From a virus, in the IMG/VR virus record IMGVR_UViG_3300004097_000010, positions 1 through 48,599 of that record: a stretch of 48,599 nucleotides of DNA; one strand, written 5' to 3'. Below the pieces are notes generated by a model. The model made no database searches. It saw only the letters and a list, made by a program, of their open reading frames with translations, and was not told the DNA's origin. Each line of letters starts with the position of its first letter. Position 1 is the stretch's first letter. Below are positions 1 to 48,599 of the stretch, in pieces. The position numbers were made by a program, and so were the translations under genes.

Positions 1-27
1 AAAAAAAAAGACTCTGATTAAGAATCT
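1..27 (-). terminator. Hairpin plus T-run at window edge
   Basis: Read on the minus strand, AGATTC and GAGTCT form a 6-bp stem (one G-U pair) around positions 9-27, followed directly by a run of eight or nine T at the window edge. This is the layout of an intrinsic terminator for leftward transcription. It lies beyond a second hairpin at 71-88, so the lysis operon may have tandem terminators. The neighbouring sequence is missing, so its full context is unknown. Confidence 0.45.
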
Positions 28-60
28 GTTTTATTATGTATAGGTTTGAATAGTTATAGA

Positions 61-88
61 ACAGCATAGAAAGGGAGTTTCCTCCCTT
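61..88 (-). terminator. Terminator of lysis operon with degenerate TTTATGCCGT element
   Basis: A 7-bp stem (AAGGGAG / CTCCCTT, loop of four) at 71-88 lies just downstream of the leftward lysis operon. On the minus strand it is followed by TCTATGCTGT, which matches the element TTTATGCCGT found after other hairpins of this window at eight of ten positions. Confidence 0.65.
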
Positions 89-108
89 AGCTATTATTTC
101 AGGATAAT

Positions 109-567
109 CTACTTAATCTTCTTCAACGCTTCAACTTGTTTGTCGCCTACAGATTCTAAAGTTTTAATGATGGCTTCAAGAGACGATATCCTATCACGCA
201 GCTGCTGACTATAAGTTCCCGCTAACGCTAATTTACTTTCTACATTAAACCAGTCCTGTACAGTAAAGCCAGTAATAGACCAATCACATGAAGCCGATTG
301 TGTTAACCCATGGAACTCCTCCATAAGTTCTTCGGCAGTATATTCGTTGGAGTTAAATGCAATACAGGCGTCACGATAATATAACGTTTCCTCTGCCGTA
401 ATAGTAATAGGCGTAGGTATAGATAGGTCGGGTGTGGGCACTTCTTTAGGTAGAGCTATACTAGGTAGTGTAGGTATGGCATGTATAACTACCTCTCGAA
501 CCGGAGGTGCCTGTAATATACTACATGATGTTAATAGTAGGCACACTAGTAATAAAATCATTTTCAT
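109..567 (-). CDS. Outer-membrane spanin lipoprotein (Rz1-like)
   Basis: The 152-residue protein begins with a hydrophobic signal peptide ending in the lipobox LTSC (Cys15), followed by a proline-rich stretch (APPVREVVIHAIPTLP), both typical of Rz1-type o-spanins. It would be lipidated, placed in the outer membrane and joined to the i-spanin across the periplasm, fusing the two membranes at lysis. The C-terminal half (about 100-150) is predicted helical. Its start codon overlaps the stop codon of the upstream i-spanin gene by one base, which suggests translational coupling. It is longer than lambda Rz1, like the separate two-gene spanins of large phages. Function is inferred from architecture and gene order. 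Confidence 0.72.
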   Translation of the reverse strand: MKMILLLVCLLLTSCSILQAPPVREVVIHAIPTLPSIALPKEVPTPDLSIPTPITITAEETLYYRDACIAFNSNEYTAEELMEEFHGLTQSASCDWSITGFTVQDWFNVESKLALAGTYSQQLRDRISSLEAIIKTLESVGDKQVEALKKIK

Positions 568-1100
568 TAGTTTACTCCTGTTACAGGTAATGGTTGGTTA
601 TTAATAGAGTTATTAATAAACTTTTCGATATCCTCCTGAGTCATTAACTTATTACCAGGCACTATAGTTTCAGTAGGCTTGATTACGGGAGGGATAGTTT
701 TTGTAGTATTTCCAGAGATAGCTTTCATCAAATCATTAATACGAACACCGGCTGCAGTACCACGTTCATAGGGCCGTTCTAACGCCGCCGCTGCCTCTGT
801 AGTTCTAAGTTGATTTATCCTAGCATTAAGTTCCGCATTCAATGCATTAGACTCGTATGTCTTACTAGAGAGGTCCGCTAATAAATCGCCTGTCTTACTA
901 TTAATCTCTAGAATACGTTCTACCGTATTATTTGCAGTTTCTATACTGGCGTTTAGTTGTAACTCATTACTTTTATACTTATCCACTGAGTTAGTTAAAA
1001 CTAATACCTCATTCTCATACTTAATTAAACTGTATGCCTGCCAGCCAATAATTGAGGTAGCAGCGATTATCAATGTTAGTAGTATTTTCCAACTGAACAT
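567..1100 (-). CDS. Inner-membrane spanin (Rz-like)
   Basis: The 177-residue protein has one N-terminal membrane segment (about 5-25, SWKILLTLIIAATSIIGW) followed by a long coiled-coil-like periplasmic helix (about 28-110), the classical i-spanin layout. The tail is Pro/Thr-rich (about 125-177). It lies directly between the holin and the lipoprotein gene, and its stop overlaps the o-spanin start. With that partner it is expected to span the periplasm and disrupt the outer membrane in the last step of lysis. Family assignment rests on topology and neighbours rather than a sequence motif. Confidence 0.72.
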   Translation of the reverse strand: MFSWKILLTLIIAATSIIGWQAYSLIKYENEVLVLTNSVDKYKSNELQLNASIETANNTVERILEINSKTGDLLADLSSKTYESNALNAELNARINQLRTTEAAAALERPYERGTAAGVRINDLMKAISGNTTKTIPPVIKPTETIVPGNKLMTQEDIEKFINNSINNQPLPVTGVN

Positions 1101-1113
1101 GTAATACTCCTAT

Positions 1114-1677
1114 CTATTTTATTAGACCAGCCTTTTTAGCAAGTAGGTCAGTTAAAGATGTCTTCGGTGGCAGTCCTAAAGACGCGTTAATGCGATTAGC
1201 TTTATCTAGAGTACGTTTACCAAAGTATGCTGTAAGTACTAACGAGGGTACTCCTACGGCGGCCGTGAGTTCCATCCACGCAGGTAGTGTACTGTCATTG
1301 AGTGCGATTATTACCATTGCTACAGAATAACTGCAAACAAAAATAAAAACTGATACAGCCATTAATATAGCCGCTATTGGTCTAGTAGATTTACCTTTGT
1401 CGTCGGAAGCGTTTAACATGGTTTGCATTTCTAACCAGTTGTTATCCAATGCCAACTCTACGTTTAGATTCAAAGACATTAGTTGTAACATAGATTCGGA
1501 CGGCATAGCCTTAACCGCTTTAATAGCATCGCTGCCAGTACTCTCCGTAGTTAATTTATTTTCGGCATCGTCGATATAGTTGTTAAGAAGTTTAACCAAC
1601 TTTTCCCCATAAGGTAACTTTTCCAAGATACCACTATCACCTACACCTTCTAGTATTTTTAAAATATTTTTATCCAC
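1114..1677 (-). CDS. Probable holin (3-TM GTA-holin-like)
   Basis: The 187-residue protein has a soluble helical N-terminus (1-95) and two to three membrane segments between about 100 and 155 (IAAILMAVSVFIFVCSYSVA and AVGVPSLVLTAYFG), followed by a short basic tail. The loop-and-hairpin membrane region ending in YFGKR, and the position directly before the two spanin genes, fit the 3-TM holin family of gene transfer agents and large phages. It would sit in the inner membrane and set lysis timing. The start is a GTG with GGAG seven bases upstream. No muralytic endolysin is next to it, though a permuted papain-like hydrolase lies 2.5 kb upstream in the same strand block. Confidence 0.62.
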   Translation of the reverse strand: MDKNILKILEGVGDSGILEKLPYGEKLVKLLNNYIDDAENKLTTESTGSDAIKAVKAMPSESMLQLMSLNLNVELALDNNWLEMQTMLNASDDKGKSTRPIAAILMAVSVFIFVCSYSVAMVIIALNDSTLPAWMELTAAVGVPSLVLTAYFGKRTLDKANRINASLGLPPKTSLTDLLAKKAGLIK

Positions 1678-1731
1678 GTGTTCACTCCAAGTTAATTGAT
1701 ATTTCCCATTACATCATTAGAGTGGAGTTAC

Positions 1732-2340
1732 CTAGTTTTCAAACAGTGACTTAAGTACTTTAGATATATCTGCCTGTACTAATTCTACGGTCTGGTTAGC
1801 ATTAATTAAGATGACGTTAGTTTTATTTTTAGTCTCTAATATAAATCTAGCTCTAGCTCTCTCAAAGAACTCTAGTTTATTTTGTTCAATCCTATCTAAC
1901 TCACCTCTATTAGCCGCACGCTGTAAACCTATGGTAGGACAGATATCTAAATATATTGTAAGGTCTGGATTATAGTTAGGTACAACCATATCGGCTAGCA
2001 TACTACACTCCATCTCCATACCCGCACCGGCACCTTGATATGCTCTCGATGATAGTTCACCACGATCGCTTAGAACAACCTTACCCGCTTTAAGTGCTGG
2101 GTCTATCACGCTACGTTTTAGCTGTGCTCGTGCTACATACATCAACATAACTTCTGATATGGGAGATAGTTCTTCTACAGTAACGGACTTCAATATAGTT
2201 CGTAACTCGTCCGCTACTGGAGTACCTCCTGGCTCACGAGTCTTTATTACATCAAAGTCTCGCTCTAATAGATATCTGTGTATAAAATTTAGTGAGGTGG
2301 TTTTACCGGCACCTTCTATACCCTCTACTACTATATACAT
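1732..2340 (-). CDS. tmk: Thymidylate kinase
   Basis: This 202-residue protein phosphorylates dTMP to dTDP. It has the P-loop GIEGAGKT at 7-14, the REPGG motif at 35-39 that contacts dTMP, and the DRG..SS.AYQG segment at 92-103 typical of TMP kinases. Length is normal for bacterial and phage Tmk. The start ATG has a strong GGAGAGG site. It lies downstream of a 61-residue basic ORF and is followed by the lysis genes. With the dUTPase two genes upstream it would help supply dTTP for phage DNA synthesis and limit dUTP. Confidence 0.93.
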   Translation of the reverse strand: MYIVVEGIEGAGKTTSLNFIHRYLLERDFDVIKTREPGGTPVADELRTILKSVTVEELSPISEVMLMYVARAQLKRSVIDPALKAGKVVLSDRGELSSRAYQGAGAGMEMECSMLADMVVPNYNPDLTIYLDICPTIGLQRAANRGELDRIEQNKLEFFERARARFILETKNKTNVILINANQTVELVQADISKVLKSLFEN

Positions 2341-2341
2341 A

Positions 2342-2527
2342 TTATCCTCTCCTATTCTTTCGACGTGATATAATACGTTCTTTCTTTCTTCTTCTACTAT
2401 GGTTAGTACGTTTTAGACGATGTAATCGTTCACACGTCCTCTTAGCCGCATGGATATTTGCAAGACATATTCTATCTTCCAGAGTTTCTTCGTAATCAGG
2501 AATAGAGTTCCCGCTCCGATATATCAT
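2342..2527 (-). CDS. Small basic protein of unknown function
   Basis: This 61-residue ORF fills the space between the dUTPase terminator and tmk. Its ATG is preceded by GGAG at a good distance, and its stop is one base from the tmk start, so it is probably translated and coupled with tmk. The C-terminal half is very basic (RRRKKERIISRRKNRRG), suggesting nucleic-acid binding. There is no recognised domain. It may also act as a leader for tmk. Confidence 0.55.
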   Translation of the reverse strand: MIYRSGNSIPDYEETLEDRICLANIHAAKRTCERLHRLKRTNHSRRRKKERIISRRKNRRG

Positions 2528-2544
2528 ATTAAGTACTCCGATAA

Positions 2545-2566
2545 AAAGGAGGGTTAACCCTCCTTT
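2545..2566 (-). terminator. Perfect hairpin after dUTPase gene
   Basis: AAAGGAGGG and CCCTCCTTT form a perfect inverted repeat around TTAA, just 3' of the leftward dUTPase gene. T-runs lie on both sides, so it may work in both directions. On the minus strand it is followed by TTTTATCGG, which only loosely resembles the TTTATGCCGT element. Confidence 0.8.
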
Positions 2567-2583
2567 AATTTTTTGTTTTTAAA

Positions 2584-4194
2584 TTAAAAGTCTTTACTAT
2601 CAAATACGCATTTAGTAATTTCGCCAGATAGTTCTGAATATAATACTCTTACAGTAATTTCAGTACCTTCTACAGATACATCAGTTGATATTATTGTAAA
2701 GGCTGAATCCGGTATAGAGTTGTTGAAGTTATTCACTACAGATTCAGTAAACTCATTACTAGACACTTCGTGTGTACGGAGACTATTAGTAATTACGCCA
2801 GTAGCTACACGTTCCGTTAATCGTAATAGTCTAGACTCTATAGTCTCTATAACCCTACAGACCTCACCATTAATAGTAATCTGTGCACGCCATGTATGGT
2901 TGGTATCCGGCAACTGCGTGATAGAATTTTCTACAACTACATTAGGTCCATAGCCTGCAAGTATTAACGCTGCTTTAGTATCTTCATTAGAGGTATTTAT
3001 AAATTCTCCGTGACTATAATTTCCTGCTTTTAATTTAGACCATATAGCCGTTTGGATATCCACTACCTGCGCTAAGTCAACGGCGTTTGACTTTTGTTCA
3101 GCTAAGTGCGTAGTTAATAAGTCTTCCACAGTACCGATAGGATTTGGATCGCTAGGGTTCAAAGGTATCGTTACATTATGCATCTTCAACTGCATTTTAG
3201 TATACTCTAAATGCAATTCGGTATATAACGATAGTTGTAACATTTCATCAGCGGGTAAATTAGCTACTAATTCCATCAATACTTCGTTATCTTCTTTACC
3301 ATCCCATACCTTAATATAAGTACCTTCTTTATATCCTGCAGATTGACGGAACATGTTTAAGGTATTCTTAGCGACGTAGAGTTTATATAACTCATCGAAA
3401 TCCATACCAATCAAATCCATACAGTTTGCAAACGAGGCAATATCAAATACTCTACCTACTAGTGCAGCGCCGGCTAACGCTTCAAGATTAGTACAGAAGT
3501 CACCTATGGCTACAGCATGGGTCTGCATATAGTCTTCGAAGTCTTCAATGAAGTCAGTTACCGTATCTGTAGGTGAGATTATGGCCATTGATAAACCGAA
3601 ATGGAATATATCAACTAACTCTAATTTAACCTGCTCTACATCACACTCTTGATGTTTCCACCACTTCCATCCATGATGGTCTAACATTTCTGCACACTCG
3701 ACCCAAAGTGCACGATACCATTCATAACCAGCGTCAGTCCAATCAGGATTTACTTTAGAATTCATAGTATTTTGTAGATTCACCATAAGCTCAATTCTAC
3801 CAGCTAAAGACTCACCATTTTTAACTTCAACTGTTTCAGCGGTTTCGAATAAATCTCTGTGGTTGCCGCCCGAACGAATCCACGCACGATAAGATAATAT
3901 ACTTTCTACAGCTATATCTACACTTACCTCCTTACAGTCGTCGGTAACTATACCTTCACCTACCACATACCACCCGTTTTCACTTACCGCCAAACATAGA
4001 TAACTTTCGTCAGTAGATTTCATGGGATATCGTACCAATACCGTTAAATCTGATACCGATGGTTGATTGCGTCTAGGGTTAGTGTCTTTTAAGAACACGT
4101 TACTCTGCCCACGCAACACCTTTTGTATATCTACTACTGCACCTTTATTTCTAACTTCGTCTATTTCGTAAGTCGTTCCAACTGATGTGTCCAT
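2584..4194 (-). CDS. Dimeric dUTPase flanked by two extra domains
   Basis: This 536-residue protein contains an all-alpha dimeric dUTPase domain at about 130-365. It shows the family signature WYRALWVECAEML at 159-171, HHGWKWWK at 173-180, D185, and E192/D195 in LELVDIFHFGLS, which place the Mg-binding acidic residues. The reaction is dUTP to dUMP plus pyrophosphate. Stand-alone dimeric dUTPases have about 170-270 residues; here about 125 residues precede the domain and about 165 follow it, neither of which I recognise. The C-terminal part (about 395-536) is predicted alpha/beta and contains VVDIQTAIWSKL and several beta-type segments. It is transcribed alone, with a terminator after it and a hydrolase gene upstream. 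Confidence 0.8.
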   Translation of the reverse strand: MDTSVGTTYEIDEVRNKGAVVDIQKVLRGQSNVFLKDTNPRRNQPSVSDLTVLVRYPMKSTDESYLCLAVSENGWYVVGEGIVTDDCKEVSVDIAVESILSYRAWIRSGGNHRDLFETAETVEVKNGESLAGRIELMVNLQNTMNSKVNPDWTDAGYEWYRALWVECAEMLDHHGWKWWKHQECDVEQVKLELVDIFHFGLSMAIISPTDTVTDFIEDFEDYMQTHAVAIGDFCTNLEALAGAALVGRVFDIASFANCMDLIGMDFDELYKLYVAKNTLNMFRQSAGYKEGTYIKVWDGKEDNEVLMELVANLPADEMLQLSLYTELHLEYTKMQLKMHNVTIPLNPSDPNPIGTVEDLLTTHLAEQKSNAVDLAQVVDIQTAIWSKLKAGNYSHGEFINTSNEDTKAALILAGYGPNVVVENSITQLPDTNHTWRAQITINGEVCRVIETIESRLLRLTERVATGVITNSLRTHEVSSNEFTESVVNNFNNSIPDSAFTIISTDVSVEGTEITVRVLYSELSGEITKCVFDSKDF

Positions 4195-4224
4195 TGTGTC
4201 ATTCCTATATCTGTGTGTTAAAAA

Positions 4225-4246
4225 AGTCCTATCAACTGATAGGACT
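4225..4246 (-). terminator. Strong terminator overlapping the end of the papain-like gene
   Basis: AGTCCTATCA and TGATAGGACT form a 10-bp stem with a very short loop. On the minus strand it is followed by TTTTTT. It overlaps the last codons of the upstream papain-like gene, whose stop lies at 4232-4234, and separates that gene from the dUTPase gene. Confidence 0.85.
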
Positions 4247-4855
4247 ACGTTTACTACTAGCTTTTATATATTCTAATTTACCATATCTACCTTTTAGTAA
4301 ACGTAAACGTCTACTGACTAAATGGGCAGGGCCAAAATTATTAGATAGTCTACTAGTGCATAGTAGACCTATTGCTTGCATATAGGCCACTACTAACTCA
4401 CTACAAAAAATGCTAGATAAGTCCTCTTTCCTATTCTTGGGTAAGAAGAAAGTATCTGCTCGCATTAATTGTAGGAAACTCTTTTCAAACATTCTACCGC
4501 GTAAGGTATTACGTAGATCGTCACCCGCAGTTAGGTTGAGGTCACGATCACTTACCCCTGACAGTCGTCTAATTGCCATTTTACCCGGATACTTATTTAG
4601 ACTATCCTGAAAGGTAACTAATTTAACGCCCGGTAGTTTGGTGCCGGTATCTAAATCTCTAATTATACACGTATGTGTAGCTTCGTAGATTAGGGGTACG
4701 TTAAATGCAGGGTCGATAATAACTATCCCTACATGTGACCAGCGACTAAACTGTACTATTTTAATCGCGTTACTTACCACACCGGTACCCTGAAAGAATA
4801 CTAAATCACCTGTTCGTAACTTAGGGGGTACTACGCGCCTGCCCTGCACATTCAT
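4232..4855 (-). CDS. Permuted papain-like (YiiX/NlpC-P60 type) hydrolase
   Basis: The 207-residue protein has the circularly permuted NlpC/P60 order. RTGDLVFFQG is at 14-23, the catalytic His in SHVGIVI is at H41, and the catalytic Cys comes late in FCSELVVAYM at C151; E58 in YEATH may be the third polar residue. Such enzymes cleave peptidoglycan peptides or lipid and ubiquitin-like amide bonds. There is no signal peptide. It is the nearest candidate for a cell-wall enzyme to the holin/spanin genes, but it could equally be a host-directed amidase or virion protein. GAGG lies before the ATG. A strong terminator overlaps its 3' end. Confidence 0.72.
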   Translation of the reverse strand: MNVQGRRVVPPKLRTGDLVFFQGTGVVSNAIKIVQFSRWSHVGIVIIDPAFNVPLIYEATHTCIIRDLDTGTKLPGVKLVTFQDSLNKYPGKMAIRRLSGVSDRDLNLTAGDDLRNTLRGRMFEKSFLQLMRADTFFLPKNRKEDLSSIFCSELVVAYMQAIGLLCTSRLSNNFGPAHLVSRRLRLLKGRYGKLEYIKASSKRSPIS

Positions 4856-4914
4856 TATATTGACCTCTTAAAATTAATGGAAACAATCCATATCATTTAT
4901 TAGAGGTCAGTATA

Positions 4915-5634
4915 CTACCTATTTGATTTACGAGAAGACTTTACAATTTTACGTTTACGCGTAGCTTTAGCCTTCATTACCATTTTACGTTTACGAGTAG
5001 CCTTTCTGACATTACGTAAGGTCGTATCACGGGCAGCTACCTTACGTAAAGTTTCTTTACGTTCTTTTATTTCTTCATCAGACGGTTCTCTAACGGCAGA
5101 GTACGGCCACGCATTAGTACTACTACTAGTTATATCGTCGGCTTCAGTAAATTTCATAGTCACTGATTCGGGCCAAGTAGTTCCAATCATGGGATTTTCT
5201 CCTATCACTTTAAGTATATCTGAGTCCAGAGGATTAGAGGTGAAGAAAATATGTCGTTCGGGACAACCTACATCATCTTCAAATACCCAAACCATGGCGT
5301 AACTATCACCGAACATAGGTAGGATTTTGGTGAACTCCTCTATAGTACTTTTGTAATTTTTCAAGTCAGCACATGCATACAAGATACCGTCTCTAAACCA
5401 GTATTCGGCCTCCCATTCTTCACCGTAGTAATTAGTATTACTTAATCCAAGTAACCACGATGCACGTGGATGGTTTCGAAAAGTCTTATAGATATCATTG
5501 TCGAATCTGTGACACAATAAAACATTTATTTCTGTTATACAAAGTTCCACGGTATCTGATGTCAACGCTTTAGCTAAAGGTATCAAATCGTCATGTACCT
5601 TGACCGCCCATTTATAACCTGTATAATCACCCAT
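4915..5634 (-). CDS. Hypothetical protein with Lys/Arg-rich tandem tail
   Basis: The 239-residue protein is not recognised. Residues 1-185 look like a folded alpha/beta domain with many aromatic residues (GYKWAVKVHDDL, YGEEWEAEYWFRDGILYACADL). Residues 195-239 are strongly basic and contain repeated units of the form MVMKAKATRKRK, suggesting contact with DNA or RNA. Translation starts at an ATG preceded by AAGGGGG. It is followed by the papain-like hydrolase gene and preceded by a small ORF, all on the minus strand. Confidence 0.7.
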   Translation of the reverse strand: MGDYTGYKWAVKVHDDLIPLAKALTSDTVELCITEINVLLCHRFDNDIYKTFRNHPRASWLLGLSNTNYYGEEWEAEYWFRDGILYACADLKNYKSTIEEFTKILPMFGDSYAMVWVFEDDVGCPERHIFFTSNPLDSDILKVIGENPMIGTTWPESVTMKFTEADDITSSSTNAWPYSAVREPSDEEIKERKETLRKVAARDTTLRNVRKATRKRKMVMKAKATRKRKIVKSSRKSNR

Positions 5635-5648
5635 TACATGTTCCCCCT

Positions 5649-5825
5649 TTAACGACGTTTCTTACTATGACGGTTAGTACCTTTAAACGATGCTCTAGTT
5701 TCAGCAGGTTTAGGTACTGGATTTGGTTTTATAATCGGAGGTACTATATGATCAATTACACGTTGACTTTCCTTATTAGCCAATACTACTTCTGCTTGTT
5801 TTTCTTTCCACGTCTTCTCTTTCAT
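5649..5825 (-). CDS. Small basic hypothetical protein
   Basis: An in-frame ATG lies 21 bases further upstream, but only the ATG at 5825 has a good ribosome site (GAGGAAG), so I place the start there, giving 58 residues. The product is Lys-rich at the N-terminus (MKEKTWKEKQAEVVLANK), Pro-rich in the middle (PPIIKPNPVPKPAE) and basic at the C-terminus (RHSKKRR). There is no known domain. It is followed 14 bases later by the larger basic-tail gene and is probably cotranscribed with it. Confidence 0.5.
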   Translation of the reverse strand: MKEKTWKEKQAEVVLANKESQRVIDHIVPPIIKPNPVPKPAETRASFKGTNRHSKKRR

Positions 5826-5888
5826 AACTTCTTCCTCAATCCACATGTTATATATTCATAATTTAACACTATTACGTTTTTATTAACT

Positions 5889-5913
5889 ACGGCATAAAAG
5901 CAGGTTTCCCTGC
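5889..5913 (-). terminator. Terminator with TTTATGCCGT element
   Basis: The hairpin GCAGG-tttc-CCTGC (5900-5913) lies 8 bases after the leftward gene ending at 5921. On the minus strand it is followed by TTTTATGCCGT (5889-5898 read in reverse complement). This is a perfect copy of the terminator-linked element of this window. Confidence 0.75.
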
Positions 5914-5920
5914 AATTATA

Positions 5921-6193
5921 CTAGTTATCCAAACGTCTAGTAGTGACGTCATCGTCGGCATCCAAACCATCTAATAGGTTAGCGGTATCTTTGGAGAGTT
6001 CTTCTATACGTTCTAACAATTTAACTATCTCTTGATTGTTAGCCTTCACACCCACGGCCACTAGAGTTTGATTAGATTCAATTTGTTTATATTTATCCAA
6101 CATCTCAAGACAGAGTTTATGTGTTAATTCTTCTATAGTAAAACCTGTGGGATTACCTACAGTCATTAACAGGGGTTTAGTTTTATCGGTCAC
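5921..6193 (-). CDS. Small helical hypothetical protein
   Basis: The 90-residue product is mostly helical with a likely coiled coil at about 45-80 (QEIVKLLERIEELSKDTANLL) and an acidic end. It starts at GTG with AAAGGAGAG before it and overlaps the upstream DUF488-like gene by four bases, so the two are translationally coupled. It is the last gene of its leftward unit and ends in a hairpin with the TTTATGCCGT element. No function can be assigned. Confidence 0.65.
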   Translation of the reverse strand: MTDKTKPLLMTVGNPTGFTIEELTHKLCLEMLDKYKQIESNQTLVAVGVKANNQEIVKLLERIEELSKDTANLLDGLDADDDVTTRRLDN

Positions 6194-6555
6194 GATATCT
6201 CTCCTTTATATAAAAATGGTAGTTTCTGATGAGCACACACTAACTCCAACATCTCTCTGAGTAAGTGACGGTGACAGAAGACGCCCTCTCTACAAAAACA
6301 AGTAATTGCTACAGTATCACGACGTACTAGTTCATCCCATGCGTCACGATTATTTATATAACTATCACGCATTGTACGATTATATAGTTTACTATATTCC
6401 TCCTCAGACATTTGACCCGATTTATATAACCTCACCATCTCTGTAGTAGGGCTAAATACAAGTGTGTCTTTACTTCTACATGTAGTATCAATCATGGGTA
6501 CATTTAATGTTTTTGCTAATCGCCACTTCGCCATTTGTATTGTGTATAGTTCCAC
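6190..6555 (-). CDS. DUF488-type protein
   Basis: The 121-residue protein ends in AITCFCREGVFCHRHLLREML (about 83-103), the Cys...CHR-hL pattern that marks DUF488 (YeaO-like) proteins. The N-terminal motif with WRLAK and DTTCRSK also fits. The biochemical role of the family is not known; conserved Cys/His suggests metal or nucleotide binding. It starts at GTG with AAGGAA upstream and overlaps the next gene by four bases. The upstream neighbour is a RuvC-like resolvase 27 bases away. Confidence 0.65.
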   Translation of the reverse strand: MELYTIQMAKWRLAKTLNVPMIDTTCRSKDTLVFSPTTEMVRLYKSGQMSEEEYSKLYNRTMRDSYINNRDAWDELVRRDTVAITCFCREGVFCHRHLLREMLELVCAHQKLPFLYKGEIS

Positions 6556-6581
6556 CAGATAATTCCTTAGTTATTTAAAGG

Positions 6582-7223
6582 TTAGTTTGAACCTTTAGGT
6601 GTCTTTGTCTTCTTACGTTTACCTCGCTTCTTACCCTTTTTAGCGGCACGAACGAATACTGGTGCGATACCGTATAGTTCTAGATATCTCCAATACGCCA
6701 CAGCTATCGCGTCACACGAATGTTCATCTAACGTAGTGATGTCTGATGATAGACTGTAAGTGGCATTCTTAAGAGTACGTATAGCTACTCGCATTAATTC
6801 CTTATCCTTACTATTACCTTTAACACCAACCGATAATTTAACAGTTGGTGGGTCTATGGTATCTAATGGGACGTTGTAATTATAACAGATTAGACTCTCT
6901 CGAATACCAGCCATACATTCAGATAGAGCTATAATGGCATTAGCAAAACGTCCTACGAAAGGACGCTCCACTACCACCGCATGAGGTTGCCATTTAACGA
7001 ACTCTTTACGTAATACCTCACGTTGTCCGTATAACTTAGCACCCTTATTACCATATATATCTGCTATATGTTGCCACCGTTTAACCATTTTATTTCCAGT
7101 AAAAGTCTCGGCATGTTCTACGTTAACTTTGCCAGTAATTAAATTTACGTCTAATATACTTATACCTAAATTATCGCTACCGGGATCGATACCAAATATT
7201 CGAAAAATGTTGTCAGATGACAT
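6582..7223 (-). CDS. RuvC-like Holliday junction resolvase
   Basis: The 213-residue protein has a RuvC/RNase H fold. It has acidic D13 in FGIDPGSDNLGIS, E86 in VVVERPFVGRFANA, and a C-terminal pair within LDEHSCDAIAVAYW (D166/D171). These would bind two Mg ions and cut four-way DNA junctions before packaging, or debranch concatemers. The C-terminus (195-213) is Lys/Arg-rich (KKGKKRGKRKKTKTPKG), likely for DNA binding. It is not next to RuvA or RuvB genes, as expected for phage resolvases. Confidence 0.85.
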   Translation of the reverse strand: MSSDNIFRIFGIDPGSDNLGISILDVNLITGKVNVEHAETFTGNKMVKRWQHIADIYGNKGAKLYGQREVLRKEFVKWQPHAVVVERPFVGRFANAIIALSECMAGIRESLICYNYNVPLDTIDPPTVKLSVGVKGNSKDKELMRVAIRTLKNATYSLSSDITTLDEHSCDAIAVAYWRYLELYGIAPVFVRAAKKGKKRGKRKKTKTPKGSN

Positions 7224-7231
7224 ATTGAGTC

Positions 7232-8113
7232 CTAGATAACTGTAGTTTCAGTAGTACCGTTAGCGCCAGCAATAGCTAGACTCTCAGATGCACCTAAGTT
7301 ATAAGTTAGTACTAGACCACTATTAATGGCCGTTAGGTTATAGTGAGTACAAATAGCAGTATTCATCTGAACACCTATAGCTTCGGTATAGTTAAAATCA
7401 TTACCATCTAGGTCGGCAGTAGTAACTACTTTATCAAACCCACTACAAAGACACAATTCACTTAATGTAGCGTATAAAGCGTCACCATAGATAATAACAC
7501 AAGCTGCCTTTATTTCAGCTATATCGTTAGTAGTTAATTCAAATTGTATTAATACTGATGCAGTTAAATATTCTCCGTTACTACTATTTACTTCTACCGG
7601 AGCAACTATCATAGGTGTAGGATTTAAATCAGTACTACTAGGAACGTATGGTAGTGAAGTTGTTTCACCATCAGTAACGGTTACTCGTTGTAACTGTGGA
7701 GCCAATTCGTTATGATTCATACGACGTAAATAGTAAGCTATGTAATCAATACCGTTGTGCGTTTCTATAGTACGAAGACCGTATTTAGCTCGCTCACTTA
7801 CAGCCAAGTCGTCATCTAACGTGCGTAAGATATACGGTATGTGTGTAAAGAGTGCTGCGTCAGATGCACGGTGTACGTTCAGACCTGTTAAGGCGCTGTT
7901 ATCAGACCCGGTAATGGCGCGATGACCACCGCGACCAATTCCCATATATTTCACTGTAGGGTATTCATCTACAGGTACTACGGCATCTGGGTGGATGTTA
8001 AACTTTTCATTTAACGTGGTGTTGGCTGGAATATCATATGGAATTCCTAATACCATAGTGCCTTGTAAGGCACTTGCATAAATTGTTCTAGTAATGTTAG
8101 ATTGGATTGACAT
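7232..8113 (-). CDS. Probable virion structural protein
   Basis: The 293-residue product lacks Cys-rich, membrane or nucleotide-binding motifs and has long Thr/Ala/Asn-rich beta-type stretches, as in phage tail or neck proteins. It begins SIQSNITRTIYASALQGT and includes a GIGRGGH segment (58-64). Its gene overlaps the 3' end of the 697-residue gene upstream by 17 bases, with a GAGGAA site inside that gene, so the two are translationally linked. I associate this pair with conserved virion proteins of phiKZ-type phages, but only from general resemblance. The exact location in the particle is unknown. Confidence 0.55.
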   Translation of the reverse strand: MSIQSNITRTIYASALQGTMVLGIPYDIPANTTLNEKFNIHPDAVVPVDEYPTVKYMGIGRGGHRAITGSDNSALTGLNVHRASDAALFTHIPYILRTLDDDLAVSERAKYGLRTIETHNGIDYIAYYLRRMNHNELAPQLQRVTVTDGETTSLPYVPSSTDLNPTPMIVAPVEVNSSNGEYLTASVLIQFELTTNDIAEIKAACVIIYGDALYATLSELCLCSGFDKVVTTADLDGNDFNYTEAIGVQMNTAICTHYNLTAINSGLVLTYNLGASESLAIAGANGTTETTVI

Positions 8114-10190
8114 TTACTGATTCCTCTATTAAATGTAAGTTTGGTAAGATTATATTTTCTACTGTTTGTACCTGCGTAAGACACACTAAGTCTAAACTTA
8201 CATCGATTGGATGGTAGTCATATAAAATAGTGGTATCTGTAATTTCTAATATAGGTACTTCAATAGGTACTGGGTCTAACTTGGCAGATGCACTACTTTC
8301 TATCACACGTAATGCAAAGTCCATATTATCTATAAAATGTCGTGCTACCGTCATTGGTTCACTTATTCTAAATTGTCGTAACGGTATTACATAGGCGTCA
8401 CTACCCACCATAGAACGTATAAATTGTAAGTCGTAGCTAGTTAATAGACTCATTACATCTAGTAAGTCGGATTGTATTTTACTAGGAGTAAGTACTTCAC
8501 TCGAATTTAAACCGGTTGCAGTATCTATTAACGCGTCTGATAATAACGTTGCATCTACTAGAGAAAGTTCACCTAGTTCAATATCGTTACTAAATAACCA
8601 TTCATCATACGTTTCTATAGGAGATAATTCTATCTCTCTAGTAGTCTGTATTAAATTTAATACTTCATGTAACTGTGCGTGTCCATGTAAACTAGAATCA
8701 TGCATGTAGATATCAGTCATCTTATTATAGACTGTATATACTGCCATACAGTACTCATAAAACGTATCCGCATTAATGATGTTAGTGGTAGTAGGTAACA
8801 TATCTAGTAAGTCTAATAGAACAGTCTCGTCTAGAAATTTATCTTCAATCACCGTCCGCACTTCCGTCATGGTAGGTAAGTCAAATCTAATAGTTTTGAG
8901 CGTTACTATCTTAGGTACATGGTCTAAGTTACTACCTATCGTTTTATTCCACACATGCATGTATAGAGTAAATGCGTCTAGAGGAGTTAATTGTAAATTC
9001 TCTCCTGTATGTGGGTTGGGTATAATTAAATTACCCACATAAATACCTTCAGCGGCTAACATTACCCAGTGTTCTACTAACACGCCCGTTAAAGAAAGCC
9101 CATATAAATCCGAAGTGTCAGTGATGATAGACTCTAACAACTTGGTATTAAGGTTATTCTGTCCAGACGTCTGTGTACTATAAATAACGGCATCTGATAT
9201 CTGCGGTTTATTTCTCCAGTTCTCAGTAGCTAGATGTTGAGTTTTATCTAATACTTCAGGTACGGTATAATTATTAGTCACGCCAATAATGGCATCAGGT
9301 AGATTAAGAGGATAGCGTTGCATCTCTATGTCTGGTCTAAGTTGGTCAGGTTGACTCTCTAGACTGTGTCTAATGTCATATGCAAATAAAGGTATATTTC
9401 GTTCAGTTAAGATACGTTCTATCAATAGATTAAACGTACTAGTCTTTCCAGAATTTCTCTGTATAAACTCTATATTACGATAAAGGAATAACGCCTGTTT
9501 ATGTGTTAAACTTCTACGGTATTTATCTAGTCCTGACTTACTACGTAAATAAGTCCAAAGGTGGTATGTATGTACCTCATCAGTTTTACACTTAGCTAAT
9601 CTAAGATTTAATATCTCGTTAGGTAAGGCTGCTATCATTACTGCAAGGCAGGAGGCTACATATAGGTCATCTGTATCACGATAACTGATGTTGTCCCAAC
9701 GTAACATATGTTGGTTAATAGAGGTTTGAATGTCGGATAATAAGTTAACTTCGTTGGACTCAATTAAATCAGGGTCATGATATAGTACAGTATAGTCCGG
9801 ACTGTCAATTGCCGTGTCTAAATCCACCGGCCATAAAATACCATTGATGAGTATACGTTGATATGGATATCTTTCAATTAGGTCTTTATATAAATCTGAA
9901 TTGAAGGTGTATAACTTTTTAGTAGTTCTATGTATTGTTAGAGCTTCTTTAGTGAATGGTATAGTCTCTAAGTTATCTAAAGATGTGATGGTCATATCTA
10001 CATCCGTCTGATGATACTGACCGTTTAAATTTAAATAGTACTTCCATGTATGTGGTGAATCTACATCCACGAACGTAGTATGTGCTAATTCTTTATTAAT
10101 GGCAGCAGCAACTGCATCGCTTTTAATAATAAGTGTACGAACTAACTTAATCGTATCTAAATGATATAAGTTATAAAGTGAATCGGTCAT
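8097..10190 (-). CDS. Large probable virion structural protein
   Basis: The frame is open to 10253, but the start at ATG 10190 (MTDSLYNLYHLD) is preferred. It has AAGGGG before it, and the longer form would run into the divergent portal leader. That gives 697 residues. The protein is helical and acidic, with a conserved-looking centre (LFLYRNIEFIQRNSGKTS, about 233-250) that includes an NSGKTS P-loop-like string, probably by chance. There is no signal peptide or membrane segment. It is divergent from the portal gene and coupled to the 293-residue virion-type gene, so a neck, tail or head-completion role is plausible but unproven. Confidence 0.55.
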   Translation of the reverse strand: MTDSLYNLYHLDTIKLVRTLIIKSDAVAAAINKELAHTTFVDVDSPHTWKYYLNLNGQYHQTDVDMTITSLDNLETIPFTKEALTIHRTTKKLYTFNSDLYKDLIERYPYQRILINGILWPVDLDTAIDSPDYTVLYHDPDLIESNEVNLLSDIQTSINQHMLRWDNISYRDTDDLYVASCLAVMIAALPNEILNLRLAKCKTDEVHTYHLWTYLRSKSGLDKYRRSLTHKQALFLYRNIEFIQRNSGKTSTFNLLIERILTERNIPLFAYDIRHSLESQPDQLRPDIEMQRYPLNLPDAIIGVTNNYTVPEVLDKTQHLATENWRNKPQISDAVIYSTQTSGQNNLNTKLLESIITDTSDLYGLSLTGVLVEHWVMLAAEGIYVGNLIIPNPHTGENLQLTPLDAFTLYMHVWNKTIGSNLDHVPKIVTLKTIRFDLPTMTEVRTVIEDKFLDETVLLDLLDMLPTTTNIINADTFYEYCMAVYTVYNKMTDIYMHDSSLHGHAQLHEVLNLIQTTREIELSPIETYDEWLFSNDIELGELSLVDATLLSDALIDTATGLNSSEVLTPSKIQSDLLDVMSLLTSYDLQFIRSMVGSDAYVIPLRQFRISEPMTVARHFIDNMDFALRVIESSASAKLDPVPIEVPILEITDTTILYDYHPIDVSLDLVCLTQVQTVENIILPNLHLIEESVNVNPI

Positions 10191-10232
10191 TTTTGACCCC
10201 TTTAAGTAATAAATTTTGGAGTGCAGTTCATC

Positions 10233-12809
10233 ATGCCTAAAAAAGAAAAACATGACTTTAAACGCTATAGTTTCGAAAGAAGTGAAACTGCAGATAGTAT
10301 ATTAACTAAACTGGTTACAAAGACAGCAAATGAAACGGTAGATGATGCCGGCAAGCAGATAATTCCAAACAAAGATATACTAACGGATATTAGTAATAAC
10401 ATCGTCAGTAACAACACTGACTCCGCAGCTATTTTTGAAGTACATCCTGATATAGAATTAGCCATGCAAGTATTAACATCATCTATTATATCTCCGAAGG
10501 ACATGCTATCCACTGAACTGTCGTATAGTTTCAAACCATCAGTTGAAGTAGATGAGAGTACTTCTAAAGTCATAACGATTATAGAGGATTATTTCGAAAA
10601 TACCTATCCATTACAAAAGTTATTACCTAAGATATTACAAGACGCACTCTTCCATACAGGTTCATACCCTTTAATGATTCTACCGGAGTCGTCAATAGAT
10701 GACATAATTAATTCAGACCAACATGTTACAATGGAATCTATATCTGGTACAGTAGATAAAACTGGTGCTATTAAGAGTATAGGTTTGTTGGGTAAAGCGG
10801 GTGTCTCTAAAGAAGAGGACATAGGTTTAGAATCATTCTTTACATCTGTAGTAGAAACTCCTCCTTTATCTGTAGCTGAACAAACTATCAATGACTTCAC
10901 TACTATAACTGATAATTTAGATATATTAAAACTACCATCTCTTCGTACTAAAATGGTACAGTCTAGAGTGGCAGATAAACTATCCGTAAGTAGAAGTATA
11001 TCAACTGAAGCTAAGAAGGATAAAAGTGCCTATTCTGTTAAGTCGTTATACCGTGAACGTAAATATGAAAAGAGTACTGTAATTCCTATCAAACCTGTGG
11101 AAGGTGATACGGAAAATAAAGGCCATCCGTTAGTAATGAAGTTACCGTCAGAAGCCGTTATACCTGTACATACTCCGGGTACGCCAGAAGACCACGTAGG
11201 TTACTTTATACTGTTGGATAAAACTGGTAATCCTATTAATAAAAGTACTGAGGCTACTCAGTATAAGAATCTAAGAAGTAATATTAGTGCCAATACCTCC
11301 GGCGCTAGTGAGTTACTACAGCAAACTAGACAGGCTATGGTGGGGGCAACTTCTGAAAGTTCTAACGACGTTAAGGTCGGGGAAATGATAGCTTCTTATA
11401 CGTCATTAATAGAATCTACGTTAATTCAACGACTACAGAACGGCGTGTACGGTGACTCCGCTACCATATCTAATCCCGAGCAAGTTTATCACATTATGAT
11501 GTCTAGAGCGTTATCTCGTATGCATACACAGATACTATTCGTACCTGCAGAGCTACTAACGTATATTGCATTTAATTACGATAAAGATGGTGTAGGTCGT
11601 TCTCTGTTAGACTCTAGCAAAATAATATCTTCTATTCGTAGTATGTTATTGTTTTCTAACACCATGGCCGCGTTGAAGAACTCTATGCCTAGAACTGGAG
11701 TAGATATTACTCTAGATGCCAAAGACCCTAATCCGGGAAAGACTGTTGAGATTCTAATGGCTGCCTATGTAAAGAATCATCACGAGACCTTTCCGCTAGG
11801 TACCAACAACCTAAATGATTTGGTTACTCATTTACAAAAATCTGCAGTTGACGTAAATGTTAGTGGTAATACTGGATATCCGGATACTAAAGTTGAGGTT
11901 AATGATAAACAACGAAGTATGGCGACGGTAGATACCGACTTAGCCGATGACATGAAGAATAAACAAATTATGTCTTTTGGTCTAGCACCAGAGACTATAG
12001 ACGCTACTATGGATGTAGAGTTTGCTACTAGTTTAGTAGGTAGTAATTTATTATTAGCTAAACGAGTTATGTTATACCAGTCACAGTTAGTAGGTTTCTT
12101 AGAAGACTTTGTTAAGAAGTTTACTCTAAATTCAGGACCATTAATGCAGAGTATCTCTTCGGCAATAAGTGGTGATGAGGATGAGAGTAAGGTAATTTCA
12201 TTGGTAGAATCTATTTGTATTACTTTACCGTCACCAGATACTGCCAAACTTAGTAATCAGATGGAGGCATTTACTGCTTATACGGAAGCTCTAGATAATA
12301 CTTTAGAGGCATATTTCAGTGAAGATATGTTTGGTAATACGTTAGACTCTGAATTGGAAGATGGTATTGAACCGGTACGCATTGCTTTACGCGGCTATTT
12401 CCAACGTCAGTGGTTACGTAAAAATAACGTGATGTCTGAGTTAGATATAATGTCGGGTGAGGGTAAAGAGGAGTTTGATATCTTTAACGTTCACACTACC
12501 CATATATCGGCTATATTGGATTCAGTTAAAGAACTGTTATTAGCTAACCGTAAGGCTGGTCGCGAAACTGCTGGTGATATAGTTAAAGATGAGGAGGATG
12601 AGGCTGCTGCTGAAGAGGCTAGGTTGGCAAAACTTGAAGAGGAGGAAGCGGCTAGAGAAGTGGAAGTTAGTGACGAGCCTGTTGAGGAGACTGATGAAGA
12701 AGTTAGTGACGAGCCTGTTGAGGAGACTGATGAAGAGGTGGTAGTGGAACCTGATGTACCAGAAGATACTTCTGGTGACGATGAGTTACCAGCGCCTCCT
12801 GTAACATAA
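10233..12809 (+). CDS. Portal protein
   Basis: The frame begins with a GTG at 10221, but ATG 10233 is spaced correctly from GGAG (10218-10221), giving 858 residues. The N-terminal region contains IFEVHPDIELAMQVLTSSIISPKD (about 68-90), which resembles the start of the T4 gp20/phiKZ-type portal core (state of bound pairs then helices), and the middle has the long stem-like region (about 400-560). The portal forms the dodecameric vertex through which DNA is packaged and ejected. The last 90 residues are almost all acidic, with an exact duplicated unit. It is a single-gene rightward unit ended by a terminator and lies opposite the RNA polymerase/capsid block. Confidence 0.72.
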   Translation: MPKKEKHDFKRYSFERSETADSILTKLVTKTANETVDDAGKQIIPNKDILTDISNNIVSNNTDSAAIFEVHPDIELAMQVLTSSIISPKDMLSTELSYSFKPSVEVDESTSKVITIIEDYFENTYPLQKLLPKILQDALFHTGSYPLMILPESSIDDIINSDQHVTMESISGTVDKTGAIKSIGLLGKAGVSKEEDIGLESFFTSVVETPPLSVAEQTINDFTTITDNLDILKLPSLRTKMVQSRVADKLSVSRSISTEAKKDKSAYSVKSLYRERKYEKSTVIPIKPVEGDTENKGHPLVMKLPSEAVIPVHTPGTPEDHVGYFILLDKTGNPINKSTEATQYKNLRSNISANTSGASELLQQTRQAMVGATSESSNDVKVGEMIASYTSLIESTLIQRLQNGVYGDSATISNPEQVYHIMMSRALSRMHTQILFVPAELLTYIAFNYDKDGVGRSLLDSSKIISSIRSMLLFSNTMAALKNSMPRTGVDITLDAKDPNPGKTVEILMAAYVKNHHETFPLGTNNLNDLVTHLQKSAVDVNVSGNTGYPDTKVEVNDKQRSMATVDTDLADDMKNKQIMSFGLAPETIDATMDVEFATSLVGSNLLLAKRVMLYQSQLVGFLEDFVKKFTLNSGPLMQSISSAISGDEDESKVISLVESICITLPSPDTAKLSNQMEAFTAYTEALDNTLEAYFSEDMFGNTLDSELEDGIEPVRIALRGYFQRQWLRKNNVMSELDIMSGEGKEEFDIFNVHTTHISAILDSVKELLLANRKAGRETAGDIVKDEEDEAAAEEARLAKLEEEEAAREVEVSDEPVEETDEEVSDEPVEETDEEVVVEPDVPEDTSGDDELPAPPVT
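12663..12734 (+). repeat. Two exact 36-bp tandem repeats in portal tail
   Basis: The unit beginning GAAGTTAGTGACGAGCC is repeated exactly once (12663-12698 and 12699-12734). It encodes twelve residues, EVSDEPVEETDE, twice in frame within the acidic C-terminus of the portal protein. The perfect identity suggests a recent duplication, so copy number may vary between isolates. Confidence 0.95.
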
Positions 12810-12821
12810 AGGCAAAAAAAA

Positions 12822-12859
12822 AAGAGAGAGAGAGTCCTAGGACTCTCTCTTTATGCCGT
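12822..12859 (+). terminator. Terminator after portal gene with TTTATGCCGT element
   Basis: GAGAGAGTCCTAGGACTCTCTC forms a stem of about 10 bp with a CTAG loop, placed 15 bases after the portal stop. On the plus strand it is followed by TTTATGCCGT (12850-12859). An A-run on the other side (12814-12823) gives a T-run for the converging minus-strand gene, so the hairpin probably serves both units. Confidence 0.85.
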
Positions 12860-12869
12860 TTACTAACAC

Positions 12870-15083
12870 TTATACTAGGTGTAAATTAAAACTAGTATCG
12901 TTAAGCCATCCGCGATGAATGGTTAAAGTTATATCATCAGACGTCACTACACGATAGCTACGAATAGTCATATCTTCAGTATATGCAAACATAGCTTCAA
13001 TGATACTATATAGTTCAGGGTGTGTTGATTCTAACATAGACACTACATCATCTTTGATATCACTAAAGTTCATTTCTTCAAATGTCCACGGTAATTGTGC
13101 TACGTGCGTACATTCTTCAAAACCAACCATAGTAAGTTTAGTGACAACTTCATCCGTTTCCGTATCTATTTCAATCGGAACGTCAACGTCTTTAGTAGAT
13201 TCTATTATAGCGTCATCTAGTTCAGCTATATTAGTTACCGTAGTTATATCACGTTTAGTACCACCGAAGTTCTCATCTATTGCATCGCGGTCTAACACGT
13301 TACACATTTCTTGAATGGAGTTATCTAGCCCTTTTACCAACGCTTCTCTAAACTCCTGACTATAGGATTCTTCAACCCCGTCTAACAACTCGTTATAGTC
13401 ATCTAAGATAGAAGTGATTTTCCAAGGAACGTTCAAAGAACCTTCTAACGAATCGTTTATATATTCAGCACACATACCATCGATACGCTTACGTAAAGAC
13501 TCAGGCATTGAACAGATACGTAACGCTTCAACCAACTCAGAAATAGTAGTAGTCTTACTCATCCCTGCTTGTAGTAGAATAAACTCTTCTATGTCGTCGG
13601 TAGGGGCAAATACTATAGGAATTAATTTACTATAACTATATATGTTAACAGCATCGACATTAAAACGTTTGGCGTCAATCAGCTTGGTATACGCTATTAG
13701 CTTAGCTTCATCTCCATTACTAGCCCGGATATAGTCGTCTAAGAAAACTACATCCTTAGATTCGATTACTAAAGGTTTGTCACTTTTACGCATTGCCAGT
13801 TCGACACTTTCATATATCTTACGGCCTACCCATTTATTGTTGGAAGGTGGTGTAAGTTCGTGGTCTTCTTCTTTCATGATATCTCCTCTAACTATATCGA
13901 TAACGTTACCTTCGTTATCAATTACATGGTATTTACGTTGGGTTTTAGTATTATATACTAGGTCGTGTGTCTGAGAGTCCGTAGGAGTTCGTGTAAGACC
14001 ACTTAACTCTGCAGGATAAGCCAACACATCGCAATCATCGTAGATGGTACTAATGGTACCCTTAGGAAGTCCGTTAGGATATTTATCTATAGCAAATTTT
14101 CTTTGGGTAGAATCAATGGCTATAGGTCTAAGTTGTTCTAACGTATCGTTGTTTACACTAACTTGTGATACGTCCGCAAAGTCCGAAACTGGACCTTTAG
14201 GTTTAGCTAAAGTACTTTCAGGGAATCCGTACTTTTGTAATGGTTTCTGCGCAGTTCGTTGGACGACCGGAGCAAGTGGTTCTGGTGACCCGGTATCAAA
14301 TTCGTTAGTAGTGGGCGTAGGTAACTTAGCGTGTACCTTACCTAACTTACGACTAGACGTATTTGTATTATGCGCATTTCCGTATGTTCTAGTGGTTGCC
14401 CACGGTGTCTGCCCTCCTTGAGGCGATACGTTAGGTGGTGACTGCCACGGCGACGCTTGTGTAGCCGGTGCCGCCTGTCTATAATCTCTACGTTGACCAT
14501 TGTTTATGGGGCGGTTTTGAGCGTAGTTTTGAGGCTGGCGATACCCGCCCTGAGGTTGTGGTTGATAGCCGATTTGTGGTTGTGGAGTCTGTTGTCTCCC
14601 ACTAGCAGATATCATGTTAGTAATATCGTTGAATTTATTGATTTGTACACTTATGTCCTGACGTATGTTAGGGTCTACATATCCCATCAATTCTGGATAC
14701 TTCTGCGTATTGATAGACGCTAGGCAACTACAGAGAGTTACTGCAGCTTCTGCTACTAACTCTTCAGGTGGCACGGTATTATAGTTAGTTAGTAGGTATA
14801 GTGAGTATAACGAAACTACTAATAACAAATCGTCATAAGCCGCGTTGTTAAAATAATTACTTGACATCTCATTATACATGAATGTACGAAGTACGTTGTT
14901 ATGTGCAGTGTCCTGTAGCGTTAAGCGGGTATAGCCGTCAATCATTCCGAAAAACTGTTCCATCTCACGAGGGAGGCCGGGCGGTAAATGACGCGCCTGT
15001 AATCCATTAGGTAGGCCGTCAATCATTGTAGATTGGTCGGGACTATCGATTGGGAATGGTAGTTGTGGTCGTTGTGAATACAT
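12870..15083 (-). CDS. Large protein with Pro/Gln-rich linker, unknown function
   Basis: The 737-residue protein has a helical N-terminal domain (about 1-155), a low-complexity segment (about 160-290) rich in Pro, Gln, Asn, Gly and Tyr (QPQIGYQPQPQGGYRQPQ), and a larger C-terminal alpha/beta region (about 300-737) with many acidic residues. I do not recognise a catalytic motif. It lies between the portal and the RNA polymerase-like gene and is read in the same direction as that gene and the capsid gene. It may be a virion or transcription-associated protein. The start ATG has AAAGGAA upstream. Confidence 0.6.
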   Translation of the reverse strand: MYSQRPQLPFPIDSPDQSTMIDGLPNGLQARHLPPGLPREMEQFFGMIDGYTRLTLQDTAHNNVLRTFMYNEMSSNYFNNAAYDDLLLVVSLYSLYLLTNYNTVPPEELVAEAAVTLCSCLASINTQKYPELMGYVDPNIRQDISVQINKFNDITNMISASGRQQTPQPQIGYQPQPQGGYRQPQNYAQNRPINNGQRRDYRQAAPATQASPWQSPPNVSPQGGQTPWATTRTYGNAHNTNTSSRKLGKVHAKLPTPTTNEFDTGSPEPLAPVVQRTAQKPLQKYGFPESTLAKPKGPVSDFADVSQVSVNNDTLEQLRPIAIDSTQRKFAIDKYPNGLPKGTISTIYDDCDVLAYPAELSGLTRTPTDSQTHDLVYNTKTQRKYHVIDNEGNVIDIVRGDIMKEEDHELTPPSNNKWVGRKIYESVELAMRKSDKPLVIESKDVVFLDDYIRASNGDEAKLIAYTKLIDAKRFNVDAVNIYSYSKLIPIVFAPTDDIEEFILLQAGMSKTTTISELVEALRICSMPESLRKRIDGMCAEYINDSLEGSLNVPWKITSILDDYNELLDGVEESYSQEFREALVKGLDNSIQEMCNVLDRDAIDENFGGTKRDITTVTNIAELDDAIIESTKDVDVPIEIDTETDEVVTKLTMVGFEECTHVAQLPWTFEEMNFSDIKDDVVSMLESTHPELYSIIEAMFAYTEDMTIRSYRVVTSDDITLTIHRGWLNDTSFNLHLV

Positions 15084-15102
15084 TGTTATTTTTCCTTTAT
15101 TG

Positions 15103-16734
15103 TTAAATTCGTGCGATTCTATTTTGTATACTATCTAGTAGCGGTGCGTATTCCTCATTACGTACTACCATACCACTAGGGTCTATATTTAAATAACAGT
15201 TAACCTTACTGTGTCCTGTTGGACTGAACTTAGGTTGGTTGGCAAAAGAACCCACTTCTGCAAGTGATGCATGTAAGAACTTCGTTTCGTCAGTTAACCC
15301 ACCTTTGTGTTTACCCGGACCTGTGGCATCTGATTGAGCAACCATTTTACTAGTTATTTTGATAAATTTATTATCTCCAGAACTACTAACGCTACTAACC
15401 TCGCCATGACCGGTATTAATCTTCATTATCACACTACTTGTTAAGATGCGATCCATTGCACTTTCTATGTCCTTTAACGTTATCTCACGTTTTACATTAC
15501 TAGTTAATTTAAATGTAAGTGTGAATATTGCTTTAACTACATCTAACAGAATATAACGCAATACTGTTAAACGTTTGTCGTACATACTACTAACATCAGT
15601 TCTAACTATTCTATCGGTCATAGTTTCGAGGATATAAATGAATAGCTCGTATATGTCATCACAGCGAATATTCTCATACGCTAATGACTCCTGTACCATC
15701 CCATCAATATATTCATCCAACGAACTAAGGTGAGCGTCTATATCTTCTACTAATTTACCTTCATTTGCCGCCACTTTAAATATAACGTGACCCAATAGCA
15801 CCTTCCATAAACGTGTATGGTCTATGAAGTCCGCTTGAATACGGTCGGGGAAATGGTCTACTATATAAAACAGTGCGCCAACCATAGATGCAGTAGTTGT
15901 AGTATACTCACTACGCTTAATAGCTATATGTAGGTTAGACGGTATATAACCCTTACCTTTAATGCTGTTAGGCATGATACCTGTAGGTTTACATATTACC
16001 CAGTCTTTAGCAGGATATAACTCTTCAGTTATCTCTAATGCACCATCGCCGACCTTTACGTCAGCACCACCAAAACGCTTAAATGTTTCAGTAAGACCAA
16101 ACTTACAGAACATGTAATGTATTAATGTAGAGTTTACCGTTATGCGTAATCCGTTAATTCTAGCTAGTTTACCACGTGGAACTTTACCGTGATGTAACTG
16201 AGACCAGATAACACTAACGGACTCTCGCTGACCATTTGCTACGAAGTTATGGGTGATACGTTCGAATGTTAATTTATCCCTAGTAATGGGCATAAATAAC
16301 TTATCGTTATCTACCGAAAATAGTCTATCTGTAATGACTGGATTCACTACGAATTTACTACCACGAATAGAGATAGTACCTGCATCACCAACGAACGGTA
16401 AGAATAGGTATCTAGGATTCATCTGAATAGGACGTGCATCATCAGGGCCCTGAAATTCAAACAAGTATTTAACTAAATATATATCACTTTTAGCTAAATC
16501 GAACACTTCTCGTTTAAATCGTTTTCTAGTTACTTCGTTATATTGTTCTTGTGGCGTACATCGCTTGTAGCCTAGATATCGTAACCCCGGCGGAAAAGAA
16601 ATAGCCGCACATTTAAATACTCTGTCTATATATAACTCTACGTGTTTCATCTGCTCTACTACTAGTCCGTCTGCTAGCAATGGATTGATTTTGGGCACAT
16701 GTTTATGTATTTCGTCAAACAGTCTAGTATCCAC
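15103..16734 (-). CDS. Probable phage RNA polymerase subunit (beta-like)
   Basis: This 543-residue protein resembles the split beta subunits of phiKZ-type multisubunit RNA polymerases. Its segment DAGTISIRGSKFVV (about 116-129) mimics the GTFIINGTERV strand pair of bacterial beta, and the size and location next to the capsid gene match phiKZ gp123, a non-virion polymerase subunit. If so, it works with other subunits to transcribe middle and late phage genes. It starts at GTG with TTAGGAG seven bases upstream. The 19-base gap to the next gene suggests cotranscription. It could instead be another phage protein with a similar strand pattern. Confidence 0.5.
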   Translation of the reverse strand: MDTRLFDEIHKHVPKINPLLADGLVVEQMKHVELYIDRVFKCAAISFPPGLRYLGYKRCTPQEQYNEVTRKRFKREVFDLAKSDIYLVKYLFEFQGPDDARPIQMNPRYLFLPFVGDAGTISIRGSKFVVNPVITDRLFSVDNDKLFMPITRDKLTFERITHNFVANGQRESVSVIWSQLHHGKVPRGKLARINGLRITVNSTLIHYMFCKFGLTETFKRFGGADVKVGDGALEITEELYPAKDWVICKPTGIMPNSIKGKGYIPSNLHIAIKRSEYTTTTASMVGALFYIVDHFPDRIQADFIDHTRLWKVLLGHVIFKVAANEGKLVEDIDAHLSSLDEYIDGMVQESLAYENIRCDDIYELFIYILETMTDRIVRTDVSSMYDKRLTVLRYILLDVVKAIFTLTFKLTSNVKREITLKDIESAMDRILTSSVIMKINTGHGEVSSVSSSGDNKFIKITSKMVAQSDATGPGKHKGGLTDETKFLHASLAEVGSFANQPKFSPTGHSKVNCYLNIDPSGMVVRNEEYAPLLDSIQNRIARI

Positions 16735-16799
16735 CGTTTTCTCCTAAGGGTTTGTTGATATTATATTCTTACATTACTCTGTATTTAATTAACGTAGTG

Positions 16800-17879
16800 T
16801 TACGTCATGAATGCTTTATAACCTGTGAATAACGCTAATGCACCTGCGATAAATGTAGGGATGAGTTTTATGGTCTCACTATTATCCTTTCGAATATATG
16901 ACCTATCGTCGAAATGGTCTTTAGTGATAACTCGCTCAAAGAGTCTCTTATGTTCGTCAACCTTACCAACCACGTCTAGTGTTCGTAGGTCTTCTTTATG
17001 TTTAAAAAGTTCTCGTTCATTATTTCTAGCTATTTCATTTTCGTTTATCTTCCGTATCTTTTCTTGTAGTACATTTAACTCCTTTTCAATACCCGCACTT
17101 ACTTGGAACTTAACGTCTCCTTTAGTCTCTGCTTCGTATTTACTATTAAATAGGTAAATTATGCCCTTACCACTAAATGCATCTTCGTATGATACAAACG
17201 TAGGTCGTGACCCCATAGTGCAATTGGTATCGATTATCCAGACACCGTCCTCAAGACTTCCGTCAACTACCCCCTTTAATTCTTTAACTTCACCGTATAG
17301 ATTAATCCATGCGGAATTATAATAACCGTTATTGTTAACTAACTTAACGTTCATAGCAAAAGACGAATCTTTACGCATCATTAAATCATGTTTAACAATA
17401 TCATCGTGTGCACTCTTTGTAGAGTACGGATGTTCTGCATCAGAGCTGGTAGACAATACTAAATCCAGATTAGTATAGTAACCGTTTTCGTATAAGTCTC
17501 TTTTAGGTATAGAGTACTCTATAGTACCTACCACTTGGTTAAACCTGTAAACTATATTATCGACACTAAACGCCGCCTTCATCAGTACACGATCTAACCC
17601 GCAGTCATCTGTAACTAAATCTAGTTCCATCTTAACTGACTCATACATAACTCTAGACATCTCGTACTTATATCTAACTAATACACAACCTACACGAGTA
17701 CCAATTGGTACGGACGGTACTGTATATTTTAACCCACTGCGTTCAACAACAAATACAGGTATGTCAGTCGTATTTAACACTTCTCTAGTCTGTTTAATAC
17801 CACAGGAGTTACCTGCACTATGTGACGTCTCAGAGCCGACCACACACTCAGTTGCTTTTAATATTTTTATATCTGACAT
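16800..17879 (-). CDS. C-terminally membrane-anchored protein, unknown
   Basis: The 359-residue protein has a beta-rich body (about 1-255), then a charged coiled coil (about 258-320, EKELNVLQEKIRKINENEIA) and one hydrophobic segment at the extreme C-terminus (about 340-357, LIPTFIAGALALFTGYKAF), so it is a likely tail-anchored protein. The N-terminus has few charges and no signal peptide. Its start has AAGGACC upstream. It is the first gene 5' of the RNA polymerase-like gene and is separated from the capsid gene by a 396-base noncoding stretch. Confidence 0.6.
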   Translation of the reverse strand: MSDIKILKATECVVGSETSHSAGNSCGIKQTREVLNTTDIPVFVVERSGLKYTVPSVPIGTRVGCVLVRYKYEMSRVMYESVKMELDLVTDDCGLDRVLMKAAFSVDNIVYRFNQVVGTIEYSIPKRDLYENGYYTNLDLVLSTSSDAEHPYSTKSAHDDIVKHDLMMRKDSSFAMNVKLVNNNGYYNSAWINLYGEVKELKGVVDGSLEDGVWIIDTNCTMGSRPTFVSYEDAFSGKGIIYLFNSKYEAETKGDVKFQVSAGIEKELNVLQEKIRKINENEIARNNERELFKHKEDLRTLDVVGKVDEHKRLFERVITKDHFDDRSYIRKDNSETIKLIPTFIAGALALFTGYKAFMT

Positions 17880-17990
17880 TAAAGTGGTCCTTAAATTTAA
17901 TGACTAGCTTATCTTAGAGTAATATTACTATCAATACTCCATGTAGATAATATAGGTTTATAGGTTTCATGATTAGACTATATTGGTTAG

Positions 17991-18038
17991 ACGGCATAAA
18001 AGAATCTAAAAAGACTGTCCTATTTATAAGGTCGTCTT
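17991..18038 (-). terminator. Distal capsid terminator with TTTATGCCGT element
   Basis: On the minus strand an imperfect stem (AAGAC/GTCTT outer, AGG/CCT inner) is followed by TTTTTAGATTC and then TTTTATGCCGTC. The exact element ACGGCATAAA lies at 17991-18000. It is about 240 bases beyond the capsid stop codon, so it would make a capsid mRNA with a long 3' end. Confidence 0.55.
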
Positions 18039-18229
18039 TCTATCATCTAATATACTTCTTTCTTTAACGTCTTTAAATACGACCGCTACCTATGTAGAAT
18101 ACCAGGCTAAGTCGGAGGGTCTAAATATTTTCTAGAGGTTGAATACGTTAAGTATTCTAAGTACGCAATTAAGCGTTTGGATTTAACATCAAATTGTATT
18201 AATACTTACGCGACTGCTAGTATTATAGT

Positions 18230-18259
18230 TACTCGATAGCGAATATTCGCTATCGAGTA
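18230..18259. repeat. Perfect 30-base palindrome after capsid gene
   Basis: The two 15-base arms (TACTCGATAGCGAAT and its exact complement) meet at the centre with no spacer. It begins 16 bases after the capsid stop codon. No T-run follows in either direction, so it is not a standard intrinsic terminator. As RNA it would form a very stable hairpin protecting the 3' end of a highly expressed message; as DNA it could be a dimeric protein site. Confidence 0.85.
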
Positions 18260-18275
18260 GAACTAAACTAAATGT

Positions 18276-20438
18276 TTAGTCTTGTGTACCTAACACTTTA
18301 GAAAGACCATTAACTTTAATAACTGCAATGATTGGTAAGCAGTTGATATGTAAGTCACGGGTTTGAATTTGTGTTTCTTTCTGCTGTGTGTTGTTACGTG
18401 ATACTTGTGCATGACTTGAAAGTTCAGGCATGTATGCATGGATACCAGTTGAAAGTGGATCAAGTTTACCAGATTTATCACCACGAGTTAACGTTAGGAC
18501 GATTGTATCATTCATACGTTCATCTGGAGAACTAACAATCATGTGATCAACTTCAGCTGATAAAGTACGCTCATCACCAGAAACGATTAAGTGACGTGGT
18601 AAGATAGTATCAGTACCGATTAAAACTTTTGGTTTCTCGTTGCTACCCATTGTAAGGTTAGCTAATGCGCCATCGTAGTTAGAATCACGAATCATGCGGT
18701 AAGAGATATCGCGGATTGCATCAATTAATACAGCAGCAACATCAGAAGCACGCTCATGACTTTTAACACTTTTAATACGAGTTTCCATATCAAGAACTAA
18801 TTCTTCAAAGAATGGAGTAACTGCGTAACGACCAATACCTTCAATTGCAGGGATAGTACCCGGAGCTATTGATTTGATATCTAAAGTACGTAGACTATCA
18901 ACGTAGTTCAATAAAGAAGTAACGGCTGCGTTAGATGTAGTTGTACGTGAAGTAGCAACTAAAGCACGTAAATCAGATGCTTTATCTGTAGCTGAACTTA
19001 ATGGAGATGGAGCAGTAATCGGTGGACCTAATGGGATTGTGTAGCTTTCAGTAACAACTTTACTGTCAACTAACAAACCACGTGTACGACGGTTACCGTT
19101 TGTTTTATGAGCATTGATATCATAACCCAATACTTCAAAAGTGATATCGTCAACGATAGACTTACCAGCGCCAGTATCAAGAGGTAAACTTTCACCCGAA
19201 GCAAGTTCGTAAACTGTATTGATAGTAATACCGTTTGAGTAGATATGTGTATCAGCAGTTTCTAAGTTAGTGTCACCATTAACTTTAACTGATAAACGAA
19301 TACCTGCACTAGCAGCTACTAACGTTTCAAGGCCTTCAGGCACTACACCACCTAAAGTAAGAGTTTTATCATTGATAACTAAGTCTACAGTATTGTAGCT
19401 AAGTTCCATACCGTAACTATCGTCTTCTTTAGCAGGTAAGAATGAAGTACGTGGAAGACCAGCTAGTTTAAAACGGATTACAGATTTTTTAGTAGGCTCA
19501 GATGCAGATGCAACGCGAACGTACATGTAATCTAAAGATACTTTCTGTGCCAATGCATCAGATGCGTCTAATGTAGAACCACCAACCATACCCGGTGCAA
19601 CAGATAGGGCTAATAAATCAAAACGTGCGTCGTTACGGATAGGACCAGTTTTAACAGATACGCCATCAACGATACGGTCAGACAATGGAACTGCTGCAGT
19701 GTCTACAAAATTTGCAGCATTACTATCATCGGCAAGGTAAACTGGAACGATGCGAGTAGCTTCGTTTGCTAAAATTGTTGAATCAACCATTGCGTCAATA
19801 ATTGAACGTTTCTTAAAGTCTGTAACTGAGCCGTTAGCAGCACGTTTAATTTCATTCATTACCATTGTACGTTCAACAGACATGGTTAAACCATTTGCAT
19901 CTGGAGAAAGTACGTGAGTTGGATAGAACGCTTCTGCGAAGTCATCTTGAACAGCAGCTAATGCGTTGAATACAACAGAGTGACCGATAAAGTTACGTAA
20001 ATCTTTCTCCTCGAATGCTTCTAAAGAAACTTCGTGACGATGATCAATTGAACCAGCAATACCTGTAGAAGTTGGACGAACTACATCGATACCTTCAACT
20101 GACGGATTTAATGTACTTGTAGCCGCTTCAGCGAATGCTACTAAGTTACCAGCGCCCATTGCAATGATTGTAGCTGCTTCAAGACCAGCGTCACCAATAG
20201 ATTCGATAGAAACGCCAGCGTCAATTAGAGTTTGTTTAACAGTATTTTCTACATCGTCATATGCATTTTCAATCTCTGCAGTACGAACTGAATCAATACC
20301 TTCCATTGAAATAATACCGGCGGCAACATCAGAACTAACTAAAGCTCCGCCACCATTTAATAGTAATGTTGAAATTGCTGCCGATGCTGCACCAGCGATT
20401 GCTTGAGATGGTTTTGATTTTTTATTAAAACGTGACAT
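18276..20438 (-). CDS. Major capsid protein precursor
   Basis: The frame opens at 20501, but the start at ATG 20438 (MSRFNKKSKPSQ) has AAAGGAA at the right distance, giving 720 residues. The first 140 residues are Ala/Gly-rich and carry several [S/A]-x-E sites: SME|G45, SIE|S79, SVE|G115, SLE|A140. In phiKZ-type phages the prohead protease cuts after such Glu residues, so this is a propeptide removed during head maturation, and the mature shell protein would probably start at residue 116 or 141. The remaining 580 residues are a beta-rich HK97-fold-like shell protein by context. It is preceded by a 186-residue gene and followed by a long noncoding 3' region. Confidence 0.78.
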   Translation of the reverse strand: MSRFNKKSKPSQAIAGAASAAISTLLLNGGGALVSSDVAAGIISMEGIDSVRTAEIENAYDDVENTVKQTLIDAGVSIESIGDAGLEAATIIAMGAGNLVAFAEAATSTLNPSVEGIDVVRPTSTGIAGSIDHRHEVSLEAFEEKDLRNFIGHSVVFNALAAVQDDFAEAFYPTHVLSPDANGLTMSVERTMVMNEIKRAANGSVTDFKKRSIIDAMVDSTILANEATRIVPVYLADDSNAANFVDTAAVPLSDRIVDGVSVKTGPIRNDARFDLLALSVAPGMVGGSTLDASDALAQKVSLDYMYVRVASASEPTKKSVIRFKLAGLPRTSFLPAKEDDSYGMELSYNTVDLVINDKTLTLGGVVPEGLETLVAASAGIRLSVKVNGDTNLETADTHIYSNGITINTVYELASGESLPLDTGAGKSIVDDITFEVLGYDINAHKTNGNRRTRGLLVDSKVVTESYTIPLGPPITAPSPLSSATDKASDLRALVATSRTTTSNAAVTSLLNYVDSLRTLDIKSIAPGTIPAIEGIGRYAVTPFFEELVLDMETRIKSVKSHERASDVAAVLIDAIRDISYRMIRDSNYDGALANLTMGSNEKPKVLIGTDTILPRHLIVSGDERTLSAEVDHMIVSSPDERMNDTIVLTLTRGDKSGKLDPLSTGIHAYMPELSSHAQVSRNNTQQKETQIQTRDLHINCLPIIAVIKVNGLSKVLGTQD

Positions 20439-20532
20439 GGATTTTCCTTTAATAACGTTATTTAAAAAGAATTTGCTATATGCTTTTGTTAATATTAACA
20501 TATAATTATTGGGTAGCGTCTATTTATATTTT

Positions 20533-21093
20533 TTAACTAGATGCCATATCTTTACATTTTACGCTGATGTAGTTTTCATACATCTTGGTTTTACTTATAG
20601 TAATACCGTCTAAATGGGGTCTCAGAACTGCGAATAGTTCTTCATATAAACTAGTGACGTTTTGTACTTCATCTTTTTCAACGAAGACAAAACCTATCGT
20701 ATCCATACCTATTAGTACAGGTTTGACCCAGATACGTTTAGTCGGCGTTTTAGTACTACCAGCACCACTACCTGTAATGGTAAATTTGGTTAGACCTTCT
20801 AGATAATTATTACTATCAAAATATCTATTATAAAGCTGAGCTTCCTGTTCGGTATTAACGTATTCTAAGCCGTTTATACGAGCAGGTACCATTGACGACC
20901 CAATACCATTAAGTAAAGTCTTTAACTCACTATAGATACCATAGATATCGTATTTGGAAATTAACGTGTAAATTGCAACTTCCTCGGCTGATAGTATAGT
21001 AGAAAGTTTTGATAAATCTAAAACTGAGGTTAAATTCAGTCCGTTCGAGGTTAGTGTTTTTTCTAACCAGTTAGGTATCAGAACATATTTCAT
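20533..21093 (-). CDS. Hypothetical protein upstream of capsid gene
   Basis: The 186-residue protein is not recognised. It begins MKYVLIPNWLEKTL, has an Arg/Lys-poor alpha/beta sequence and a Gly/Ser-rich turn at about 111-117 (TGSGAGSTK). It has no membrane segment. Its gene is divergent from the helicase gene, whose start lies only 36 bases away, and is followed after 94 bases by the capsid gene. That gap contains the AT-rich string AATTATATGTTAATATT on the minus strand, a possible promoter for capsid expression. A head-assembly role is possible from location only. Confidence 0.6.
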   Translation of the reverse strand: MKYVLIPNWLEKTLTSNGLNLTSVLDLSKLSTILSAEEVAIYTLISKYDIYGIYSELKTLLNGIGSSMVPARINGLEYVNTEQEAQLYNRYFDSNNYLEGLTKFTITGSGAGSTKTPTKRIWVKPVLIGMDTIGFVFVEKDEVQNVTSLYEELFAVLRPHLDGITISKTKMYENYISVKCKDMASS

Positions 21094-21129
21094 TTTTTGT
21101 ATTACCCTCTAAAAGAATTAGGAACATGT

Positions 21130-22671
21130 ATGGACTCTAAATTATTACTAATCAGCGGTATCATGCTACTCTATAGAGAGAGCCAAGTGACCAAAGATAC
21201 TGACACTTCATCGGAATTAGTAAAAGATGTAATTGTAGGTTTACAGTTACCGTCTACCATAGTAGATGGAGACACTACTGCGAATATCCTGATATCTTTA
21301 CGTAGTACTATCCTTTGGATGACAGAACAGCCTAAAGATCATATCTTCGATAAAGACAACCTACTTCAAAGGATACGTATTAATACGTTAGGAGATGATA
21401 GTTTATATAATGTCATAGTAGATGGTTTGGGTCAAGATGTAGATGAAGAAACTACCCGTAGACGTTGTTTATCATATCGTGCTGAACTAAAGGCGTATCT
21501 TAATAAGAACCTCATTAAAGAGGCCGTAAAAGAAATATATAGTAGTGTACTATGGAATAACGACGAGGTAGACTGGTCGCGTGTAGCTAAAGATATACAG
21601 GAAAAGGTAGAACCTTTCGTTGGTGGACTGGTACAGAAAGACGCTGGTAGTTTAGTTACAGAAATAGATTTAGAAAACATTGCTACGGTTTCAGAGCAAA
21701 TAGAAGAGGGTCAACAAGCTATGTCTACCGAAGGTATTATTAAAACCCCGTATCAAGGATTGAATAGAATGTGTGGCGATAACGGTGGTTTACGTAGAGG
21801 TAACTCTGTACTAATCGGTGCACTACAACATAATTTCAAGTCAGGTCTACTATTAAACATTACTAAAGGGGCAGCGTTATATAACGACCCATTTATGTAT
21901 GATGAAACCAAACAACCTTTAATAGTATTTATTACACTAGAAAATGAAGTGGTGGATAATATTCTTATTATGTACAAGAATATGGTTGAGACTGAAACTG
22001 GTGTAGAGGTTGACATAAAGCAGGTAGACCCTAACGTAGCTGCTACGTACGTTAAAGAGCGACTAATGTCTCGCGGTTATAGAGTTAAGATGTTACGGTT
22101 CGATCCGTCTGACTTTACGTATCGCGACTTGATTGATTTATTAAATGGTTATATTGCTGAGGGTTATGAGATACACCTATTAGTTATAGACTATTTAAAT
22201 AAGATGTCTAAGTCAGGATGTGTCGGCGCTAACATGGCGGGTATGATTAAAGATTTGTTTAGTAAGATACGAAATTATACTAGTCCTAAACAAATTCTTT
22301 TCGTTACAGCTCATCAGTTATCCAGTGACGCCAAGTTTTTACTTAGACAGGGCGTAGAGAACTTTACACACGAAGTAGTAAATAAGGGCTATTACGATGA
22401 GTGTAAAGGGGTAGACCAAGAAGTAGACCAAGAGATATGTATCTTTATCAACAAACCGGGCGACGGTCATAGTTATCTTGAAATGCATCGTGGTAAACAT
22501 CGTAAGTCAGGAGCCATTACTCCAGAGAGAGATTTATATACAGTATATAAATTTGAACCTGTGGGTGAGATACCTGATGACGTAGAGGGTAAAGACCAGT
22601 CTAGAAAATCTGTAGGTGGCGGTATTGTCGGTGACGGTGACGGTGACCAAAAGGCATGGTGGGATGGATAG
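21130..22671 (+). CDS. Replicative DNA helicase (DnaB-like, SF4)
   Basis: The 513-residue protein has the RecA-type helicase core. There is an atypical Walker A LIGALQHNFKSGLLLN (about 230-245; K and S kept), the catalytic glutamate in FITLENEVVDN (about 274-284), Walker B IHLLVIDYLNKMSKSG (about 354-369) and the sensor region FVTAHQLSSDAK (about 391-402). The N-terminal 170 residues are helical, as in DnaB interaction domains. It unwinds DNA ahead of the phage replication fork. I chose ATG 21130, which has AGGA eight bases upstream, rather than an in-frame TTG at 21097. The gene is a single rightward unit with its own terminator. The C-terminus is Gly/Asp-rich. Confidence 0.85.
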   Translation: MDSKLLLISGIMLLYRESQVTKDTDTSSELVKDVIVGLQLPSTIVDGDTTANILISLRSTILWMTEQPKDHIFDKDNLLQRIRINTLGDDSLYNVIVDGLGQDVDEETTRRRCLSYRAELKAYLNKNLIKEAVKEIYSSVLWNNDEVDWSRVAKDIQEKVEPFVGGLVQKDAGSLVTEIDLENIATVSEQIEEGQQAMSTEGIIKTPYQGLNRMCGDNGGLRRGNSVLIGALQHNFKSGLLLNITKGAALYNDPFMYDETKQPLIVFITLENEVVDNILIMYKNMVETETGVEVDIKQVDPNVAATYVKERLMSRGYRVKMLRFDPSDFTYRDLIDLLNGYIAEGYEIHLLVIDYLNKMSKSGCVGANMAGMIKDLFSKIRNYTSPKQILFVTAHQLSSDAKFLLRQGVENFTHEVVNKGYYDECKGVDQEVDQEICIFINKPGDGHSYLEMHRGKHRKSGAITPERDLYTVYKFEPVGEIPDDVEGKDQSRKSVGGGIVGDGDGDQKAWWDG

Positions 22672-22680
22672 TACAAAAAA

Positions 22681-22714
22681 AAAGAGGTTCCGTAAGGTTC
22701 CTCTTTTATGCCGT
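22681..22714 (+). terminator. Terminator after helicase gene with TTTATGCCGT element
   Basis: AAAGAGG-tt-CC-gtaa-GG-tt-CCTCTTT forms a stem with one internal loop, 10 bases after the helicase stop. On the plus strand it is followed by TTTTATGCCGTC, with the element at 22705-22714. An A-run at 22674-22683 gives a T-run for leftward transcription, so it may also end the minus-strand unit. Confidence 0.8.
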
Positions 22715-22715
22715 C

Positions 22716-22781
22716 TTATTCCTGAATAAATAACACAAGTATTCTATTTGAGGCTAAAATAAGTGACGTACCTTTTCTCAT
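22716..22781 (-). CDS. Possible 21-residue hydrophobic peptide
   Basis: A short minus-strand ORF starts at ATG 22781 with AAAGAGGTG correctly spaced upstream, and encodes MRKGTSLILASNRILVLFIQE. The stop codon is two bases from the TTTATGCCGT element. The frame is open for a further 17 codons 5' with weaker ribosome sites. It would be the last gene of the leftward unit. Coding potential cannot be judged at this length; it is reported because of the good ribosome site. Confidence 0.3.
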   Translation of the reverse strand: MRKGTSLILASNRILVLFIQE

Positions 22782-22889
22782 ATATAACACCTCTTTATTT
22801 AACTCGATGTACTTATCCATTACAGATAGCATGGATGTTATTAGATTTTCGATATATGTATATCGCGTACGTTAGCCACCTCCATTTAG

Positions 22890-23246
22890 TTACTCCTCCG
22901 CTTCTATTAATACTAAATGGATATTAGCTTTAATACCTTCTGCCACTTCTATCGTAACAAAATCTATAGGATACATTTCTTCACCATCGGTATCTAGGGT
23001 AAATGAGTGCCCTAGCTCTGGACACTCGACAATTACGGATAACTCTAAGTCATCTCCTACTAAGTGTAATAGATACGGCTTGATTTCCTCACCACGTTCT
23101 AACAAACGTACTAGGATGGTTCCTAGGTGCACTAGAGACCAACTCTCTTCAGTATCTACGACAGCTCCTTCGAAAACTAATGTAGTATCTTTTACTATCT
23201 GTTCGCCCAATACCTTCTTTACGGTTTCTGCTAATGAAAATGACAT
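22890..23246 (-). CDS. Small acidic hypothetical protein
   Basis: The 118-residue protein is acidic (about 20 Glu/Asp) with alternating beta-type segments (TTLVFEGAVVD, LELSVIVECPELG, PIDFVTIEVAEG). No motif or membrane segment is seen. It is the last clear gene of a leftward cluster of short ORFs that differ in length and type from the structural genes on both sides, a typical accessory region of a large phage. A small antirestriction or host-interaction protein is possible but not supported by a motif. Confidence 0.6.
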   Translation of the reverse strand: MSFSLAETVKKVLGEQIVKDTTLVFEGAVVDTEESWSLVHLGTILVRLLERGEEIKPYLLHLVGDDLELSVIVECPELGHSFTLDTDGEEMYPIDFVTIEVAEGIKANIHLVLIEAEE

Positions 23247-23278
23247 ATTGTTTTCTCTCGTTATTTAAGTTTAGTTGT

Positions 23279-23300
23279 GGGAGTGTCTATTACCACTCCC
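23279..23300 (-). terminator. Weak hairpin between small genes
   Basis: GGGAGTG and CACTCCC form a 7-bp stem with an 8-base loop, 24 bases after the stop of the gene at 23324. No T-run follows on the minus strand. It may be a processing site or weak attenuator rather than a true terminator. Confidence 0.4.
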
Positions 23301-23323
23301 TCGTCAGTCGACTCATTAGAGTC

Positions 23324-23512
23324 TTAATTGGAAATAAATATTCCTACAGTAATCAATATTAATGCCACTGACATTATTATCATATTTAACGTTACTCGTT
23401 TACGACGCCCGCTACATCTACTAATACACCATGCTGGGGCATTGTTATTAAAGTTAATTAAACCTACTAACATCAATACGCCTATGGTAATTATTATTAC
23501 ACCTAACATCAT
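23324..23512 (-). CDS. Small two-span membrane protein
   Basis: I place the start at the ATG pair near 23512, which follows AAAGGAG; a longer form would overlap the upstream gene by 34 bases. The 62-residue product has two membrane segments (about 2-21 MLGVIIITIGVLMLVGLINF, and about 44-60) joined by a loop with two Cys and a basic patch (SRCSGRRKR). It resembles small phage inner-membrane proteins such as superinfection-exclusion or antiholin types in shape only. It is translated right after the Cys-rich gene. Confidence 0.6.
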   Translation of the reverse strand: MMLGVIIITIGVLMLVGLINFNNNAPAWCISRCSGRRKRVTLNMIIMSVALILITVGIFISN

Positions 23513-23514
23513 TA

Positions 23515-23847
23515 CTACTCCTTTATAGTTTCCTTTATTGCTATCCAACCACCTAACGTAAGTTTAGTTACCGTTTCCTTTTCAATCCATCGACAGTATA
23601 ACTTTTCTGAATCCTCACTACACGCTTCTACTTCTGGAGTGAATAGACATCTACGTAAGTAAATTAATCGTTCCTCATCTGTGGTAACTGGACAATAAAA
23701 CACTACACTGTGTACTGTCGCCTCATCACCTACTTGGGGCGCATCTGTTTCTATAGCTAAGTATATTAAGTATATCACTAAACCACATGCGCTTAGTTGA
23801 AATAATTTTTTAATAACTTTCATCTGTAGTGATAAATAACCTAACAT
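23515..23847 (-). CDS. Small anchored Cys-rich protein
   Basis: The 110-residue protein has an N-terminal hydrophobic segment (about 15-32, LSACGLVIYLIYLAIE) after basic residues, either a signal anchor or a signal peptide. The exported part contains four Cys (CPVTTDEERLIYLRRCLF..ACSEDSEKLYC), suggesting disulphide bonds in the periplasm. The stop codon is three bases from the next gene's start, so both are probably coupled. No family is recognised. Confidence 0.6.
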   Translation of the reverse strand: MLGYLSLQMKVIKKLFQLSACGLVIYLIYLAIETDAPQVGDEATVHSVVFYCPVTTDEERLIYLRRCLFTPEVEACSEDSEKLYCRWIEKETVTKLTLGGWIAIKETIKE

Positions 23848-23859
23848 CGTTTACATTCC

Positions 23860-24432
23860 TTATTCATTAAGTGACGGGTCTATATATGGTATCACGTCTC
23901 CACGTTGTTTAACTTTAGCTAAGTGTACGTCATGTTTCTCCTGACGGGCGGCTGAAAACATTTTAGCGACTTCTCTATCCCAGCAACCTAGACGTGACCA
24001 TATCTCATAGAAATTATCTAACTGTCCATCAACATTAAAATCATTAGATGGTACCGCATACCATCCAGTGGAGATACGTTCTGATACTTCTTGTTCGTAC
24101 CAAAATTCATTTAAGCGTGTAGTAAGATGGTAGTCTAGGTCACCTGCGTTAAGGTTAGTTACTGCTACTTCTTCTACTTCAAATACGTCGCGACCATCGC
24201 GTTCTAAGAATACAAACAACACCACCGTCCAATCAGTCTTTATTCTACTTAGTAAATCCATAGATTTATTAATTAACTGTTCTCTACGGACTTGATTGAA
24301 TCCGGGAGCAAATGTACTCCAGCCACCGTTACGTTGGCCGGGTTGATTACCACAGCCCATTATGTATAATGAATTACGGTGACGTTGTAGTAGTTTACGA
24401 AGTAATGTTGAGTCGTTATTTTTCTTCTTCAT
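23860..24432 (-). CDS. Hypothetical protein
   Basis: The 190-residue product starts MKKKNNDSTLLRKLLQRHR and is basic at the N-terminus, followed by a Gly-rich loop (GCGNQPGQRNGGWSTF) and an alpha/beta region with conserved-looking aromatic residues (TDWTVVLFVFLERDG, STGWYAVPSNDFN). No catalytic motif is evident. Its start overlaps the end of the upstream signal-peptide gene by 17 bases, indicating cotranslation. GGAAAA precedes the ATG. Confidence 0.6.
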   Translation of the reverse strand: MKKKNNDSTLLRKLLQRHRNSLYIMGCGNQPGQRNGGWSTFAPGFNQVRREQLINKSMDLLSRIKTDWTVVLFVFLERDGRDVFEVEEVAVTNLNAGDLDYHLTTRLNEFWYEQEVSERISTGWYAVPSNDFNVDGQLDNFYEIWSRLGCWDREVAKMFSAARQEKHDVHLAKVKQRGDVIPYIDPSLNE

Positions 24433-24634
24433 TTAATTTTCCTTTTGTAGTTTCATTCCAAGTATACACTGATTTCAATCCACGGTCGCCAAATTCACTA
24501 GACGTCCAGACCCACACTCCATTTACGAAGTTCTTTACAGTGACTACAGTAGTCGTTTCGGGAGTAGGAGTAAAGACCAGTCCCTGTCCAGATGGAGTTA
24601 TGGTTAACATAATAAGAGCTATAATAATTTTCAT
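24416..24634 (-). CDS. Small exported protein
   Basis: The 72-residue product begins with a hydrophobic signal (MKIIIALIMLTITPSGQG) followed by a Thr/Val-rich beta segment and a charged tail. No lipobox Cys follows the hydrophobic core, so export by Sec rather than lipidation is likely. AAGGAATATTAAA precedes the ATG. Its end overlaps the next gene by 17 bases. Function unknown. Confidence 0.5.
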   Translation of the reverse strand: MKIIIALIMLTITPSGQGLVFTPTPETTTVVTVKNFVNGVWVWTSSEFGDRGLKSVYTWNETTKGKLNEEEK

Positions 24635-24645
24635 TTTAATATTCC

Positions 24646-24801
24646 TTAAAGTTTATCTAATATTTCCGTTAAAGTAGTTTCTATGAATTTAGGAGGTAGG
24701 TACAACGATACGTTAGCGGGTCCTAATTTATTTCTTTTTATCAGAACCTCCACCCCTTCTCTTCCCTTTCCCTTCCCTCGTATATCCAACCCTAACCGCA
24801 T
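24646..24801 (-). CDS. Second half of a split ORF, DnaB/RecA-tail-like
   Basis: This minus-strand frame encodes 51 residues starting at an ATG that lies inside the end of the upstream 41-residue ORF. It contains GREGVEVLIKRNKLGPAN, a Lys-Arg-Asn strand pattern reminiscent of the C-terminal strands of DnaB/RecA-type ATPases (weak resemblance). There is no ribosome site before the ATG. The two halves read as one protein if one base is added to the short A-run near 24801, so this may be a frameshifted gene, a programmed frameshift or a sequencing error. Confidence 0.45.
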   Translation of the reverse strand: MRLGLDIRGKGKGREGVEVLIKRNKLGPANVSLYLPPKFIETTLTEILDKL

Positions 24802-24917
24802 TTGTAGAGTAGAGACAATATTAGAGTTTTGTAGGTATTAATACGGCCTACTATAAATATTTTAGACTTACGTTTAGCTAGCAATGCATCTGGTATTGAC
24901 ACGGTTTTATTAATCAT
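24792..24917 (-). CDS. First half of a split ORF
   Basis: The 41-residue ORF starts at ATG 24917 with a weak GTGAG upstream and reads MINKTVSIPDALLAKRKSKI and then FIVGRINTYKTLILSLLYKCG before TAG. It overlaps the following ORF by ten bases in another frame. Joined by one base at TACAAATGC the pair would give a single protein of about 90 residues. It is first in the leftward run of small genes after the tail block. AT-rich sequence just upstream (CATATATTATCACTG on the minus strand) could be a promoter. Confidence 0.45.
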   Translation of the reverse strand: MINKTVSIPDALLAKRKSKIFIVGRINTYKTLILSLLYKCG

Positions 24918-24988
24918 GTTATATTCTCACTTATTTAATTAAAGGCTATAATTCACAGTGATAATATATGTTTATAAATATAACGAAT

Positions 24989-25019
24989 AGGGCATAAGGG
25001 ACGACTTTCGCCGTCCCTT
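24989..25019 (-). terminator. Terminator with near-match to TTTATGCCGT element
   Basis: AAGGGACG and CGTCCCTT form an 8-bp stem four bases after the leftward gene ending at 25023. On the minus strand it is followed by CTTATGCCCT, eight of ten matches to the window's terminator-linked element. It ends the tail/baseplate block. Confidence 0.8.
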
Positions 25020-25022
25020 AGA

Positions 25023-26405
25023 TTATATACTCTCCCGTTTAATATACACGGTTAACACAGTAGTACTATTATGTTTAAGGTTACTATACCCTGCACGCTC
25101 CAATGAATGTAGGGTCTCTGCTCTGTGTATGACTCCCATAACTTCAATTACTGTATCGTGTTTAAGATATAATACTTTAACTGGCATTCCGGGATACACT
25201 AAATCTTCCTCTGAGTTCTCCCATTGAATATGTATAAAACCACCTATACGTCCGGCTAACTTACTATTTTCTACGGCTACATTATCGCTAATCTTGTTAG
25301 CGCTAAAATAGACATATTCCTTCTTAGCCTTTCTACGTTCTATAACCGTTTCTACCATATTATCTTTACGAACTACAGTAGCTTTGTTTTTACTTACCGT
25401 GGCAAAGTCGTCTATTACTAAACTTGAACGTAGTTGTCGATATCCATTACCTAAATTTAACTGGTCGGTTTCAGAGTTATCAATGTGCTGCATTTCGCCA
25501 GTAGCTAATACGTATACCTGATCACCTTTAACCTGATACGTTTTGTCTGCACCAGTCATCTTGTTACCCGGTACATTAGCTATAGTTAAAGTCTTAGCTA
25601 CTTTATTAAAACGAGTGTAGTCGTAATTCGGATAGATATACCATAGTCCTCTGTATAAATAATAACCTATACCAGCACTATACACCCCGTATCTACCCTG
25701 TAGGAAGTTAGGTAAGTCTACTAACCTAACGCCCGGCGGTATTATCACGTGATCGTATACGTGTTCATTACTAGGGTCAACTATATTAACTCCCGCAATA
25801 CCCTTAAAGTCTAACTGTTTAAACTCGCCTAGTGGTACGGGTAGTGGTGGGGGTCCACCAATTTTAGCATTATTCAACATTAGAGTGCGTAATAAATCTT
25901 TCATAGTCACGTTACGATAGATACCTGCAACCTCTACACCTCTAATAGTCTCTAACTCTATATTAGTTAGCTGTATCGAGAGAGTAATAATGTTAGACCT
26001 ATCTCCAGTCTCTTTATCACTAGTAGCAACGCCCCCATTCACCATGGCTGGAGATATCTTATCTCCTAAGGTACATGAGTACGTCTGGGCATATATAGGA
26101 GTATCTTTACTAATCTCATCCCCAGTTGCCTTCGTTGCCTTTTTGTATAGCGTAGCTTGGAGGTCATCTTTAAATGGATAAATTTCCGTAGAGTAAGTAC
26201 CCATTCCAACACTTACCTCTACCATGATAATGTCAGAAAAGTTATTAACGTATAGACGGTCTATGTCCACTGATAGAACTTTAAGTGTTTTTACTGGTAC
26301 TCCAGTTACTAAAAAATCTAACTCCCACGTAAACCTAGAGGCTGTAGCAGGTTTAGATGCTATCTCCAACATATCGTTATATAACTTACTGGCGTTTATC
26401 TCCAC
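25023..26405 (-). CDS. Probable tail or baseplate hub protein
   Basis: The 460-residue protein is beta-rich throughout. The middle region with VNIVDPSNEHVYDHVIIPPG, LVDLPNFLQGRYGVYSAGIG and YLYRGLWYIYPNYD (about 225-280) resembles the hub domains of contractile-tail proteins, and the last third looks like an OB/barrel-type domain (VYPGMPVKVLYLKHD). I infer a central hub or tail-tip role. It starts at a GTG overlapping the end of the upstream gene by ten bases, with AGGAGAG as the ribosome site. It is the last gene in a block of four structural genes. Confidence 0.5.
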   Translation of the reverse strand: MEINASKLYNDMLEIASKPATASRFTWELDFLVTGVPVKTLKVLSVDIDRLYVNNFSDIIMVEVSVGMGTYSTEIYPFKDDLQATLYKKATKATGDEISKDTPIYAQTYSCTLGDKISPAMVNGGVATSDKETGDRSNIITLSIQLTNIELETIRGVEVAGIYRNVTMKDLLRTLMLNNAKIGGPPPLPVPLGEFKQLDFKGIAGVNIVDPSNEHVYDHVIIPPGVRLVDLPNFLQGRYGVYSAGIGYYLYRGLWYIYPNYDYTRFNKVAKTLTIANVPGNKMTGADKTYQVKGDQVYVLATGEMQHIDNSETDQLNLGNGYRQLRSSLVIDDFATVSKNKATVVRKDNMVETVIERRKAKKEYVYFSANKISDNVAVENSKLAGRIGGFIHIQWENSEEDLVYPGMPVKVLYLKHDTVIEVMGVIHRAETLHSLERAGYSNLKHNSTTVLTVYIKRESI

Positions 26406-26950
26406 GAGTCTCTCCTACGTTTGACACGGTCTATATTTATCATATCAGTTATCTTGTTATGCTTTTCTGGTACATCAAACTGTTGTTCTGCCGCGCCACC
26501 AAAAAGACTAATGCCTTGTAATTTGGAAAGTAGTTTTGGCACCACTACTTCACTACGCATAAATATTTTAGACGTTTTATATATCTCGGCTGCCAGAGAA
26601 TCTAATAGTATTAAATCTTCTATAGGCGGCTTCGGTCCGTTTATCTGTACACTACTTCTAGTTACCCACGCCTTTAAATGTTCGACTATAATTGAGTATA
26701 TCTTTTCTGCATCTACTCTAGGGTTAGCTATAAAGAATTGTACGTCGTTTTTATGTAGTTCCGCCATATCTGCTATAGTAATCATATTCTCTACTAACTC
26801 TGTAGCAATTTGCATATCCGTAGTTTCGTTACCTGAAGTAAACGTACCGTATTCATTGATGGTAAATTCGTCCATGGTATTAACCATAGGAATTCTGCAG
26901 ACGAACGGATAATTGAATATCTTAAATGACGTAGTATGTTCTTTACTCAT
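26396..26950 (-). CDS. Probable tail/baseplate accessory protein
   Basis: The 184-residue protein starts SKEHTTSFKIFNYPFVCRIP and is mainly helical after residue 45, with a basic end (RVKRRRDSWR). It is in the right place and size for a baseplate wedge or hub accessory subunit of a contractile tail, but no motif is diagnostic. Its stop overlaps the hub-like gene's start by ten bases; its own ATG has GAGGATAAC upstream and begins eight bases after the 438-residue gene ends. Confidence 0.45.
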   Translation of the reverse strand: MSKEHTTSFKIFNYPFVCRIPMVNTMDEFTINEYGTFTSGNETTDMQIATELVENMITIADMAELHKNDVQFFIANPRVDAEKIYSIIVEHLKAWVTRSSVQINGPKPPIEDLILLDSLAAEIYKTSKIFMRSEVVVPKLLSKLQGISLFGGAAEQQFDVPEKHNKITDMINIDRVKRRRDSWR

Positions 26951-26957
26951 GTTATCC

Positions 26958-28274
26958 TCAAATTTCTTTTATGGATACTTTAATCATCATTAGTAGTACT
27001 GGGATGTAATAGTATCGTGATAGTGTAGACCAAGTAGATATATCGTTTACTAGGGTAGTAAGCGTTTCGATAGATGTAGTTTGACCGGCTAGGAATTGTC
27101 TTACGGTTAATTCTAATAGTGACATAAATTCACTATTATCATCGTAGAAGTTTTTAGAGAATACGTAATATGAATCTATGCCGGGACTATATACTACGTT
27201 ATCTTTTGGATTACCGTATATAGGCGAGACTTCAGTTACGGACTCTGCACGTAATGTATTAACCGTCTTACCTATAGTCTTCTCTCTATGAGTGAGTTCC
27301 AGTTTAGGATACACTACTTTATTTATGCCTGTTAGTGCTATAGACTCAAAGAATGGTCTATCGGAAAATTCTGTAGCATTAACTAATCGTGACTGTGACG
27401 ATACTAGATATAGTAGTGATGAGTTTAAATTCAATAACGAATCCCATACAGTAGTAACTCTAGTATTGATATCTCCACCACATGTTAACGTATTGAAAGT
27501 AGGCATACCTGATAAATCGTCGTTAGATAAACACTTCTTCAATAATTCATTTAAGTGTAAGTCATATACAGTCATGGTATCGTTAGGTACTAGGAACGTA
27601 CTATATTCTTCACTGTAGAATTCTTTAAAGTATATCTTTATTAGTCTACTATACGATTCGGCTAAGTTATCTACTACCTGCACCTCACTAGCTACTAAGA
27701 ATGGATTCTCACCATCTATTAAATACTCCTTACGGAACGTAACTGACTTAACTACTTTGGACTGTATGTTAGCAGAAGTAACGTCGTTATAATAGCCACG
27801 TAGTACATATATGATTCTATAACAAGTTTCTTTTAGAATAGATAATCTAGTTTGACTAGTAATTTCAAATATCCCTAATCTACCATCCCCAGTATCCGTA
27901 ACGAACATATCGCCTATATTAGGTTGTATTCCGGGATACAGTGTAGATGACCCGGTAACTTCCATCTCACCAGTACCTTCAATTTGACTAGATTCTAATG
28001 CACCGTCTACCTTTAACTCTAAACCTATTATCTCTTCGTACTGTTGTGCGGTACGGTCTAAAGTTAGGGCGAGTCCCGTAGGCTGCTGTCCTTCTCCTAA
28101 GAGTTGGCGAAAATAGTTTACTATCCACTCACTACCCTCTATGTGTGTTATCAGTGAAGACGACGGTATGAACTGGTTATCTACTACGGCCTCTATAAAC
28201 TTCTCACGCTTCGCTGGTGCCGACGGTTTAGGTGTCGTACTAGCTGTTTTTGATGGATGACCCATGATAGACAT
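26958..28274 (-). CDS. Probable virion structural protein
   Basis: The 438-residue protein has a Pro/Thr/Lys-rich start (HPSKTASTTPKPSAPAKREK), then beta-type segments with IQPNIGDMFVTDTGDGRLG and an even Ser/Thr distribution, and a hydrophobic C-terminus (YYYIPVLLMMIKVSI) that may pack into the tail. It has no enzyme motif. It is two bases from the preceding 510-residue gene, so the two are cotranslated. A tail/baseplate role is inferred from the block of four adjacent genes. Confidence 0.5.
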   Translation of the reverse strand: MSIMGHPSKTASTTPKPSAPAKREKFIEAVVDNQFIPSSSLITHIEGSEWIVNYFRQLLGEGQQPTGLALTLDRTAQQYEEIIGLELKVDGALESSQIEGTGEMEVTGSSTLYPGIQPNIGDMFVTDTGDGRLGIFEITSQTRLSILKETCYRIIYVLRGYYNDVTSANIQSKVVKSVTFRKEYLIDGENPFLVASEVQVVDNLAESYSRLIKIYFKEFYSEEYSTFLVPNDTMTVYDLHLNELLKKCLSNDDLSGMPTFNTLTCGGDINTRVTTVWDSLLNLNSSLLYLVSSQSRLVNATEFSDRPFFESIALTGINKVVYPKLELTHREKTIGKTVNTLRAESVTEVSPIYGNPKDNVVYSPGIDSYYVFSKNFYDDNSEFMSLLELTVRQFLAGQTTSIETLTTLVNDISTWSTLSRYYYIPVLLMMIKVSIKEI

Positions 28275-28276
28275 AT

Positions 28277-29809
28277 TTATTTCTCCGAGTGGGTTACGAC
28301 TACCATTTTGGCTACATGGTGTCTGTTAACTTCTAAGTGGTTATGATATTTACTATTAGTAGTACGTATGTGATGAACCGCATTCCAGAACTGTAATCGT
28401 GGAATGTAGTCGTTGGCAATTGGTGTAGGTAAAAGGCCCATCTCTTCTAATTCCGGGGCTAGCGAAGAAAGTAGTAGGTTACATAAAGTACCGTGGCTTC
28501 TAAGGTAATCTATAGCCTTGGCGGATAGTCTAGACCAGTCATTAGCTATACTAACCCTAACATGATAGATGTTCCGTAAATCTAAATCATCACTTACCGT
28601 TATATTCAAATCTTCATCAATGGATAGTTTGGTAGAATCTACTATCAACTCTCCTGAATATAAGTTCACCATCAATGCGGCTTCGCCTGAAAGAAATAGT
28701 TTCTGTTGAACATCTTTCATGTACTCTACTATAATATCGTCGAATGCAAAATCGCCCATTTCAGTAAGGGACATTACTGAAGTTAAATTATCTGGGGACA
28801 GTCCAAGTAATATACGAGCTACGGTAGTAGTACTGGGAATTATTTGCGTAGGTAACCAGTTATCAAAGCATGGTATTGAATAGCCACTAATACCACTACC
28901 CACTTCAGGTCTATTCTCTAACATGTGATTGAAGTTATATCTAGTCATCCCTGCTAAATAGGTACTAAGTTTCAAATTGTAATCTGCTTCTAGGTCGATA
29001 TACTTAGAAGGTATTAGTTGGTTATGAATAACTAGGGGATAATCTATCACCATGGATGTAGGTCTATCAAATTTAACTTTGTAAGTAAATTCCGCAATCC
29101 AATTACTACCACTTTCCCCCTGCTCTAACTCTGGGATGTCATCGAAAGAATAATACCCTACTATACCACGCTGTGTCTCCCTGACACCTACTGTAGTAGC
29201 ATTTCCTGCCAAGTTTGATAAAGAGGTTAGCTTTGGAGATTGATGCGCTTGAAAGTACTCCTGTAACGCCTCACCGTATCCTGCCTGCTGCTCGCGTAGT
29301 TCATGGAACTCTACCAACATAACTAACATGTGTTTTGGTATCAGATAGTGGTAGTCTACATCATGGATACTTTCTTTAAGTCCCACAGCAACCTTACGTT
29401 TAATACCCGCCTGCCATCTCTCAGCAGCGGACTTTGATTCAGCTCTATATTGAACAGTCATCGTCAGTTCAGTTTCGCCGTATACCGGCGTTAGATGTAT
29501 TCCTAACTTATGGTCAGTAAATACTTCTAAGTGTTCCTTTTGATACACTGCAGACGTTAACATACTTTCAGGAGTATACAGCGCACTAACGCTTAAATTA
29601 ATACTGTCTCCGTGGTCAAAGATGGCATCTGTAGTACTATCGTCTAAACTAGAACCGTTATTGATTGGTTTGTTACCCTCATCGGCAAATATAATTCTAG
29701 TATTTTTAGGTATTCCTGTTGACCGTTTAATAGCCTCTATTATATCTAATGATATCGGTCTTATTATAGTTTCGTAAGTATCACTTAGATCCAATGCAAA
29801 CTTTGACAT
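28277..29809 (-). CDS. Probable virion structural protein
   Basis: The 510-residue product starts SKFALDLSDTYETIIRPISL and is a mixed alpha/beta protein with many Tyr, Asn and Leu and few Cys. No catalytic residues are seen. A segment with WQAGIKRKVAVGLKESIHD and HYLIPKHMLVMLVEFHELREQ (about 135-175) is predicted helical. It is the first gene of the four-gene leftward structural block; AT-rich sequence and the hairpin region of 29810-30123 lie upstream. The closest functional guess is a baseplate or tail-completion protein. Confidence 0.5.
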   Translation of the reverse strand: MSKFALDLSDTYETIIRPISLDIIEAIKRSTGIPKNTRIIFADEGNKPINNGSSLDDSTTDAIFDHGDSINLSVSALYTPESMLTSAVYQKEHLEVFTDHKLGIHLTPVYGETELTMTVQYRAESKSAAERWQAGIKRKVAVGLKESIHDVDYHYLIPKHMLVMLVEFHELREQQAGYGEALQEYFQAHQSPKLTSLSNLAGNATTVGVRETQRGIVGYYSFDDIPELEQGESGSNWIAEFTYKVKFDRPTSMVIDYPLVIHNQLIPSKYIDLEADYNLKLSTYLAGMTRYNFNHMLENRPEVGSGISGYSIPCFDNWLPTQIIPSTTTVARILLGLSPDNLTSVMSLTEMGDFAFDDIIVEYMKDVQQKLFLSGEAALMVNLYSGELIVDSTKLSIDEDLNITVSDDLDLRNIYHVRVSIANDWSRLSAKAIDYLRSHGTLCNLLLSSLAPELEEMGLLPTPIANDYIPRLQFWNAVHHIRTTNSKYHNHLEVNRHHVAKMVVVTHSEK

Positions 29810-30123
29810 TTCAATTCCTCTATTATTGCGGGTAGTACGAAAAAGGAGTACATAGAAACTACTCTTTTAATACCTTTACATCATTATATTATTAAGTCCA
29901 TATTTAAATTAGGACATAGGCTAGGTAGGCATATCGATGAAACGTCCTATAGTAACGGCATAAGAAAAGAGAAGTACTTATGCGTTAACATAAGTACTTC
30001 TCTCGTTACCTAGGTCTCTGGAGGCTGTGGGAGAGAGATATGGCATCCCGAGACAGATACTCAAGGTTGGTTACAGAACGAACCCTTTCTCATATAATGA
30101 GATGTAGTATCTCTTTTTTCTAA
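29810..30123. other. 314-base noncoding region with strong hairpin
   Basis: No gene is seen. The region contains the 15-bp-stem terminator (29955-30003) for the internal-protein gene at 30124, a stretch near 30020-30090 with several small potential stems and unusual GC-rich pieces (CTGGAGGCTGTGGGAGAG), and a short hairpin ATGAGAT-gtagt-ATCTC followed by TTTTTT on the plus strand (about 30096-30120). On the other side CTTAATAATATAATGATG (minus strand) may be the promoter of the 28277-29809 gene. Confidence 0.55.
29955..30003 (-). terminator. Long-stem terminator with TTTATGCCGT-like element
   Basis: AGAGAAGTACTTATG and CATAAGTACTTCTCT form a 15-bp stem around CGTTAA. On the minus strand it is followed by TTTTCTTATGCCGTT (element at 29955-29964). 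It lies 121 bases after the stop of the internal-protein gene at 30124. Confidence 0.8.
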
Positions 30124-31392
30124 CTACGATTTAACTTTAGACAGGATATCATCTGATAAACCTACCAATGCAGTAGATGTATTATCTGTTATTTTCATAA
30201 TATAGCCAGTCAAAGTAACGCTCATTGTGATAGCTTGTAGCATAGCTGTCATTGCAGCTTCACGAATTGCCTTAGTTTCTTTATCAGTAGACGGCCCTTC
30301 TTTCATAAACGTCTTAAACTCCTTCTCATACTTAGCTAATGTAGATTTAGTCAAGTCGTTAACCTCAACAACATCGTCATATATATCTCGTAGTTTAACA
30401 GACGCTGCCATAATACCTTTGGTATCATTGGTTGGATTATTCGGTGAGATTACTTCATACGTCCCTACCTTAGCCTCTTTTAATTTAGGATTGTTTATGT
30501 AAGCAGGTTTTGCTACCTTAAATAGATGTTTTATAAACGTAGCTATATTGAAGTCCGTTATTGCATCCCCTTTAGCTCCAATGTCATCTAAAGCTTTCAT
30601 CGACTGACTATTTAAAGCTAGGGCTAAAAATTTACCACCCATAACTTCTATACCCACGTACTCCGTACCTTTGATTTTTAATTCTATCGCAGGCGTGTCA
30701 GGGCCACCATCAAGAGAATCTCGTACATCCATCACGCCGCGGAAAATAGCCTTTTTAGAATCGTTATTGGCTAATAGTTTACTAATTTTACCAACCGACT
30801 CGTCTAAAGTTACGATATAGTCCAACCATGAATCTACTTCAGTACGCATAGCTTTAGTTATGCTATTGATACTAGCCAGTGTAAACATAGTACCGTCAGG
30901 TAACATCAGACGTTTATCTGTAAGTGGTATTGATGTAAGAGGTTCGGCCACTTTATCAGCAACTAACTCTTCCACCTTCTTAGTCTTTTCTTCAACTGCT
31001 TTGGTAGACGATTTAAAATTACTAGTAGAACTACTAGAACTACTAAACATACTAGATATAAAACTTACTAATTTACGTATCATGTCCGCTATGAAGTCAT
31101 ATACGGCCTTTATTGCACTACCTACACTTTCAACCGATATACTGTTAGTACCTATAATAGTTTCTAACGCTATATCTAGGGGACGTAACGCATCTTCAAT
31201 ATGAGAACTAACCAACGCCACTTCTAGACTAGTAGGACTATGGTCTTCAACCGAAACAATCAAAGCTGCTTCTACTTCAGTTATTGTAGTTAACGCAATT
31301 TGTGCGTTATCTATTCTGGTACATAAATCTTCTATACTTAGTTCGTATGGGAATACCGAATTACCTAATATTGCATCTCTTGTAACGATCAT
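30124..31392 (-). CDS. Internal head protein precursor (Ser/Thr-x-Glu cleavage family)
   Basis: I start at the second ATG (31392), correctly spaced from AAGGAA, giving 422 residues. The N-terminal part (1-88) is acidic, with several S-x-E sites, and ends at SISVE|SVGSA. The next segment (about 95-118, IKAVYDFIADMIRKLVSFISSM) is a hydrophobic or amphipathic helix. This plan is shared with four other proteins of the window. In phiKZ-type phages such proteins are packaged in the head's inner body, cut by the prohead protease and ejected with DNA. Sequence identity to the other members is low outside the plan. Confidence 0.6.
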   Translation of the reverse strand: MIVTRDAILGNSVFPYELSIEDLCTRIDNAQIALTTITEVEAALIVSVEDHSPTSLEVALVSSHIEDALRPLDIALETIIGTNSISVESVGSAIKAVYDFIADMIRKLVSFISSMFSSSSSSTSNFKSSTKAVEEKTKKVEELVADKVAEPLTSIPLTDKRLMLPDGTMFTLASINSITKAMRTEVDSWLDYIVTLDESVGKISKLLANNDSKKAIFRGVMDVRDSLDGGPDTPAIELKIKGTEYVGIEVMGGKFLALALNSQSMKALDDIGAKGDAITDFNIATFIKHLFKVAKPAYINNPKLKEAKVGTYEVISPNNPTNDTKGIMAASVKLRDIYDDVVEVNDLTKSTLAKYEKEFKTFMKEGPSTDKETKAIREAAMTAMLQAITMSVTLTGYIMKITDNTSTALVGLSDDILSKVKS

Positions 31393-31420
31393 TATCATTT
31401 CCTTAACTTAGACGGATAAT

Positions 31421-31444
31421 AAGGCAAGGACTCCCCCTTGCCTT
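31421..31444 (-). terminator. Terminator between internal-protein genes
   Basis: AAGGCAAG and CTTGCCTT form an 8-bp stem with loop GACTCCCC, followed on the minus strand by ATTATCCGTC, which differs from TTATGCCGTC mainly by one missing base. It lies 24 bases after the stop of the gene ending at 31468. Confidence 0.7.
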
Positions 31445-31467
31445 AAATATTTATAACTTTTCTATAA

Positions 31468-32805
31468 CTAGTCTTTGTGAAGACTTAAACTTTTACTACA
31501 CGCAGTCATTGCAGCGCGAGAAACGGCTACAACATGTTTAGTTAAAGATAGTTGAGTACTACCATTTAAACGTACGAACGCGGTATTGAAAGATAGTGCA
31601 GAGTTGTAGTAGGGCTTGATTTCATTATCGAAATCTTCGTCTTTACTAGCCGACTTGTATGTAGACTCTAAACCATCAGTAGCTTTCTTCATTTTATCGC
31701 CAGCGTCTTCAGCTTTCTTGAAGTTACTAGATTTATTGTATTCGATGATACCATCGCACAATTCGATAATAGAGTCGGCCATACCAATTACTTCTTCAGG
31801 AGTTATAATTGAAATGCTACCTGATTCTTTAGCTTTACCAGGTTTCTGTTTAGTATTCTTCAATTCTAAACGGATTTTACGAGAAGCGGCAGCTTGTTCA
31901 AGTACAGTTCTACCTGCAGTTATATGACGACTTGTTAGGAATAAAGATTCGTTACCTAAAAGGTCCACTTTCTTCATGTCTTTAGTATCAACAAAACGAG
32001 TGTCAGCGCCGACTGCATCTTTAACTACTCTACTTACTGCCGAGATAGCTGTACCCATTTCACTAGCAGCAATTAGTGCTTGGATATCTAACTCTGCGTT
32101 AGCTTTAGTATCAACACGGAACTTATCGATTATACCGGCCTGTTCAACGCCCGCTTCAACTACACCTTTAGCGTATTCGTTATAAACCGCATTAGTAACT
32201 TCTAATAATTTACCTAAACCAGAAGCAATATCTGAACCACTAGATGGTGCATTTTCGTCTACAGACAATGTGAAAATTTCACGCCCTAACTCAACTTTAG
32301 ATTTATCTGTAGATTTACCTACAGACGCTTCTGCACGGTCACGTAATTTAACAGCCGCTTTACGAACACCAGGAACTGAGTCAGTTAACCATTTCCAAAA
32401 TTCAGCAATTTTACGCCACATTTTAAGAACGGCATTTTTGATAGCATCCCAAACAGACTTAGCGATATTTTTAATTGCTTCTGTTGAAATAGTGCCATCA
32501 TCATTACTTTCTAATGAAGGTAATAATTCTTCAGTGCTAACGTCAGAGCCAGCTACCGCTAAACCAACTGCAGTGTCGATAAAAGCGAGGTCGGTATTTT
32601 TACTACCAGATACGTTACGTGTAACAAATTCTAAATTCTCTAAACCTAAAGCAATGTCGGTGGCACGAGATAGTTCGCCGCTGATAGTTTCTACTTCAGC
32701 AAAGCATTCCATAGTCATTGATACAGCATGTTGCTGTTCGTTATCGTCAAGTACTACCGCATTTAACGTTTGTGGCGCTTGGCCTAAATTAAATCTATTT
32801 AACAT
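31468..32805 (-). CDS. Internal head protein precursor, paralog A
   Basis: The 445-residue protein has an acidic N-terminal region (1-109) ending in GTISTE|AIKNIAKSVWDAI, followed by an amphipathic helical segment with many Trp and Lys (about 111-140, MWRKIAEFWKWLTDSVPGVR). The centre is helical and Lys-rich; the end reads ACSKSLSLHKD, matching the CDKSLSNYK end of the 32897 and 42495 proteins. These shared start and end blocks show common descent. Expected role is a cleaved, packaged head protein, possibly ejected with the DNA. GGAGAAA precedes the ATG. A hairpin terminator lies upstream, so it is probably transcribed separately. Confidence 0.65.
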   Translation of the reverse strand: MLNRFNLGQAPQTLNAVVLDDNEQQHAVSMTMECFAEVETISGELSRATDIALGLENLEFVTRNVSGSKNTDLAFIDTAVGLAVAGSDVSTEELLPSLESNDDGTISTEAIKNIAKSVWDAIKNAVLKMWRKIAEFWKWLTDSVPGVRKAAVKLRDRAEASVGKSTDKSKVELGREIFTLSVDENAPSSGSDIASGLGKLLEVTNAVYNEYAKGVVEAGVEQAGIIDKFRVDTKANAELDIQALIAASEMGTAISAVSRVVKDAVGADTRFVDTKDMKKVDLLGNESLFLTSRHITAGRTVLEQAAASRKIRLELKNTKQKPGKAKESGSISIITPEEVIGMADSIIELCDGIIEYNKSSNFKKAEDAGDKMKKATDGLESTYKSASKDEDFDNEIKPYYNSALSFNTAFVRLNGSTQLSLTKHVVAVSRAAMTACSKSLSLHKD

Positions 32806-32827
32806 GGTGGATATTTCTCCGCAAAAA

Positions 32828-32855
32828 TAGGATAGGACATTATGGTCCTATCCTA
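32828..32855 (-). terminator. Terminator between paralogous internal-protein genes
   Basis: TAGGATAGGAC and GTCCTATCCTA form an 11-bp stem around ATTATG, followed on the minus strand by TTTTTGC. It lies between the stop at 32897 and the start at 32805 and would reduce read-through from the upstream gene. Confidence 0.75.
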
Positions 32856-32896
32856 ATAATTAATTAAAAGGTAATCTAAATTAAGAAACTAAAATA

Positions 32897-34228
32897 CTAC
32901 TCAGCTACTTTATAGTTAGATAATGATTTATCACAAAGGCTAAGTACTGATTTAACAGTAGACGCAATGTGACCCGTTAAAGTAATGCCCGGATTATCGA
33001 TAGTAACTAATGCAACGTTAGCAACTTTAATCTGTGTGTCAGCGAAGTTCTTAACTTCAGTTTTAGTGTCGTCGCTGTAATTACTAGTAACAGCATCACC
33101 AGCCTTGATGATAGCTTCTTTAGCAGATTCAACTTTACTGTATTCTTTATTGAAACCTTCAATAATTTCAACAATAGAGATAACTTCATCACAAGCTTTG
33201 ATAATTGCGCTAGTAGCTAAAGTACTTACTTTAGTAGTACCTTTAATATCTTTAGGCTTCTCAACAGAAGTAGTCATTGTAACTTTGAATGCTGAAATAG
33301 CTTTAGCAACGCCGGCTCTATCTTCAGTTGGCGTACTAGCTAATTCACTACTAACTACCATCTTGTTACCCGGTAAGTGATCGCTGTGTGTATACGCAAC
33401 ACCTACTGCCACAAAACGTTTATCGCCAGTTAGTTTATTTTTAGATTTTGCGCCCGTAGCTGCTACAGTTACTAAATCGGCTAAATCTTTATAACCATTA
33501 GTTGGTACAGTGTCTTGGAATTTAAGTTCATCGGCAATTTTTTCAAGATTTTTAATGCGGCTATCGTTAGTTTTAGATAAGTATGTAGTCGCAGCGCCTT
33601 TAAGTGAACCAAGTACGTCATCTATAGAAGCTACAGAATCGTTGATAGTCATTGCTTTAACTAAACCACCTAATTCAAAATCTTTCTTATCGATAGTACC
33701 GATATCGCCATTTTCAGCTTTATCTTTAATTGATTCAGCACGCTTTTTGATTGCAGGTAAAGCTTCCATTAATTTACGGAACCATGCTTTAACGTATGCG
33801 ATCGAAGCACGGATTGCTTTAGTGATAGCAGCCCAAACAGATTTAGCAACTTCTTTAATACCTTCAACAGCGATAGTTGTTGAGTTAACACGCTCAGATG
33901 CGCCGCCAAAAGATTCAACTGATGGAGTAACTGACTCATGCATACCTAAACGAGTAGTGTATGATTCAACGCCTAGTTGTAAAAATGTACCAGAAGTACG
34001 ATCTAAACCGCCATCTTCTAATGATAGTAATGCAACTTCACCAAGACCTTCAAGGCCTACCGCGATAGATTCCATAGATAAGATGTCGTTATTACATTCT
34101 TCGATGTCAGTGCCAGCTAACAATAATTCGTTAACAGTACTTTCTACTGCGATGGCAGTAGATGATAACGCAACTGATAAAGTCGCTGTTACTTGTGAAC
34201 CTTGGTTGAAATATTTTGATATAGACAT
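32897..34228 (-). CDS. Internal head protein precursor, paralog B
   Basis: The 443-residue protein has a Ser/Ala-rich N-terminal region with several S-x-E sites (SME at 51-53, SVE at 103-105) ending at TTIAVE|GIKEVAKSVWAAI (E122). The helical segment that follows (about 124-160, AYVKAWFRKLMEALPAIKK) and the block KKRAESIKDKAE..GTIDKKDFELGGL are nearly identical to the 42495 protein, as is the end LCDKSLSNYK. It is thus a true paralog. The expected mature form starts near residue 123 and is basic or neutral. It starts after the 177-residue gene with TAGGAA upstream. Confidence 0.7.
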   Translation of the reverse strand: MSISKYFNQGSQVTATLSVALSSTAIAVESTVNELLLAGTDIEECNNDILSMESIAVGLEGLGEVALLSLEDGGLDRTSGTFLQLGVESYTTRLGMHESVTPSVESFGGASERVNSTTIAVEGIKEVAKSVWAAITKAIRASIAYVKAWFRKLMEALPAIKKRAESIKDKAENGDIGTIDKKDFELGGLVKAMTINDSVASIDDVLGSLKGAATTYLSKTNDSRIKNLEKIADELKFQDTVPTNGYKDLADLVTVAATGAKSKNKLTGDKRFVAVGVAYTHSDHLPGNKMVVSSELASTPTEDRAGVAKAISAFKVTMTTSVEKPKDIKGTTKVSTLATSAIIKACDEVISIVEIIEGFNKEYSKVESAKEAIIKAGDAVTSNYSDDTKTEVKNFADTQIKVANVALVTIDNPGITLTGHIASTVKSVLSLCDKSLSNYKVAE

Positions 34229-34248
34229 TTGTAAATTCCTAATTGCAA

Positions 34249-34782
34249 TTAGTAGTTATTAAAACCTGTATCACGGTACGTGAACAGGATATACATGGAT
34301 GAGAGCATGTCTTCAAAACCGTTTTCACGTTGAAGCCAAGCTGCTATACTATTACTGGTTGTGTCTTTTTTAAAGTCAGTAATAGTAGTTTCTTTAACGG
34401 TACCCTTCAATGAACTCCAAGTACCGCCGGGTTTTAATTCGAGTAGACGTAACCACGTACTTACACACATAGTTCGTTCTTTGCCCTGAATGAAATTAAT
34501 TGTATCTTGAACAAACTCACGCCACATGTTAACTAACTGACCATTGGTCTGTTGTAGGTTAAAGGCGGTTAGTGATGGTCCTTGAAATATAGCTATTGCT
34601 AAATCTACAACTTCAGTAATGAATTCAAGTGAAACGCCGGGCGTTACTCGTGAACAGTACTGGTCATATAAATCAGTTAGCTTAGGTTCAGATTCCCAAG
34701 AAGTTCCTTGGTCACGAATACTTTTTGTGATAAAGCCACTAGGCCATACGTTAACGGCTTTACATTCACTATAGTTACTCAT
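34249..34782 (-). CDS. Hypothetical protein in internal-protein block
   Basis: The 177-residue protein is not recognised. It has a mostly helical sequence with a WYxx-poor, Trp-containing core (TCWLRLLELKPGGTWSSLKG-like region near 110-130) and no membrane segment. Its start overlaps the upstream 295-residue gene by eight bases, with GGAGACG as the ribosome site, so these two are translated together. It precedes paralog B by 20 bases. A head or internal-protein accessory role is possible from position only. Confidence 0.5.
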   Translation of the reverse strand: MSNYSECKAVNVWPSGFITKSIRDQGTSWESEPKLTDLYDQYCSRVTPGVSLEFITEVVDLAIAIFQGPSLTAFNLQQTNGQLVNMWREFVQDTINFIQGKERTMCVSTWLRLLELKPGGTWSSLKGTVKETTITDFKKDTTSNSIAAWLQRENGFEDMLSSMYILFTYRDTGFNNY

Positions 34783-35662
34783 ACTGCGTCTCCAATTTAT
34801 TTATTTTATAGCGTAAATCGGCGATGCGTTCCTCGTTATATTCGATGTTACGTTCTAGACGAGCATCTTTAGTTCCATCACGAGACATTTTAAGATGTAG
34901 TAAACGAAGTTCTAAGGTAGTCTTTTCTTCTTTACTAAGTTTGTGTCGACTAACTTGCCAACTCGTAATCGCCATCTTAATATGGTATATAGGATTTAAC
35001 TTATATGGAATTAAACGAAATCCAAATGGGTCTAGACGAGCAGAACCTACTACAGCCTGTGCACTAGCGTCACCATCTATCGTAGCCGTCATGTCTGGGA
35101 TAGATTCGAACTTCTCATCTAACTCTTTAGGTTTTAAACTAGCCGCGTTTAATGCAAGAAGAAAAACGTCTTGATTTTGTAATAACCAATTTATGTCACG
35201 TGTTGCCGACGGAGTAACGCTTACAATACCTTTAGGGTCCGCTTCTGTCGAGTAGGTTAACAATAGTAAACGACGACTGTATGAACAGATAAAGCTAACC
35301 ATTTCGATATACTGTAATAGGTTAGTACGAGTGTAAGTCATTGCGTCGCGTAAGATGTCCTCGTTGAACTGCTCATCGACTAACTTAGAGATAGTATCTA
35401 AATTCTTCAACGCGCGATTTAATGCAAGGTCGATAGTTGCGATATAGTTATCTTTATAGTTGTCTACACGCTTACGGGCAATTTGGTCAAACTGTTTAGT
35501 GAAGTCAGCAACGAAGGGAGTACGCTTGAAAGCTTCAACTGCATTCTTATATGCAGGTAAAGTCTCAGCATGTAACTCTTCTCTCAGAATACGAATATCT
35601 TCAGTAACTGTAGTTTTGTTAGTTAGCGGTAACAGTGAAGGTAAAAAATTTATTATTTTCAT
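34775..35662 (-). CDS. Helical hypothetical protein
   Basis: The 295-residue product is almost entirely helical: Lys/Arg-rich at about 30-100 and with a coiled-coil C-terminus (about 240-293, EEKTTLELRLLHLKMSRDG and DARLERNIEYNEERIADLRY). The middle holds a hydrophobic helix pair (FICSYSRRLLLLTYS, about 128-142). It could be a scaffold or a tail/tape-associated helper, but no motif supports either. It overlaps the next gene and lies 19 bases after the 358-residue gene. Confidence 0.5.
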   Translation of the reverse strand: MKIINFLPSLLPLTNKTTVTEDIRILREELHAETLPAYKNAVEAFKRTPFVADFTKQFDQIARKRVDNYKDNYIATIDLALNRALKNLDTISKLVDEQFNEDILRDAMTYTRTNLLQYIEMVSFICSYSRRLLLLTYSTEADPKGIVSVTPSATRDINWLLQNQDVFLLALNAASLKPKELDEKFESIPDMTATIDGDASAQAVVGSARLDPFGFRLIPYKLNPIYHIKMAITSWQVSRHKLSKEEKTTLELRLLHLKMSRDGTKDARLERNIEYNEERIADLRYKINKLETQYE

Positions 35663-35681
35663 TACAGGTTCCTAGAGAAAA

Positions 35682-36758
35682 TTAAAGGGACGGACTATTA
35701 CCTAATTTATAGGCGTTAAGGATATCCGATACATCTGGACCACTACCTTTATTAGCACTCTTCAATGCCTTAGTAGATAGTTCGGTTGCTTCATCGATAG
35801 AACGGTGATAAATAATAACCTGTTCCCATTCAGTATCTACTACTACCAATAACATTAGACCAGCACTTTCCATCAACTTTTCGCGTTTACGGAACTGTTT
35901 TAACTTACCACCAATTTCACGTTCTATTGATGTAGCGGTTTTATCGGTAATTACTGCCATAGAACTGGCGGTGTTAACTGAAGGACTGCCTGAGACTACG
36001 GCAGATAAACGATTTTTACCACGCTTAGTAATCATGTTAGTATAGATACCTGAAGTATCTTCTATTAAATTCTTACGATGCGCATCGATAATATCTTGAC
36101 AAAGAATTAAATCACGCATGAATTCAATTTGACCTGCACGCCATTCATGATACCGGGCACTTGCACTATTATCTTTAGTATCGGTAGTTAGAATATGAGT
36201 TAAATTACTACCACTAATTGCCATTACACTAAGACGTACATTGACTGGAATAGTTGCAGAATGGTCACCATCTGTAATCTCTACTTCTAACATCTTACCA
36301 ACGGCTAAGTTAGTAACTTCGTTTAGATTACGAATACCGTCCTTACCAATACCACGAGATGTTTTGGTGTCACGCGCTTCTAAAGAAACGCCTAAGTTTT
36401 TACTATAGTCAGGTAACTGATGTGTATAATCTTCAAGACTAGCTGCGCCTGTAGATAGTGCACTGTCTAATGGCGATCGATTAGTTGATAATTTATCTAA
36501 TAACTTGATAGTATCGATGCGACCCACGTTACCACTAATAGCAATGGCTCGTAAATAATAACCACTGAATATCGACGTTAGCGTCTGCAATAAATCTTCA
36601 GTGTAAGGTTGTGAACGTAATGCATCGTCTAAAAGAACTATAGGTTCTACACGAGTGCTACGTGTGTATTCAGGTAAGGAGTCTGTGTTTAACGTACGGA
36701 ACCCTTCAATAATTTTACTGGCTGCACCTAATGCAGTTAATGGTATTTCCTTTAACAT
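35682..36758 (-). CDS. Probable virion protein
   Basis: The 358-residue protein starts MLKEIPLTALGAASKIIEGF with an amphipathic helix. A site GVSLE|ARDTK (about 122-130) fits the [S/A]-x-E cleavage pattern of the window. The C-terminal half is alpha/beta with a Lys/Arg-rich helix (IEREIGGKLKQFRKREKLM) and ESAGLMLLVVVDTEWEQVIIY. No enzymatic motif is clear. It is the first gene of the leftward block and diverges from a baseplate gene only 29 bases away, so their promoters share that gap. Confidence 0.5.
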   Translation of the reverse strand: MLKEIPLTALGAASKIIEGFRTLNTDSLPEYTRSTRVEPIVLLDDALRSQPYTEDLLQTLTSIFSGYYLRAIAISGNVGRIDTIKLLDKLSTNRSPLDSALSTGAASLEDYTHQLPDYSKNLGVSLEARDTKTSRGIGKDGIRNLNEVTNLAVGKMLEVEITDGDHSATIPVNVRLSVMAISGSNLTHILTTDTKDNSASARYHEWRAGQIEFMRDLILCQDIIDAHRKNLIEDTSGIYTNMITKRGKNRLSAVVSGSPSVNTASSMAVITDKTATSIEREIGGKLKQFRKREKLMESAGLMLLVVVDTEWEQVIIYHRSIDEATELSTKALKSANKGSGPDVSDILNAYKLGNSPSL

Positions 36759-36787
36759 TTTAATACCTCAATGGAGTTTATAATTAA

Positions 36788-37816
36788 ATGACTAATTCGA
36801 ATAGAGCAGTAATAGACATCCTATCAAAGATTAGCGGTCTAGGAAGCCTAACTTCCGCGACCTCGAATTCGATGAGAGGTATAAATCACCGAGGAATCGG
36901 TAACCCTACTAATCAAAATACTGATAATCATGGTCTGACTTTTTTCACTAGACCTAGATTAAATTTATCATACGATAACGTGTCTACTGCCAGAATTCTT
37001 ACACCCCTATTAACGCAGTCGGTAAATACTTTACCTAGAGCTATACGAGTTCTACTCGATCACGTGGGTGCGGTGTCTAGGGATGTGACTAGTCCACTAG
37101 TCGATGACGCTAATGCGTTCATACCTTTACTTACCAACAACCTACTTTCTATCAGTGGGTTTCCAGACATGAACGTAGATACATATACTTCGGCAGAAGG
37201 TATTATGAAAGAGTCGTACAGTATGGTAGATGACATTCCTTCAAATTACGGTACCTACGATTTGACCGCTAACTTTCGTAATATGGCCGGCGACCCTATA
37301 AGCGCACTATTTTATACTTGGACTCAGTATGCCGCTAGAGTAGCAAATGGAAGTATGTTACCTTACCCAGAAATGATTGTAGAGAATGAATTAGATTATT
37401 GTACTAGAATATATAGGTTGGTACTTGACCCTACTAGAACTTATGTACAGAAGATAGCTTCGTGCGGAGCAGGCTTTCCAACGGCAGTTCCTCTAGGAGC
37501 ATCTTTTAACTTCTCTTCGGACAGTCCTTTGTCTAACGATAATGCGCAGATATCAATTCCGTTTAGATGTATGGGTATTGAATATAACGACCCTATCAAT
37601 ATATTAGAATTTAACCTTACAGTTATTCTATTTAATCCGATGATGGGCGATGATACACGAGAAGCTCTTTTCGTTAAGTTAGATAAAGCGGAAGTATTAT
37701 ATTTCAACTATGAAGGGTATCCTAGAATAGCTGAAGATTTTGAACTTGAATGGTGGGTAGAGAAAGTTAAATATCTCGGACTCACAACTGAAATTAAAGG
37801 TATATTGGGAGAGTAA
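36788..37816 (+). CDS. Probable baseplate protein
   Basis: The 342-residue protein begins with Asn/Ser/Gly-rich sequence (about 1-50) and continues as a beta-rich fold with Tyr/Asp/Pro. It lies just upstream of the T4 gp6-like gene; the stop is four bases from that gene's ATG. The C-terminal half (IPFRCMGIEYNDPINILEFN and EALFVKLDKAEVLYFN) has a shape common in wedge and tail proteins. A wedge or tail-sheath-terminator role is possible. GGAG lies upstream of the ATG. Confidence 0.5.
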   Translation: MTNSNRAVIDILSKISGLGSLTSATSNSMRGINHRGIGNPTNQNTDNHGLTFFTRPRLNLSYDNVSTARILTPLLTQSVNTLPRAIRVLLDHVGAVSRDVTSPLVDDANAFIPLLTNNLLSISGFPDMNVDTYTSAEGIMKESYSMVDDIPSNYGTYDLTANFRNMAGDPISALFYTWTQYAARVANGSMLPYPEMIVENELDYCTRIYRLVLDPTRTYVQKIASCGAGFPTAVPLGASFNFSSDSPLSNDNAQISIPFRCMGIEYNDPINILEFNLTVILFNPMMGDDTREALFVKLDKAEVLYFNYEGYPRIAEDFELEWWVEKVKYLGLTTEIKGILGE

Positions 37817-37819
37817 CGT

Positions 37820-40708
37820 ATGTCTAATGAGTTAATGGAAAATATAGATTTGTATCGATTTGACCCGTCATCAATCAGTGAGGTTATATTAGATAAACTA
37901 GAAAGTGCATATCAAGGTGACTTAGATATAGTGGACGCTGGTAATCCATTCATGTTTCTAATAGAAGCTACAGCAGTAACTGCTGCAACGTCAATGGCGT
38001 ACACTGCATCTATTACCAGAAAGTTATATCCTACCCTTGCTAATACACAAGAAGATTTGTATCGCCATATGTCTGATGAAGATTACTTAGGTAGATTTGC
38101 TATACCTAGTGGCTGTTCATTTAAGTTATTATTTAATAAGGCCGAATTAATTGCTAAGGCGGTTCTTGACGATGTTACTGGGTTGAAGAAAATAATCGTT
38201 CCTAGAAATACGCAGTTCTTAATAGCTGGGTATACGTTTGGCATACACTATCCAATAGAAATACGTATACTACCAGTTGGTAGTATTCAAATCGTTTATG
38301 ATGGAACTGAAGTTTCACCTATAACAGTACTGGATAGTAATGTAGTTGAAGTAGATGAATTAACTTTAGATGGGACTGACTTCTTACAGCTAACCATACC
38401 AACTACACAATTCTCACTACGTAGCGAGTTTTTCCCTGTTAATGAAAGTACGGGCATTAACGAATCTTTGACGATATCCGATCAGTTTTATTTTGCACGT
38501 GCCTATCACGGTAATACTACTGACGGTTGGACGGAAATGCATACTACGCATAGTGAACAAGTATTTGATTCTAACAAACCTACGGTACTATTACGTGTAG
38601 AAGATGACTTAGTATACATTCACGTTCCTCAGATATATCATACTAATAAATTACTAGGGTCTCATTTACGTGTAGACTTATACGAAACTAAAGGCGACCT
38701 TTCATTAATAATGAATAATTATCCGCCTGAAGAGTATAAGGCTACGTGGCGTGATTTAGATACTAGTAGTGATGGGAAGTTAAGTGCTCCGTTGGAGACG
38801 TTGACCCAGATAGCTATATATGCTGACGGTACTACTACTGGTGGTAGAAGTGCCATTGATTTTGATGAACTACGTGTTAGAGTAATTGATAATTCTAATG
38901 CTGTTCCCGTTCCCGTTACCGATGAGCAATTAGCTGTAGTATTAAAAGACCGTGGATATAATATAATTAAACGGATAGATAATATCACTGATAGAAATTA
39001 CCACGCAACTCGACTACTACCGTCACCGGCCAGCGGTATAATTACAGGTACTGTGGGTACGTTAACTGAGAACGTAGAACTTAATATCGATAAGATACGT
39101 GAACTCGATACGGTCTATAGTAATGGTGAACGTACTACTATTTCTCCAAATACTTTATATGGATATAATAACGGATTGGTTAGTATCTTTACTGACAGTG
39201 AGCGTGAAGCGATAGAGAGTATGGCTGTAGAGAAGTTGATATCGGAACTTAATACAGAAACGTACATGTACACCCCTTTCCACCACGTACTAGATACTAC
39301 TGATAATGTGTTCGTCACTAGAGCGTATTATTTAGATGCTCCTGAAGTTATATCTAAACGTCATATTGCCGAGAATGTAAATACTTTGGTAGAAACCAAT
39401 TCGGCGACCATTGACATAGCTAGAACGTCTAATGGTTATACTGTATACGTAGTATTGTTAGCAGGTAATATAGTCGACCATATAGAGTTATCGCAACTCA
39501 ACGTACAGTTAGCATTTACGCCCGCTAAAGAAAAACGTCAAGCGTATCTAAACGGTACTTATAAAGGTGATGTAGACGGAAACCCTATGTTTGAGTTTCT
39601 AATAAATACTAACTTTGATTTAGATGAGAACGATCGTATCGGTATTACCAACTTTAGAATCTATGAATCTGATTTAGCTGAATACTTTACTGACCTAGAA
39701 ACAATTTTTAGTATCTACTACTCACTTACGGACTATCCGGTATTAGTTAGTCAACGTTCTTCTATAGACCACCGAATGGGTACTGGGATTCTCCCTAACG
39801 ACGCTGTAGGTACTTTAGAGGAGTCCTGTACTATTCGTATAGGTTCTAGTTTACATGGTCTTAAAAATGATTCTAGAAGTTTAGTTTCTGCTGAGGCATT
39901 AGAGCGTTATACTGAAGATGTGAAATGGACCTATGAATCTGACGTATATGCTACTGGTGAGAATGGTCATAAGGTCTATAGTATCGTCAACGGTGAGGTG
40001 GTATTTAATAAACTACATAGTCTAGGTGATGTTAGGTTTGACGAGTCGGGTAACGAAATGATTCGTTATAAGGCTGGCGATGTTAAGTTAGACGAGCATG
40101 GTAGAACTACTGTAATATCCGACCGTAACTTAAATCGAGAAGTTACTATAACTATGTTCGATGCTAAGTTTAGATATACTACTGACGCTAACTTAATAGC
40201 GTATCGTACAAATATACCTAAACTAATTATAGGTTATCTAGAAGATGATATTTCTGTAGTTAATGGGTTGTTGTTAGAGCGTACCGATTTATCGTTTACT
40301 CCTACTAGAACGTTAGGTACCATTGACGTTACTGTGGATAGTGGTGATATAGTTAAGATTCCGGCTTCACAAGCCTTTACTGTAGAATACTTCCTTACAC
40401 AAGTAGGTTACGAAGACTTAGCGTTACGTAGAGCTATTACGTTAAATACGCCTAAGGTAATTAGTTTAATATTACAAAACAGTACAGTTAGTGTTAACGA
40501 CCTTAACCGCGAATTGTTATTAGCTGGAGGTAGTGAGGTTATTTCTGTTAACCTAAGTGGATTGGGTGGCGATAAGAATTTAACCACGTATACGTTATTA
40601 GATAGAACCTCTACTAGTATGGTTGAGAATAGGTTGGAGTTACTAGCTGATGGTACTACTCAGTTAACCGATGATGTTACCGTCTCATTTATATTACACA
40701 CGGCATAA
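37820..40708 (+). CDS. Baseplate wedge protein (T4 gp6-like)
   Basis: The 962-residue protein has an N-terminal region (about 35-110) with NPFMFLIEATAVTAATSMAY and YRHMSDEDYLGRFAIPSG, the pattern of T4 gp6-type wedge proteins with helical arms before a gp6/J domain (ADxF-like loop with PRNTQF and IYDGTE, 130-175). Later segments are repeated beta domains. In contractile phages gp6 forms the dimers that ring the hub and start baseplate opening. GGGAGAG precedes the ATG. The last codons overlap the terminator element at 40700-40709 of the opposing unit. Confidence 0.7.
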   Translation: MSNELMENIDLYRFDPSSISEVILDKLESAYQGDLDIVDAGNPFMFLIEATAVTAATSMAYTASITRKLYPTLANTQEDLYRHMSDEDYLGRFAIPSGCSFKLLFNKAELIAKAVLDDVTGLKKIIVPRNTQFLIAGYTFGIHYPIEIRILPVGSIQIVYDGTEVSPITVLDSNVVEVDELTLDGTDFLQLTIPTTQFSLRSEFFPVNESTGINESLTISDQFYFARAYHGNTTDGWTEMHTTHSEQVFDSNKPTVLLRVEDDLVYIHVPQIYHTNKLLGSHLRVDLYETKGDLSLIMNNYPPEEYKATWRDLDTSSDGKLSAPLETLTQIAIYADGTTTGGRSAIDFDELRVRVIDNSNAVPVPVTDEQLAVVLKDRGYNIIKRIDNITDRNYHATRLLPSPASGIITGTVGTLTENVELNIDKIRELDTVYSNGERTTISPNTLYGYNNGLVSIFTDSEREAIESMAVEKLISELNTETYMYTPFHHVLDTTDNVFVTRAYYLDAPEVISKRHIAENVNTLVETNSATIDIARTSNGYTVYVVLLAGNIVDHIELSQLNVQLAFTPAKEKRQAYLNGTYKGDVDGNPMFEFLINTNFDLDENDRIGITNFRIYESDLAEYFTDLETIFSIYYSLTDYPVLVSQRSSIDHRMGTGILPNDAVGTLEESCTIRIGSSLHGLKNDSRSLVSAEALERYTEDVKWTYESDVYATGENGHKVYSIVNGEVVFNKLHSLGDVRFDESGNEMIRYKAGDVKLDEHGRTTVISDRNLNREVTITMFDAKFRYTTDANLIAYRTNIPKLIIGYLEDDISVVNGLLLERTDLSFTPTRTLGTIDVTVDSGDIVKIPASQAFTVEYFLTQVGYEDLALRRAITLNTPKVISLILQNSTVSVNDLNRELLLAGGSEVISVNLSGLGGDKNLTTYTLLDRTSTSMVENRLELLADGTTQLTDDVTVSFILHTA

Positions 40709-40739
40709 AGAAAGAGAGTGGTTCCTAGGAACCACTCTC
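40700..40739 (-). terminator. Convergent terminator whose element overlaps a stop codon
   Basis: GAGAGTGGTTCCTAGGAACC plus ACTCTC is a 26-base perfect palindrome (40714-40739). On the minus strand it is followed by TTTCTTTATGCCGT. The element (ACGGCATAAA at 40700-40709 on the plus strand) contains the TAA stop of the baseplate gene (40706-40708). It ends the leftward internal-protein unit from 40759 and may also end the rightward unit. Confidence 0.85.
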
Positions 40740-40758
40740 ATATGTTGTTATTGCGACA

Positions 40759-42012
40759 TTACTTAACTACATCTTCCGCAATTTTAGCTCTTTCTTTTTC
40801 ATATAGCTCAACTGAGTTAGCTAAATTAACAATACCTTTTAATAAATTACCGACCACTGCGATAGAGGCTGCAAAGTTAAATAAATCGGATCGTATAGTA
40901 GTTATCTGCATTTTAGTTATATTAACAGTCGCCTGATACGCTTGCGTATATTCACGGTCAACTATAGATGAGTCTGGTACAAAACTATCTCCCGCTGATA
41001 ACTTCGTAAGTCCTGCCGTTAAAAAGTCTAGTATAGTATTTAGAGACCCAATATAATCATCTTCAATACCTAATGGCTCTTTAGTGATATCCACCATATC
41101 CTGACCATATTTACTACTCTCTCTAGTCTTAGTATCTGGCTTTAAAAGTTCAACGCTAACTTTCTTCAGAGTACGCCACGAACCTTCACGAATACCTAAC
41201 AGTATACTAGGATGTGCCGATGCTGGTGGACGAGACGATACTTTAACATCGTAGAATTTAAAGATAGGCTCGAAGTTCTCTAAGTCATATATAGGCGGGA
41301 GTTTAGTATTAGCCACTACGTCACGTAACGTTTCAGTTCTCTTAGAGGCTAATATAGTATCTCCTCTAAATTTACTAGTGGACTCTAACCGTTCTTTAAC
41401 GTTGGTAGCAGTTTCATGTAATGACGATATAGTAGAGCTAAAGATAGTATTTATCCTTTTAGCGTCTTTAAGTAAATTATCCGTTACAGGTAAACGACGT
41501 AGTGAAAGTTTGGCTAGTAATTCTTGCTCAGCTACTTTAGTATCAAATTCCTTGCGTTGTACTTTATCCATATCGTCTACTACATTATCTGTAGTGTCAC
41601 GTAGTTTAACAACAGCTACCGACTTATCATTAACTTTAGTAGTGATACCGAATAAACTACCTATAAATTTTCCTATAGTAGTTATTAAATTTAGTATAGC
41701 TTTTACTATAGTGGTAATGATATTAGATGCGGTCTTAACAATACTACCGATAATACTTTCAACGGCTATCGTTAGGTTAGTTGTACTAGGTACTTCAGTA
41801 AATGACGCTGCTGGATAACGGTTAGGTAATGAATCAACTATCAATTCTTCTAACGATACCATAACATCTCGTGAGGCACCCTGACTTACCACGGATTCCA
41901 ATAGTGTATTTAGTGTAAAGATATCACTATCATATCTCTCCAAAGCAATTTCAGTATCTTCTAGACCTACGGTTAATTCTACACCTAATCTATCTAGTTC
42001 TTCGAATAACAT
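40759..42012 (-). CDS. Internal head protein precursor, diverged family member
   Basis: The 417-residue protein has an acidic, Glu-rich first part (1-85) with a candidate site TIAVE|SIIGS at E85, then a hydrophobic, membrane-like stretch (about 87-122: IVKTASNIITTIVKAILNLI and TTIGKFIGSLFG). The rest is helical and Lys-rich, ending YEKERAKIAEDVVK. The plan matches the other internal proteins, although sequence similarity is low. The hydrophobic segment after the site could insert in a host membrane on ejection. It starts with GGAGAG upstream, two bases after the stop of the small gene before it. Confidence 0.6.
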   Translation of the reverse strand: MLFEELDRLGVELTVGLEDTEIALERYDSDIFTLNTLLESVVSQGASRDVMVSLEELIVDSLPNRYPAASFTEVPSTTNLTIAVESIIGSIVKTASNIITTIVKAILNLITTIGKFIGSLFGITTKVNDKSVAVVKLRDTTDNVVDDMDKVQRKEFDTKVAEQELLAKLSLRRLPVTDNLLKDAKRINTIFSSTISSLHETATNVKERLESTSKFRGDTILASKRTETLRDVVANTKLPPIYDLENFEPIFKFYDVKVSSRPPASAHPSILLGIREGSWRTLKKVSVELLKPDTKTRESSKYGQDMVDITKEPLGIEDDYIGSLNTILDFLTAGLTKLSAGDSFVPDSSIVDREYTQAYQATVNITKMQITTIRSDLFNFAASIAVVGNLLKGIVNLANSVELYEKERAKIAEDVVK

Positions 42013-42014
42013 AA

Positions 42015-42437
42015 TTATTCTCTCCGAGTAATGATATCACTGATGTTTTCAACTACACCCTGTTCTACTTCATTTAGTTTTACATAACACTGTGTAGGTA
42101 CTGGCGATTCGTGTGATAGGCTTAAAAGGTTACTTATCTTTACACTTTTACAATTATGCACTACGTTATATCTAACTGTCCAGATACGGTAAGCTAAGTC
42201 TTGTACCTTCTTAACGTCAACTACCAGACATTCATTAATATCAGAGACTCTATCTGATACCAGTACACCATTCTGTTCTAAGAAATAGGTACGGGGATTT
42301 TTAACTGCTCCTGCGGGGATGGGTAGAGAATATGCTATTGATTTAGCGACGCCCATTGCAGTGATATCACTGGTGCTACCTAAATTTACACTACCTCTAC
42401 TCAACGCATTGCGTACTGCTTGTGCCATTTTAATCAC
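42015..42437 (-). CDS. Small hypothetical protein
   Basis: The 140-residue protein (GTG start at 42437, AAGGAA seven bases upstream; an ATG follows three codons later) has an N-terminal basic part and ends acidic. It lies between two internal-protein genes and is the immediate upstream neighbour of the 40759 gene. It has a single CKSV and NEC pattern of Cys but no recognised family. It might be an internal-protein accessory factor, judged only by position. Confidence 0.5.
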   Translation of the reverse strand: MIKMAQAVRNALSRGSVNLGSTSDITAMGVAKSIAYSLPIPAGAVKNPRTYFLEQNGVLVSDRVSDINECLVVDVKKVQDLAYRIWTVRYNVVHNCKSVKISNLLSLSHESPVPTQCYVKLNEVEQGVVENISDIITRRE

Positions 42438-42461
42438 GGGGATATTCCTTTTTTTTTTGTT

Positions 42462-42481
42462 TAGAGGGAATAGTCCCTCTA
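42462..42481 (-). repeat. Hairpin with A-run between internal-protein genes
   Basis: TAGAGGGA and TCCCTCTA form an 8-bp stem with a four-base loop, 14 bases after the stop at 42495. On the minus strand it is followed by AACAAAAAAAAAAGG, an A-run rather than a T-run, which leads into the next gene's ribosome site. On the plus strand a T-run precedes it. A role as a processing or mRNA-stability element is more likely than intrinsic termination. Confidence 0.55.
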
Positions 42482-42494
42482 TAGTTAATTAATA

Positions 42495-43814
42495 TTAAAC
42501 TGATTTGTAGTTAGATAATGATTTATCACAGAGGGTTAAGATGTCGTTACAAATACTAGTAGAATAACCTGCAACTTTAGTATCTGCATTGCCGGTAGTA
42601 GTACCTACATAATTTACAAAAGTTATAAATAACTTACCTAAAGCTTTGGCTTCAGGTATAAGGTCTTCGTCTGTAAGTTCTTCAGTAACTTCTTCCCCTA
42701 CCTTCACTAACGATTTCTTATAATCTTCAATTTTATCAAACTGTTTATTATAATCTTCAATCTTAGCAATAGTAGATAATACAGTATCACACACTGCTAT
42801 AATGTCAAGTACTTCGATGGTCGGATATTTAGTAGTAGATTTAATAGTGTCTTTATCTTCACTAAAGTCAGTCCACTTCACCTTAGTGTTACGTAATTGA
42901 CTTGAACGTGCTACTAAAGAATCCTTCAACGTAGTCGATGTCGGTGGCGTATACGATGATACTATTAATGCTTTATTTCCGGGATACTCGTCACTACGTG
43001 CGTAGATATACCCATCGTCATTATATCGCTTATCTCCACCCCATACTTTAACTAAACTGTTATTCATAACGTTGGTTTTAATTAATTCTTTATTAAAGTC
43101 ATTAATGGTATTTTCTACATCCACTACGGTCGATAGTTTAGATACACCCTTTTTTACTATAGTAACGACTGGGTTAAGTTTCTTTATAGCTGTAGTACTC
43201 ATGTCACCAAACACGTCAGTAACTAGAGAGTCTATACTAGAACTAATGTCTGTAACCTTACCTACACTATTTCGTACATGAAGTTTACTCGCTAAACCAC
43301 CTAACTCAAAATCTTTCTTATCGATAGTACCAGATTCTTTTTCGGCTTTAGCTTTAATTGACTCTGCTCGTTTTTTCAAGGACGGTAATGAACTAGTAAT
43401 TTTACTAAACCATTTTCTAATAAACGTCATAGCTGATTCTATAGCTCGTTTAATAGCATTCCATACTTCAGTAGCTACTGTACGAATACTTTCATTCGAT
43501 ACATCATGTTGTTTATAGCCTAACTGGTCGGTAAATGAATGAACTGTTCGCTTTAACATATTTCTATTAACCGTACCTACCGGCGGATTGGCGCTAGTAA
43601 AGTCAGCTATAGATTCAAGACCTACGGCAATATTTTCTAACTGTACATATTCGTTAAGTGAATGGTCGTAATTTCGTTCGGCTACTGACGCTTCTATTAA
43701 ACGCATTTCTACTGAAGGTTGTAACGTATCACTTTCGTTTACTTCAAATAAGTTAAGTGATTCTACGGATATGGAAGGTTTACCTGTGATTAGTTGACGG
43801 ATACGTGTTGACAT
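42495..43814 (-). CDS. Internal head protein precursor, paralog C
   Basis: The 439-residue protein is a close paralog of the 32897 product. After a 108-residue N-terminal region ending at HDVSNE|SIRTVATEVW it has the helical stretch TFIRKWFSKITSSLPSLKKR (130-149), the block KKRAESIKAKAE..GTIDKKDFELGGL and the end LCDKSLSNYK. It also has an S-x-E site at SVE18. Expected to be cut by a phage protease and packaged in the capsid. It starts with GAGGTAG upstream, just one base after the metallopeptidase stop. Confidence 0.7.
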   Translation of the reverse strand: MSTRIRQLITGKPSISVESLNLFEVNESDTLQPSVEMRLIEASVAERNYDHSLNEYVQLENIAVGLESIADFTSANPPVGTVNRNMLKRTVHSFTDQLGYKQHDVSNESIRTVATEVWNAIKRAIESAMTFIRKWFSKITSSLPSLKKRAESIKAKAEKESGTIDKKDFELGGLASKLHVRNSVGKVTDISSSIDSLVTDVFGDMSTTAIKKLNPVVTIVKKGVSKLSTVVDVENTINDFNKELIKTNVMNNSLVKVWGGDKRYNDDGYIYARSDEYPGNKALIVSSYTPPTSTTLKDSLVARSSQLRNTKVKWTDFSEDKDTIKSTTKYPTIEVLDIIAVCDTVLSTIAKIEDYNKQFDKIEDYKKSLVKVGEEVTEELTDEDLIPEAKALGKLFITFVNYVGTTTGNADTKVAGYSTSICNDILTLCDKSLSNYKSV

Positions 43815-45092
43815 TTATACTACCTCTAATGATTTAACGGCTGCTGCGGTTACGAACAGTTCATTGTTTAATAATTTTTCTAAGTCACGCTGGAAATCTA
43901 TCTCTTTACCGGACTTACCTACTACCGGTAAAACGCGACTCCAAAGGAATTCATAGAAAGTTTCACTTTCACCCATGGCGGACATGACGGTATTTAGCGC
44001 AGTAATATCTGCTAATACGGCCTTTCTAGTTTCATCGCTAAGCGTAGTGTCTTTGACGGTCTCCACTAACTGAGAACGAATTCGGCTAAGACGACTCAAC
44101 GGTTTATCATATTCTACGGCGTTAGGATTACCTAGTAATAACAGAGGTGCAATTAATATACCACCAATGCCAGAAACGGCAACGCTTAGAAATAAAGTTA
44201 TTTTAACCACTTCTAACATATAGAATAGTGGACGTGTTAAATATGCGGTAGAACGCATACCACGATACACTTTATCCAATCCAGTTGCAAGATGAATGGC
44301 TGCTCCGTGACGGGCGGCATATTGGTCGGCCATAGCTTCGAAGCCACGCATATCAAATAAGTTAGAACCTAGTTCACTAACTGACGCGGCCGCAGCTTTA
44401 GATAATATTATCGCTTGGTACGTTTCTTTATCGTTAGATTTCACTAACTCTTTCTTATCGTTAAACTCCCAACCAGTAGCATCTTCTACTTTGTGTAATA
44501 CCGCCATACGATGTTCGTTATCAGTGGCATCTAAAATAGCTTCTACTGTAGCACGTATCAAATAGTTGGTACGGGTAGTGCGAGTTAGTAATTCTACATA
44601 ACTGACAATGTGACCTATCTCGTGTAACATAATCGCTACTATTTCCGCAGCTTCGAATTTACTACCTTTGAATAACAGTCTATCACCGATATACATTACC
44701 GTATTTAATTCAGTGAACAACCCTTCTACCTTACCAGTCTTGGCATTAAACGAGCCAAGAGATATACCGTTAGATTTCTCGATAGCTACTAACGCATTAC
44801 GTTCCTGCCAAGGACCTTGTCTAACATTATTGATTAGAGGATTACTTTTACTGATTGACGGTACTGTAATGGCAGCACCGTTGTCACCTGTTAAGTATTT
44901 AACTGCCACGTTTAAACGAGTATGTTCTTTGATTATATTTGAGATACGTGACTTAAATAAGACACCATCGTCAATTTTGGGTAACTGTAACAACTGCTCA
45001 ATAACAGCCGTTAACTCTAAACGAAATATACTATTATATTGTATACGTATAGCTTCGTTAGAGACATTATATTTATCTAGATCAACTATCAT
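43815..45092 (-). CDS. HExxH zinc metallopeptidase with C-terminal membrane region
   Basis: The 425-residue protein contains the zinc-binding signature HEIGH (157-161) and a later acidic residue in FEAMADQYAARHG (E252), the layout of M48-like gluzincin peptidases. A hydrophobic stretch (about 293-322, VVKITLFLSVAVSGIGGI) may be one or two membrane segments. A site NVSNE|AIRIQ near the N-terminus resembles the window's [S/A]-x-E cleavage sites. It is cotranscribed with the internal-protein paralogs, so it may be a packaged enzyme acting in the host envelope, or it may act on these proteins. The start ATG has AGGAGC upstream; the divergent polymerase gene starts 84 bases away. Confidence 0.68.
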   Translation of the reverse strand: MIVDLDKYNVSNEAIRIQYNSIFRLELTAVIEQLLQLPKIDDGVLFKSRISNIIKEHTRLNVAVKYLTGDNGAAITVPSISKSNPLINNVRQGPWQERNALVAIEKSNGISLGSFNAKTGKVEGLFTELNTVMYIGDRLLFKGSKFEAAEIVAIMLHEIGHIVSYVELLTRTTRTNYLIRATVEAILDATDNEHRMAVLHKVEDATGWEFNDKKELVKSNDKETYQAIILSKAAAASVSELGSNLFDMRGFEAMADQYAARHGAAIHLATGLDKVYRGMRSTAYLTRPLFYMLEVVKITLFLSVAVSGIGGILIAPLLLLGNPNAVEYDKPLSRLSRIRSQLVETVKDTTLSDETRKAVLADITALNTVMSAMGESETFYEFLWSRVLPVVGKSGKEIDFQRDLEKLLNNELFVTAAAVKSLEVV

Positions 45093-45175
45093 GATAGCTC
45101 CTGAAAGGGGTGGTAAGTTTATTGTTACACATCATAACCATTATATAGAAACGATTAAAAATACCGGAGTACATA

Positions 45176-46765
45176 ATGAAGGCTAATTTCAAACCTGAAG
45201 ATGTTGAACACTACGAATGTATACACGCTACGTATCATAGATGTCAGAACTATAGCGGTCATGACTTAGTATTAGTAAAAGAGCATGTACATCTAAAAGA
45301 TGGTACTATAGTACCTAATGTAAGAATGGTTGAAGATTATAAGCGGCACTACTGGATTACGCGTGACGGCTTTCAAACTCATACTGACAAAAAGGAATGG
45401 GAGGATGTTGCGCGGTTAAAACGTTCTACTTCTACTCAGGCTAACCTAGAAGCTAATATTGCACGAGCTTTAAACAAAAATATTAAAGGCGCACGTTTAA
45501 GTATGCTTTCCCGTAGTCCATATCTCTATGGTAGCGACATCACGTCTACTACGTTAATAAAACATCGTTATATGGAAAATGCTCCGGACGTTACTTCTGT
45601 AAGTAGTTCGGCGGTACTAGATGTAGAGACTAACACTGTACGTAAAAATCTAACTGACTCAGACCTTTTAATTATTGAAAATATTGAAGATAAGATAGCT
45701 AGACAAACCCTCGAATGCGATAGGTTAGAGCGACAAATTAAAGAGTCGGATGGCGAAATACTTCTTACGACTAAAGAAAAGGCGGCGTTACAAAAGGAAC
45801 ACGAAACTATACGTAAGAGTATACTACGTAAGGTGGAGAGTGTTAAGGAGATATCTGAACAAATTATTTCAGGCTCGTTAACTATGGGTAGTAAAGCGTT
45901 CTTAGCAGTATCTAAATGTTGGTTACGTAAACACGGTGATGTTACTGGTGATTTACAGACTCTATTCGAAAAGTATTTGGGTAAATATAAGAAAGAACGT
46001 GACATTACTTTAGAAGTAGAGATAGTTGATAATGATGCGGAAATAACTAAAGCGTTATTAGCTAAGGCCCATGAATGGAAACCCGACTTCATTGCTATAT
46101 GGTTTATAAACTTCGATATACCTAAGCTAGTACAATCGTTACAACGACACGGCATCGACCCTGCTCAAGTATTTAGTGACCCAAGTGTTCCTGATAACTT
46201 TAAAAGTTTTCGTTATAAAGAAGCCCAACAACAGAAGACCACCGCTACTGGTAAAATTACTACTAAACATTATTGTGACCTATGGCACGTCGTACATGCC
46301 CCTGCAAGCTTCTATTTTGTAGATGCAATGTGTTTGTATAAACTAGTTCGCGTAACTGAACCTATGCAACCTAGCTATTCTTTAGATTCTATATTAGGTA
46401 TCAATTTAGATTTAGGAAAACTTAGATTTGAAGAGGCTGACCAATATACTGGCGTTGAATGGCATCAGGTAATGCAGACTAACCATCAGTTAGAATATCT
46501 AATCTATAACGTATTCGATTGCATCGGCGTAGAGTTGTTAGAAGAAAAGAATAGAGATTTAACTACGTTACGTATGTTAGTGGGTCATAGTGATTTAGAC
46601 CGCTTTACATCGACTCCTAGACGTCTTGCTGACGATTTACATTTCGTTTGTCTGGAAGATGGTAAAGTAATGGGTTCTACCTCAGATGAGATGGTAGATG
46701 AATTAGATAAACAGGTAGTTCCAATGACGGATTGGATGAACGAATGTCATATATTAGCAGCGTAA
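45176..46765 (+). CDS. Family B DNA polymerase, exon 1 (exonuclease part)
   Basis: The 529-residue frame holds the 3'-5' exonuclease domain: Exo I AVLDVETNT (D149, E151), Exo II WFINFDIPKL (D314) and Exo III YNVFDCIG (Y444, D448). A 70-90 residue charged helical stretch (about 165-235) is inserted right after Exo I. The polymerase domain is absent; the frame runs into an intron with an in-frame TAA. The 3' exon at 48237 resumes with motif A. The true exon end is just before the stop, near codons for HILAA, but I could not fix the splice site. The start ATG has GGAG upstream. It is divergent from the metallopeptidase gene. Confidence 0.82.
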   Translation: MKANFKPEDVEHYECIHATYHRCQNYSGHDLVLVKEHVHLKDGTIVPNVRMVEDYKRHYWITRDGFQTHTDKKEWEDVARLKRSTSTQANLEANIARALNKNIKGARLSMLSRSPYLYGSDITSTTLIKHRYMENAPDVTSVSSSAVLDVETNTVRKNLTDSDLLIIENIEDKIARQTLECDRLERQIKESDGEILLTTKEKAALQKEHETIRKSILRKVESVKEISEQIISGSLTMGSKAFLAVSKCWLRKHGDVTGDLQTLFEKYLGKYKKERDITLEVEIVDNDAEITKALLAKAHEWKPDFIAIWFINFDIPKLVQSLQRHGIDPAQVFSDPSVPDNFKSFRYKEAQQQKTTATGKITTKHYCDLWHVVHAPASFYFVDAMCLYKLVRVTEPMQPSYSLDSILGINLDLGKLRFEEADQYTGVEWHQVMQTNHQLEYLIYNVFDCIGVELLEEKNRDLTTLRMLVGHSDLDRFTSTPRRLADDLHFVCLEDGKVMGSTSDEMVDELDKQVVPMTDWMNECHILAA

Positions 46766-46806
46766 CATTAATATTAGGTAATTAAAATATTAATGGACAC
46801 GTTGTT

Positions 46807-47778
46807 ATGTTTATAATTGGTAAAAATAAGGTTCCTTGGTTACCCGATTTCTACTTTATACCTAACTATATTAAATACGCTATCAATATAGATGGTGATA
46901 TAGTTAATGTCACTAATGGTAAGTTTAAAGTATGGACGGTACAGCAAGGACAAAAAGAAAAGAATATAAAGGGTGGATATAGGGTAACTGGCGGAGTTAA
47001 TGATAAAGGTAAGTACGGTGGTATTAGTAGACATCGCGCATTAGCTTTAATTTTCATTCCATGTCCCGGCAACCCTAAAGATTACGTAGTGAATCATAAA
47101 AATGGTATCCCCGGCGATGACTGGTTAGATAATCTAGAATGGATGTCTCGTGCTGAAAATAACCAACATGCCATTGATAACGGTCTGTGTCCTAATAGCA
47201 CCACTCCTGTTCTATGTAAAGATTTGAATACTGATAAAATAACTAGGTATATATCTGTTGCTGAATGTAGTCGAGATATAGGTATTATAGATGCCACTAT
47301 TCGTAATAGACTTAATCGTAAATCTGGACGTAGACCTATTGATGAGTTAGCATTTAAGTACGATGACGAGTCTGAATGGTTAGAGTATAGTAACGAAATT
47401 TCTATACCTCCTAAGGCTATATCTGTTTGTGCTAGAAATATATTTAGTGGTGAGATTATAATTGCGGATAGTATCTGTAACCTGTCTAAGGCTACGGGCA
47501 TTTCACCTGCAGGCATTCGTAAGTCGTTAGGCAGGATTATAGCTACAAACGGATTTAATGTTGCGGAATTCACTACTGGTTTAACGTGGCCAAATCATAC
47601 CGATAGACATTTAGAGATATATACAAAATATACTATTAGTCCTCCCAGTGGGGTAGTTGTCAACAATATAGATACTGATGAGGAAATATTCTTCACAGGC
47701 TCCGTAGAAGCAGCCAAATACTTTAATATATCTCCTAGTCAACTACGTACACGTATTAGAAATAAAAAAACCTTATAA
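46807..47778 (+). CDS. Intron-encoded HNH homing endonuclease
   Basis: The 323-residue protein is an HNH nuclease with NUMOD-type modules. After a NUMOD4-like start (WLPDFYFIPNY..YAINIDGDIVN) comes the HNH core: SRHRALALIFIPCP, VVNHKNGIPGDDWLDNLEWMS and ENNQHAIDNG (about 75-122). Three repeats with NUMOD1-like DNA-binding units follow, at about 130-175 (VLCKDLNTDKITRYISVAEC), 202-242 and 280-320. It would cut an intronless polymerase allele to spread the intron. The gene lies 5' of the ribozyme core, inside the intron. Confidence 0.82.
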   Translation: MFIIGKNKVPWLPDFYFIPNYIKYAINIDGDIVNVTNGKFKVWTVQQGQKEKNIKGGYRVTGGVNDKGKYGGISRHRALALIFIPCPGNPKDYVVNHKNGIPGDDWLDNLEWMSRAENNQHAIDNGLCPNSTTPVLCKDLNTDKITRYISVAECSRDIGIIDATIRNRLNRKSGRRPIDELAFKYDDESEWLEYSNEISIPPKAISVCARNIFSGEIIIADSICNLSKATGISPAGIRKSLGRIIATNGFNVAEFTTGLTWPNHTDRHLEIYTKYTISPPSGVVVNNIDTDEEIFFTGSVEAAKYFNISPSQLRTRIRNKKTL

Positions 47779-47820
47779 CAAACTTCTTTTTTCTTATTAT
47801 AAACTAAATGAACATTTAAG

Positions 47821-48236
47821 TCCCCCTATAGAGTAATCTATAGTGGAAACAGACATTTAATTGCTGGGACCTACTTAGAGCTGATTCACCACGGTATCCT
47901 CGAAAGAGAGATACTACGGTTTAAAAACGAATCGGATTGAGGAACCGTGAGACCTAAGGTCTCCTTTAGCAGCGAAGCTCCTAACCACAAGTACCTAACG
48001 GCGTTTGCCTAGGTAGTGTATGGAGAACGTTCAACGACTATCGAAAACTACACCTGACCTTAGTCAGACTGAATGACACTGGTATAGAATCCAGTGGTTA
48101 CTGTAAAGTAATTAAAGTGAGTAGAGTAGAGCCCAAGTGGGTAGGTAGCAACCTTTAAATCGAAAAAGTGTCCCGCCTAACATGAGTGTTAGGCGGATGA
48201 TATAGTCTCGACATCTAGTTAAATGCTAGAGCTTTG
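47821..48236 (+). ncRNA. Group I intron ribozyme core in DNA polymerase gene
   Basis: Conserved core strings of a group I intron are present. The P/P4 strand is in TTAATTGCTGGGACC (47857-47871), the Q/R side in AGCGAAGCTCCTAACCACAA (47971-47990), the P7 5' strand in GTTCAACGACTA (48029-48040) and its partner in GATATAGTCTCGAC (48199-48212; GACTA pairs TAGTC). P8 is the hairpin CCGCCTAACA/TGTTAGGCGG (48173-48196) and P9 the small stem TCTAG/CTAGA (about 48214-48230). The intron probably begins soon after 46750, contains the HNH gene, and ends near 48236 (…GCTTTG). The exact 5' splice site and guide sequence were not resolved. Confidence 0.85.
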
Positions 48237-48593
48237 CAGATAATGCTGCGGAATAGATTAACGTCCTATTTGAAGACTCGTGTAACCCTACCGACCTATC
48301 TAAGAAAAGATACTGGTATAAAGGTAATTAAAGAATTTCCTGATATGGAAATAGACTTAAGTATACATGTAGCCGATTTAGATGTAGCGGCCTCGTATCC
48401 TAGTACAGGCCATTTCATGAATATATCGAAAGAAACTACATGGAGGGAGTTGTGTAGAATCAAAGACCGTTCGGATGGTCTACAAAGACAAGTAAGTTTA
48501 AACCTCACGTCACCAATAGTTAACGCTACAGAGATATGTGTAACCATGTTAAAAATGCCTACATTCGATACGTTGTTAGCAGACTTCATGTAA
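48237..48593 (+). CDS. Family B DNA polymerase, exon 2 (motif A), partial
   Basis: This 118-residue frame continues the polymerase after the intron. It has HVADLDVAASYPST, which is polymerase motif A (DxxSLYPS-type), with the catalytic Asp in DVAASYPS (near residue 50). TGHFMNISKETT follows, a pattern known to me in jumbo-phage polymerases. Motifs B and C (KxxxNSxYG and DTDS) are missing; the frame ends at TAA, six bases from the window end. The remaining polymerase must therefore lie beyond, behind a second intron or as a separate gene, unless the last codons hold a sequencing error. Confidence 0.8.
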   Translation, partial: QIMLRNRLTSYLKTRVTLPTYLRKDTGIKVIKEFPDMEIDLSIHVADLDVAASYPSTGHFMNISKETTWRELCRIKDRSDGLQRQVSLNLTSPIVNATEICVTMLKMPTFDTLLADFM

Positions 48594-48599
48594 AAAAAA

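Follow-up and report, generated by a model that had tools for sequence, protein, structure and literature searches.

What is the function of a short string that stands repeatedly just behind the hairpins that close the genes of a phage? The question is raised by the window analysed here, a stretch of 48,599 nucleotides of virus DNA (IMG/VR record IMGVR_UViG_3300004097_000010, positions 1-48,599), for which the original prediction had placed such an element at six sites, one of them with a mismatch, always in the order gene stop, hairpin, element. Both points stand: TTTATGCCGT is present in five exact copies, against a mean of 0.08 and a maximum of 1 in 100 dinucleotide shuffles of the window, its near copy CTTATGCCGT occurs once, and each of the six follows a hairpin when read in the direction of the gene that it closes (Table 1). 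The 49-nt segments ending in these six elements fold at -10.8 to -23.6 kcal/mol; for 600 random segments the mean is -6.1 kcal/mol, with 5th and 1st percentiles of -11.7 and -17.2 kcal/mol, respectively. The weakest, at 17991, falls short of the 5th percentile, and about 6 nt separate its stem from the element. The two weaker copies that had been proposed, CTTATGCCCT and TCTATGCTGT, are preceded by hairpins as well (-18.4 and -12.7, respectively). The sites listed in the prediction are real, but a ninth element, TATGTTGT, had been missed; because it lies on the other side of hairpin 40714-40739, this hairpin is two-directional. On its far flank, the hairpin at 12850 has a run of 10 T and that at 22705 a run of 9 T, both read on the opposite strand. 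In one respect the prediction was wrong: the core GGCATAA was said to be absent elsewhere, and TTATGCC is found 10 times in the window (4.8 expected), with three further copies (16289-, 17159+ and 27323+) located inside ORFs and having no strong hairpin (-7.0, -3.5 and -5.8, respectively). Strings with up to two mismatches to the element are not in excess in the window (36 vs 46.8 expected), and the signal is therefore a near-exact string adjoining a hairpin. Rfam 15 gave 0 matches in the window at the gathering score.

Table 1. Hairpin-associated elements, T runs and polymerase gene of the window
Feature	Span	Strand	Context
Hairpin 71-88 + weak element TCTATGCTGT 70-61	61-88	-	after gene 109-567
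Hairpin 5900-5913 + TTTATGCCGT 5898-5889	5889-5913	-	after gene 5921-6193
Hairpin + TTTATGCCGT 12850-12859	12824-12859	+	after gene 10221-12809 (virion structural protein family)
10-T run, other flank of 12824-12859 hairpin	12823-12814	-	faces end of gene 12870-15083
PHIKZ123 ortholog (phiKZ nvRNAP subunit)	15103-16734	-	match to 7ogp chain E, E = 1.3e-100
Imperfect hairpin ~18007-18042 + TTTATGCCGT 18000-17991	17991-18042	-	276 nt past stop of major capsid gene 18276-20501
Imperfect hairpin + TTTATGCCGT 22705-22714	22680-22714	+	after gene 21097-22671 (DnaB-like helicase)
9-T run, other flank of 22680-22714 hairpin	22683-22675	-	
Hairpin ~24996-25019 + variant CTTATGCCCT 24998-24989	24989-25019	-	after gene 25023-26405
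Hairpin 29967-30004 + CTTATGCCGT 29964-29955	29955-30004	-	160 nt past stop of gene 30124-31398
Hairpin 40714-40739 + TTTATGCCGT 40709-40700	40700-40739	-	after gene 40759-42012; overlaps stop codon of opposing gene 37820-40708
Hairpin 40714-40739 + variant TATGTTGT 40741-40748	40714-40748	+	after gene 37820-40708

The window also encodes a protein orthologous to PHIKZ123, which is one of the subunits of the phiKZ non-virion RNA polymerase (nvRNAP). On this one subunit the fragment belongs to a phiKZ-like phage with an nvRNAP, and this phage would encode the reader of the signal that we propose below. Single-protein searches of IMG/VR returned 8 loci with the DNA polymerase and no relatives with the helicase or with a 962-aa protein.

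The observation is confirmed, and it is wide beyond the window. In its general form, YTTATGYYGT, represented by TTTATGCCGT in the window, the tail stands where usual terminators have a T run, and of the 18 further jumbo-phage records examined, 13, including phiKZ, show it behind hairpins; the remaining five have mainly T-runs or a weak tail. The evidence is as follows: (i) the exact string exceeds its reversed control in Noxifer (17 vs 1), KpHz_2 (14 vs 3), 201phi2-1 (12 vs 1) and FLC9 (11 vs 0). (ii) At the 3' flank of strong hairpins, found without using the motif, TATG reaches 4.3-15.7 times the expected number in 10 of 14 other phages. (iii) The tail is on 637 of the 1696 (37.6%) intergenic hairpin sides of 13 phages, a rate that falls to 27/1695, 14/1693 and 20/1691 (0.8-1.6%) when the flank is shifted by 20, 40 and 60 nt, with the matrix trained on all 13 phages in this test. 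In AR9, where the polymerase recognises a different promoter motif, TTTATGYYGT does not occur. PCH45, SPFM17, Yong XC31 and, for the most part, Goslar have T-runs or a weak tail and belong to the same phage group by capsid match; a phage of this kind can therefore do without the tail. By TATG, OBP is positive, yet it is poor by matrix (1/12 convergent), and tail type does not cluster on the capsid tree. Separately, the intergenic regions between divergent genes of SPFM17, a T-run phage, hold more TATG than expected (18 vs 9.7).

The tail prefers gene ends. When each genome is scored by a matrix trained on the others, convergent flanks are the commonest class among the 13 phages, with 243 of 452 (54%) having the tail, followed at tandem junctions by 207 of 519 (40%) in sense versus 108 of 519 (21%) in antisense (p = 3e-11), and by 43 of 146 divergent flanks; hairpin flanks inside ORFs rarely have it (60/1412, 4%). 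By raw TATG counts, 28 of 90 phiKZ sites are convergent, though convergent junctions make up 7% of its gene junctions, and at its tandem junctions the counts are 26 of 81 in sense and 28 of 81 in antisense. UUCG loops at tandem junctions are found 103 times in the gene sense and 10 times in the opposite one, and the hairpins therefore function as part of the transcript of the gene before them; relative to the UUCG loop, TATG is not significantly biased to the 3' side over the 5' side (36 to 23, p = 0.12). The same tail recurs with different hairpins at orthologous ends: in 6 of 9 readable orthologs of gene 10221-12809, 6 of 11 of gene 37820-40708, 5 of 11 of the capsid gene and 5 of 13 of the helicase. 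It is common for a hairpin to have an element on either side, and a mere extension of the stem, with an upstream CATA pairing with the downstream TATG, was rejected: outside the stem the two are in register in 41 of 181 cases, with 52.2 expected, and the tail is therefore a strand-wise signal. There are two exceptions, DT01 and FLC6, where two-sided hairpins mostly have their TATG within the stem (11/14 and 4/5, respectively).

We consider it likely that these are hairpin terminators in which a sequence-specific tail, read by the phage RNA polymerase, replaces the U-tract, and that many phiKZ-like jumbo phages use them; the earlier suggestion that the element marks termination or a 3' end in a phage-specific way, perhaps serving a multisubunit RNA polymerase encoded by the phage itself, is supported to this extent. 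Past the stop codon, the nascent mRNA would fold into a GC-rich hairpin followed, usually 0-3 nt beyond the stem base, by YTTATGYYGT instead of a U-tract; the phage polymerase, and not that of the host, would pause over TATGYY/G while the hairpin extracts the RNA, whose 3' ends would fall within or just past TATG. Because each strand has its own tail, two-tailed hairpins would stop polymerases coming from either direction, as between convergent genes. The commonest spacing between stem and tail is 2 nt, and the eight bases past the stem then read NN-TATG-YY, a span close to the distance from the hairpin at which bacterial hairpin terminators release RNA. Given the two-sided elements, the common antisense copies at tandem junctions and the phiKZ-like phages with T-runs, termination by the phage polymerase is something we infer. 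The only printed phiKZ 3'-UTR RNA that we found, in an excerpt of PMC8545117, has its end close to a hairpin behind which TTATATTC stands in place of TATG.

The proposed pause resembles in part the bacterial elemental pause signal, given in the consulted part of PMC12288461 as G-10, Y-1, G+1. If the transcript is taken to end on the second Y, Y-1 and G+1 are both provided by the tail, and positions -10 and -11, at the base of the stem, are often G in Noxifer, 201phi2-1 and phiKZ, whereas KpHz_2 has C at both positions and FLC9 is mixed at -10. This pause signal was defined on bacterial enzymes, and nvRNAP may or may not respond to it. The late promoter of phiKZ nvRNAP (TATG, G = +1; excerpts of PMC4666361 and PMC7618050) is the identical tetranucleotide, in phages with this polymerase, but here TATG lies behind gene-end hairpins and has YYGT added. 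TATG might be both start and stop word, with the nvRNAP keeping its promoter-reading subunit, re-recognising TATG in the bubble behind the hairpin and stalling. We offer this tentatively and find it rather doubtful; if true, re-recognition would make a terminator class set by sequence and not by a weak U-tract.

Closest among known systems is the bacterial intrinsic (Rho-independent) terminator, which has the same GC-rich hairpin just past genes, often with a UUCG loop, and a signal complete about 10 nt from the stem, but differs in that its U-tract is here replaced by YTTATGYYGT, three Ts and then a fixed A, G and YY; a U-rich tract directly past the stem is not what we find, most tails in the 13 TATG-type phages not being T-runs. 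The elements could be ordinary intrinsic terminators with a poor U-tract, TTTATG being a weak T-rich tract whose letters are not specially recognised, and host-like termination would then suffice. Indeed, Ts open the tail, variants such as TTTATTTCGT occur, and T-run hairpins are present in the same genomes as tailed ones, even on the opposite flank of the same hairpin. However, A, G, YY and GT are conserved past the T in the matrix of the 13 phages, C often precedes TATG in FLC9, the T-run phages show the tail at low levels at most, and it was not found behind 17 hairpins of an E. coli stretch, all of which makes this reading improbable.

Nor do we give much credence to RNA processing, by which cleavage at or near TATGYY behind the hairpin would make the 3' ends. 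The hairpin does act as RNA, and the PHIKZ298 3'-UTR RNA is attributed to processing by its authors (excerpt of PMC8545117), but the enrichment at convergent ends and the frequent two-sided hairpins fit polymerase stopping better, and no enzyme is known here. It is very unlikely that the elements are the phiKZ late-promoter motif (-3 TAT, +1 G) placed behind hairpins: an nvRNAP start in vitro needs each TATG base (excerpt of PMC4666361), but the elements are commonest at convergent ends, where firing would oppose the next gene, and in the TATG-type phages the regions between divergent genes show no surplus of TATG (22 vs 20.3 in phiKZ, 28 vs 29.2 in LucasX), with hairpins included in these counts. 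On these grounds promoter activity was rejected as the main function, and the placement of a late promoter, with TATG ahead of a gene and on its strand, is not the one found in TATG-type phages. Least credible of all is a site for a DNA-binding protein (replication, packaging, partition or uptake), intergenic only to spare coding sequence. The string is short and fixed and often flanks an inverted repeat on either side, as such a site would, but the fixed hairpin-then-tail order on the same strand, the sense bias at tandem junctions and the loops stable as RNA in the gene sense speak against it; a comparison with the Neisseria DNA uptake sequence was dropped, the bases past the tail being hardly conserved.

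We also considered two tails for two polymerases, which is not supported as it stands. With seven of nine phages pooled (DT01, p = 1.0, and the T-run phage PCH45, p = 0.65, omitted), T-run ends are distributed 75:14 between major and minor strand and TATG ends 196:130 (p = 1.5e-5); singly, the bias is significant in phiKZ and KpHz_2 only, and LucasX has the opposite lean (2 to 4). In phiKZ, operons that carry the early-type motif TATATTAC close as often with TATG (6/26) as with a T-run (5/23).

A description of how divergent multisubunit phiKZ-like RNA polymerases end transcripts was not found in the literature searched; the consulted part of one review holds, by argument only, that the AR9 enzyme must terminate transcription differently from its cellular counterparts (PMC7598289). 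The titles and abstract starts searched contain no description of the element, an earlier mention in Ceyssens 2014 (phiKZ transcriptome) being possible, and among the matches listed for the literal motif in papers the sole jumbo-phage case is a PCR primer. The sequence-specific tail that many of these phages share provides a concrete candidate signal to try on purified phiKZ nvRNAP, and the link between start motif and stop motif becomes directly testable. The tail would also allow operon ends to be predicted in jumbo phages, where finders based on the U-tract do poorly.

In the window, TTTATGCCGT, the element noted 3' of hairpins at gene ends, occurs five times (mean in 100 shuffles, 0.08), an excess in keeping with the original prediction of a specific signal, and CTTATGCCGT occurs once. 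All six copies follow the order that had been claimed, gene end, hairpin and element in the sense of the ended gene, the weakest hairpin being that at 17991. The same order holds for the two weaker copies, at 24989 and at 61. A ninth element, TATGTTGT, ends the gene at 37820-40708 on the plus side of a hairpin that also ends the opposing gene. The core had not been seen elsewhere in the window; we found three more TTATGCC cores, within ORFs and without strong hairpins. Opposite the elements at 12850 and 22705, the other strand of the hairpin bears a T-run (10 and 9 T), so that the two directions seem to share one hairpin but have different kinds of tail.

The association was also found among strong, perfect hairpins (stem of at least 7) collected without reference to the motif. 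TATG in their 3' flank reached 4.3-15.7 times expectation in 10 of 14 other phages, 3.9 times in the window (7 vs 1.8 expected), and 2.9, 1.8, 1.5 and 0.9 times in PCH45, Goslar, SPFM17 and AR9, with the stem-to-TATG spacing peaking at 2 nt in most genomes. With the set enlarged by four partial genomes to 18 phages, the idea that relatives share the element stood for the 13 assigned by inspection, without a preset cut-off, to the TATG type (intergenic hairpins with a TATG tail), and failed for PCH45, SPFM17, Yong XC31 and AR9, whose hairpins are mainly followed by runs of Ts; the tail of Goslar is weak yet sense-biased (7/27 vs 1/27). A matrix trained on convergent flanks, excluding the genome under test, gave the consensus YTTATGYYGT and matched, in the 13 phages, 243/452 flanks at convergent gene ends, 207/519 on the sense and 108/519 on the antisense side at tandem junctions, 43/146 at divergent junctions and 60/1412 inside ORFs; genes were called as simple ORFs of at least 60 aa, and the small genes so missed may explain part of the divergent and antisense matches. 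For the window the figures were 2/6 at convergent ends, 2/9 on the sense and 0/9 on the antisense side at tandem junctions, and 0/8 inside ORFs; OBP, TATG-positive, scored poorly with the matrix (1/12 convergent). When the flanks were shifted by 20, 40 or 60 nt, matches to a matrix trained on all 13 phages fell from 637/1696 to 27/1695, 14/1693 and 20/1691, and the matrix found the tail at 0/17 hairpins in 50 kb of E. coli. These hairpin tests cover FLC9 less 1.8 kb, phiKZ less 0.3 kb, LucasX less 5.7 kb, DT01 less 25.5 kb, SPFM17 less 39.8 kb, OBP less 84.8 kb and the IMG/VR relatives G007 less 87.4 kb and G002 less 30.4 kb, under half of FLC6, Ea35-70, Yong XC31 and 2050HW, and none of Centimanus, G001 or G003-G006.

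At least one exact TTTATGCCGT is present in 13 of 16 named jumbo-phage records (reversed string in parentheses): Noxifer 17 (1), KpHz_2 14 (3), 201phi2-1 12 (1), FLC9 11 (0), Goslar 8 (2), LucasX 4 (1), DT01 3 (0), Ea35-70 3 (2), phiKZ 2 (0), FLC6 1 (0), 2050HW 1 (0), Yong XC31 1 (1) and Centimanus 1 (1); the exact-string count was zero in PCH45, SPFM17 and OBP. Four of seven IMG/VR relatives carry it (5, 8, 3 and 9 copies; reversed, 0 in all seven), and TTTATGYYGT gave 0 in AR9 (reversed, 5). Under a strict test, a perfect-stem hairpin directly precedes 11/17 copies in Noxifer, 11/14 in KpHz_2, 4/8 in Goslar, 4/11 in FLC9, 4/12 in 201phi2-1, 2/2 in phiKZ and 2/5 in the window, against 2/8 reversed strings summed over eight sequences; by eye, a hairpin precedes most copies, with a few exceptions that belong to FLC9, 201phi2-1 and Goslar. 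Among orthologs of the gene at 10221-12809, six of nine relatives with a readable end have a TATG tail after a hairpin (LucasX, FLC9, DT01, Noxifer, phiKZ and G002), the hairpin sequences differing. Hairpin and tail also follow 6/11 orthologs of the gene at 37820-40708, 5/11 of the capsid gene and 5/13 of the helicase, by a strict test that misses the window's own capsid site (distance) and helicase site (imperfect stem). Gene ends within operons mostly lack the tail.

The window is a complete IMG/VR record (48,599 bases) and appears to be a piece of a phiKZ-like phage: the families matched by its capsid, helicase and virion proteins are those of such phages, and it encodes an ortholog of PHIKZ123, one subunit of the phiKZ non-virion RNA polymerase (nvRNAP), whose structure is solved. 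Among named phages, Xanthomonas phage LucasX matches best, at 34-36% protein identity. The DNA polymerase gene of the window is seemingly split; beyond the intron match, a reading frame holds a polymerase-like stretch, DLDVAASYPS.

Features of the window
Feature	Position	Remark
Small ORF pair	109-1100	two neighbours resembling a lipoprotein and membrane-anchored spanin pair, by eye
Tandem repeat	12663-12734	36-nt unit, two identical copies, late in gene 10221-12809, close to its 3' end
T run, 10	12814-12823	opposite strand, hairpin at 12850
PHIKZ123 ortholog	15103-16734	matches 7ogp chain E, E = 1.3e-100
T run, 9	22675-22683	opposite strand, hairpin at 22705
TATGTTGT	40741+	ninth element
DNA polymerase gene	45176-48599	seemingly split
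DNA polymerase ORF	45176-46765	first piece
HNH endonuclease ORF	46807-47778	between the polymerase pieces
Group I intron candidate	47806-48229	RF00028, 34 bits (below gathering score 50), E = 1.8e-6

Several observations count against the terminator reading or leave it unsettled: (i) antisense tails are frequent at tandem junctions, raw TATG in phiKZ being 26 sense and 28 antisense (n=81), though some sense sides have near variants such as TTTATTTCGT. (ii) In hairpins with a UUCG loop, TATG favours the 3' side by 36 to 23, which is not significant (p = 0.12). (iii) The hairpin after PHIKZ298, proposed in print as its terminator (PMC8545117, in part), is followed by TTATATTC. (iv) Tail type does not cluster on the capsid tree, many forks of which are weak. 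Two tails for two polymerases were favoured by pooled strand counts, but the early-promoter test failed. TATATTAC, which looks like a motif of early-promoter type, is nearly confined to the major strand in intergenic regions (major to minor, 24 to 1 in phiKZ, 15 to 0 in KpHz_2, 18 to 0 in 201phi2-1). The tail as a stem extension was rejected in favour of a strand-wise signal. DT01 and FLC6, unlike other phages, have the TATG of two-sided hairpins mostly within the stem (11/14 and 4/5).

The C(UUCG)G loop is a convenient strand marker for hairpins, and since such loops at tandem junctions of the 13 TATG-type phages stand 103 in the gene sense to 10 opposite, the hairpins function in the RNA of the gene that precedes them. 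Usually the eight bases after the stem read NN-TATG-YY and the ninth is G; eight bases past the stem is about the distance at which hairpin terminators release RNA. In terms of the pause signal of bacteria (PMC12288461, in part), YY and G supply Y-1 and G+1; for its G-10, phiKZ, 201phi2-1 and Noxifer often have G, but KpHz_2 has C. In phiKZ, TATG also serves as the late-promoter motif (portions of PMC4666361 and PMC7618050), every base of which purified nvRNAP requires (PMC4666361, same portions). From this spacing, the partial pause-signal fit and the promoter motif, we propose that the phage polymerase would pause on the tail as the hairpin extracts the RNA. AR9, lacking the tail and having an nvRNAP with a different promoter motif (PMC5312081, in part), fits this proposal; PCH45, SPFM17 and Yong XC31, also without the tail, do not decide for or against the promoter-motif link. 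In SPFM17, unlike TATG-type phages, TATG between divergent genes is in excess (18 vs 9.7).

Our literature search, whose coverage did not extend to the main phiKZ transcriptome paper, found no account of the tail, nor do the parts consulted of PMC5312081, PMC7598289, PMC7618050 and PMC4666361 describe it, and the inspected stretches of 201phi2-1, phiKZ and Noxifer carry no annotated terminator features. We rate the tailed hairpin as a new form of hairpin terminator, in which hairpin and tail probably make up a pause-and-extract stop for the phage polymerase.

What the first reader, a model, noticed from the sequence alone, without database searches (positions are those of the whole stretch)
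46765..48239. Group I intron with triple-NUMOD HNH nuclease in the polymerase gene
The intron sits between the exonuclease domain and motif A of a family B polymerase, a position likely to be highly conserved and thus a good homing target. The nuclease gene is 5' of the whole ribozyme core, which is less usual than insertion in a peripheral loop, and carries three NUMOD-like repeats suggesting a long recognition site. A stable stem, CATTAATATT/AATATTAATG (46766-46795), near the intron 5' end could shape the P1/P2 region or hide the nuclease start.
Basis: partly seen in the sequence, partly recalled or inferred. Interest (0 to 1): 0.66.

Follow-up and report, generated by a model that had tools for sequence, protein, structure and literature searches.

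The report
Mobile intron in jumbo-phage DNA polymerase
[quoted passage not shown] this is a new member of a known kind of mobile element, and relatives at the same site in other jumbo phages, with and without the nuclease gene, show how it is built.

Summary
The intron runs 46738-48280 (1543 nt), 27 nt further 5' and 41 nt further 3' than stated. Joining GATTGGAT^ to ^TGTAACC restores one polymerase frame (AT|T, Ile of D-W-I-V-T-L-P) that aligns without extra residues to phiKZ gp82-type family B polymerases. Rfam finds a group I core at 47806-48229 (34 bits, below the curated cut-off of 50, E 1.8e-6). Exon GGAU pairs with IGS GUCC at 47820; P2 and P7 covary across relatives. The 323-aa HNH nuclease lies between the 5' splice site and the IGS, so in the P1 loop. 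That layout is usual in this family, and PhiPA3 carries a nuclease-less version of the HPP-Temi intron. The same codon is occupied in five other IMG/VR contigs; a second site 32-34 codons downstream is used more often; two contigs have both. The stem at 46766-46795 is neither P1 nor P2: with flanking pairs it encloses the nuclease start codon, and such leaders are significantly structured across the family. Closest known: I-HmuI-type DNA polymerase introns and PhiPA3 gp210. New member of a known kind; splicing and nicking are inferred, not shown.

The parts
45176..46737 (+). DNA polymerase exon 1 (phiKZ gp82 type, phrog_3011), ends GATTGGAT^, second base of an Ile codon
   Evidence: phrog_3011 E 5e-148; junction from alignment to intronless relatives
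46738..48280 (+). group I intron, 1543 nt
   Evidence: frame restoration and gap-free alignment; Rfam RF00028; terminal G and the 3' motif GAAGA..G shared with many relatives
46734..46737 (+). P1 5' strand in exon 1 (GGAU), U.G pair at the splice site
   Evidence: GGAU or GAU conserved in relatives
46742..46747 (+). possible P1 extension, 5' strand (GAAUGU), partner ACAUUU 47812-47817
   Evidence: 33 of 500 shuffles as good in the window; 0 of 500 in Temi and L008
   Evidence: z -3.4, z -3.7 in a shorter frame; family trend against control genes
46807..47778 (+). HNH homing endonuclease gene, 323 aa, in the P1 loop; catalytic H97, conserved N109, N118
   Evidence: HNH_3 E 7e-7 and NUMOD1 E 9e-5; invariant residues; Foldseek I-HmuI 1u3e E 1.3e-10
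47206..47313 (+). NUMOD1-like repeat 1 (aa 134-169)
   Evidence: Pfam NUMOD1; beta-beta-alpha-alpha unit
47425..47526 (+). NUMOD1-like repeat 2 (aa 207-240)
   Evidence: beta-beta-alpha-alpha unit in the model; no Pfam match on its own
47653..47760 (+). NUMOD1-like repeat 3 (aa 283-318)
   Evidence: Pfam NUMOD1 E 0.026 on its own; beta-beta-alpha-alpha unit
47806..48229 (+). ribozyme core as matched by Rfam
   Evidence: Intron_gpI 34 bits, E 1.8e-6 in 1.8 kb, 4.9e-5 in the whole window
47820..47823 (+). internal guide sequence GUCC (P1 3' strand)
   Evidence: same sequence in L011, L066, L084, PhiPA3, Temi, L088 and others
47826..47843 (+). P2 hairpin CUAUAGA/UCUAUAG
   Evidence: compensatory changes across relatives
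48036..48041 (+). P7 5' strand GACUAU (R element)
48173..48196 (+). P8 hairpin CCGCCUAACA/UGUUAGGCGG
   Evidence: read from the sequence; Rfam alignment
48202..48207 (+). P7 3' strand AUAGUC (S element)
48281..48593 (+). DNA polymerase exon 2, with motif A-like VADLDVAASYPS, to the stop codon
   Evidence: phrog_3011 E 1e-29; alignment

Best explanation
It is a mobile group I intron. The transcript folds its core 3' of the nuclease gene; the IGS GUCC at 47820 reaches back over a loop of about 1.1 kb to pair with exon GGAU; an external guanosine attacks after U46737, the freed exon attacks after G48280, and the polymerase message is restored. When the nuclease is made, it nicks or cuts intronless polymerase genes of co-infecting jumbo phages at or near the conserved TGGAT^ site, and repair from the intron-bearing copy inserts the intron. 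The hairpin in front of the nuclease start limits ribosome entry into the P1 loop so that P1 can form. Shown here: anatomy, splice sites by comparison, conserved catalytic residues, site occupancy in relatives, predicted leader structure. Inferred: splicing, nicking, homing and repression.
For: Spliced frame aligns without gap. Group I core in the window and in the 12 nuclease-bearing relatives tested with Rfam. P1 and covarying P2 and P7. Same codon occupied in L011, L066, L084, L086, L119. Nuclease-less and nuclease-bearing versions of one intron at one site, PhiPA3 and HPP-Temi, differ by the nuclease gene placed between the 5' splice site and the IGS. Catalytic His aligns with H82 of PhiPA3 gp210, whose H82R mutant does not nick (PMC11620839). 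Fold of I-HmuI. Each base of TGGAT at the site is kept in at least 74 of 76 relatives. Leaders: mean z -2.23 against -0.55, Shine-Dalgarno pairing 0.74 against 0.51 in control genes.
Against: The Rfam score is under the curated cut-off. No RNA data. P10 was not identified. The window's own Shine-Dalgarno is weak (AUGGAC) and only half paired (0.50), so repression there rests on AUG pairing (0.56) and overall stability. The structure model has a low pTM (0.41), so the order of domains is firmer than their packing.
Confidence: 0.93

Rival explanations
1. The intron splices but the nuclease is inactive or has lost its target, so the element is now inherited vertically and no longer homes.
For: Nuclease-less introns at both sites (L011, L119, PhiPA3, L088, L112) show that nuclease genes are lost, or absent, often.
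Against: Full-length ORF, all invariant HNH residues kept, three DNA-binding repeats kept.
Confidence: 0.12
2. The ribozyme is dead and the polymerase is made as two polypeptides, from exon 1 and from a start in exon 2.
For: An exon-2 ORF with a TTG start exists (48234); the Rfam score is modest.
Against: Both polypeptides would carry intron-coded residues; P1, P2, P7, P8 and both splice sites are intact, and divergent relatives keep the pairing.
Confidence: 0.04
3. It is an intein or an in-frame insert of the polymerase rather than an RNA intron.
For: A split polymerase B with an HNH gene has been read as an intein in another jumbo phage (MIJ3, PMC6892783).
Against: The exon 1 frame stops at 46763-46765, the nuclease has its own start codon, and a group I core follows it.
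Confidence: 0.01

Closest known systems
I-HmuI, I-BasI and I-PfoP3I group I introns in phage DNA polymerase genes
   Same: Group I intron in a phage DNA polymerase gene with an HNH nicking nuclease; I-HmuI is the only significant structural match
   Different: From established knowledge those polymerases are family A. The I-PfoP3I ORF starts in P6a and spans P7 (PMC3428280); here the polymerase is a divergent family B enzyme and the ORF is in the P1 loop
PhiPA3 gp210 and phiKZ gp179 introns in RNA polymerase beta-subunit genes
   Same: Same nuclease family (29-36% identity), same layout of nuclease gene then core; gp210 nicks the intronless allele and hinders phiKZ (PMC11620839)
   Different: Other host gene; nucleases of DNA polymerase introns form their own group (91/89)
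Pseudomonas phage HPP-Temi and Escherichia phage Goslar DNA polymerase introns
   Same: Same gene; HPP-Temi has the closest annotated nuclease (34% over 98%), the same IGS and layout
   Different: Inserted 32-34 codons downstream at motif A; nuclease has an N-terminal extension
Translational control of T4 I-TevI and Aeh1 mobE
   Same: RNA structure encloses the ribosome binding site or start of the nuclease; for td this protects splicing (PMC3014915)
   Different: I-TevI is a GIY-YIG enzyme in another loop of the intron and mobE is free-standing; here the control is only predicted

Membership tests
Group I intron | Catalytic core with P3-P8 and the P7 guanosine site | tested here: met
   RF00028, 34 bits, E 1.8e-6, full model 1-253, but under the gathering score of 50; P7 GACUAU/AUAGUC, with GACCAU/AUGGUC in relatives
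Group I intron | U.G pair at the 5' splice site through an internal guide sequence | tested here: met
   GGAU/GUCC, conserved in relatives
Group I intron | Intron ends in G and the exons join in frame | tested here: met
   G48280; gap-free alignment
Group I intron | P10 pairing with exon 2 | tested here: inconclusive
   Looked for by eye upstream of the IGS; only a distant UGU/ACA seen
Group I intron | Self-splicing RNA | not testable with these tools
   No RNA data
Group IA subgroup | P7.1/P7.2 elements between the P7 5' strand and the P3 3' strand | tested here: inconclusive
   About 120 nt lie between them and the P7 sequence resembles T4-type introns, but subgroup models were not available
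HNH homing endonuclease of I-HmuI type | HNH motif residues | tested here: met
   HNH_3 above its cut-off; H97, N109, N118 invariant in 13 proteins; H97 aligns with gp210 H82
HNH homing endonuclease of I-HmuI type | C-terminal NUMOD DNA-binding repeats | tested here: met
HNH homing endonuclease of I-HmuI type | Cleaves or nicks the intronless allele | not testable with these tools
   Needs purified protein

The most novel reading that the evidence does not exclude
In nucleus-forming jumbo phages, placing the nuclease gene in the P1 loop behind a start-codon hairpin may make splicing and nuclease synthesis mutually exclusive outcomes of one transcript: ribosomes moving through the loop would break P1, and in some relatives the ORF even ends inside the guide sequence. 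Because these phages separate transcription from translation, splicing could finish before export, and only unspliced exported RNA would yield nuclease, which could then act against polymerase genes of co-infecting rivals as gp210 does against phiKZ.
Probability: 0.2. Interest if true: 0.6.

Novelty: new member of a known kind. Interest (0 to 1): 0.36.

Why it matters
It gives exact splice sites and layout for a family of introns in the replicative polymerase of phiKZ-like phages, where the papers I could search treat only the RNA polymerase introns in detail. The natural series (empty site, nuclease-less intron, nuclease-bearing intron, two introns in one gene) at two nearby sites is a ready test set for how introns gain nucleases, shift sites and affect rival phages.

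Tried and rejected
Rfam at gathering threshold: nothing. The 46766-46795 stem as P1 or P2: rejected. A covariance model of my own was not built because I expected full cores to exceed the calibration limit; covariation was read directly for P1, P2 and P7 instead. P10: not found. Nuclease tree by insertion site: sites 1 and 2 are not resolved from each other. Long-range P1 extension: strong in Temi and L008, fair in L066 site 2, marginal in the window (33 of 500), no better than shuffles in three others, so stated only as possible. Literature search for nuclease genes in phage P1 loops: nothing usable found. Some literature look-ups failed because terms were under three characters. Sigma-70 promoter-like sites near the nuclease gene are no more frequent than in shuffles.

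Full report
What is there. The open frame of a phiKZ gp82-type DNA polymerase (45176-46765) breaks off, a 323-aa ORF follows (46807-47778), then a non-coding stretch, then the rest of the polymerase frame to a stop at 48593. Exon 1 and exon 2 match the same PHROG family back to back, up to profile position 462 and from 463 to 565. PhiKZ-type polymerases are a divergent branch of family B related to T4 polymerase (PMC7544198). The window is a whole IMG/VR contig; its other large genes match phage families of which several are labelled head proteins.

Splice sites. Joining after T46737 and before T48281 gives DWIVTLP, and the 624-residue product aligns to FLC9, LucasX and phiKZ polymerases with no gap at the junction. 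Intron 46738-48280 is 1543 nt, splits the Ile codon AT|T, follows a U and ends in G.

Ribozyme. Rfam gives RF00028 over its whole length at 47806-48229, 34 bits, E 1.8e-6 in 1.8 kb and 4.9e-5 in the whole window; this is under the curated score of 50. Relatives score 34 to 92 bits. Exon GGAU pairs with IGS GUCC (47820-47823). P2 changes on both sides between relatives (CUAUAGA/UCUAUAG, UGUGUA/UACACA, CUCAGCCG/CGGCUGAG, CCUAUCCA/UGGAUAGG, CAUCAAGU/ACUUGAUG), and P7 goes from GACUAU/AUAGUC to GACCAU/AUGGUC. In that script four relatives (L066 site 1, L084, L119, Goslar) were offset by one base at the exon end, which spoils only their printed P1 line; corrected ends of the first three are. P10 was not identified.

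Where the nuclease gene sits. It lies between the 5' splice site and the IGS, so in the P1 loop. The best independent support is a natural pair: the PhiPA3 DNA polymerase gene holds a 344-nt intron without nuclease gene (GGAT^TAAATATTAGTCCC..), and HPP-Temi holds a 1722-nt intron at the same place with nearly the same core and with the nuclease gene between GGAT^TAAATAT and ..TTTTAGTCCC. The relatives fetched through the nuclease (phiKZ 179, PhiPA3 210, 2050HW, FishSpeaker, EL, Raoultella VB_ZK_P1, vB_pir03, Totoro, Yong XC31, Goslar, HPP-Temi) all have the Rfam core 3' of the nuclease gene.

Occupancy. Of 80 IMG/VR polymerase loci, 65 run uninterrupted through both sites. Site 1, the window's codon, is occupied in L066, L084, L086 and L119; site 2, at motif A, in L065/L067, L066, L072 (the same contig as L008), L079/L080, L088, L106, L111, L112, L117 and L120. 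L011 from an earlier scan has introns without nuclease genes at both sites, and its frame reads through when exons 1 and 2 are joined. L066 has nuclease-bearing introns at both. In the phage collection 267 of 272 records cover at least 80% of a junction-spanning query; the exceptions among the rows shown are Goslar and vB_PQ1, and PhiPA3 is joined across its gap. I did not inspect every record. The site itself is strongly conserved: each base of TGGAT in at least 74 of 76 aligned polymerases. Site 2 comes in two versions, VAD| and VADLD|.

Nuclease. HNH_3 scores above its Pfam cut-off and NUMOD1 just above it. H97, N109 and N118 are invariant in 13 relatives, and H97 aligns with H82 of gp210, the residue whose mutation abolishes nicking. 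The only significant solved match is I-HmuI (Foldseek E 1.3e-10; phmmer E 0.0022). Nucleases of DNA polymerase introns group apart from those of RNA polymerase introns (91/89), but sites 1 and 2 are not separated.

The stem at 46766-46795. Alone it is not unusual (z -1.5). In the whole leader it is the top of a longer hairpin, 46751-46810, that pairs the nuclease AUG (z -3.4; z -3.7). Across 18 nuclease leaders the fold is stronger than in 50 other gene starts, mostly of the same phages (mean z -2.23 against -0.55, p 1e-4), and the best Shine-Dalgarno is more often paired (0.74 against 0.51, p 8e-4), at similar Shine-Dalgarno strength. G+C differs between the sets (0.31 against 0.41); the z-score allows for this, the pairing probability does not. 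T4 I-TevI and Aeh1 mobE are controlled in this way, and for td the effect is to protect splicing (PMC3014915). In the window the Shine-Dalgarno is weak, so the claim there is softer.

Judgement. A mobile group I intron with an HNH nuclease in a phage polymerase gene is a known kind. What is added here is the host gene class at this resolution, the P1-loop layout shown by a natural pair, the two neighbouring sites with all allele states, and the family-wide leader structure. Splicing, nicking and repression remain inferences.

Noticed in passing
L043 2918-3261 (PhiPA3 NC_028999.1, gene 085): The PhiPA3 DNA polymerase gene contains a 344-nt group I intron without nuclease gene (Rfam 71.7 bits); the annotated CDS stops at the intron and exon 2 (from L043:3262) is not annotated as part of it.
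   Followed up: partly
L066 7404-10684: One polymerase gene with two nuclease-bearing introns separated by an exon of only 97 nt.
   Followed up: partly
L011 3379-3800 and from 3904: Polymerase gene with two introns without nuclease genes, at the same two sites.
   Followed up: partly
L084, L066 site 2, L106, L008: The nuclease C-terminus (NLGPP-like) is encoded by sequence that also forms the guide GUCC, so ORF and guide overlap; in the window the ORF stops 41 nt before the guide.
   Followed up: partly
window 15103-16734 (-): Gene of phrog_2943, labelled 'polymerase' (E 6e-160), no Pfam match. The gp82-type protein ends about 70 aa after motif A, so the rest of the palm may be encoded elsewhere; whether this gene is that part was not tested.
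   Followed up: no
window 30124-34228 and 42495-43814 (-): Several related internal head protein genes (phrog_2497, 12254, 6807).
   Followed up: no
window 48592-48599: The contig ends in an A run directly at the polymerase stop codon.
   Followed up: no
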